Source: Bacillus sp. J37 (GTDB lineage Bacteria; Bacillota; Bacilli; Bacillales; Bacillaceae). Taken from it: 32,992 bases of DNA. The notes under the pieces were generated by a model. The model saw only the letters and a program-made list of their open reading frames with translations, made no database searches and was not told where the DNA came from. Both the position numbers and the translations under genes were made by a program. Positions within the stretch are counted from its first letter, which is position 1; every line of letters starts with the position of its first letter. Of the stretch, positions 1-32,992 are shown piece by piece. The stretch covers positions 1-32,992 of the forward strand of contig NZ_JAEK01000054.1 of assembly GCF_000518865.1 (NCBI RefSeq). Reading direction: 5' to 3'.

Positions 1-34
1 TGTGACCGTCAAGTAGAATGAAACAATTTTTGCT
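1..34. repeat. IS21 terminal inverted repeat, left in window
   Basis: This begins TGTGAC and ends TTTTTGCT, and pairs with the reverse complement of 2469-2502 over the same length. It lies just beyond the 3' end of istB. Confidence 0.75.
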
Positions 35-36
35 CG

Positions 37-801
37 TTATTTTGAAACACTTTGTTCCCCAAATATGGTAGAACGATGCTTCATACGATAACTATCTTCA
101 TTTAAATGAATGATTTCTACTCGGTGAAGAATCCTATCTAGAATTGCTGTTGTTATAGCTTGATCACCCAATAATTCTCCCCATTCTTTTGGTGCCTTAT
201 TAGAGGTCAAGATAATGGAAGACTGATTATACAAGTCATTAATTAAATGAAAGAACATATTAGCTTCTTGTTGATCCATTGCCATAAACATTAAGTCATC
301 TATTATGACTAAATCAGCCTCTCTAATTCTTTTCATTCTTGCTTTTGACTTTCGTGTGATTTCTTCTGTTTTCAGGTTATGAATTAAATCTCCCATTGAT
401 GTGAATATCGCTTTATACCCTTGGTTAATAGCCTCTATTCCTAGGCCTACGGCCAGGTGAGTTTTACCTACACCTGGTGGCCCTAATAAAATCAAATTGT
501 ACAGCTGTTCTATCCAAGTTAAATCTTTTAATCTATTTAGTTGTTTGTTGCTTAAAGACTTTTGTTCTTTTAAATTAAACTCCTCAAGTGTTTTGCTGAA
601 AGGGAAAGTTGCCCACTTTAATCGGTTGTTTAGTTGCTTTTCTTCTCTTCGAGTTTGCTCATAAGAAGTGACATCTAACAGGAATTGAGTAAATGAAAGG
701 TCTTTTTGCTCAGCTTCTCTGATCAAATGGGGGAGATGCTTGGCAGTTTCAACGAGTCTTAACCCTTTCATTATGTCTTGTAATTGTTGGATTTGGCTCA
801 T
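37..801 (-). CDS. istB: IS21 transposition helper ATPase IstB
   Basis: This is the AAA+ ATPase that assists the IstA transposase in target selection and strand transfer. The 254-residue length is normal for IstB. The Walker A motif GPPGVGKT is at about residues 107-114 and the Walker B IIDDL at about 166-170, followed by a sensor-type stretch (ILTSNKAPKEW). The ATG is preceded by GGAGG lying inside the end of istA, and the two genes are separated by only 2 bp, which implies translational coupling. The frame is intact. Family assignment is secure; the exact IS name cannot be given from sequence alone. It differs clearly from the second IstB fragment at the right end of the window. Confidence 0.96.
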   Translation of the reverse strand: MSQIQQLQDIMKGLRLVETAKHLPHLIREAEQKDLSFTQFLLDVTSYEQTRREEKQLNNRLKWATFPFSKTLEEFNLKEQKSLSNKQLNRLKDLTWIEQLYNLILLGPPGVGKTHLAVGLGIEAINQGYKAIFTSMGDLIHNLKTEEITRKSKARMKRIREADLVIIDDLMFMAMDQQEANMFFHLINDLYNQSSIILTSNKAPKEWGELLGDQAITTAILDRILHRVEIIHLNEDSYRMKHRSTIFGEQSVSK

Positions 802-803
802 CG

Positions 804-2366
804 CTATTCAACCTCCATTAAAACCGTGTAAGTATCTACTTTTCTTTTGTATGCTTCTGTTTCTAAAACCCATTCTGATAGCCTGTTCAAAGTCTTAACT
901 TCTTTCTTTTTATCAATAACTGTTTCATGTACCTGGCGCTGACGTTTCACATATGCAATGATATCGCCAAAATCAGTTGCACTGTATAATTTCCTTTTTA
1001 AACACTCTGCTAACGCTTTAGTCAGTACTTCGTTATCGATACCTTTTGTTTCGCGCAAGATGATTTGCAACTGGTCTTTAATGTAACGAGGATTTTTTTC
1101 CCTAACCTTCTCTAAATATTTAAAGGCTAGTTCTTTATCTTCAAATCTCTCAGCCACTGTATTAATGAATGCTCCAACACCTTTTGTACGATCCCTACTA
1201 TGTTTTTTATCTTTTATTAACATCCCTTTCCCTTCGGGAATTGAATGTTTTGCAATAATTTCGCCAGTATCAGGTATATAAATAACTAATTCTTTAGTCT
1301 CCGTTTCCTTGATACATACTTTTTCATATTTGTTATAAGTTCCAAGTGGAAGAGAGTACCGATTAGATTGGTAACGAATAGTATTGTCCTTATGAACACA
1401 TCTTGCTATACTTATCTCATAGTTATTTTGAATATCTATATTTTGGGAGACTGGTTTTAAGTGTTGCTTTTCCAGGAGGAACACTTCGAATGGTCTCTTT
1501 TTTGTTGTATTGTGTATTTTATAGTTACCCGTTCTGTTCAGCCATTCCCATCCTTGCTCATTCCAAGAGTCGATGTTATGAAACACTCTATGTTTGGCAT
1601 AGTTTTGTTTGATAAATCCAACTACATTTTCTATTCTTCCCTTACTCTCAGGGTCAGCTTTTCTACAAACCCGAAGGTTTATTCCTCTGGATTCTCTATA
1701 CTGCTGAAATTCTTTAGTTAAAATTAGATCTCCACCATTTTCGCTAACAACAATTAAACTATCTTGGTCATAAACGATCTCATTGGTCATTCCTCCATAC
1801 CATTTAAACGCGTTCTCATGGGCTTGTATAACATCCCGTGTTGTAAATGGTCTATCCAACCACTCTTTATACTTTTGTCTAGAATGTGATAAGACAAAAG
1901 CTATAAAGTTGAGTTTGGCTTCCTTATTATCAACAGTTTTTTGTCTCGTATGACCAAAATCTACTTGCATTTGTTCTCCCATTGGGGGATCAGGAATTGC
2001 CTCATACATTCGAGGAGATGTTTCCTTATTTATTTTGTATTCTTCTCTTAATGCTTTTACATATGTTCTTACTGTACTTTCTCCAACAGTTAGATCTTTA
2101 TATTTCTCTAAAAGCCAATCATAAATTTGTGCTGCTGACATATCCGGATGCATTCTCAACCAAGATAAAATCAGTTCTTTATATGGATCTAATTTTTTCT
2201 TTTTATACTGAAGAGAATCAACCCATTCCGCCATCTCCGAAGGAGATCTCTTTAAGTGCCTGTAAACAGTTGTTCGAGAAACCCCTAACTTTTCAGCTAT
2301 CTTTGTCTGACTAAATCCTTGCTTTAATAATTGCTTTATCTCCATGTACATTTCCCACTTATCCAC
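804..2366 (-). CDS. istA: IS21 transposase IstA
   Basis: This DDE-family transposase cuts and joins the IS ends. A helix-turn-helix (GFSQTKIAEKLGVSRTTVY) lies near the N-terminus. Counting from the GTG at 2366, the acidic triad candidates are D136 (QVDFGH), D200 (VYDQD) and E246 (GRIENVVGF), a 46-residue final spacing as expected for IS21. An in-frame TTG exists at 2387, but GGAGG lies inside that extension, 9 nt before the GTG, so I prefer 2366 (520 residues). The frame is uninterrupted and the IS looks potentially active. The alternative start changes only seven residues. Confidence 0.95.
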   Translation of the reverse strand: MDKWEMYMEIKQLLKQGFSQTKIAEKLGVSRTTVYRHLKRSPSEMAEWVDSLQYKKKKLDPYKELILSWLRMHPDMSAAQIYDWLLEKYKDLTVGESTVRTYVKALREEYKINKETSPRMYEAIPDPPMGEQMQVDFGHTRQKTVDNKEAKLNFIAFVLSHSRQKYKEWLDRPFTTRDVIQAHENAFKWYGGMTNEIVYDQDSLIVVSENGGDLILTKEFQQYRESRGINLRVCRKADPESKGRIENVVGFIKQNYAKHRVFHNIDSWNEQGWEWLNRTGNYKIHNTTKKRPFEVFLLEKQHLKPVSQNIDIQNNYEISIARCVHKDNTIRYQSNRYSLPLGTYNKYEKVCIKETETKELVIYIPDTGEIIAKHSIPEGKGMLIKDKKHSRDRTKGVGAFINTVAERFEDKELAFKYLEKVREKNPRYIKDQLQIILRETKGIDNEVLTKALAECLKRKLYSATDFGDIIAYVKRQRQVHETVIDKKKEVKTLNRLSEWVLETEAYKRKVDTYTVLMEVE

Positions 2367-2468
2367 CTTCGCTAACCTCCACTGCAAGTATGAACTATGA
2401 TCATTTTACAGTGATAGGTTGATATTTTTTGCTGGTATATTTGGGTAAATAAGCGTTTCATCTTATCA

Positions 2469-2502
2469 AGCAAAAACTGTACACTTTATTCTAGCAGTCA
2501 CA
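2469..2502. repeat. IS21 terminal inverted repeat, right in window
   Basis: Its reverse complement begins TGTGAC and ends TTTTTGCT, matching the left terminus. It lies upstream of istA, and about 80 bp of noncoding DNA between it and istA probably holds further transposase binding sites. Confidence 0.75.
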
Positions 2503-3050
2503 AAGCAATTTTAACTCCAATTCCTAGCTACAAAGGATTATCAAATTATTTAGCTGACACGATTAATGGTCGCATTTGGTCAAAATTAGAAGAACGTTTT
2601 CTTATAGCAAATCCTAATTCAAACGGATATTGTTATTGTGGAGTTTTACATGATGATGGAACGAGAAATTGTTATGGATTACATAGATTAATAATGGCAT
2701 CATACTCAGGTATTGCATTGGAACACTTCAAACGTGGTGAGATAGAGGTTGATCATTATCCTAAAGAGGATGAGAAATGGAATAACCGTATAGACAATTT
2801 ACAAATGTCCTCTCGACAGTCTCAATACCGTGAAAGCACTCGTGCGAAAATGGGTAAAGGTAAACGTCTTGAAGAATCAGATGTATTAGAGATACTTGTG
2901 CAACTTGAAGAATGGAAAGCAGATGAGAATAATAAATTAAGTGATTTTATCCATCAAACTGCTGAAGCATATGGACAGGGATATCGTAATATCTGGAATC
3001 TTGTATACGGTAAGAGCTGGAAATATTTACGTAAGGATAATGAAGAATGA
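2503..3050 (+). pseudogene. HNH homing-type endonuclease, 5' end removed by IS21
   Basis: An open frame runs without a start codon from the IS border (first full codon 2505). The first ATG is only at 2694, in the middle of the conserved region. The upstream part reads like a NUMOD4 module (PIPSYKGLSNY, then TINGRIWS). It continues into an HNH_3 nuclease: CYGLHRLIMASYS supplies the first His, VDHYPKEDE the second, and NNRIDNLQ the Asn. A C-terminal DNA-binding tail follows. Such endonucleases are common selfish genes near phage terminases. The missing N-terminus is probably only some tens of residues and would lie left of the IS, outside the window. A shortened product from the 2694 ATG would lack the first catalytic His, so it is probably dead. 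Confidence 0.85.
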
Positions 3051-3283
3051 TTAAGTACAATATTTATAACGGTGGTATTGTTGAATTTATACATAATGAA
3101 ATGAGTGTTGAAGAAATCGTTGAAACCATACTTAAGCAGGATTACATAGAGGAATTGTTTGAAGGCGATATGGAAGCAGCAGAGGAAGAGATATTTATAG
3201 TTGCTTCAGATACTAAAGAGTCATTTGAGTATATTGATAATTTTTTTAGGACGCTACATAGGAAGAGTTTAGGTCTTGGTTAA
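3047..3283 (+). CDS. Small acidic protein, function unknown
   Basis: This 78-residue product is not recognised. Its ATG overlaps the stop of the HNH gene in an ATGA arrangement, so it depended on translation of that gene and may be poorly expressed now that the HNH gene has lost its 5' end. The sequence is rich in Glu, Asp and Ile, including a run of acidic residues in the middle, and has no signal peptide or membrane segment. A strong intrinsic terminator overlaps its stop. Confidence 0.6.
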   Translation: MIKYNIYNGGIVEFIHNEMSVEEIVETILKQDYIEELFEGDMEAAEEEIFIVASDTKESFEYIDNFFRTLHRKSLGLG

Positions 3284-3303
3284 CTCTCCTAAGACCTATT
3301 TTT
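3270..3303 (+). terminator. Intrinsic terminator after the HNH unit
   Basis: Stem TAGGTCTT (3270-3277) pairs perfectly with AAGACCTA (3291-3298), followed by a T run. Confidence 0.8.
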
Positions 3304-3374
3304 GATTAAATTTGCAAATTAATAATTCATTATGATACAACCTAAAAGGAGTTAACTATAGGAGGTTATATCAA

Positions 3375-3644
3375 ATGGATGAAATTAAAGATTTACTATC
3401 TAAAGCATTGAAAGCAAATAAAGAAACTATAAAAGGCCAGGAATTCAGTGTAGAAGCTCATTTAACCGGTAGGGAAGATTATATAAACCTTTATGTAAAT
3501 GACGCTGTAATTGCTGTATACGATGCAGAGGATCAAGATTTAAATATCATTAATTATGACTATAAGAAACAAGTTAAGTTCTTTGGTGAATGCTTAGAAG
3601 AGGAAGGTATGGAAGTATATGTTGATGAAGGCTTAATGAATTGA
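3375..3644 (+). CDS. Small acidic hypothetical protein
   Basis: An 89-residue protein with an AGGAGG ribosome binding site ahead of the ATG. The N-terminal half is Lys/Ala rich and helical; the rest has alternating acidic and hydrophobic residues typical of a small alpha/beta fold. No family is recognised. It is a single-gene unit with a terminator on each side (3270-3303 and 3643-3665). Confidence 0.65.
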   Translation: MDEIKDLLSKALKANKETIKGQEFSVEAHLTGREDYINLYVNDAVIAVYDAEDQDLNIINYDYKKQVKFFGECLEEEGMEVYVDEGLMN

Positions 3645-3665
3645 CACTCTTGATGGGTGTCTTTT
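3643..3665 (+). terminator. Terminator, repeated hairpin copy 1
   Basis: Stem GACACTC (3643-3649) pairs with GGGTGTC (3655-3661), allowing one T-G pair, then TTTT. Two related hairpins occur at 3900 and 4552. Confidence 0.75.
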
Positions 3666-3776
3666 CTTTTAGATAAATTCTAAATTTTATTTGAATCTAT
3701 TGGTTTATCAATTCTCCCTTTGGTCTCATAATCTATTAAATAATACAGGTTTTACTCTATTATCTGTATTAAAATA

Positions 3777-3785
3777 TGTTATAAT
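3777..3785 (+). promoter_or_regulatory. Extended -10 promoter candidate
   Basis: TGTTATAAT fits an extended -10 element (TG, one base, TATAAT). No good -35 is seen. It lies about 55 bp upstream of the 14-codon micro-ORF and would produce a transcript of about 130 nt ending at the hairpin at 3900-3926. Confidence 0.5.
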
Positions 3786-3838
3786 CTATCTAACAGTTGC
3801 ATACACATTTCTCAAAAGAGGAATGGAGAGTGTGTGCA

Positions 3839-3883
3839 ATGAAAAAACGTGAAAATGTTGAAGACTGGTGGAAATCACTATAA
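3839..3883 (+). CDS. Micro-ORF, 14 residues (MKKRENVEDWWKSL)
   Basis: A 14-codon frame preceded by GGAGAG at a spacing of about 8 nt. It has its own extended -10 promoter candidate upstream and a terminator immediately downstream, so the promoter, peptide and terminator form a compact independent unit. The peptide is charged at the N-terminus with a Trp pair near the C-terminus, and has no signal sequence. It could be a leader or signalling peptide, a small toxin, or just an incidental frame inside a small RNA. Coding is inferred only from the ribosome binding site and context. Confidence 0.4.
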   Translation: MKKRENVEDWWKSL

Positions 3884-3899
3884 ATTAATACCTTTATAA

Positions 3900-3926
3900 G
3901 ACACTCAGTAAAATGGGTGTCTTTTT
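3900..3926 (+). terminator. Terminator, repeated hairpin copy 2
   Basis: Stem GACACTC (3900-3906) pairs with GGGTGTC (3915-3921), followed by TTTTT. Stem, loop and tail are nearly the same as the copy at 4552. Confidence 0.82.
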
Positions 3927-4000
3927 GATTTGAATTTATGAATGAGTTCAGTTATGGTAAAATTATACTAGTTAAATACTTACCATATGGGGGAACTAAT

Positions 4001-4336
4001 ATGCCAACTATTCATGAAGATCAACGAAATGCAGATGTTCAATTGCGAGATATTGATACAGAGTATAGCCTAGATTATTATTTGAATGTTTGTCAAATAA
4101 CTGGAGATGGACAAATTGAGTTAATTAATGTTTACTCAGCTTTTAGAGGATATTTATACATAATGGTTGATGGTTATTCTTATGGAAGATTACAAATTGG
4201 AGAAGGTGTCCAAAATATACCTGTGAATATAGAGTTTGAGAGTGGTGTGAATTTTTATGTAAGACCACATGAAACAGTTGGAAATTACTCTGTAGGCACT
4301 GACGGTAATTATTCTATTGAGTTATACACATTATAA
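4001..4336 (+). CDS. Hypothetical beta-rich protein
   Basis: A 111-residue protein. An in-frame ATG exists upstream at 3938, but GGGGGAACTAAT stands directly before the ATG at 4001, so that start is chosen. The sequence alternates hydrophobic and polar residues with many Tyr and Gly, suggesting an all-beta, jelly-roll-like or immunoglobulin-like fold. No signal peptide or known family is recognised. It is followed 2 bp later by a small membrane protein gene, so the two form a two-gene unit between repeated terminators. A small surface or accessory virion protein is possible but unproven. Confidence 0.6.
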   Translation: MPTIHEDQRNADVQLRDIDTEYSLDYYLNVCQITGDGQIELINVYSAFRGYLYIMVDGYSYGRLQIGEGVQNIPVNIEFESGVNFYVRPHETVGNYSVGTDGNYSIELYTL

Positions 4337-4338
4337 TT

Positions 4339-4551
4339 ATGGAAGAAATTGATTTTAGTCCATTGCAAGATACATTAAATGGAATAGCTTTGAAGTTAGG
4401 GTTATTTATAGCGTTAACACTTATAGTAGGATTTTTAGTTAAATTTATACTGGTTAAAATCAAGGTTCCAAATAAAATAGCCGGTATAATAGCGAGTTTA
4501 ACTATGATTTATGTAGCATTTAATTATATAACTAGAATATTTGAAATGTAG
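4339..4551 (+). CDS. Small two-helix membrane protein
   Basis: A 70-residue protein with two hydrophobic segments (about 17-40 and 46-64) separated by a basic stretch (KIKVPNK). The ATG follows the previous stop by 2 bp. It resembles the many small membrane proteins of Firmicutes phages, but I can place it in no family. A holin-like or superinfection role is conceivable. A clear holin is encoded at 24424, so it is not required for lysis. Confidence 0.6.
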   Translation: MEEIDFSPLQDTLNGIALKLGLFIALTLIVGFLVKFILVKIKVPNKIAGIIASLTMIYVAFNYITRIFEM

Positions 4552-4579
4552 GACACCCAGTAAATGAGGTGTCTTTTTT
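4552..4579 (+). terminator. Terminator, repeated hairpin copy 3
   Basis: GACACC (4552-4557) pairs with GGTGTC (4568-4573), followed by TTTTTT. The segment matches copy 2 through stem, loop (CAGTAAA) and tail. Confidence 0.82.
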
Positions 4580-4618
4580 ATTTGAATGGGAGATGAGTAA
4601 AGTGAAAGAAATTGAACG

Positions 4619-4720
4619 ATGCTAGAACTCAATGCAAAGATACAAGCTAAGATAGAATTTCAAACTATGTTGTTGCAGGAGTGTTTGAAGATTGTTAGAG
4701 AGATGAAGGGTGATAAGTGA
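4619..4720 (+). CDS. Small helical protein, 33 residues
   Basis: The frame encodes a Lys/Glu/Gln/Leu-rich helix, and its stop overlaps the start of the next gene (TGATG), a typical coupled arrangement. A separate 10-codon frame (ATG 4593, preceded by GGGAG) ends across its start at ATGCTAG. The start signal seems to belong to that upstream frame, so either the two are coupled or a one-base change has split a single gene of about 43 residues. No family is recognised. Confidence 0.45.
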   Translation: MLELNAKIQAKIEFQTMLLQECLKIVREMKGDK

Positions 4721-4959
4721 TGACAATATTAACATTATCTTCGTTCAGTATTTTATTTGCTACTATTGTAGTTTTATTAATTCAGTTACATAAGAGGGAA
4801 GAAGCTAACAAACAGGAAAGACAAGATTTAATGGACAGATTGATGAGTAAGGATTTTGCTGAGTATAAGGAACAGACAGGTGAAATGTTAAAGTTTGAAC
4901 CGATTACTGTTAGTGAAGAAGATGAATATTATCGTGAGATTGAAGAGAGTAAAGTATAA
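4720..4959 (+). CDS. Small membrane-anchored protein
   Basis: A 79-residue protein with one N-terminal membrane helix (about residues 2-22), followed by a charged, probably coiled-coil tail rich in Glu, Lys and Arg. A GTG one codon earlier (4717) is possible. AAGGGTGAT upstream serves as ribosome binding site, and the start overlaps the stop of the small ORF before it. The topology suggests a bitopic membrane protein with a cytoplasmic tail. Function is unknown. Confidence 0.55.
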   Translation: MTILTLSSFSILFATIVVLLIQLHKREEANKQERQDLMDRLMSKDFAEYKEQTGEMLKFEPITVSEEDEYYREIEESKV

Positions 4960-4960
4960 A

Positions 4961-4981
4961 AGCACCTCAAAAAGAGATGCT
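4961..4981. terminator. Bidirectional terminator between convergent genes
   Basis: AGCACCTC (4961-4968) pairs with GAGATGCT (4974-4981) with one mismatch. It lies between the ends of a plus-strand and a minus-strand gene, with an A-rich flank on the left. Confidence 0.5.
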
Positions 4982-5648
4982 ACAAATCAATATTTGACTT
5001 TTCTAGGGCTATAAAAACTTCTTTGAAGAGTAAAGAGATTAGATCAAGGTATTTTTCGTTAAAACTTTTACCAAATGACTCAATATAATGATTTTCAGGC
5101 TTAAGTGGATAAATAGTGTAAGAAACAGCTTTGATATTCTTAATGGATTTGAATTGTGGTGGTTTAATTGGACTTTTATCGTTATGAACAAAATAATTTC
5201 TTAAAAAGTTATAACCTAAAAATTCTTTTCGAACATTGTCTGTAATATTTATAGGTACATTATGAACAGTTTCAATATAAAAAATGTACTTCAATATACC
5301 TTTGTGGCTAATATCATCTAGTTTAATATTCGATAACTTTTTGCTTTCTAATTTACTACAGATACTCCCTAGTTGAGTTTCAAGAAAAGAATAAAGAGAT
5401 AAGAATAGGGATTTACGTAAAATAAGTGTATAGGTTTCATCTAAATCATGATACCTATCTAAAAATACTGATTCGTAAAAGTCCTGTCTTTCTTCTTCGT
5501 TTTGTAATTCTTTTGCTTGATGTTCAAATTCTTTTTCTAAAGTGTCCTTATGGGAAGTAATAGTTTCTTCCATAAAATTTATGTAATTGTAGAAATCTTG
5601 GATTTGTACATTAAGAAGAAATTGATTAATATTTCCGATCCTTTTCAT
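4980..5648 (-). CDS. HEPN-domain-like protein, candidate RNase or defence protein
   Basis: A 222-residue soluble, largely helical protein. Near residues 150-155 it carries RNYFVH, matching the HEPN Rx4-6H active-site motif with the Asn after Arg that is common in catalytic members. A preceding hydrophobic helix (about 79-97) and a charged coiled-coil N-terminus fit the HEPN helical bundle. HEPN proteins often cleave RNA in toxin-antitoxin, abortive-infection and anti-phage systems. The gene stands alone on the opposite strand to the packaging genes, with AAAGGAT before the ATG and a terminator at its end, typical of a moron. The HEPN reading rests on motif and helix content only. Confidence 0.5.
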   Translation of the reverse strand: MKRIGNINQFLLNVQIQDFYNYINFMEETITSHKDTLEKEFEHQAKELQNEEERQDFYESVFLDRYHDLDETYTLILRKSLFLSLYSFLETQLGSICSKLESKKLSNIKLDDISHKGILKYIFYIETVHNVPINITDNVRKEFLGYNFLRNYFVHNDKSPIKPPQFKSIKNIKAVSYTIYPLKPENHYIESFGKSFNEKYLDLISLLFKEVFIALEKSNIDL

Positions 5649-5707
5649 TTGAATATCCTTTCAGTTTTATATTAATTGTAACAAAATTTATTTAGGTGGT
5701 GGTAAAA

Positions 5708-6079
5708 ATGAGTGAGAATAAAGTAGGAAGACCATTAAAGTTTAAATCCGTTGAAGAAATGAAGAAAAAGATTGATGCATATTTTGCTGAATGTGATGAG
5801 AATGAAGATCCGTATACAATTACTGGATTAGCTTTAGCATTAGATACAACTAGACAAGGATTGCTTAATTATGAAGAACGAGATGAATATTATGACACGA
5901 TTAAAAAAGCTAAGACTAAATGTGAAAACTATGCAGAAAAGCACTTATTTAAAGGTAAAAATGGTGTTGCCGGTGCAATCTTTAACATGAAAAATAATTA
6001 TGGTTGGGTTGATCGTCAAGAAATTAAGCAAGAAGGTAGTATGACTTTAGAGGAATTTCTTAAAAACTCTAAAAAATAA
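5708..6079 (+). CDS. terS: Phage terminase small subunit (gp3-like)
   Basis: A 123-residue DNA-recognition subunit of the packaging motor. It starts with a GRPLKFKSVEEM segment typical of this family, then a helix-turn-helix region (YTITGLALALDTTRQGLLNY), a lysine-rich helix, and the K-NYGWVD stretch seen near the C-terminus of many small terminases. The ATG at 5708 is preceded by AGGTGG at 8 nt; a GTG four codons earlier is less likely. It precedes the large terminase, but a recombinase gene is wedged between them. Family assignment rests on characteristic sequence features and position. Confidence 0.85.
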   Translation: MSENKVGRPLKFKSVEEMKKKIDAYFAECDENEDPYTITGLALALDTTRQGLLNYEERDEYYDTIKKAKTKCENYAEKHLFKGKNGVAGAIFNMKNNYGWVDRQEIKQEGSMTLEEFLKNSKK

Positions 6080-6108
6080 TGAAAACTAAATAAAACTTTC
6101 ATTTTAAT

Positions 6109-6209
6109 GAATGTACGAAATTGTATATTTTAATACATTCAAAAAGTTGATTTTATTGGTTTTATTTGTTATTATCGTCTTAATATAATAAAAACGTACA
6201 TTCGATGTA
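6109..6209. repeat. TACATTC repeats before the recombinase
   Basis: GAATGTA (6109-6115) and TACATTC (6134-6140) form an inverted repeat with an 18-bp spacer. TACATTC recurs at 6197-6203, within a small palindrome TACAT-TCG-ATGTA (6197-6209). A TATAAT at 6184-6189 lies between. These could be binding sites of the recombinase encoded next, or operators of its promoter. Confidence 0.35.
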
Positions 6210-6238
6210 TGAAAATGTTATGGAATGGGGCGATAATA

Positions 6239-6793
6239 ATGACAAAAGAAAAGAATGTTCAACCTCTAAGAACTAGGGAAGAAATTGAGGACATGAAACA
6301 ATCTTTAAGGCGTTTTTGTAGTGAACGTGATCGTTTTCTATTTATCTTTGGTATTAATACTGGTTTAAGGGTATCAGATATCCTTCCTTTAAGAGTAATT
6401 GATGTTAAAGGTAAATCACATGTAGTTATAAAAGAAAAGAAAACAAGTAAATCTAAGCGTTTCTTTCTAAATGAAGGTTTAAGAAGTGAAATTGATACTT
6501 ATATAAGAGGTATGGATGACGAGGATTTACTATTCCTTAGTCGTAAAGGCGATAAGCCTATATCTACAACACAAGCGTACAGAGCACTTGTTAAAGCTGC
6601 TGAAATGATTGGTAGAGATGATATTGGAACACATACTATGCGTAAGACATTTGGTTATCATTATTATAGAAGAACTAAGGATATAGCGTTTTTACAGGAT
6701 ATATTTAATCATTCTGCTCCAAGTATAACTAAAAGGTATATAGGTATTACACAAGATGAGATTGACGAAACATTAAAAGGATTTACATTATAG
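6239..6793 (+). CDS. Tyrosine recombinase (phage integrase family), short form
   Basis: A 184-residue site-specific recombinase consisting almost only of the catalytic domain. Counting from the ATG at 6239, visible active-site residues are R44 (TGLRVSD), a Lys in EKKTSKSKRFF (about 68-71), H132 and R135 (HTMR), H158 (FNHSAPS) and the nucleophile Y167 (KRYIG). All are intact. GGGG at 6227-6230 supports this start over an in-frame ATG at 6209. The N-terminal core-binding domain of normal integrases is absent, as in other small phage recombinases and XerC/D-like resolvases. It is a separate unit between the terminase genes. It could resolve phage multimers or act as an integrase. Confidence 0.88.
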   Translation: MTKEKNVQPLRTREEIEDMKQSLRRFCSERDRFLFIFGINTGLRVSDILPLRVIDVKGKSHVVIKEKKTSKSKRFFLNEGLRSEIDTYIRGMDDEDLLFLSRKGDKPISTTQAYRALVKAAEMIGRDDIGTHTMRKTFGYHYYRRTKDIAFLQDIFNHSAPSITKRYIGITQDEIDETLKGFTL

Positions 6794-6820
6794 ACGGTCA
6801 TTAATATGGCGGTCTTTTTT
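6792..6820 (+). terminator. Intrinsic terminator after the recombinase
   Basis: AGAC and GTCAT pair with ATGGC and GTCT around a TAAT loop, with one G-G mismatch, followed by TTTTTT. Confidence 0.7.
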
Positions 6821-6848
6821 ATTTGTCTAGAAAGGTAGGTGAACACTC

Positions 6849-8528
6849 ATAGAACAAGCTCAAAAAGAACAATTAGCAACATTACTTAATGATAATAAGA
6901 AATACATACAATCTTTCCTTAAGATACGTACTAAGGAAGGGAAACTTGTAGACTTTAAGCTTAATTCATCTCAGATACGATTATTAAACAAGATTGAAGA
7001 GTTACAATCACAAGGTAAACCAGTAAGGATTATCATAGCAAAATCGAGACAAATGGGATTTTCAACCCTAACCGAATCACTAATATTCAAACGTACTGCA
7101 ACTACACAACTTACTAATTCAATGATTATTGCGCACACAGTCGAAGCATCGTCGAATCTATTTAACATGTCGAAGTTGTTCTATGATGAGTTACCAACTC
7201 CTTTAAGACCAATGAAGAAGAATTCAAATAGTAAAGAATTAGTGTTTGAAAATCCTTCACTTGATCCTGATGAGAAAAGGAAGAATCCTGGACTACGTTC
7301 TAAGATTAAGATTGAGAGTGCTAATAATGATGGTGCAGGGAGATCAAGTACTATACATAATCTTCATGTATCTGAGTTAGCTTTCTGGAAGAACCCTGAT
7401 GATGTAATGCTTGGTTTAATGCAAGCTGTACCTAATACTCCTAATACAATGGTAATCGTAGAAAGTACAAGTAATGGTGTAGGTGGAATGTTTTATAATA
7501 TGTGGCAGCAAGCAGAAAGAGGAGAGAATGATTTTATTCCAATGTTCTTTCCTTGGTTTGAGCACGCTGAATATTCTATGCCTACTCCAGAAGACTTTGT
7601 ACTTACAGATGAAGAGGAAGAACTAAAGAAACTTTATAACCTTACAACCGATCAATTAACTTGGAGAAGATGGGCTATCCGTAATAACTGTGGTGGTGAT
7701 CCTGAGCTTTTCAAACAGGAGTATCCATCTTATGCAGAAGAGAGCTTCCTATCGAGTGGCCGTCCTAGATTCTCTATTGGTGTATTAAAGAAATGGTTAA
7801 ATGAAGCTAAACAAGGTGACAAAGGTTATCTAGAAAAGAATCAACTTGTTACAGATGATAAGGGGTATATTGAGATATGGGAGTATCCTAAGCCTGATAC
7901 ACATTATGTAATTGGTGCAGACGTATCTGAGGGGCTTGAAAATCGTGATTATAGCTCTGCTTCTGTATGGGATGCTAATACTAAACAACAAGTAGCTAAA
8001 TGGCATGGTCATATTGATCCTGACTTGTTTGCTAATGAATTAGAGAAGTTGGGTAATTTCTACAATAAAGCATTGATTGCTGTAGAAAGTAACAATCATG
8101 GATTCACAACGTTAAATATCCTCAAGCGCTCCTATATTAATCTCTTCGAAATGGAAAAATACGATGAAGATAGAGATATTGTAACTAAGAAATTAGGTTG
8201 GCAAACAACTAAGAAGACTAAACCGTTAGTTATTGATAACTTGGCTTATCTAATTAGAGAAAAGCTTATTAAATCATACGATAAAACGTTTATTAATGAA
8301 TGTATGACGTATGTTAGAGAAGAGAATGGTTCAACTAATGCTCAGAGTGGTTGTCATGATGACACTGTAATGTCTTCAGCAATCGCTCTTTTTGTATTGG
8401 AAAATTATATTACTAATTATCTAGAACACTTTGAGACTAATGCAATGAGTAACTCTAAAAACGATGAGTATATACCATTTGCTCTCAGAGAAGGTGAAGA
8501 TATTAACTTATCCTGGCATGACTTGTAG
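6849..8528 (+). CDS. terL: Phage terminase large subunit
   Basis: This is the packaging motor ATPase and nuclease. The frame is open from just after a TGA at 6840 but has no ATG, GTG or TTG until an ATG at 7053, which lies inside the ATPase motif. AGGTAGGTG (6833-6841) stands 7 nt before an ATA at 6849, so initiation at ATA is proposed (559 residues). Numbered so, the Walker A region is AKSRQMGFST at 64-73. It lacks the usual GKS/T lysine and has K65 upstream, as in lambda gpA. A Walker B-like segment ends in SELAFW. Nuclease acidic residues are D358 (GADVSEG), E413 (AVESNNHG) and D504/D505 (CHDD). The identity is secure; only the start is uncertain. Confidence 0.93.
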   Translation: MEQAQKEQLATLLNDNKKYIQSFLKIRTKEGKLVDFKLNSSQIRLLNKIEELQSQGKPVRIIIAKSRQMGFSTLTESLIFKRTATTQLTNSMIIAHTVEASSNLFNMSKLFYDELPTPLRPMKKNSNSKELVFENPSLDPDEKRKNPGLRSKIKIESANNDGAGRSSTIHNLHVSELAFWKNPDDVMLGLMQAVPNTPNTMVIVESTSNGVGGMFYNMWQQAERGENDFIPMFFPWFEHAEYSMPTPEDFVLTDEEEELKKLYNLTTDQLTWRRWAIRNNCGGDPELFKQEYPSYAEESFLSSGRPRFSIGVLKKWLNEAKQGDKGYLEKNQLVTDDKGYIEIWEYPKPDTHYVIGADVSEGLENRDYSSASVWDANTKQQVAKWHGHIDPDLFANELEKLGNFYNKALIAVESNNHGFTTLNILKRSYINLFEMEKYDEDRDIVTKKLGWQTTKKTKPLVIDNLAYLIREKLIKSYDKTFINECMTYVREENGSTNAQSGCHDDTVMSSAIALFVLENYITNYLEHFETNAMSNSKNDEYIPFALREGEDINLSWHDL

Positions 8529-8539
8529 GAGGTGTGGAT

Positions 8540-10294
8540 TTGAAATTAAAGGATGAAGAATTATATAAGAAGATTGTCTCTCATTTTAACGAATCATTAA
8601 GTGCACAAAGTGAAATGCGTACTGAAATGAGAGAATACGATGATTTTTATTTAGCGAAACATTGGAATAAAGAAAGGGCAACATGGAGACCAGATCCTAT
8701 TGTCAATTACGTTTCGTATATCGTGGATCAGAAAGCTCCTCAATTAACGAATAATAGACCATCAGGTTTAATCTTACCAACATCTCAAGATGATGAAGAA
8801 GCTGCTAAGCTGTTTACACAAGTAACAGATGTTATTTCTGAGCGTGTTGACTTAGACGATAAGAATGATCAAGTTGTTAGAGCTGGTTTATTACTTAGTA
8901 CTGGATGGTATAAAGTGTATTGGGATAATTCATTGACTGGTGGAAGTCCTGTAAAGGGGAACATTTGGAAAGGTGACGTTGCTATTGATATTCCAGACCC
9001 TTCAAATATATTCACTGATCCTAATGCTGTTACTGTAGATGAATGTAGATACATAATTTATTGTGTTCCTAAATCTATACAATGGGTTGAACAAAAGTTT
9101 GATGTGAAAGTTGACCCTGATACTGCTTTAGAAACAGAAATATTTGACCGCCCTTCCACTAATCATGGTAAAGATAGAGTTTTGTTTTACGAGTATTGGC
9201 ATAAGGACAAAGAAGGTATTCATTGTACCTATGCAGCAGGTGGTCAAATACTTAAAGAAATCAAGAAAGTATACAAACATGGTAGATATCCATTTGTTCC
9301 ATTCGTTGCTAAGAAGAATCGTAAAAGTATATGGGGAATAAGTGAGATTAAGAATATCCTAAGTAATCAAAAGTTACTTAATAAATTAGTTGAATTACCT
9401 GTTACTCATGCAATGCTACATGCAAATCCAATTACATTAGTTGATCCTAAGAGTGGAATTGATATTTCTAAATGGCAGAACAAACCTGGACAATTATGGT
9501 ATGCAAAAGATCCTAAGAATTCTGTTGGTCAAGTTAAACCTCCAGAAATGCCTAGTGATGTATATAAACTTGCAGATAACCTAATTCAATACATAGAAAA
9601 AATGGGTGGAGTTTATGATTCTATGACAGGTTCAACACCAACAGGAATTACTGCTGCAACAGCTATCCAGTTGTTACAAGAACAAGGGTCAATTCCAATA
9701 AAGGGCATCATTAGAAATCTACATCAATCCCTAAAGGATGTTTATGAGCTAATGATTGAATTAGTTAAAGAGAATTATACTGAAACTCGTTTCATCAGAT
9801 TAATTGATGAAGATGGTACAGTTGAATTCAAGGAATTTAATGCTATTCAATATGCAGAAATTGATTTTGATGTGAAGGTGTCTGCCGGTGACTCAACTCC
9901 AACAAGTAAAGCCTATGTATCACAATTAGGAGCAGATTTATTCCAACAAGGTTTATTACTTGGTAGTGAATACGTTGAAATGCAAGAAGGTTTACCAAAT
10001 AAGGATCGAATTGTTGCTCGTTTACGTGAACAAGAAGAAATAATGAAACAACAATCTATGATGCAAGAACAACAGATGATAAATCAACCTCCAATGTCTG
10101 AACCGTTTCCTATGAATGCTGATCCATCAATGCAACAACCTATGGATATACCAATTCAGGATTCATCTAATATCAAACAACAATTTGATGATATTTATGA
10201 AAATTCTCCTGAAGAAATTCAACAGCAATTAGATGTAATGTTGGAACAAGGGATGACAGAAGAGCAGATAGTAGCTCAATTAATGGGAATTTAG
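8540..10294 (+). CDS. Phage portal protein
   Basis: A 584-residue protein directly after the large terminase, the usual position for the dodecameric portal through which DNA enters and leaves the head. The N-terminus has RPDPIVNYVSYIVDQKAPQLTNNRPS, a pattern of podovirus-type portals, and the middle has the helix-turn region around GVYDSMTGSTPTGITAATAIQ. The C-terminus is Gln/Met rich and ends in a helix (EEIQQQLDVMLEQGM). The TTG at 8540 has AGGAGG at 7 nt; a GTG at 8534 would be only 1 nt away, so the TTG is preferred. Portal identity is from sequence pattern and position. Confidence 0.88.
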   Translation: MKLKDEELYKKIVSHFNESLSAQSEMRTEMREYDDFYLAKHWNKERATWRPDPIVNYVSYIVDQKAPQLTNNRPSGLILPTSQDDEEAAKLFTQVTDVISERVDLDDKNDQVVRAGLLLSTGWYKVYWDNSLTGGSPVKGNIWKGDVAIDIPDPSNIFTDPNAVTVDECRYIIYCVPKSIQWVEQKFDVKVDPDTALETEIFDRPSTNHGKDRVLFYEYWHKDKEGIHCTYAAGGQILKEIKKVYKHGRYPFVPFVAKKNRKSIWGISEIKNILSNQKLLNKLVELPVTHAMLHANPITLVDPKSGIDISKWQNKPGQLWYAKDPKNSVGQVKPPEMPSDVYKLADNLIQYIEKMGGVYDSMTGSTPTGITAATAIQLLQEQGSIPIKGIIRNLHQSLKDVYELMIELVKENYTETRFIRLIDEDGTVEFKEFNAIQYAEIDFDVKVSAGDSTPTSKAYVSQLGADLFQQGLLLGSEYVEMQEGLPNKDRIVARLREQEEIMKQQSMMQEQQMINQPPMSEPFPMNADPSMQQPMDIPIQDSSNIKQQFDDIYENSPEEIQQQLDVMLEQGMTEEQIVAQLMGI

Positions 10295-10380
10295 ATAAAA
10301 AGATATGGTACTATTTACCGATCTAAATTATAATTCAAAAGAAGAATGGATTATTTTGTATTTAGTTCGGGGGACTTAAA

Positions 10381-10872
10381 GTGGAAATATTATCTTTAGC
10401 TTTACCATTGATGGCGCTTATTCTTTTAATTTATGTAATAACTGAACAAAGACATTTAAAACGTATTAGACAGCTAGAAGAACGTTTAAGTCAAGCTGGA
10501 ATGAATGAAATCGACATAATGAAGGGTGTTGAATTTGAGCATTATTTAGCAGTGATCTTTAAAAAGCTCGGATACAACGTTAAAAGAACTCCTGCCTCTA
10601 ATGATTTTGGTGCGGATCTTATATTAGAAGGAAAAGAAAGAATTGTAATTCAAGCAAAAAGGTATAAAAGTAAAGTTGGTATTAAAGCTGTACAAGAAAT
10701 TAATTCCGCAAGAGATTACTATAAAGCGCAACATGCTTGGGTTATTACTAATAATTACTTTACATCTTCAGCGTATAAATTAGCAGAATCAACCAATATA
10801 GTATTGATTGATCGAAATAAATTGGCTGATTTAATTTTAAATGTTAATGATACTGCAAAAACAGGAAATTAA
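10381..10872 (+). CDS. Membrane-anchored Mrr-like restriction endonuclease
   Basis: A 163-residue protein with one N-terminal membrane helix (about residues 3-21), a short coiled-coil linker, then an Mrr/DUF2034-type PD-(D/E)xK nuclease domain. Active-site candidates are E51 or E53 (GVEFEHYL), D79 (NDFGADL) and Q91-A-K93 (VIQAKRY), the QxK variant of the motif; GIKAVQEI and AWVITN are also typical. The GTG start has GGGGGA upstream. It interrupts the portal-scaffold gene order and is closed by a strong terminator. This suggests a moron with its own control; a TATAAT lies at 10329-10334. Such domains act in modification-dependent restriction, so exclusion of competing DNA is a reasonable inference. 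Confidence 0.82.
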   Translation: MEILSLALPLMALILLIYVITEQRHLKRIRQLEERLSQAGMNEIDIMKGVEFEHYLAVIFKKLGYNVKRTPASNDFGADLILEGKERIVIQAKRYKSKVGIKAVQEINSARDYYKAQHAWVITNNYFTSSAYKLAESTNIVLIDRNKLADLILNVNDTAKTGN

Positions 10873-10899
10873 ACAATTGAAAATCAAATAATTATTTTG

Positions 10900-10929
10900 G
10901 GCTTAGGATGAGACTTCCTAGGCCTTTTT
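10900..10929 (+). terminator. Intrinsic terminator after the Mrr-like gene
   Basis: GGCTTAGGA (10900-10908) pairs with TCCTAGGCC (10916-10924), followed by TTTTT. Confidence 0.87.
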
Positions 10930-10941
10930 GCATAAAAAAAA

Positions 10942-10961
10942 TTCGACCAACCATAGTCGAA
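10942..10961. repeat. Inverted repeat before the scaffold gene
   Basis: TTCGAC and GTCGAA form a perfect 6-bp dyad with an 8-base loop, ending at the ribosome binding site AAGGGG of the scaffold gene. It could be an operator, an RNA hairpin or a processing site that protects the capsid mRNA. Confidence 0.4.
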
Positions 10962-10971
10962 AGGGGATTAA

Positions 10972-11757
10972 ATGATGGAAGAACAAATGAGCAACCATAC
11001 TCATGAAGAAATTATTGAAACACCAGATACACACCAAGAAACAGAACAAATAGAAACACAACCGGAAGTTGAGACTCCCCAACCAGAAGGAGACTTTATA
11101 CCGGTAAAGTACAACAAAGAGGAACGCAGAATTTCTCGTGATGAAGCACCGGATTTGATTCAAAAGGGACTTTATTATGATGAAAAAGTTAAAGGTCAGT
11201 ACGAATCACAAGCTCAGTATCTTGATCGTTTAGCTAAAATGAGTGGATACCAGACCACTGAAGAGTTATTTAATGCGATTGAGGAAGCTGAGAAGGAACA
11301 ACAAATTCAACAAAATGCTTCTAAATTAGGTATTGATGAGGAGGCTTACAGACAACACTATCAACCTATTAATGATGAATTGTCTCAAGTAAAATCTCAA
11401 TTGGAATCAATGCAACAAATTGAAAAACAAAGAGAAGCAGAAGCTGAATTGAATGAAGTACGTAATAAATTTTCAGATTTTGATACTTACCAAGATAAAG
11501 TTTTTGAGTTGGCTATCGATAAAGGATACTCACTTGAAGACGCTTATAAGCTGTCTACTTACGAAGATAAAATGCATAACATCGCGCGACAAAAAGAACA
11601 AGAAGTGTTAGCTAAGGTTACGGGTAGGGATGAAAAGCAAGTACTTGCAAGTAATGATAAACCTTCTAGCACTAAGTTTGACCCAGTTAACATGAGTTTA
11701 GATCAAATACAAGAGTTGTCCAGAAGAGTAAGGTCTGGAGAACGAATTACATTTTAG
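10972..11757 (+). CDS. Capsid scaffolding protein
   Basis: A 261-residue, very acidic and Gln/Glu-rich protein between portal and major capsid genes, where the scaffold is expected. The N-terminus is disordered (TPDTHQETEQIETQPE). The middle is coiled coil (about 100-165). The C-terminus is a short basic helix (LSRRVRSGERITF) of the kind that docks on the capsid protein in P22 and phi29 scaffolds. Two tandem ATGs follow AAAGGGG, and either may be used. No protease domain is visible, so the scaffold is probably released rather than self-cleaved. Assignment is by position and composition. Confidence 0.85.
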   Translation: MMEEQMSNHTHEEIIETPDTHQETEQIETQPEVETPQPEGDFIPVKYNKEERRISRDEAPDLIQKGLYYDEKVKGQYESQAQYLDRLAKMSGYQTTEELFNAIEEAEKEQQIQQNASKLGIDEEAYRQHYQPINDELSQVKSQLESMQQIEKQREAEAELNEVRNKFSDFDTYQDKVFELAIDKGYSLEDAYKLSTYEDKMHNIARQKEQEVLAKVTGRDEKQVLASNDKPSSTKFDPVNMSLDQIQELSRRVRSGERITF

Positions 11758-11772
11758 GAGATGGAATAAATT

Positions 11773-12708
11773 ATGACAAATACACAAGTAACTACACAAG
11801 CATCATTAAGCCCAGAAATGCAAACATACTACGATAAGAAATTATTAGCACGATTAGTTCCAAACTTTGTACACATGCAATTTGGACAAAAGAAACCTAT
11901 TCCGAAAAACGGTGGTAAGAAGATCCAATTCCGTAAATTTTCTAATCTAGCTGCTGCGACAACTCCACTAACTGAAGGAGTAACACCTGCTGGTAACAAT
12001 TTATCTGTGAGTGAAATCTTCGCTACTGTAGAACAATATGGTGATTACATTGAAGTATCAGATGTACTTGATATGACAGCTATTGACCCAATCTTAGATG
12101 AATCTACGGATGTATTAGGAGACCAAGCTTCAGATACATTAGATATTGTTTCTCGTGAGATTTTAGTAAGTGGAACAAATGTACAATACGCTAATGGTCG
12201 TGCATCTCGTGCAACTATTACTGCTACTGATGTCTTAACAGTTAATGAAGTTCGTAAAGCTGTTCGTACAATGAAACGTAACAAGGTTAAAGGTATCAAT
12301 GGTGGAGATTTTGTAATGATTGTTGAACCTGGTGCTACTTATGACTTACAATCTGATCCAAAATGGGAAGCTGCTGCACAATATGCTGGTTCTAAACAAA
12401 TCTTTAATGGTGAGATCGGACGTTTATATGGAGTTCGTTTTGTGGAAACCACAAATGCGAAAGTATTTGCTGGAGCAGGAGCAACGGGAACTGATGTTTA
12501 TGTTTCCTTAATGCTTGGTGAAAATGCATATGGAGTTGTAGATATTGCAGGAAGTGGCTCAGTTAAAAATATCATTAAACCGCACGGTAGCGCAGGTACT
12601 GCTGATGCATTAGATCAACGTGCAACTACTGGGTGGAAAGCATTATTTACTATTGCTCGTCTTGAAGAGTTAGCTGTCCTACGTATCGAACACGCTGTAT
12701 CTAACTAA
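11773..12708 (+). CDS. Major capsid protein, N4-gp56 family
   Basis: A 311-residue capsid shell protein. It matches the N4-gp56 family in layout: an N-terminal YYDKKLLARLVPNFVHMQFGQ segment, the GKKIQFRKFSNL strand, LTEGVTPAGN, a YGDYIEVSDVLD helix, and the later FVMIVEPGATYDL and YGVRFVETTNAK segments of an HK97-type fold. It starts 16 bp after the scaffold gene with GGAGATGG upstream and is followed by an intrinsic terminator. Its codons look the most biased of the window, as expected for the most abundant virion protein. The family is shared with N4-like podoviruses and various Firmicutes prophages. Confidence 0.92.
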   Translation: MTNTQVTTQASLSPEMQTYYDKKLLARLVPNFVHMQFGQKKPIPKNGGKKIQFRKFSNLAAATTPLTEGVTPAGNNLSVSEIFATVEQYGDYIEVSDVLDMTAIDPILDESTDVLGDQASDTLDIVSREILVSGTNVQYANGRASRATITATDVLTVNEVRKAVRTMKRNKVKGINGGDFVMIVEPGATYDLQSDPKWEAAAQYAGSKQIFNGEIGRLYGVRFVETTNAKVFAGAGATGTDVYVSLMLGENAYGVVDIAGSGSVKNIIKPHGSAGTADALDQRATTGWKALFTIARLEELAVLRIEHAVSN

Positions 12709-12721
12709 ATAAAAACTACTA

Positions 12722-12752
12722 AGGTATGGGGATTATCACCATACCTCTTTTT
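12722..12752 (+). terminator. Intrinsic terminator after the capsid gene
   Basis: AGGTATGG (12722-12729) pairs with CCATACCT (12739-12746), followed by CTTTTT. It probably lowers transcription of the tail genes relative to the capsid gene. Confidence 0.85.
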
Positions 12753-12772
12753 AATATGAGGAGGAATTAATA

Positions 12773-13048
12773 ATGGCTGTCAAAAAACAATTAACTGAAA
12801 ATGAAATGGATAAAGTAACAAAGGATACTGCATCGGTTCTTAAAGAACAAGAAGAAGTTACAGTAAAACTATATTTAAATCCTGAAGAGCGTAAGAAATT
12901 AGAAGCTGCTAAAGAATCAGGTAAGAATGTAAATTGGCCGTATCAAGTTGTAGGTATTAATGGTTATAACTATCAAATTCAACTAGGGAAAGAAGTAAAA
13001 GTACCTAAAACAGTAGCAGAAATTTTAGAACAAGCAGGGTTATATTAA
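12773..13048 (+). CDS. Small head-associated protein, unassigned
   Basis: A 91-residue protein between the major capsid and adaptor genes, with GAGGAGGAATTAATA before the ATG. The first 30 residues are charged and helical (Lys/Glu/Thr). The rest (VTVKLYLNPEERKKLEAAKESGKNVNWPYQVVGINGYNYQIQLGKEVKVPK) has the pattern of a small beta-rich domain. Position suggests a head decoration, head-completion or capsid-linked protein. No family is recognised. Confidence 0.7.
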   Translation: MAVKKQLTENEMDKVTKDTASVLKEQEEVTVKLYLNPEERKKLEAAKESGKNVNWPYQVVGINGYNYQIQLGKEVKVPKTVAEILEQAGLY

Positions 13049-13082
13049 TACTCTGCTTGTTCTATTTTAAGGGGTGAATCTA

Positions 13083-13466
13083 TTGGATTTACAAACAATT
13101 ATTTCTACAGTAAATACCCTAGCCGATGAAGAATTTCCACCAGAACAAATAACTACTTGGATTAACGATGCTATTGCGCGTATTAATGTCCAATTAAACG
13201 CAAACTTCCCATTTTTAAGTGTAACTAAACCTTCAGAAAGTCCTGTTTTTCCAGAAGTATACCATTATTTGTTACTTGTCCCTTTTGCTACTGCAAGGAT
13301 TAAACAAATGGATTCATCTCAATTTGAATATGTGGATTTATTTAGAGAATTTGAGGAGAACCTAGTTACTTTTCAAGCGAAATACAAAGTTCCAGAAGAA
13401 TACAGGACAGAAGATAATTTTACTGTTTACGAAATTCAAGTTGTAGACGGAATAACTACTTTGTGA
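13083..13466 (+). CDS. Head-tail adaptor protein
   Basis: A 127-residue helical protein. The pattern LADEEFPPEQITTWINDAIARINVQL, followed by a hydrophobic helix (HYLLLVPFATARI), is characteristic of podovirus adaptors (P22 gp4 / T7 gp11 position) that sit between portal and tail nozzle. AAGGGGTGAA stands 6 nt before the TTG at 13083; a GTG at 13074 lies inside that ribosome binding site and is less likely. It precedes the nozzle candidate by 16 bp. Assignment rests on residue pattern and position. Confidence 0.72.
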   Translation: MDLQTIISTVNTLADEEFPPEQITTWINDAIARINVQLNANFPFLSVTKPSESPVFPEVYHYLLLVPFATARIKQMDSSQFEYVDLFREFEENLVTFQAKYKVPEEYRTEDNFTVYEIQVVDGITTL

Positions 13467-13482
13467 GAGGTGCTGAGGCTAT

Positions 13483-15417
13483 ATGGCTAGACAACAATTT
13501 GATACTCAGCCTTGGAGAAAGAATTTTGAGATTTTCAGAGACTTTTCAAGTGGTTTAAATACTGTTACTTCTAACGAAAATCTTAAAGATAGTGAATTAA
13601 CAACACTTTTAAACGCTGACTTAGGTGATAGAGGTTCAATAAAAAGACGTAAAGGGCATGTGAGACATCAAATTAGTCCAATAAATACTTTAGATCCTCA
13701 TAATGATGCACAAGGCTATTTTTATTATTACTTTCAAGGTGGAGCTAAAACTCCTTTGTTAGCTATTGAGGGGCAGCTCTATAAAATTAGTGATTTTGGA
13801 TGGGAAGTTGTTTCAATTGAAGGTTTATCAAGCTTTCAAAAGGAAAGAAAGATCGAAGCCGTTCAGATTAAGGATAAGTTGTATATTGCTACTGGTACAA
13901 AGTTAGTTGAGTTTGATGGGACAAATGCTAAAGTAGTACAACCGTATAATCCAAATTCTATGGAACTATTAGAGATAGGAGCAAATGGATTACATCCAGA
14001 TCCATTCAACTGGACATCTCACACAATTGGCTCTTTATTAAGAATTGATTATGTACAAATATCACCTCAATATGGAATATTCAATCAACCTATTACCATT
14101 CGTGTAACTGTTACTTATCCAGAAGGTGAAACCGTCCGTTATAAGTATGAAAGAAAATGGGAAGGTCGAACAGATTACTATCTTAGTAGCGACTGGACTA
14201 CTTCAAGATGGCATGAATTTAAAACTGAAAGAGCAGATCAAGAAATCAAACTTTCTGCTCGATTAGATAGCAATCCTGAAGAGGTTGTAGAGTATATCAT
14301 ACCTTCTTATAAGTCATACGCAACAGATAAAAATAAGCCTTTTACAACCGGTATACATTCGTGTAATCGCATTTTGCTACACTGGGGTAGGATTATTCTT
14401 TATGGGAGTACAGAAAATCCTGATTTAATCTATATTTCTGACTTGAATAAACCTAACTATTTTCCAATTTCTAATACTATTAAGTTTGAGAATGAAGAAA
14501 GGGAATCAATTCAGAGTTTAGTTCAATTTCAAAACATGCTTGTAGTATTCACACCAAATACAATTCAGGCTTTATATGGTGATAATCCTCAAGAATATAG
14601 ACGTACAATGTTAAACAGTGCGATAGGATGCATCGCACCTTTTTCTACAAAAGTTGTTGAGAATCGCATTTTCTTCTTAAGTAAAGAAGGAATATATTCA
14701 CTTGATACCATTGGTTATGTCGATGACAGAGCAAGTGTATCAAGAATAGATAATGCAATAGCAAATAATGTTCCAATTTCGATCCAAGCGAATGCATTTA
14801 TAAATGATGATCAGTACTATATTTCATTTCCTTATGAAAAGAAGAGATTGAGATATTATTATCATCTTGGTGTATGGACAATGGATGAATCAGAAGAAAT
14901 GACATTCGTTTATATGTGGAAAGATGGGAATGATTGTTTTGGTTTACAAAGAAATGGTACAGTACTGAAAGTTTCCGATGTATACCATGATAATAGCGTT
15001 AATTACAATACAGTGATTGAGACTAAATACTATGACTTTGGCCAACCCTATCACCCTAAAAAACTAAAAGAATTACAATTGATTCTTGGACATTTCACTG
15101 TTAAATCTCCATCAAGTATATACGTCTATGCGGACAGTAATATTTCATTAAGTCCAGTAAGTGGTTCGGCAGTAATAAATGAATCAGGACTTGTTGAATG
15201 GAGAACCACAGAAGAGCCAAATTTAATAGCTAATGCAGGAACGGTTCTTGGTAATTGGGAATTAGGGGATTCGCCTTTTGGTGCTATAGATGCAGAAGTT
15301 CATAAGTTAAGAATAAATGGAAAATGTAGAAGGACAAAAATAGTTATAAACCACAATGATAATTCACCGTTCCAATTGCTAGGGATTGGATACGTATTTA
15401 AGTTGAAGAAACCCTAG
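13483..15417 (+). CDS. Tail nozzle or tail hub protein, beta-propeller type
   Basis: A 644-residue protein rich in beta strands. It starts with FRDFSSGLNTVTSNENLKDSELTTLLNADL and RGSIKRRKGH, a pattern common to phage proteins in the position of P22 gp10 and T7 gp12 that open with a plugged beta-propeller. Repeated blade-like stretches follow (LYKISD, KLYIATGTKLVEFDG, RIILYGSTENPDLIYISD, FFLSKEGIYSLD, QYYISFPYE, CFGLQRNGTVLKVSD). The C-terminal part resembles a beta-sandwich. It should form the tube through which DNA and ejection proteins leave and carry the tailspike. Function is inferred from fold pattern and gene order. Confidence 0.7.
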   Translation: MARQQFDTQPWRKNFEIFRDFSSGLNTVTSNENLKDSELTTLLNADLGDRGSIKRRKGHVRHQISPINTLDPHNDAQGYFYYYFQGGAKTPLLAIEGQLYKISDFGWEVVSIEGLSSFQKERKIEAVQIKDKLYIATGTKLVEFDGTNAKVVQPYNPNSMELLEIGANGLHPDPFNWTSHTIGSLLRIDYVQISPQYGIFNQPITIRVTVTYPEGETVRYKYERKWEGRTDYYLSSDWTTSRWHEFKTERADQEIKLSARLDSNPEEVVEYIIPSYKSYATDKNKPFTTGIHSCNRILLHWGRIILYGSTENPDLIYISDLNKPNYFPISNTIKFENEERESIQSLVQFQNMLVVFTPNTIQALYGDNPQEYRRTMLNSAIGCIAPFSTKVVENRIFFLSKEGIYSLDTIGYVDDRASVSRIDNAIANNVPISIQANAFINDDQYYISFPYEKKRLRYYYHLGVWTMDESEEMTFVYMWKDGNDCFGLQRNGTVLKVSDVYHDNSVNYNTVIETKYYDFGQPYHPKKLKELQLILGHFTVKSPSSIYVYADSNISLSPVSGSAVINESGLVEWRTTEEPNLIANAGTVLGNWELGDSPFGAIDAEVHKLRINGKCRRTKIVINHNDNSPFQLLGIGYVFKLKKP

Positions 15418-15431
15418 AAGGAGGAACTAAT

Positions 15432-17591
15432 ATGGCGAGAATAGATCCAAGTGCGTTAAAGCAGTGGACAAATGGTGAAACAGTCACTGCTGAAGATTAT
15501 AAACAAGAAAGAGAAATACTACGGATTGCAAATAATAATAATCATGATATGCAAGTATTTCACGAAGAAGCAGAAGAATTACCGCACGTTAATAAATCTG
15601 TTAAAGAGAGACATCTTGATGATAATTCGGTAGGAAGTAGGATTATTGCTCCTTCTGCTGTAGGTGCGACACATATTGATCCAGATTTATTAAGACAAAA
15701 GAATGATATAGCAGTACAGGCTGAATTTGACCTGAGAGGAATAAATATCAAAAAGTTTGGAGCAAAAGTCGATGGTGTTACAGATGATACAGATGCTATT
15801 CGGGAAGCAATAACATATTGTGAAGTTCTTGGCCTTGAATTGTTAATTCCAGGTGTCAGTGTAATTACAGGAGAAATTGAGGTAAAGCACCCAATCACCA
15901 TTAACGGAATTGGATCTGGTTCGGGATATGCTGATAAAGCACTAACAGAGTATAGGCAAACCAGTGGGTTTTTAGTAAAAGGGACAGGACAAAAAAGGGT
16001 GAGAACAAGAGTTAATTATCGTTCTAATGCCTCAGACCCACAAGACATCCCATTATCAGCTGCATTAAATATACAAGCTGAAAATGTTACGTTACGAAAT
16101 TTTACTATATTCTTAGACTTTGATAAAACAGACATTTCACCAGTCAACTATGGATCAAATTGGGATATAGGAATCTTTTTAGGTTGTCGTGTACATAATT
16201 CGATCAATAATGTTCATGTATTAGGGTATTGGAGAGAAGCGAGTATATACTTTGATGTAACAAGAAGTAGTTATACCCCGGAATTCAATGATTTAAACGG
16301 CAATCCATATTTTGAGGGCACAGTGAGAAATGGTGCTGACGGCCTTACTTTAGAAAAAATCTTTACACTTGGTGGTAAGTGGGGTCTTAAAATCCAAGGA
16401 GCAAAACCTAAAGCAGGACAATCTGGATACTCTGACCTTTATTACGATGAATTAACAGGAACAACGGTAACGGATAGACGAGGTAATTTCGGTGCTTCCG
16501 ATGTAACGGCAGTAGCATGTTCTTTCTACGGTACAAATCACCATACGAAATATAGAAGAGACGATTCTACAGGCAACTATTTAACCGACAATGGTGGCGG
16601 TTCTGTAAGTATTGATGGTTTGGCTGGTAATGCGTCAGGTGCTTTACAAGGAATGCGATTTATTTCTTGTCGTTTTTCAACATGGGAACCATTTAGAATC
16701 AAATTAGATCGAGTTAATAGACCTGTATTTATAGGTTGCCATAGTGAAGGCGGTAGTGGCGCATTAAAGACTAATGGGTCACCAGTATTATTTGATGATA
16801 CTGATTACTATGGGCCGATTAGCACAACATCTAACACCAAAAATTTAGTTTTGGTGGCTTTTAATGCGACTCTTCGTCCTGTTTTTATCGGATCTTCGGA
16901 TTATACTAATACAGCAAATGCTGGTTCAGATGTAAACTCATTTGCGAAAGGTTTTTCATCTGGTGGAGATTCAAGTATTAATGGGGGACTATTTGTTAAT
17001 GGTTCCTTAATTAAAACATCAGGAGAGATGGATATTAGAGGAGCAGCAGGAAATGGTGTTCGCTTCCGTAATGGATCATCAAGTGTTGCACTAATAAATT
17101 CTGATTATGCTACATTCTATCCATCTATTTCCGTGAGACCAAGTTCAGACAATTCGGTTTCAGTAGGCCAAGCTTCAAATAGGTTCTCTACTGTCTTTGC
17201 AGGTACTGGAACTATCAACACCTCAGATAGAAATTCAAAACAACAGATATTAAAAATAGATAACAAAGTATTAGATGCATGGTCAGAAGTGAATTATTTT
17301 CAATTTAAATTCAATGATGCTGTTGAAGAAAAGGGAGATGAAGCACGTACACACTTTGGAATCATTGCTCAAGAAATTGAGGAAGCATTTACTAGACATG
17401 GTTTAAACGCATTTAATTATGGCCTTCTTTGTTATGATGAGTGGGAAGATCAATACGAAGAGATTGATGGAAATAAAGTTTTAGTTACTCCTAAAGGTTC
17501 GAGATATAGTATCAGACCCGATGAATGTTTAATGTTAGAATCTGCATTAATCCGAAGAGAGTTAGCGAAAATAATGACGTTGATTAGTTAA
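15432..17591 (+). CDS. Tailspike with pectate-lyase-like beta-helix and S74 chaperone
   Basis: A 719-residue receptor-binding tailspike. Residues 1-100 are a particle-attachment region (LKQWTNGETVTAEDYKQ...). FDLRGINIKKFGAKVDGVTDDTDAIREAI starts a Pectate_lyase_3-type right-handed beta-helix that continues to about residue 560. The C-terminus is a Peptidase_S74 intramolecular chaperone. It has the self-cleavage Ser-Lys pair in TSDRNSKQQI, then GIIAQEIEEAF and the ALIRRELAKI helix. After trimerisation the chaperone is expected to cut itself off. The beta-helix suggests capsule or wall-polysaccharide binding or degradation; catalytic residues for a given sugar cannot be named. GAAGGAGG precedes the ATG and a terminator overlaps the stop. 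Confidence 0.9.
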   Translation: MARIDPSALKQWTNGETVTAEDYKQEREILRIANNNNHDMQVFHEEAEELPHVNKSVKERHLDDNSVGSRIIAPSAVGATHIDPDLLRQKNDIAVQAEFDLRGINIKKFGAKVDGVTDDTDAIREAITYCEVLGLELLIPGVSVITGEIEVKHPITINGIGSGSGYADKALTEYRQTSGFLVKGTGQKRVRTRVNYRSNASDPQDIPLSAALNIQAENVTLRNFTIFLDFDKTDISPVNYGSNWDIGIFLGCRVHNSINNVHVLGYWREASIYFDVTRSSYTPEFNDLNGNPYFEGTVRNGADGLTLEKIFTLGGKWGLKIQGAKPKAGQSGYSDLYYDELTGTTVTDRRGNFGASDVTAVACSFYGTNHHTKYRRDDSTGNYLTDNGGGSVSIDGLAGNASGALQGMRFISCRFSTWEPFRIKLDRVNRPVFIGCHSEGGSGALKTNGSPVLFDDTDYYGPISTTSNTKNLVLVAFNATLRPVFIGSSDYTNTANAGSDVNSFAKGFSSGGDSSINGGLFVNGSLIKTSGEMDIRGAAGNGVRFRNGSSSVALINSDYATFYPSISVRPSSDNSVSVGQASNRFSTVFAGTGTINTSDRNSKQQILKIDNKVLDAWSEVNYFQFKFNDAVEEKGDEARTHFGIIAQEIEEAFTRHGLNAFNYGLLCYDEWEDQYEEIDGNKVLVTPKGSRYSIRPDECLMLESALIRRELAKIMTLIS

Positions 17592-17619
17592 GCCATCCTA
17601 AAGGACGGCTTTTTATTTT
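17590..17619 (+). terminator. Intrinsic terminator after the tailspike gene
   Basis: AAGCC and TCC pair with GGA and GGCTT around TAAA with one mismatch, followed by TTTTTATTTTT. Confidence 0.8.
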
Positions 17620-17637
17620 TGGAAAGGGGGTTTTTAA

Positions 17638-18930
17638 ATGGCTACACCATACACCTCAAAACAAGTTGATCAAGATATGAGATTTATCAACCAATATTCT
17701 AAATTAGGTAACAAAGCTAATGATAAACAGAATGATCATTATAGTTACCTAAAATCAAAATATGGTAACAACACCTTAAAATCAGGTGTATTTAGACCAG
17801 AGGATTTATCATCATCAAATCAAAAGCAATATGTTTCACAAAATCCATATGGGAATTTTGCCAAGAATCAACAATCTAGCTATTTCAATACTGTTGATAA
17901 TGCTATTAAAAATAATCAAGCAGTATCTGATAAACAGATGAATTATTATAACGAATATGCGAAAAAATGGAATCTAACTCCACAAAGTCAACGACCTATG
18001 AGTTTTGAAGAAGCAACACAACAAGCATCTAAGCAGGTTGATCCATTGTATAAGCAAGCTCTAATGGATATTCAATCACAACAGTTTAATAACACTAGAG
18101 AAGCTCAACAAAATGCACAATCAATGGGATTAGAAAACTCCGGTTTAGCTCAAGATCAGCAAATGAGAATAGCGATGGCTTCGCAAGCTCAACGAGGTCA
18201 ATTAGGTTCTGAACGTGCTACTCAAATTGCTGAAATGGCTCAAGGATTGGTTCAATCTGATACTGATCGTAAAGATAGGCTGAATCAACAATCACTCGAA
18301 GAACAATGGAGACAAAAACAATTTGATTATCAACAGCAACGAGATAAAGTATCTGACAGTCAATGGAGTAAGGATTATGAGTGGAGACAGTATGTATTTA
18401 ATAATATGTCTGCTTCTGAAAAAGCACAATTAGAATGGGCTAAATCTCAATATGGTGAAGATACAGCTTGGAGAATGTTTGAGCTTAAGTATAATGGAGA
18501 ACTTCAAAAATCAATGAATGATTCTCAAATAGAGTTTTATAAATCGGGTTTTAATAATGTTCAGGAAGGGGGCGGTTATAGCAATTATAAGAAGACTTCA
18601 ACCCAGGCTTCAAAAAGCTCATCTTATAAAACTTATCAAACTCACTTAAATCAAGCTATAAAAATGGGGGTTCCTGCTTCTTGGGCTGCTCCTCTTACAG
18701 AGTTAGTTGGTCGTGAATCTTCATGGAATTCTTCAGCTAAAAATCCAAAAAGTACAGCTCATGGATATGGACAATTTCTCAATTCAACTCGTAGAAACTA
18801 TGAAAAGAAAACTGGCCTAGATTATAGTAATCCAGTTCACCAGTTAGTGATGATGGCTGAATATGTTAAAGATCGATATGGTACACCTGAAAAAGCACTA
18901 GCTTTCTGGGATAAAAATAATTGGTATTAG
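17638..18930 (+). CDS. Internal virion protein with lytic transglycosylase domain
   Basis: A 430-residue protein. The first 330 residues are Gln/Ser/Asn rich and helical with no membrane segment. The last 100 are a lysozyme-like SLT domain: catalytic Glu about residue 360 in VGRESSWN, then AHGYGQFLNSTRRNYEKKTG and a final helix-rich part ending FWDKNNWY. Virion lytic transglycosylases open the cell wall locally during DNA entry, as in T7 gp16. It lies between the tailspike and the giant ejection-type protein, consistent with a set of ejected inner-core proteins. GGAAAGGGGG precedes the ATG. The long Gln-rich part is probably the core-forming segment. Confidence 0.84.
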   Translation: MATPYTSKQVDQDMRFINQYSKLGNKANDKQNDHYSYLKSKYGNNTLKSGVFRPEDLSSSNQKQYVSQNPYGNFAKNQQSSYFNTVDNAIKNNQAVSDKQMNYYNEYAKKWNLTPQSQRPMSFEEATQQASKQVDPLYKQALMDIQSQQFNNTREAQQNAQSMGLENSGLAQDQQMRIAMASQAQRGQLGSERATQIAEMAQGLVQSDTDRKDRLNQQSLEEQWRQKQFDYQQQRDKVSDSQWSKDYEWRQYVFNNMSASEKAQLEWAKSQYGEDTAWRMFELKYNGELQKSMNDSQIEFYKSGFNNVQEGGGYSNYKKTSTQASKSSSYKTYQTHLNQAIKMGVPASWAAPLTELVGRESSWNSSAKNPKSTAHGYGQFLNSTRRNYEKKTGLDYSNPVHQLVMMAEYVKDRYGTPEKALAFWDKNNWY

Positions 18931-18944
18931 TTTGGTGGTGAAGT

Positions 18945-21900
18945 ATGTTTAATGAGTCAAAGTATAAAAAAATATTTGAACAAAGATATGGGGCTGGATC
19001 ATTTGATTCTAGCCTTTCTTCAGCTCGTTCAATAGGTCATTCTAAGGCTCAGGCAGAGTATGAAAAAGACCAGTTTGAATTACGAAAGAAAGCTTATGAA
19101 CAGTTACTTAAAGAACAACAAAAGGCTGAAGAAGCTCGAATTAAACGTGAATCAGAAAGTATGAATGACTATATAAAGCAGAATGAAAAAGCTAAGTCAC
19201 AAGGTCGTGGCGGTTCAATGCCTTCAAGAGAGCAACAAGAAAAAGAAGCTGACATTCAAGCCGAATATAAGCGAACAGGTAAGTTTCCTTCTGCAATTCA
19301 AAAAGACATTGACAACCTTCAATATGGTAATTGGCAAAAGCTTGGCGGACAAAAGGATGCAATTAAAAGTTTTCTAGATCAAAGCAACAATCAGAGATAC
19401 AGGGCTTCTTTACAGAGTTCAAGTAATACAGAAAATGTAAAAAAGAAAGATAATGATGATAGTTGGCTAGAAAATCTTAAAGGATTTATGAAAGGTGAAA
19501 AGGTTATTGAAGGTTTCTCCATTCGAGATAAAAAAGATGGAGATAGTGACACCACTATTAACAAAACAGGTAAGGTTAGAGAAGGGGAAAAAGCAACAGG
19601 TCTTGATCGTTTTATTAATCGTGCTGCTAATTCAACTACTCTTGGTGCCTATGAAGAAATTGCTAAGAAAACAAATGATGAAAAGACGCTTGATGCTTTT
19701 TATTCGGATCGTAAAGTTGGTCAAGGTGGAGCAACTGACTTTCTTGCAGATAGTTTGGGGTACTTGTTACCAGGTTTAGGTGCAGTCAAGGCTGTGAGAG
19801 GTACAAAACTAGGTGCTGATATGAGTAAGAAAGGCGCTCAAAAAGCAATACAACTTGGAAAAGAAGGTGCGGTAACTGGTGCTGGAATTGCTACAGGTGA
19901 AGTTGGTGTCCGTGAGGCTTTAAATGGAGAAAACACGAATGCTTTAGAAAACTTGAAGCATATTGGAATTGGTACTGCTGCAGGGGCTTTAGCTGATCCT
20001 GCTCTTTATGGGATTGGGAAAGGTATACAACCTCTAATAGGACGATTAGCAAAAGGAGATGTTCCTACATTCACAGGTAAACCTTCTGAAGAAACAGTTA
20101 GAAACTTAGCACCTAAGAGTGATTCTTTAAGACTTCAAACAAATGAGGTTAGGAATTCTAATGATTTTTCAGAACACCTTATTAAAAATATCTCACCAAA
20201 TACACAACAGTCTTCAAAAAATCAATTTGAAGCTATTTCACAAGGGAAAGAACCTACTCTAAAGAGAATTCCAGACATCCTTCTTGATAGTCAAAAACAG
20301 GCTGAAGGAAACGCAAATACGTTCAGAGCAAAGGTTGACCGAACACCGCAAAAAGAAGAAAACACTTTCTTTAGTACTTTACGCACACAATTTGTAGATG
20401 ATGTTGCTCCATTAGAAACTCTTGAGAAAAAAATAATTGGTAATGTAGCAAGTGCTGAGGATAGTTTATATAAACAGGCTAGACTTTATAAGGGAAGTCC
20501 CGCAAAAGCAGAACAACTTGTTAAAGAACAGTTATACCCTATTATTAAGGAAGTTCAGGACAAAGGATATAATCTTGAAGATCTAGGGGATTATGCAATT
20601 GCTGTTCATGCTAAGGATGTTAATGCAAAAGGGATTAACTCAGGCTTCACTAATGCTGAGGTAGAAGATGTAATCAATAAACTAGGGTCACCAGGTTTGG
20701 AAAATGCTCGTAAACAACTGATGAATGTAAATAATAATGTATTAGAAATGTTGTCTAATGGAGAGAAACCCGTACTTAGTGCTGATGCTGTTAAAGCAAT
20801 GAGAGAGAAATATCCTAATTACATGCCATTATTTCGTTCTTTTGATGATGAAAAAATTGAATTTGCAAATGGTTTAAGCAATGCTTTATCTGTTGCTAGT
20901 AGTCCAATTAAGAAGTTGAAAGGGTCAAGTCGGGATGTTGTTGATCCTATGGAAAGTGTAATTAAAAATATTTATAAAGCTACTAATGTTGTAGATCGTA
21001 ATAATGTTGCTTCTAAGTTAGAAAAGTTAGCAGATAAAGATATTGATGGTCACTTTATCAGAAAATTAGACGAAGGTGAAGACACAGGAAGAATTAACGT
21101 AATTAGTGCGATGGATAATGGTAAAAAGGTTAATTATGAAGTACCACCAGATGTATATAAAGCAATGAAGAATTTAGACAAGGAATCCTCGAACACCTTA
21201 ATTAAAATACTTGCTAAACCTGCTTCAACTTTACGTGCTGGAGCTACCTTAACACCCGAGTTTAGTATGCGTAACTTTTTACGTGATGTTCCTGCTGCAA
21301 CAATTGTATCTGAATCAGGTTTCAATCCATTTATCGATTTTCCAGTTGGTTTATGGCAGTCAATTTGGAAGGGTAGAACAATAAAAATAGGTGATAAAGA
21401 GTTCAAAACAAGTGGAGATCTTTATGAGCAATTTATTAAAGAAAATGGTGGATATGGCAACATTATGTCTATGGATAGAGATGCACATCAGCAAACATTA
21501 AAGAAGGCATTAACGGAAGCGAATACTCAATATATTGATGTATTAGATTCAAAATCTTATAAAGCGTTAATGAAAAAGTTTGCAAATCCAATGGATACTT
21601 TGAGAACTCTTGCCGACATTAGTGAAACAGGAACTAAAGTTGGAGAATTTAGAGCTGCGATGCGTAAAGGTGCTTCTCCTCAAGAGGCTGCATATAGAGC
21701 AAGAGATATCATGGATTTTGGAAGAGCAGGGGTTAGTATTCGTGAGGCGAATAAAGTTGTAGCCTTCTTAAATGCCAATATACAAGGTAAGAGTAAGCTT
21801 TGGAGAGCGTTTAGTCAGAATCCAGGTAAAGTTTCTGGAAAGGCAATGGCAATGGTAACAATACCTACTATTGGTGCAATAGTTGCTCAAGAAATGTTTG

Positions 21901-22787
21901 CTAATGAACGTCAAAAAGAAGTTTTGGACGATGCTCCAACTTGGCTAAAGGATACTTTCTATTTAGTACCTATTCCAGGAACAAATCAAATTGCAAGAAT
22001 TCCGAAACCCTTCGATCTAGCATATCCATTTTCAAATTCATTAGAAAGAGCATTTGAATTTGTAGCGAAAAATGATAAAGAAACATTTGATGGATTTATC
22101 AAAGATGGTTTCTCAGCTATGGCAGTACCAACAATGCTCACTGGTTTAGCTCCAATGGTAGAAGGAATGGCCAATTATTCATTCTTTAGACAAGGGTCTA
22201 TCATTCCTCAAAGGGAGCAAAACATGGAGTTTCCTGATCAACATGATATTAATACATCAGAAACAGCTAAACTGCTTGGTAAAGGTATTAATCAATTAAC
22301 AGGTGGAGAAGGTAGTTTCAAAAACTTCGGATCACCTAGAATAGTAGACAATACAATTCAAGGTTTTACAGGTGGACTAGGGACATATGGAACCAGTATA
22401 ATTGATATGTTTATTAATGGAGTATCAGATAAGGAACAGCCAGAAAAACCTGCAAAGAGTATTGATCAGCAACCATTAGCAAAGGCTTTCTTAGTTAATC
22501 AATCTGGCTCAAGTAAATCATTAGATAAATTCTATGATTTGAGAGACAAGTTATCTAAGGCTAGAGGATCTGCAAAACAGAATGACAAAGAATTCGCAAA
22601 TGAAGTACAATATAAGAAATCCAATGATTTAAATAAAGGAATTAGTGATCTTAATAAAGAAATACGTACAGTACAAAACTCACCAACCCTTTCTTCACAA
22701 GAAAAGAAAGAACAGTTGGATAAATTAATCAGGGAGAGAAATAAAGCAGCTAATGAGGCTGTTAATATCCTTAAAAAAATGGAGTGA
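18945..22787 (+). CDS. Giant internal virion (ejection) protein, LPD38-like
   Basis: A 1280-residue protein, the largest in the window. The N-terminus is charged coiled coil (about 40-120). A Gly/Ala-rich stretch (about 265-360: DFLADSLGYLLPGLGAVKAV, GAVTGAGIATGEVG) could insert in a membrane. The region about 760-980 resembles the LPD38 domain of large polyvalent proteins (PEFSMRNFLRDVP, then DIMDFGRAGVSIREANKV and AFLNANIQGKSKL), followed by hydrophobic AMVTIPTIGAIVAQEMF. The C-terminus is Lys/Glu-rich helical. It is placed like the large ejected proteins of short-tailed phages, which form a trans-envelope channel or carry effectors. The LPD38 label is from motif memory; an ejected role is inferred. 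Confidence 0.75.
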   Translation: MFNESKYKKIFEQRYGAGSFDSSLSSARSIGHSKAQAEYEKDQFELRKKAYEQLLKEQQKAEEARIKRESESMNDYIKQNEKAKSQGRGGSMPSREQQEKEADIQAEYKRTGKFPSAIQKDIDNLQYGNWQKLGGQKDAIKSFLDQSNNQRYRASLQSSSNTENVKKKDNDDSWLENLKGFMKGEKVIEGFSIRDKKDGDSDTTINKTGKVREGEKATGLDRFINRAANSTTLGAYEEIAKKTNDEKTLDAFYSDRKVGQGGATDFLADSLGYLLPGLGAVKAVRGTKLGADMSKKGAQKAIQLGKEGAVTGAGIATGEVGVREALNGENTNALENLKHIGIGTAAGALADPALYGIGKGIQPLIGRLAKGDVPTFTGKPSEETVRNLAPKSDSLRLQTNEVRNSNDFSEHLIKNISPNTQQSSKNQFEAISQGKEPTLKRIPDILLDSQKQAEGNANTFRAKVDRTPQKEENTFFSTLRTQFVDDVAPLETLEKKIIGNVASAEDSLYKQARLYKGSPAKAEQLVKEQLYPIIKEVQDKGYNLEDLGDYAIAVHAKDVNAKGINSGFTNAEVEDVINKLGSPGLENARKQLMNVNNNVLEMLSNGEKPVLSADAVKAMREKYPNYMPLFRSFDDEKIEFANGLSNALSVASSPIKKLKGSSRDVVDPMESVIKNIYKATNVVDRNNVASKLEKLADKDIDGHFIRKLDEGEDTGRINVISAMDNGKKVNYEVPPDVYKAMKNLDKESSNTLIKILAKPASTLRAGATLTPEFSMRNFLRDVPAATIVSESGFNPFIDFPVGLWQSIWKGRTIKIGDKEFKTSGDLYEQFIKENGGYGNIMSMDRDAHQQTLKKALTEANTQYIDVLDSKSYKALMKKFANPMDTLRTLADISETGTKVGEFRAAMRKGASPQEAAYRARDIMDFGRAGVSIREANKVVAFLNANIQGKSKLWRAFSQNPGKVSGKAMAMVTIPTIGAIVAQEMFANERQKEVLDDAPTWLKDTFYLVPIPGTNQIARIPKPFDLAYPFSNSLERAFEFVAKNDKETFDGFIKDGFSAMAVPTMLTGLAPMVEGMANYSFFRQGSIIPQREQNMEFPDQHDINTSETAKLLGKGINQLTGGEGSFKNFGSPRIVDNTIQGFTGGLGTYGTSIIDMFINGVSDKEQPEKPAKSIDQQPLAKAFLVNQSGSSKSLDKFYDLRDKLSKARGSAKQNDKEFANEVQYKKSNDLNKGISDLNKEIRTVQNSPTLSSQEKKEQLDKLIRERNKAANEAVNILKKME

Positions 22788-22791
22788 TGTA

Positions 22792-22977
22792 ATGGCTTGG
22801 TATCACTGGATTGCAGTTTATTTGATCATTATCGGAGCAACATTATTTACAATTATTCCAGAAAAACCTTTATGGCTATGGGGAGTAATTGCATTAATGT
22901 TTATCGTTGGTTTATTGTTAGGTGTACTTTTACCACATAAAGAAGATAAATATGCAAGAGTAAACAGGGAGGGCTAA
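22792..22977 (+). CDS. Small two-helix membrane protein
   Basis: A 61-residue protein with two hydrophobic helices (about 5-20 and 27-46) and a charged tail. The ATG at 22792 comes 4 bp after the stop of the giant protein, with GGAGTGA overlapping that stop; an in-frame ATG at 22753 lies inside the previous gene and is not used here. It closes the structural operon, with a terminator overlapping its stop. It might be a virion membrane factor or a lysis accessory. No family is recognised. Confidence 0.62.
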   Translation: MAWYHWIAVYLIIIGATLFTIIPEKPLWLWGVIALMFIVGLLLGVLLPHKEDKYARVNREG

Positions 22978-22992
22978 AAAGCTCTCTTTTTT
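22969..22992 (+). terminator. Terminator of the structural operon
   Basis: GAGGGCT (22969-22975) pairs with AGCTCTC (22980-22986), followed by TTTTTT. Confidence 0.85.
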
Positions 22993-23026
22993 ACTTCTTT
23001 TAAAGTTGTTTTAGAATTTGTATAAT

Positions 23027-23054
23027 CATACTTCGTATTGAGAGAAAAAGTATG
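23027..23054. promoter_or_regulatory. Promoter-proximal inverted repeat
   Basis: A TATAAT at 23021-23026 is followed directly by CATACTT (23027-23033) and its inverse AAGTATG (23048-23054). This is an operator or leader hairpin for the DUF218 gene. No clear -35 is present. Confidence 0.4.
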
Positions 23055-23116
23055 ACTTTAGATAATCTGGAAAATAACAATACCAAATAGTGGATTTTTA
23101 TTTTGAAGGGTGTATT

Positions 23117-23146
23117 ATTTAATTAAAGATAAAATTTTAATTAAAT
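23117..23146. repeat. 11-bp perfect inverted repeat before the DUF218 gene
   Basis: ATTTAATTAAA and TTTAATTAAAT are separated by 8 bp and end 12 bp before the ATG, overlapping the region of the ribosome binding site. This may be an operator, or an RNA hairpin that limits translation. Confidence 0.45.
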
Positions 23147-23158
23147 GAGAGATGAAAA

Positions 23159-23767
23159 ATGGAACTTGATTATAATGAAATAAGTACACCTAGATTAAAA
23201 AAATACAAGGTAAATCGTAAAAAGAAAAGAAATAGAATTGTTGTTTTAATTTTCTTCCCAATTATGTTGCTAAGCTTACTTTTATATGCAGCTAATTTTT
23301 TAGTAGTAAATGAAGATCCTAAAAAATCTGATGTCATTATTGTATTAAGTGGTTATGAGGGTAGGTTAGAAAAGGGAATTGATTTGTTTAATAGAGGGTT
23401 TGGGGAGTACTTAATTCTAACTAATTCTGATTATTTTAATGAAGAGAAATTACTTAAAAGTGGAATACCAATGGATAAGATAATTTACGAACAAGATGCA
23501 GATAGTACCTACACTAATGCTACTCTAACAAAAAACATTATGCTTGATCATAAATTTGATTCTGCAATAATTGTAACCAGTGAGTTTCATACAAGTAGAA
23601 GTAAGTATATATTTAATAAAGTATATAAAGATTTAGAAACTGATCTAACTTATGTAGCATCTAAAAATGATTTTTTTAATTCAAGGTACTGGTGGGATAA
23701 TGAAAAAAGTAGATACGTAGTTTGGTCGGAATATACTAAGTGGTTAGGGTATTTATTGTTGTATTAG
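23159..23767 (+). CDS. DUF218 protein, YdcF/ElyC-SanA-like, membrane anchored
   Basis: A 202-residue protein with a basic cytoplasmic start, one membrane helix (about 25-45), then a DUF218 domain outside. Family motifs are SDVIIVLSGYEGRLEKGIDLF, the EQDADSTYTNATLTKN segment and IIVTSEFHTSRSKYIF. DUF218 proteins (SanA, ElyC, YdcF) act around envelope synthesis and polyprenyl-linked precursors, but their reaction is not settled. The gene lies between structural and lysis genes, preceded by a terminator and its own control region, so it is probably a cargo gene expressed in the lysogen. An envelope-altering or superinfection role is plausible. Confidence 0.82.
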   Translation: MELDYNEISTPRLKKYKVNRKKKRNRIVVLIFFPIMLLSLLLYAANFLVVNEDPKKSDVIIVLSGYEGRLEKGIDLFNRGFGEYLILTNSDYFNEEKLLKSGIPMDKIIYEQDADSTYTNATLTKNIMLDHKFDSAIIVTSEFHTSRSKYIFNKVYKDLETDLTYVASKNDFFNSRYWWDNEKSRYVVWSEYTKWLGYLLLY

Positions 23768-23801
23768 GAGTAAACTTTGAAGTAACAACTTTATCATTAT
23801 A

Positions 23802-23831
23802 TTGGTTTCCTTTGTTAACATCCCTTATAAT
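23802..23831 (+). promoter_or_regulatory. Promoter of the YhcH-like gene
   Basis: TTGGTT (23802-23807) and TATAAT (23826-23831) are spaced by 18 bp, giving a leader of about 32 nt before the TTG start. Confidence 0.62.
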
Positions 23832-23869
23832 TAATAATTGATTTTATTATGAATTAATGGGGGATTACT

Positions 23870-24319
23870 TTGATTATCGATAAACTTTCAAATGCAGAAG
23901 TATATTATGGACTTCATCCTCGTATTAAAAAGGGACTTCAATTTCTAATTAATAATGATCTGAATTCATTAGAGCCTGGTAAATACGAAATTGAGGAAGA
24001 TAACATTTTTGTTATGATCCAAGAGTACGAGACTGTTGATGCTGAACACGGACGTTGGGAATCTCATTATAAATACACGGATATTCAATATATGATTCGT
24101 GGGGGAGAGCGTATGGGCTATGCAAACGTAGAGGGATTAGAAGTAGTTGAACAACATAAAGAAAATGATTTAATGTTTCATGATGGTAGTGGTGACCTTT
24201 TATTAGTAGAACAAGGGTGTTTTGCTATCTTTACACCTGAAGACGGACATATGCCTACATTAAGTATTGAAGAACCTAAATATGTTAAAAAGGCAGTAGT
24301 AAAGGTTTATTGTGATTAA
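23870..24319 (+). CDS. YhcH/YjgK/YiaL family protein (cupin-like sugar protein)
   Basis: A 149-residue protein that closely fits the YhcH/YjgK/YiaL (DUF386) family: LEPGKYEIEEDNIFVMIQEYET, then WESHYKYTDIQYMIRGGERMGY, and a C-terminal CFAIFTPEDGHMPTL with conserved His and acidic residues around a metal site. Members are linked to sialic acid and other sugar-acid pathways, for example as anomerases. The TTG start has GGGGGA 5 nt upstream, its own sigma-A promoter and its own terminator: a complete moron. It is an unusual cargo for a phage and may relate to surface sugars attacked by the tailspike; that link is only a hypothesis. Confidence 0.9.
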   Translation: MIIDKLSNAEVYYGLHPRIKKGLQFLINNDLNSLEPGKYEIEEDNIFVMIQEYETVDAEHGRWESHYKYTDIQYMIRGGERMGYANVEGLEVVEQHKENDLMFHDGSGDLLLVEQGCFAIFTPEDGHMPTLSIEEPKYVKKAVVKVYCD

Positions 24320-24372
24320 TAATCATAATTAAGCTTAGATATAAGAAAAATTAGCACATAAATTAGGTACAT

Positions 24373-24399
24373 AGGAACCCTTTGAGGTTCTTTTTTTTT
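24373..24399 (+). terminator. Terminator before the lysis genes
   Basis: GAACC (24375-24379) pairs with GGTTC (24386-24390), followed by nine T. Confidence 0.8.
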
Positions 24400-24423
24400 A
24401 TTTTTGTGAAGGAGGTCGAGAAA

Positions 24424-24798
24424 ATGGAACATATACAAATTGTTCAAGGTTATTTATTCGGAGATGTTAAATTCTTAGACTTCTTAGTTATATTAATGTT
24501 TGTAGATATACTCTTCGGAGTTATTAAGGCTTGGAAAAAGAAAAAACTGAGAAGTCGTACTGCTTGGTTTGGTTATGTACGTAAAATTGGTGTATTTGGA
24601 ATCATTATTGCAGCTAACATAATAGATACAATTCTAGGATTAAACGGAACTGTTGCCTTTGGTACGGTTCTTTTTTATATCGGAAATGAGATTTTATCTA
24701 TCACTGAAAACTGTGCTGAGTTAGGAATTAAAATCCCATCTATTGTGACGGATAAATTACATGTTATTCAAAATAAGGACAAAGGAGATGGTAAGTAA
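24424..24798 (+). CDS. Holin, phage_holin_4 (Cph1/TcdE-like) family
   Basis: A 124-residue membrane protein forming the lysis pore. It has the family layout: an N-terminal helix, FVDILFGVIKAWKKKKLRSRTAWFGYVRKIGVFGIIIAANIID, then further helices and a soluble charged tail ending in HVIQNKDKGDGK. Three membrane segments are likely. AAGGAGGTCGAGAAAATG gives a very strong start; an in-frame TTG upstream lies within the terminator and is not used. Its stop overlaps the endolysin start (TAATG), the usual holin-endolysin pair. Confidence 0.92.
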   Translation: MEHIQIVQGYLFGDVKFLDFLVILMFVDILFGVIKAWKKKKLRSRTAWFGYVRKIGVFGIIIAANIIDTILGLNGTVAFGTVLFYIGNEILSITENCAELGIKIPSIVTDKLHVIQNKDKGDGK

Positions 24799-25409
24799 TG
24801 TATTACGATTCAAGAAACCGAGAAAACATTTCAAAGCTTGCATATAATACACAACTTGTTGCTCTAAAGTGGTATGAATACTGTGTGAAAAATAATATTA
24901 ATATTCTAATTTACGAAACAATTAGAACTAAAGCACAACAGAAAGAAAATGTTAGTAAAGGTGCTTCACAGACTATGAAGTCATATCATATTGTTGGTCA
25001 GGCATTAGATTTTGTTCCAGTTAATGATAAAGGACAAACTTTATGGAGTGGTTATGAAGCTTCAAATGTTAAGAAAGCTATTTCTTATGCTAAATCTTTA
25101 GGATTTGAATGGGGAGGAGATTGGAAAAGTTTCGTTGATAAGCCTCACTTACAATTCAATTATAAAGGTTATGGTTCTGATATTCTTGGAAAAAAAGTTG
25201 AAGTGTCAAAAAAGGAGGAATTTAAATTGAGTAAAGTACAACAAAAAGCAGTTGATCGTGTAGCAAAGGAATTGGGAATTACGGATGCAGCAAATTTAGA
25301 CAAGACAATGATTAAGGCTGATATTTTAGTTTTATTTGATCGTATGCTTGATGTGCTAGAAGATAAGCGTGGCGGTTACGATTACAAGCTATTAAAAGAA
25401 GAAAAGTAG
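24798..25409 (+). CDS. Endolysin, M15 family L-Ala-D-Glu or D,D-peptidase
   Basis: A 203-residue cell-wall peptidase. The zinc site of the M15/VanY-like family is visible: SYHIVGQALD gives H64 and D71, and the D114-K-P-H117 stretch gives the third ligand. The fold pattern matches CwlK/Ply500-type L-alanyl-D-glutamate peptidases. Residues from about 145 form a helical C-terminal region (VQQKAVDRVAKELGITD...) that may bind the wall. It starts by overlapping the holin stop, so the genes are coupled. No signal peptide is present, so release through the holin is expected. The exact bond cleaved is not certain from sequence. Confidence 0.9.
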   Translation: MYYDSRNRENISKLAYNTQLVALKWYEYCVKNNINILIYETIRTKAQQKENVSKGASQTMKSYHIVGQALDFVPVNDKGQTLWSGYEASNVKKAISYAKSLGFEWGGDWKSFVDKPHLQFNYKGYGSDILGKKVEVSKKEEFKLSKVQQKAVDRVAKELGITDAANLDKTMIKADILVLFDRMLDVLEDKRGGYDYKLLKEEK

Positions 25410-25480
25410 TATAAAACCATGAAAAATTGTTTTCTAATTGTATAAAATAAAAAATTTATGTAAAATACTAAAGTTGAGCA

Positions 25481-25527
25481 TGGGTTCCTAACCCATTAAA
25501 CCCTTTCCGTTATGGAGAGGGTTTTTA
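25481..25527. terminator. Tandem hairpin terminator after the lysis genes
   Basis: A small hairpin TGGGTT-CCT-AACCCA (25481-25495) is followed by a 10-bp stem AACCCTTTCC / GGAGAGGGTT (25499-25523) and TTTTT. It closes the plus-strand lysis operon and faces the end of the small minus-strand gene. Confidence 0.85.
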
Positions 25528-25662
25528 TTTATCTTCGCTTAGTTTTTCTAAGTTAGTGATTACAGTTAATAGTATTTGATATCCTCTAATCATTTTGTTC
25601 GCCTCATCTGGTGAGATGTTATCTTCCTTTAATTCTTTGACTAAGTCATCATAAGTTCTCAT
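25525..25662 (-). CDS. Small acidic helical protein, 45 residues
   Basis: A complete 45-codon frame with AAGGAAT before the ATG. The product is helical with charged residues throughout (KELKEDNISPDEANKMI) and no membrane segment. It lies 17 bp downstream of the DUF2441-like gene on the same strand, so they are probably co-transcribed. Its size and pairing would suit an antitoxin or a small regulator of its neighbour, but no family is recognised. Confidence 0.55.
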   Translation of the reverse strand: MRTYDDLVKELKEDNISPDEANKMIRGYQILLTVITNLEKLSEDK

Positions 25663-25679
25663 TTAGTTTCATTCCTTCT

Positions 25680-26282
25680 TTATAATTCTAAAACATTCAC
25701 AACTATTGCTTTTCCTTCAAAGAGAGTTTCTTCTTGACTTTTGCCTTTTTCTCCATTCCAATACTTATAAGCACTTTCCTCAATGTTTTTAACAGATCCA
25801 TTGAACAAATTAAGACTAACAAACTCTTCATTAGTAGTATGAATTTTACCAGTCAAACTAAGCTTTAATAAATCACCGCCATCTTTGCTAAATACTTTTC
25901 TCCAATAATCCAGATTTTCTACATTACCTTCTGGAATTACCCATAGACATTTTTGCCTAGATGGAAGCTCTGAAAACTTATCGGATCTTATTCTTTCAAA
26001 GATTTCTTCACGCATACTTTTTAAGAGATGCTCTGTTCCAGTGAAAACATATCCCAATGTATCCTTATTAGTATTAAAGGCTTGATTTGTTTCTATTAAA
26101 TGTTTGTATTCTTTACTTAATTTAATGGCATTCTGAAAAAAGTCACTTGAATATAAAATTTGATAAAAAGGGTTAAATTCAACACCTGTTTCGAAAATAT
26201 CCCCTTCTTTTAATTTTGGCATATCTCTCCATGTTGCATTAGTTTGAATATGATAAAAAATCTTATTTTCGATATATTCCAT
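25680..26282 (-). CDS. DUF2441-like protein, function unknown
   Basis: A 200-residue soluble protein. The N-terminal FYHIQTNATWRDMPKLKEGDIFETGVEFNPFY, a central helical part and CLWVIPEGN resemble DUF2441 proteins found in Bacillus genomes and phages; this is from memory of the pattern. The strand-rich start with a His near an entry strand followed by a helical insertion recalls ADP-ribosyltransferase-like folds, but I cannot identify a catalytic set. It sits in a minus-strand accessory block between lysis and replication modules, paired with a 45-residue downstream ORF. A toxin or defence role is possible. Confidence 0.5.
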   Translation of the reverse strand: MEYIENKIFYHIQTNATWRDMPKLKEGDIFETGVEFNPFYQILYSSDFFQNAIKLSKEYKHLIETNQAFNTNKDTLGYVFTGTEHLLKSMREEIFERIRSDKFSELPSRQKCLWVIPEGNVENLDYWRKVFSKDGGDLLKLSLTGKIHTTNEEFVSLNLFNGSVKNIEESAYKYWNGEKGKSQEETLFEGKAIVVNVLEL

Positions 26283-26316
26283 GTAAATTTTCTCCCTTTA
26301 TTTGTCTATCACTAGT

Positions 26317-26523
26317 TCATTTTACTTTAATCCTATTTGCAATCAAGTTATTTTCTTTGTCCCTCAATATAAGATTCTTTTTAATTAGTAAAATAACAAC
26401 AGATCTCACTTCAGCTTCTGTTTTACCAGTCCATCTCATCAATTCCTTAAGTGTAGGACTTTTACCATGAATAGAAGTATTAAAATAAATACGAAAAATT
26501 TTTCTTTCTAAATCACTATACAT
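26317..26523 (-). CDS. Small winged-helix DNA-binding protein
   Basis: A 68-residue protein with a helix-turn-helix (SPTLKELMRWTGKTEAEVRSVVILL) followed by a wing (NLILRDKENNLIANRIKV). Two features set the start at 26523: AGGAG lies about 9 nt before it, whereas the in-frame ATG at 26586 has no ribosome binding site. It is located 34 bp upstream of the DUF2441-like gene on the same strand and may regulate this accessory block. Such tiny winged-helix proteins are common in phage control regions. Confidence 0.65.
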   Translation of the reverse strand: MYSDLERKIFRIYFNTSIHGKSPTLKELMRWTGKTEAEVRSVVILLIKKNLILRDKENNLIANRIKVK

Positions 26524-26591
26524 TAGAATCACGCTCCTAAAATATATTATAGGAACATTTGTTCTTATTTTCAAGAGTATATTCATAACAA

Positions 26592-26618
26592 AACCCTAGC
26601 TATTCCACGGCTAGAGTT
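26592..26618 (-). terminator. Intrinsic terminator of the Xre operon
   Basis: AACCCTAGC (26592-26600) pairs with GCTAGAGTT (26610-26618) with one mismatch. Reading the minus strand it is followed by TTTTG. It overlaps the stop of the 34-residue ORF, and plus-strand T-rich DNA makes it possibly bidirectional. Confidence 0.6.
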
Positions 26619-26721
26619 ATTTTTTATTTAATACTTCTTTCTTATACAATTCAACAAGATACTTATAAACTTTTTGAATGTTTTCTTCTGTATGCTTACC
26701 TTTAATAATCGTTACTTTCAT
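26617..26721 (-). CDS. Small basic protein, 34 residues
   Basis: A 34-codon frame whose ATG lies 20 bp inside the end of the upstream membrane protein gene, with GGGCGAG ahead. The product (MKVTIIKGKHTEEN..., then a Tyr/Lys-rich helix) looks like a genuine small phage protein rather than chance, and its stop coincides with the terminator. No function is known. Confidence 0.5.
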   Translation of the reverse strand: MKVTIIKGKHTEENIQKVYKYLVELYKKEVLNKK

Positions 26722-27004
26722 CTACAAACTCGCCCTTTTGTTTTTTAGGTGTCTTATTAATTAATACAAGTATTAGCACAATACCTGTTATTCCCATAAG
26801 AGTTGCTGAAATCCCATTACTTAAACCAAAAAATTCAGTTATATCTTTAACTGCTAATGTAGGTATAGCTATAAAGTAAATCATTCCTAAAAATAAATAA
26901 GTTCTAAGCCACCAATATTCTTCTCCATTATGTTTTTCTAAAAGTACATACATTGAATGAAACCACAATAAAGCTACTGGTATTGCAACTAGATAAAACT
27001 GCAT
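26702..27004 (-). CDS. Small membrane protein, three predicted helices
   Basis: A 100-residue hydrophobic protein with helices at about 4-20, 32-53 and 65-83 and a short charged cytoplasmic tail. It follows the Xre regulator gene by 11 bp on the same strand, so it is probably expressed from the lysogen. Superinfection exclusion or a membrane sensor role would fit but is unproven. GGAGATGG precedes the ATG. Confidence 0.65.
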   Translation of the reverse strand: MQFYLVAIPVALLWFHSMYVLLEKHNGEEYWWLRTYLFLGMIYFIAIPTLAVKDITEFFGLSNGISATLMGITGIVLILVLINKTPKKQKGEFVDESNDY

Positions 27005-27015
27005 TTATCCATCTC

Positions 27016-27219
27016 CTACTTTTTATTTTCTAATTCATAAAGATCATATACACTACATTCCAACAATTCTGCAAGTTTAAAAGCTTTATCTATAGATGGG
27101 TAGGTTTTTGAATTGCACCAATTCGATAAGGTATTTGCACTAACTCCTAATTCTTTTTGTATAAAATCTCTTTTGTATTTAGATGTTCTCAATAATTTAC
27201 CGATCCTACTCCTAAACAA
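27016..27219 (-). CDS. Xre/Cro-type helix-turn-helix regulator
   Basis: A 67-residue DNA-binding protein that is essentially one HTH_XRE domain: YKRDFIQKELGVSANTLSNWCNSKTYPSIDKAFKLAELLECSVYDLY. AGAGG at 8 nt favours the TTG at 27219; a GTG at 27228 and a TTG at 27225 are too close to that site. It is divergent from the FtsK operon and faces a 359-bp gap with several palindromes, so it probably controls that operon and its own transcription. Single-domain regulators of this kind occur on phages and plasmids. Confidence 0.88.
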   Translation of the reverse strand: MFRSRIGKLLRTSKYKRDFIQKELGVSANTLSNWCNSKTYPSIDKAFKLAELLECSVYDLYELENKK

Positions 27220-27267
27220 TTCCAACACCTCTAGATATATATTCTACAAATTTATTGGATAGTCCTT

Positions 27268-27283
27268 TCACAATTTTTTGTGA
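27268..27283. promoter_or_regulatory. Perfect palindrome upstream of the Xre gene
   Basis: TCACAA-TTTT-TTGTGA, 6-bp arms, lies 49 bp upstream of the Xre start and is a candidate autoregulatory operator. Confidence 0.5.
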
Positions 27284-27333
27284 TAGACATGCAAGTAGAA
27301 CTTATCCCTGTCATAGGCTATTAACACAAAGTC

Positions 27334-27450
27334 GTAAGTGTTGAAAAAGTAAAATGTAAGTTTTACTTTCGTTATGTTTTCCTTACTCTTTCCTTATAGC
27401 AACATCAATTTGTAAGTGATAGAAACATTAAATAACAGTTTGTTGTAAGT
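27334..27450. repeat. Four GTAAGT direct repeats, with a 9-bp dyad
   Basis: GTAAGT occurs at 27334, 27356, 27412 and 27445, three of the four preceded by TT or AT plus G/T context (TGTAAGT). Starts are 22, 56 and 33 bp apart, close to whole helical turns. The second copy lies in a perfect dyad AAAGTAAAA / TTTTACTTT (27346-27369). The gap between the Xre and FtsK units (27220-27587) holds no gene, only these repeats and the purine-rich tract that follows. Iterons of an origin or regulator sites are both possible. Confidence 0.45.
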
Positions 27451-27506
27451 TAATCTAGTAATCAATGTACAAGTAGAATTCTATAGAAAATAAGAAAAAT
27501 AAAACT

Positions 27507-27600
27507 TGTTAAAAGGAACGAGTGGAAGGAGTGAGTGATAGAAGGGGGAGTCCGAGGGGGAAACAAAATAAAAAAGGAGTGAACGACATGATGGAAGTAA
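27507..27600 (+). other. Purine-rich tract before the FtsK operon
   Basis: About 90 bp almost free of pyrimidines on the plus strand, including GGGGGA twice in close succession (GGGGGAGTCCGAGGGGGA) and AGGAGTGA twice. The last part is the ribosome binding site of the next gene. It could be a transfer or replication origin element recognised by the downstream proteins, or simply a leader. An in-frame ATG at 27522 would translate it, but the product looks artificial. Confidence 0.35.
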
Positions 27601-27782
27601 TCTGTGTAGGAGTCATAGGTGGGTCGATAGTTGTTATAGGACTTTTTGAAGATAAGCTCATATCAAAGGGGTTGTTTGTAGAATCGGATACGTTAAGAGG
27701 AATAGTGACGTATATTTTAACTTTTACTGGAATTGCTTCATCTGTGTGGTTTATATGGGAGATGGTGAAGAAATTTGTTTAA
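27588..27782 (+). CDS. Small two-helix membrane protein
   Basis: A 64-residue protein with helices at about 3-20 and 36-58. AAAGGAGTG about 7 nt before the ATG fixes the start; the longer frame from 27522 runs through the purine-rich tract. Its 3' end overlaps the start of the FtsK-like gene, so the two are coupled and may act together at the membrane, as small membrane partners of coupling-type ATPases do. Confidence 0.62.
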   Translation: MMEVICVGVIGGSIVVIGLFEDKLISKGLFVESDTLRGIVTYILTFTGIASSVWFIWEMVKKFV

Positions 27783-28917
27783 ACGATTCACACAACGAGC
27801 TAAGTTAAGTAATGCATTTAAAGTTGGAGATATTTCACATGAGGTTCAGAGTAGAAATACAACCCATAAACGCTTTCCTGCAATACTTGATATAAGAGAA
27901 AATGAAGATTATTTAATGTATGTTTTCAAAATTCCACCAGGTATGAATCCTAAAGACATTGAGAAAAAGGACTATGTATTCACTCAACTATTTGGTGCAA
28001 ATATTGAAATTACAGGAGATAGTAGTCTTTTCACTTTGAAAGTTTATAAAACATCCATGCCTAAAGAATTGATATACAAATTTAATGAAATACAACCTTT
28101 GTTAGAACCATTCAAACTAGGTATCGTAAGTGGCAAGGATAGAAATGGTCAGTATGTATTATTTGATCTATTAAAACAACCGCACATTTTGATCGCTGGA
28201 GAAACCGGATCGGGGAAATCAACTCAATTACGTTCTATTCTTACAACACTGATACTTTCTAAACGACCAGACGAACTACATTTGTACTTAGGAGATTGTA
28301 AAAAATCAGAATTCCATATTTTTAGAAAAGTTGAACATGTACAATGTGTTTTATCTACTTCAAAGGATATACGTAAAATGTTGAAGCATATAAAAAAGGA
28401 ATTAGATGAACGTAGTAATCTAACTGAAGTATTTGAAGTAAGTCATGTTGATGATTTACCAGAAGAACATAAGTGTCCTTATATTGTTGTCTGTATAGAT
28501 GAGTTTGTGATGTTACGTAAAGATGAAGAAATAATGGATATATTAACCGAAATTGTAGCGATTGGTCGCACACTTTGTGTGTTCGTTTTGTTAAGTATGC
28601 AACGTCCGAATGCAAAAGTACTAGATACAACAATAAGAGCTAATTTAACAGTTTCAATGGGATTTAAGCTGCGCGATATAACGGAATCAAGGATTGTTAA
28701 TACACCTAAAGCACATGAAATAGATGTTAGTGGGCGTTTCATAATGAATAGTGACAAATTGTATGAGCTTCAAGCACCTTACTTGAAAATTGAAGATGCT
28801 AAAAGTTTGTTAAATCCTTTTATGGTATCTAAAGTTGAGGAAGTGCCTGAGGAAACTGAACCAAAAGAAGAACAACCTAAACTAACTAAGAGTGACATAT
28901 TCGGGAGGTTGGAATAG
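27775..28917 (+). CDS. FtsK/SpoIIIE-type DNA translocase
   Basis: A 380-residue motor ATPase. Walker A is GETGSGKST (142-150) and Walker B IVVCIDEF (237-244). The N-terminal part lacks the membrane helices of true FtsK, and the C-terminal gamma domain is missing. This is the plan of TcpA/YdcQ-like proteins of plasmids, integrative elements and Bacillus phages. The TTG start lies inside the end of the preceding membrane protein gene. Its stop overlaps the GTG of the Replication-relaxation gene (TAGTG). It probably moves or loads DNA during replication or transfer with that partner. Confidence 0.9.
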   Translation: MFKRFTQRAKLSNAFKVGDISHEVQSRNTTHKRFPAILDIRENEDYLMYVFKIPPGMNPKDIEKKDYVFTQLFGANIEITGDSSLFTLKVYKTSMPKELIYKFNEIQPLLEPFKLGIVSGKDRNGQYVLFDLLKQPHILIAGETGSGKSTQLRSILTTLILSKRPDELHLYLGDCKKSEFHIFRKVEHVQCVLSTSKDIRKMLKHIKKELDERSNLTEVFEVSHVDDLPEEHKCPYIVVCIDEFVMLRKDEEIMDILTEIVAIGRTLCVFVLLSMQRPNAKVLDTTIRANLTVSMGFKLRDITESRIVNTPKAHEIDVSGRFIMNSDKLYELQAPYLKIEDAKSLLNPFMVSKVEEVPEETEPKEEQPKLTKSDIFGRLE

Positions 28918-29723
28918 TGGGGTTATCTAAGCGTGATAAAGCGATTTGTAGCGATTTAAATAGATTTAGATGTATGAGTTTGGATGACATTGCAGACATT
29001 CATTTCAAAGGATTAAAGAAGCCTAAAAACTCAGCAAACAACGTCCTTAAGCGTTTATATAGAGATGGTCATATTAAACGTTCTACAGCATTCCAGCCTT
29101 ATGTATACTTTGGATCAGAAGTTAATATTAAATCAGATTCAGCCAAGATAGGGCACTTTCTAGCTATTGTCCAGGTATACAGAGAAATGTCATTGTTCGG
29201 TAAATTTGATGTTTTCCAAGTTGAACCTAAGTATGGAAGTAAAGGGGAAGTGGAGCCTGACATTTTCTGTATATACAATAAGTCACCATTCTTTATCGAG
29301 GTACAGAAGACAATCTACGGCCAAAAGACGATGGATGAAAAGTTAAAGCGATATGAGAAGCTATATGATAGTAAAATCATTGAAAAAGAACCTTGGCAGC
29401 CTAAGAATAATAAGCAGTTTCCAATAGTGTTAATTTTATCTGAGCAACGGTTCGCTCTAGATGATCTATATTCATTCGAATTATTTCAAGCAGTGTCATT
29501 CAGTCAATTTTTAAATACATTAGAACCGCAACCAGTTAAAGAGGACTTTACCCCAAAAACGGTGAAAACTATTGAACAACCTACTACTCGTACTACCACT
29601 CAAAATAAACCACCTAAAAGACGTACTCAACAATCACAGTACACTCAACAAACATATCAACCAATACCACCAAATATCAACAAAGATATTCAAACATCTT
29701 CAAATATCAAGGTGAAATATTAA
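28917..29723 (+). CDS. Replication-relaxation family protein
   Basis: A 268-residue protein with an N-terminal winged-helix domain (DKAICSDLNRFRCMSLDDIADIHFKGLKKP...KRLYRDGHIKR), followed by a nuclease-like alpha/beta core (VEPKYGSKGEVEPDIFCIYNKSPFFIEVQKT) that keeps an E-D-ExQ pattern like PD-(D/E)xK enzymes. A disordered Thr/Gln/Pro tail follows. This matches Replic_Relax proteins, which accompany FtsK-like genes on Bacillus plasmids and phages. Its start overlaps the translocase stop. A role in replication initiation or DNA nicking is expected but not proven. Confidence 0.82.
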   Translation: MGLSKRDKAICSDLNRFRCMSLDDIADIHFKGLKKPKNSANNVLKRLYRDGHIKRSTAFQPYVYFGSEVNIKSDSAKIGHFLAIVQVYREMSLFGKFDVFQVEPKYGSKGEVEPDIFCIYNKSPFFIEVQKTIYGQKTMDEKLKRYEKLYDSKIIEKEPWQPKNNKQFPIVLILSEQRFALDDLYSFELFQAVSFSQFLNTLEPQPVKEDFTPKTVKTIEQPTTRTTTQNKPPKRRTQQSQYTQQTYQPIPPNINKDIQTSSNIKVKY

Positions 29724-29840
29724 AACCAGTGATCCAGTTTAAAGATAATTCTTAACTATTCTTAATTTTTATTAGGTATTCAGCAAATAGTGTGTTATGC
29801 TTTAGCTAACCATTTAGTACTTTTTGCATATTTAACCTCT

Positions 29841-29868
29841 CCCCATTCATTATTGAGTGGGGATTTTT
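29841..29868 (+). terminator. Terminator of the FtsK operon
   Basis: CCCCATTCA (29841-29849) pairs with TGAGTGGGG (29854-29862) including one T-G pair, followed by ATTTTTA. The rest of the 205-bp gap holds no gene. Confidence 0.85.
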
Positions 29869-29895
29869 ATGCTGTTTTATACCTTTTTATCCAAA

Positions 29896-29921
29896 TAAAA
29901 AAGGACTCTAGAAAAGAGTCC
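29896..29921 (-). terminator. Terminator of the cold-shock gene
   Basis: GGACTCT (29903-29909) pairs with AGAGTCC (29915-29921). On the minus strand a long T run follows. Confidence 0.87.
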
Positions 29922-29928
29922 TCATTAA

Positions 29929-30129
29929 TTATGCTTTGTTTACGTTAGTTGCTTGAAGACCACGTTGGCCTTGCTCAGTGTCAAAAGTTACTTTTTGACC
30001 TTCATCTAATGATTTAAATCCTTCGCCTTGGATAGCTGAGAAATGTACGAATACGTCATCTCCACCTTCAACTTCGATGAATCCGAAACCTTTTTCTGCG
30101 TTAAACCATTTTACTGTACCTTGTTCCAT
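29929..30129 (-). CDS. csp: Cold-shock protein, CspA/CspB family
   Basis: A 66-residue single OB-fold nucleic-acid chaperone. RNP1 is GFGFIEV and RNP2 VFVHFSAI, both intact, and the whole protein is close to Bacillus Csp proteins. GGAGG stands 9 nt before the ATG. A sigma-A promoter at 30254-30282 gives a leader of about 118 nt, typical of csp mRNAs that are controlled by temperature-dependent folding. It lies on the opposite strand inside phage DNA with its own promoter and terminator, so it is a cargo gene. Phages with Csp genes are known; it could melt RNA structure or act on antitermination. Confidence 0.96.
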
Positions 30130-30253
30130 AATTGTTGCCTCCTGCGTGGATATTCCACAATTTATTACTATAGTTGCTCAATTAGATATCAAAGGCGAAA
30201 AGTTTAAACCACTTATTCTTTCCTTACAGACCGAACAAAAATAATTCTTCTTT

Positions 30254-30282
30254 ATCATAACAGATAAATTTTGGAAAAGCAA
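30254..30282 (-). promoter_or_regulatory. Sigma-A promoter of the cold-shock gene
   Basis: On the minus strand TTGCTT and TATGAT are separated by exactly 17 bp, placing transcription start near 30247 and leaving a long leader. Apart from this promoter and leader, 30130-30415 shows nothing else. Confidence 0.65.
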
Positions 30283-30415
30283 ATAGTTATAAAATTCACT
30301 TCAGTCAGTGAGTTTTTATCCTCTATATAATAGATAAATTTACTTATGAAAATATTAATTTACCATTTTGTATTATTTGATCCTTAAATGGTGATAATCA
30401 TTTTGAGGTGATGTT

Positions 30416-30817
30416 GTGAGTAAAGATGAGAAAACGATTGATAATGAAAAGATATATTATGATGAAAATAAAAAAGCTTGGGCAAAAGAAACTATTGATG
30501 AGGATGGTTTTAAAATAACCTGTCTTTTTCCGGCAGATAAAGAGGAATCGTATCAAAGTACCTATAAGAAATATTCGGATTATATTAACGAAGTGTTCTA
30601 TAAAGGCTACTTTGAACCTAGACTTTTAGATTTCTTTCATCAAACAAGACTAAAACCAACTCAGGAATTAGGGGATTTAGTTTATAGATTTTTAAAGGAT
30701 ACATTTTCAATGCGTCCAGAGGATAAAGAATTCAAAGCAGCAAAAGAAAAACTTATTATAGATGTCAATAACATCCTAGAAGAACAACAAAAAAAGAAAG
30801 ACCTCACTGATAAATAG
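30416..30817 (+). CDS. Hypothetical soluble protein
   Basis: A 133-residue hydrophilic, largely helical protein starting at GTG with GAGGTGAT upstream. It is rich in Lys, Glu and Asp, with an aromatic central part (YSDYINEVFYKGYFEPRLLDFFHQTR) and a charged helical C-terminus. No family is recognised. A bidirectional terminator closes it against the convergent repressor gene. Confidence 0.65.
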   Translation: MSKDEKTIDNEKIYYDENKKAWAKETIDEDGFKITCLFPADKEESYQSTYKKYSDYINEVFYKGYFEPRLLDFFHQTRLKPTQELGDLVYRFLKDTFSMRPEDKEFKAAKEKLIIDVNNILEEQQKKKDLTDK

Positions 30818-30834
30818 TCATTGGTGAGGTCTTT
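30797..30834. terminator. Bidirectional terminator
   Basis: An 11-bp perfect stem, AAAGACCTCAC (30797-30807) and GTGAGGTCTTT (30824-30834). The minus-strand T run (CTTTCTTTTTTTG) makes it strongest for the repressor gene. Confidence 0.85.
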
Positions 30835-30853
30835 CTTCGTATTCGTATTAAAT

Positions 30854-31063
30854 TTATTTACTATCTTTAATTATCTCTAGAAGTTCTCCTATCTCACAAT
30901 CAAGAGAAGTGCACAACTTTTCAAGTGTTTCAAATTTTATTCCGTCCGTTTCCTCTTTATATAAGCGAGTAATTCCGTTTCTGTGTAAACCTGTTAATTC
31001 AGCAACGTCACTAATCTTTAGTTTTTTCTCACCCATGATTTTAGATAAATGTACTTTTATCAT
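30854..31063 (-). CDS. Xre-family repressor (Cro/CI-like, HTH_26 type)
   Basis: A 69-residue protein, MIKVHLSKIMGEKKLKISDV... with the helix-turn-helix KISDVAELTGLHRNGITRLYKEE and a C-terminal EKLCTSLDCEIGELLEI. This is the compact YozG/HTH_26 type of regulator common in Bacillus phages and plasmids. The ATG at 31063 gives the standard family start; a longer form from 31087 is possible. The gene reads away from a divergent promoter region with four related operator sites, two of which overlap the promoter spacers. It is therefore almost certainly the switch for the rightward early operon and its own gene. Confidence 0.87.
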   Translation of the reverse strand: MIKVHLSKIMGEKKLKISDVAELTGLHRNGITRLYKEETDGIKFETLEKLCTSLDCEIGELLEIIKDSK

Positions 31064-31097
31064 GATGATCAACCGTCCTCTCAACATCTCTATACTA

Positions 31098-31126
31098 ATT
31101 ATATACTGTAGTGAACATTTTTACAA
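31098..31126 (-). promoter_or_regulatory. Leftward promoter of the repressor gene
   Basis: On the minus strand TTGTAA and TATAAT are 17 bp apart. Operator O1 overlaps the spacer and -10. Confidence 0.7.
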
Positions 31127-31229
31127 TTAATTGTTGACAATGAACACTATAGTGTATATTATGTAATTAAGAGTTAACACTAAGGTGTGCAAAATGTATT
31201 GGAAATAAACATTTTACGCACTGTGATGT
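31103..31229. promoter_or_regulatory. Four related operators (O1-O4)
   Basis: O2, ACACTATAGTGT (31144-31155), is a perfect 12-bp palindrome. O1 ATACTGTAGTGA (31103-31114), O3 ACACTAAGGTGT (31177-31188) and O4 GCACTGTGATGT (31218-31229) match it at 9, 10 and 8 of 12 positions. Centre spacings are 41, 33 and 41 bp. O1 and O2 sit in the leftward and rightward promoters, O3 and O4 downstream of the rightward start. Confidence 0.7.
31134..31162 (+). promoter_or_regulatory. Rightward early promoter
   Basis: A perfect TTGACA and a TATTAT are separated by 17 bp, and the spacer contains the palindromic operator O2. Its -35 lies 7 bp from the -35 of the leftward promoter. Confidence 0.82.
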
Positions 31230-31243
31230 GAAAGGGTGGTTAC

Positions 31244-31597
31244 ATGGATCAAGTTAAAATTATTGCTGAAGTTGACGATTCATTTTATTTGTTAGATGGG
31301 CTTCTACTCAATAAGGATTATGCAATCTTCACTGAATCAAATGGATTAGGAACATCAATTTTTTATGCAAAAGTCCAATTTAATGAAGAATTTGCAGCTT
31401 ACGAAACATTAAGCATCGGAAATATCGATATTGATACTAAGGTTTCTGATCCAATGAAAGCTTTATATGAGGTAAGAGAAGCGTTACATGGCATTAGCTT
31501 ATTTACTCTTATCACAAAGCTAGAACATTTAACTGAGGAAGGATTTGGGTTAATTAATGAAGACGGAAAAGTAAAGGAGTGGAAACATGATAAGTAA
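31244..31597 (+). CDS. Early protein of unknown function
   Basis: The first gene of the repressor-controlled rightward operon, 117 residues, with AAAGGGTGG before the ATG. The first 70 residues are strand-rich (IIAEVDDSFYLLDGLLLNKDYAIF, then FYAKVQFNEEF) and the rest helical. Acidic, no membrane segment, no family recognised. Its place directly behind the main early promoter suggests a host-takeover, antirepressor or replication-control role, which is only inference. Confidence 0.68.
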   Translation: MDQVKIIAEVDDSFYLLDGLLLNKDYAIFTESNGLGTSIFYAKVQFNEEFAAYETLSIGNIDIDTKVSDPMKALYEVREALHGISLFTLITKLEHLTEEGFGLINEDGKVKEWKHDK

Positions 31598-31667
31598 ATT
31601 GGATTTTGCTTATATAGTATTGGCTTTTGTAGTATTTCAGGCTTTAACTATTGCAGTCCTATTCTAA
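31587..31667 (+). CDS. Membrane microprotein, 26 residues
   Basis: A 26-codon frame overlapping the end of the preceding gene, with a strong AAAGGAG 6-8 nt before its ATG. The product is one membrane helix (FAYIVLAFVVFQALTIAVLF) after a short polar start (MISKLD). The ribosome binding site and operon position make it convincing despite its size. It may modulate a membrane complex or act as a small toxin-like peptide. Confidence 0.6.
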   Translation: MISKLDFAYIVLAFVVFQALTIAVLF

Positions 31668-31685
31668 TAAGGAAGGAATGAGATC

Positions 31686-31874
31686 ATGTCTCAATATAAA
31701 TTTAAGTTGATTGAATATGACGGAGAAGCGTGTACTTTTACACAACAAGAAATTGCAGACTTAGAAAAGCATTATAATGAGGAAATTTCAGATGACACAC
31801 TAGGTAAATTTGTAAGGTTTCACATAAATCAAATGATGATTATATTGGGATATAAATTTGTAGAAGTTGAATAA
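31686..31874 (+). CDS. Small acidic early protein
   Basis: A 62-residue protein in the same operon with GGAAGGAATGAG before the ATG. It is helical and acidic (TFTQQEIADLEKHYNEEISDDTLGKFV), with a hydrophobic C-terminal strand. No family is recognised. Confidence 0.65.
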   Translation: MSQYKFKLIEYDGEACTFTQQEIADLEKHYNEEISDDTLGKFVRFHINQMMIILGYKFVEVE

Positions 31875-31912
31875 AAATAAATCCCAAAAATGGGGAAAAG
31901 GGAGAGGTTAAA

Positions 31913-32167
31913 ATGATTAATATTGAAGCAAATACAAACGGTACGAAGAAATTCTATATTGGAACATCAATTACTTTCGATATTTCTATAGAAGCAAACT
32001 GTGAAAATAATCAATCTGCAATTGCTGAAGGGTTACGTAAATTACATGAATATGCTATAGCAATTCCTGAACTCACATTGACACTTCATGATGGCACTAT
32101 TGTGAAGCCGAAAATACATAACTACACCAGCGATGAAGAATTAGTAACCATGACTGATGAAGAATAA
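31913..32167 (+). CDS. Small acidic early protein
   Basis: An 84-residue protein with GGGAGAGG before the ATG, the last gene of the early operon. Alternating strands (KKFYIGTSITFDISIEA, LTLTLHDGTIVKPKI) around a helix (NQSAIAEGLRKLHEYAIAI) suggest a small alpha/beta fold. No terminator is obvious before the tRNA promoter. Function unknown. Confidence 0.65.
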   Translation: MINIEANTNGTKKFYIGTSITFDISIEANCENNQSAIAEGLRKLHEYAIAIPELTLTLHDGTIVKPKIHNYTSDEELVTMTDEE

Positions 32168-32191
32168 ATTACAGGATACTGAATAAAGTTA

Positions 32192-32221
32192 TTGCAAGGT
32201 ATCGCTCCTGTGTACTATAAT
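32192..32221 (+). promoter_or_regulatory. Promoter of the tRNA gene
   Basis: TTGCAA (32192-32197) and TATAAT (32216-32221) are 18 bp apart, 83 bp upstream of the tRNA. Confidence 0.58.
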
Positions 32222-32304
32222 TTAATAAAATTGGAATGAGAGACAAGTATTCAAATCACTGTTAAATCCTTTTATATCAGCATATTTACATAAAATAATA
32301 TATT

Positions 32305-32376
32305 GATCCGATAGTTCAGTGGGAGAACACTACCTTGACAGGGTAGGGGTCGGGGGTTCGAATCCCTCTCGGATCA
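32305..32376 (+). tRNA. tRNA-Val (anticodon GAC)
   Basis: A full cloverleaf: 7-bp acceptor stem GATCCGA/TCGGATC, D stem GTTC/GAAC, anticodon stem CTACC/GGTAG with loop TTGACAG (GAC), 5-base variable loop, T stem with the TTCGAAT loop, and an A discriminator. CCA is not encoded. Overall it resembles Bacillus tRNA-Val(GAC) but with different acceptor and D-arm bases, so it is more likely phage- or plasmid-borne than a chromosomal copy. Confidence 0.92.
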
Positions 32377-32384
32377 TCAGAGTG

Positions 32385-32424
32385 AAGCTTCAGTTCCTTT
32401 TAAATAAGGGATTGGGGCTTTTTT
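32385..32424 (+). terminator. Terminator after the tRNA
   Basis: AAGCTTCAGTTCC (32385-32397) pairs with GGGATTGGGGCTT (32408-32420) using several G-T pairs, followed by TTTT. Confidence 0.75.
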
Positions 32425-32497
32425 GTTTTTATTCGCAAATCTTTTTAGTACTTTACTTTATTTTGAACATTTTTAAGTTTTATATAATAAGTTTCTC

Positions 32498-32653
32498 TTA
32501 CATTTTACTGTATATACCTTCTATAACGATAAGTGTTATTAACACGTCTTGGGGAAGAGAAGCACCGAACCTTTCAAATATATCATCTTCATCAATCGGG
32601 CCAGATTGGAGAAAATCAGTTAGAATGAAATTGAGATTATGAAGAGTTATACT
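32498..32653 (-). pseudogene. Possible 3' remnant of a gene
   Basis: A 51-codon run without a start codon on the minus strand. Its central part (TDFLQSGPIDEDDIFERFGA...) has the charged/hydrophobic balance of real protein and a higher GC content than the phage genes. It may be the tail of a gene broken by the adjacent IS. No family is recognised. Otherwise the 380-bp stretch 32377-32758 shows no gene. Confidence 0.3.
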
Positions 32654-32679
32654 TCAACTAAAGTGGCAGGTTTATGACA

Positions 32680-32992
32680 TAAGCATGTATTTTGCAATAG
32701 AAAAGTGCAGAAAAATGCAAAGAAAAGTACAGAGGTTTGTCACCCGAATTACTTTTCTTTATTTTCTTTTAGATAATGCATTCGTTAAGCGATAACTCTC
32801 TCCTTGATACGAGATGATATGTGCATGATGAATCAACCGGTCTACCAATGCTGCGGTCAACCTAGAGTCTGTGAATATCCTGTTCCATTGACTGAACTCT
32901 AAATTTGACGTGATTATTAAACTTTTTTGCTCGTAGAATTCAGAGATAAGTTGGAAGAGAAGCTCAGATCCCTCTTTACTAAACGGCAGGTA
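32680..32992 (-). mobile_element. Partial second IS21-family element
   Basis: This holds the 3' end of a second istB plus a noncoding end with direct repeats AAAAGTGCAG (32701-32710) and AAAAGTACAG (32723-32732), as expected for repeated transposase binding sites. The outer boundary is not certain; a TGT at about 32686 may be the terminus. The element continues past the window end. Its IstB differs from the left copy, so the two IS elements are not the same. Confidence 0.65.
32759..32992 (-). CDS. istB: IS21 helper ATPase IstB, C-terminal part
   Basis: The last 77 residues of an IstB protein, cut by the window end. Recognisable features are SLIITSNLEFSQWN, RLTAALVDRLIHHAHII and QGESYRL, which correspond to the ITSNKAPKEW, TTAILDRILHRVEIIH and EDSYRM segments of the first IstB. 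The frame is intact as far as it is seen. The ATPase motifs lie outside the window. Confidence 0.93.
   Translation of the reverse strand, partial: YLPFSKEGSELLFQLISEFYEQKSLIITSNLEFSQWNRIFTDSRLTAALVDRLIHHAHIISYQGESYRLTNALSKRK

Follow-up and report, generated by a model that had tools for sequence, protein, structure and literature searches.

Does the 32,992-nt stretch of Bacillus sp. J37 DNA analyzed here (the window) belong to an integrated phage with a short tail, and if so, what are its relatives and how might it be switched on? The window is contig C43 of a 5.34-Mb genome, and the same sequence is IMG/VR record UViG_2508501026_000001. We read it as part of a dormant virus, apparently complete and short-tailed, that is integrated in the bacterial chromosome and distantly related to known phages of Bacillus and Paenibacillus. 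The probability that this is an integrated podovirus-type prophage with the gene content described below (integration at tRNA-Val together with P22-type portal and N4-gp56 particle genes) we put at roughly 0.9.

Packaging, particle and lysis genes

The genes that bear on particle type lie between 5696 and 22977, followed by lysis and FtsK-replication genes.

5696..6079 (+; ATG at 5708), terminase small subunit (GP3_package; PF16677, 80 bits; phrog_606)
6209..6793 (+), second tyrosine recombinase, 194 aa, between the two terminase genes (PF00589, 85 bits; phrog_216)
7053..8528 (+), terminase large subunit (phrog_2, phrog_24361)
8534..10294 (+), portal, P22/SU10 type (PF16510, 159 bits; PF23899, 97 bits)
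10381..10872 (+), Mrr-type nuclease (PF04471, 116 bits)
10972..11757 (+), scaffold candidate, judged by where the gene lies and by its conservation in Page (gp5) and relatives
11773..12708 (+), major capsid protein, N4-gp56 family (TIGR04387, phrog_1357)
12773..13048 (+), conserved small protein with homologues in relatives
13074..13466 (+), likely head-tail adaptor, by predicted fold; the match is weak
13483..15417 (+), predicted tail nozzle, beta-propeller, 644 aa (AlphaFold model, pLDDT 71; phage-nozzle fold)
15432..17591 (+), tailspike with S74 chaperone domain (PF13884, PF12219; phrog_1171)
17638..18930 (+), virion protein with C-terminal transglycosylase-like domain (phrog_12661; NF052397; Page gp18 homologue)
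18945..22787 (+), giant ejection-type protein with LPD38 domain (PF18857, 106 bits; phrog_9854)
22753..22977 (+), holin/antiholin (phrog_14607; ~70% identical to Page gp21)
24382..24798 and 24798..25409 (+), holin and M15 peptidase endolysin (PF05105, PF13539)
27016..27228 (-), helix-turn-helix regulator adjoining the FtsK gene (HTH_3)
27775..28917 and 28917..29723 (+), FtsK/SpoIIIE-like translocase and replication-relaxation protein (PF01580, PF13814; phrog_1358, phrog_2190)
29929..30129 (-), additional cold-shock protein gene within the prophage (DNA 92.7% identical to the host copy on contig C96)

The original prediction, that 5708-22977 encodes a podovirus-type head and tail, is upheld by the capsid and the nozzle. 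The capsid protein matches NCBIfam TIGR04387 at 288.4 bits (cut-off 60) over residues 7-308, which places it in the N4-gp56 family. The predicted fold of the 644-aa protein resembles the tail nozzles of P22, SU10, and T7 in structure alignments that used 32 of 60 nozzle matches and 30 of 53 adaptor matches, and its gene directly follows the adaptor candidate; the podovirus morphotype is assigned from these sequences and predicted folds. Searched by sequence with the nozzle alignment, the PDB gave only 8jov (GP4 portal-tail) at 0.11, and the nozzle search of viral contigs matched nothing but the record of the window itself. No gene for a tail tube, sheath, or tape measure was found in the window, in which stray tape-measure and baseplate PHROG matches occurred. 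A short-tailed particle, as had been proposed, is thus supported by the predicted folds and by relatives imaged as podophages, Pony (PMC3853050) and API480 (PMC6937236). PADLOC, run on 10 proteins, matched only the Mrr-type nuclease.

Integration at a tRNA-Val gene

The ends of the prophage are marked by an insertion element on one side and a host junction on the other.

1..2502 (-), IS21-family insertion element, with IstB at 37-801 and IstA at 804-2387 (IstB_IS21 and transposase-type HMM matches)
2503..3050 (+), remaining 3′ part of a gene for an HNH endonuclease that IS21 has split, as read from the junction (HNH_3, E 9e-4, below cut-off)
32286..32377 (+), attR, a 92-bp direct repeat of C11:66830-66921 that contains a tRNA-Val (GAC) gene; host DNA from 32378

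By our reading, the 2502-bp element is inserted near the 5′ end of the HNH gene. Its IstA stretch is present in four identical assembled copies, with the left flank kept on contigs C59 and C11 and the right flank on C21 and the window. The 5-bp target duplications pair these ends, GGAAG joining C59 to C21 and AAGCA joining C11 to the window, and C11 is therefore placed to the left of the window. The 92-bp att repeat is exact between C11 and the window, and both copies read as tRNA-Val (GAC); a scan with a guessed tRNA-like pattern gave no match. In a congener (G005), the C11-side flank (4785 bp at 99.0%) and the window-side flank (401 bp at 100%), each length including the 92-bp core, are contiguous and joined by one copy of that core, as expected of an empty attB, which independently confirms the link between C11 and the window. 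The att repeat, this empty site, and the integrase on C11 support the temperate lifestyle that had been claimed. With the IS element included, the prophage measures 42,094 bp; excised and without the element, the genome would be ~39,500 bp, close to the 39.6-40.0 kb of Page, Pascal, and Palmer. Where host DNA resumes at 32378, there is a terminator-like hairpin (z -4.8). From ~32686 another repeated element begins, and 65 bp of it have nine further copies at 100% identity; read by eye, this element codes for the end of a further IstB.

These boundaries bear on a phage-plasmid kept as a free circle by the FtsK and replication-relaxation proteins. Both of those genes are present and the Page genome is circularly permuted (PMC3990757), but the att repeat in the tRNA gene bounds the prophage, its flanks are contiguous in G005, and the contig is without an exact terminal overlap. 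We rejected this reading, which is very improbable, in favor of integration. The integrated prophage might instead be a decayed one of podovirus type, no longer able to make particles. Its HNH gene is interrupted by IS21, it carries the extra cold-shock gene, and capsid and prophage occur in only 1 of 21 genomes of the genus, its own. Against decay, no open frame is broken among the genes for packaging, head, tail, lysis, integrase, helicase, and polymerase, and the att copies are identical over all 92 bp. HNH genes are often dispensable. We consider decay unlikely.

Relationship to Pagevirus and other podophages

The joining of a podovirus-like particle to a lysis and FtsK/Replic_Relax region, pointed out at the outset, is no new combination, since Page, Pascal, and Palmer already carry that order. 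The particle is of the kind known from Pagevirus (Page, Pony, Pascal, Palmer, and others), which infect Bacillus megaterium as podophages of likewise ~40 kb, and so is the arrangement of lysis, FtsK, and replication genes. Their genes run in the same order, from portal, scaffold candidate, and capsid on to the transglycosylase-type protein, giant protein, holin/antiholin, holin, endolysin, FtsK, and replication gene; as annotated in Page, Pascal, and Palmer, the holins come first, then an endolysin of M15 type, FtsK, and last a replication initiation gene. When 40 of Page's 50 proteins were compared, 10 matched in the window, largely in the same order (a helix-turn-helix match inside the IS21 transposase was excluded); with that helix-turn-helix set aside, none of the 40 matched the left arm on C11. 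The only Bacillus records matched by the portal, capsid, and giant protein were Pagevirus, 13 for each. The giant protein shares 53% identity with Page gp20 over the C-terminal half of the latter, and Page identities are 40% for the capsid, 23% for the portal, and 21% each for FtsK and the nozzle. The announcements of Page (PMC3990757), Pony (PMC3853050), and Pascal describe podophages, with electron microscopy, and Pascal's authors note that its repressors may suggest a temperate lifestyle.

At the level of sequence, the lineage is nonetheless distinct from Pagevirus. Megablast of 5708-22977 against 50,697 phage records, Pagevirus included, returned no match, and direct sequence comparison (as opposed to profiles) of both terminase subunits with Page, Pascal, and Palmer gave none at 1e-3. 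Page replication protein gp27 had no match in the window at 1e-4, and because of this its pairing with the replication-relaxation gene rests on position and annotation. Page has its nozzle-like gene after the spike gene, whereas here the nozzle comes before the spike. Neither the window nor the left arm gave a match to the Page SbcC, RecT, DnaC, sigma factor, SSB, and dUTPase proteins; where Page has sigma-factor/RecT/SSB early genes, this left arm instead has a helicase and a YonO-like polymerase. Unlike Pagevirus, this phage is integrated.

A capsid tree, named at the outset as a means of placing the lineage, agrees. In this midpoint-rooted tree of 87 rows, from which 3 of 84 capsid matches were left out by length, the window groups with L019, L006, and L020 (99/88), Page, Pascal, and Palmer form a separate group with L014, L013, and L011 (100/100), and the window lies outside the clade of Page, Ectobacillus antri, Paenibacillus massiliensis, and Desulfosporosinus. 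The kinship of L019 and L020 to the window is mainly in head genes. Temperate Bacillales podoviruses with this capsid family are already in print, namely API480 and possibly Pascal. PMC6937236 describes API480 as a podovirus by electron microscopy and as temperate by experiment, and states that no integrase was found in it.

Judged by sequence, the kinship to known phages is mosaic. The nearest head module found is that of UViG_2928344086 (G021; loci L006, L153, and L154), with the terminase large subunit 74%, portal 65%, capsid 64%, and giant protein 64% identical, but its nozzle reaches only 23%, over its C-terminal half, and its transglycosylase-type protein 27%. Another genome (G288) has a head with 66, 69, and 67% identity in terminase large subunit, portal, and capsid, and carries Page-type HNH, SSB, and dUTPase genes upstream. 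The portal's best matches among phage records (26%) are Paenibacillus larvae SV21 and API480. The SV21 nozzle (38%) is closer than Page's, and the capsids of SV21 and API480 are 42% and 44% identical; the giant protein had no match in SV21 at 1e-3, and SV21 carries genes for a DNA polymerase and a primase of its own. The capsid's best match is a human-gut contig (50%). By description only, two prophages of Clostridium clostridioforme LM41, phi1 and phi4 (40.8 and 41.7 kb), are comparable: a 2024 report (PMC11318856) calls them predicted podoviruses, states that LM41 releases mainly podovirus-like particles, and mentions an 8-kb ORF similar to a large polyvalent protein domain, apparently in both. 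Of 398 genomes sampled from the class, 7 match the capsid alignment with E values no higher than 0.001, five of them (this one included) below 1e-100. What the prophage adds is a genome that is integrated and has mapped boundaries; the Bacillus members of this podovirus group are known from soil isolates, and their lifestyle is unsettled.

A YonO-like polymerase gene and the proposed switch

Outside the window, on C11, lies an unexpected feature, a gene for a YonO-like polymerase. The polymerase and the integrase are both on that contig, whose junction with the window we infer. Inside attL, the left arm has two small ORFs along with genes for a 354-aa tyrosine integrase (PF00589, 141 bits) that begins ~130 bp from attL, a phrog_1835 protein resembling replication initiators, a DUF5659 protein, a helicase of the DEAD type, and a protein of 1114 aa. 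The last matches PF05183, the Pfam family of eukaryotic RNA-dependent RNA polymerases, at 59.6 bits (cut-off 23.8). Those eukaryotic enzymes have a role in RNA silencing. The protein also aligns with SPbeta YonO (hhalign probability 95.1, E 3.3e-8; blastp E 3e-6), including the DxDGD motif (DLDGD against DNDGD), whose residues D632, D634, and D636 are invariant in all three aligned polymerase sequences, its own included. By homology, it is a YonO-like single-chain RNA polymerase homologue with a putative polymerase function. It differs from YonO in length (1114 against 839 aa) and in setting, SPbeta being a 134-kb phage with a tape-measure gene. The PDB, searched by sequence, gave no match to the protein alone and only plant RDR2 (E 0.92) to the 3-row alignment.

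Full-length homologues (32-47% identity) occur in five IMG/VR records, and a sixth matches partly. Those in L142/L150 and L141/L151 accompany a tape measure, a phrog_64 portal, and a phrog_267 capsid, and that in L129/L152 a phrog_267 capsid, so these records are of a different particle type from this prophage; the phrog_1357 capsid was absent from all five records with a full-length homologue, which may be fragments. Annotated phage records gave 11 matches, all below 28% identity, and in the host family 6 genomes out of 80, this one included, contain the RdRP family. Neither a polymerase beside phage genes nor the pairing of helicase and YonO-like polymerase was found in any other podovirus-type genome or record searched, some being fragments. 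Searches of the open-licence literature brought up no podovirus with a YonO-like polymerase in the titles and abstracts looked at. We rejected the polymerase as a feature of the whole lineage: PF05183 had no match in record G021 and was found in 1 of 16 relative records, genome G024, at C1:314-316 kb, remote from the phage locus (L013) in the first 20 kb of its contig. The family alignment matched 2 of 10 podovirus-type genomes or records, its own and G024, the latter with short matches to a distant 877-aa protein.

What might the polymerase do? Because it sits with siphovirus genes in other phages, it may be cargo of the early module, acting for example against host defence or on RNA, while late genes use the host polymerase. 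This is a serious possibility, a little short of even odds. It fits the occurrence of the gene in siphovirus-type prophages and the lack of more than the short G024 matches in the nine other podovirus-type genomes or records. It also fits the lack of a convincing late-promoter motif in 35 intergenic stretches (5511 nt, searched for k-mers with mismatches). The best 14-base word there occurred in 6 stretches, against 3, 5, 4, 4, and 5 in five block-shuffles, but it corresponds to the T-rich end of recurring terminators and was not counted as a promoter motif; among 18-base words, the best was in 5 stretches and did not exceed shuffles (4-6). Against cargo stand the homology to YonO, the conserved DxDGD motif in full-length homologues, and the missing counterpart of Page's annotated sigma factor. 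According to PMC5467207, YonO is essential and transcribes the SPbeta late genes as one operon, its own promoter being still to be determined, and late transcription is thus the simplest role for a homologue.

A switch that could put such a polymerase to use may lie at the other end of the prophage.

30854..31243, likely lysogeny switch, with an XRE-type repressor, divergent promoter-like sites, and a palindrome
31244..32167 (+), three small genes of early type ahead of the att site, open frames only

The XRE-type repressor (30854-31087, minus strand) was assigned by reading, the NCBIfam search being without a match. Promoter-like sites lie at 31134-31162 (+) and 31126-31098 (-), the former with 11 of 12 consensus bases and overlapping a palindrome at 31143-31156. 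Sigma-70-like sites were not in excess over shuffles at 30820-32400 (10 against 9.1) or at 2503-7100 (20 against 26.9), and an operator word derived from the switch itself occurred at chance over the whole window (5 against 5.2 expected). The plus-strand genes at 31244-32167 run up to attR. No terminator was found between them and attR, nor in the first 2 kb of the left arm in a scan of L121:4700-7000.

From these elements we propose the following working. The phage integrates at tRNA-Val (GAC) through the 92-bp core, as its sequence attests. The repressor would then hold down the divergent early promoter near 31134. As gene order suggests, the att site would lie inside the early operon, so that in the integrated state the switch and early promoter are separated from the genes for integrase, replication, helicase, and polymerase; on the excised circle, the genes at 31244-32167 would run on into them. 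The phage polymerase may then transcribe the late genes, as YonO does in SPbeta. To judge from folds and relatives, DNA would be packaged by way of the P22-type portal, adaptor and nozzle would close the capsid of the N4-gp56 family, and the tailspike, transglycosylase-type protein, and giant LPD38 protein would serve adsorption and DNA entry. We are less sure of repression, the split operon, and late transcription than of the first and last steps. The fuller scenario, a 40-kb temperate podovirus in which a Pagevirus-type early region with its phage sigma factor was replaced by a YonO-type polymerase and helicase module also present in siphovirus prophages, with att in the early operon and excision switching replication and polymerase genes on, is tentative, and we hold it at clearly less than even odds. 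Such a small phage would allow YonO-type transcription to be studied without the 134 kb of SPbeta, and near relatives without the polymerase offer a comparison that would show how a phage alters its transcription strategy while the particle is kept. In record L130, FtsK, DUF5659, helicase, and polymerase genes follow one another in the order expected on the circle of this phage.

Probable capture of a cold-shock gene

The prophage carries a csp-type cold-shock gene (window 29929-30129) that was probably captured from the host genus, because it shares 92-93% DNA identity with the host csp, which lies on another contig of the host genome (C96) in the same gene neighbourhood as the csp of contig C1 of G005, a congener with an empty attB.

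Integration and possible transcription at attL

In the left arm (L121:4700-5054), integration has moved the terminator-like hairpin of the tRNA-Val away from attL, to window 32378-32432, and the tRNA promoter could therefore read through into the integrase gene. In window 3640-4600, three terminator-like hairpins that resemble one another (GACAC...GTGTC) come after small genes; one of these units has just a 14-codon ORF, near 3839.

Further genes and repeated sequence

Three further loci lie among the terminase, head and lysis genes:

Between the two terminase genes (TerS and TerL): a second tyrosine recombinase, 6209-6793
After the portal and before the scaffold candidate: a stand-alone Mrr-type nuclease, 10381-10872
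After the holin/antiholin and before the holin: DUF218 and YhcH/YjgK/YiaL (DUF386) genes, 23159-24319

A similar TerS-recombinase pair occurs at 17806-18939 of L142, a siphovirus-type prophage record in which the YonO-like polymerase is also present. The nuclease comes closest to the PADLOC models for ZorD, PDC-S02 and type IV restriction enzymes. Another polymerase-bearing phage contig, L130, which also encodes FtsK, a serine recombinase and a helicase, contains what looks, on reading, like a candidate AimR-type arbitrium receptor (5637-6719). At the right end of the window, the first part of a second repeated element occupies 32686-32992; 65 bp of it recur at 100% identity in nine other places in the genome, and by eye it appears to be the end of another IstB gene.
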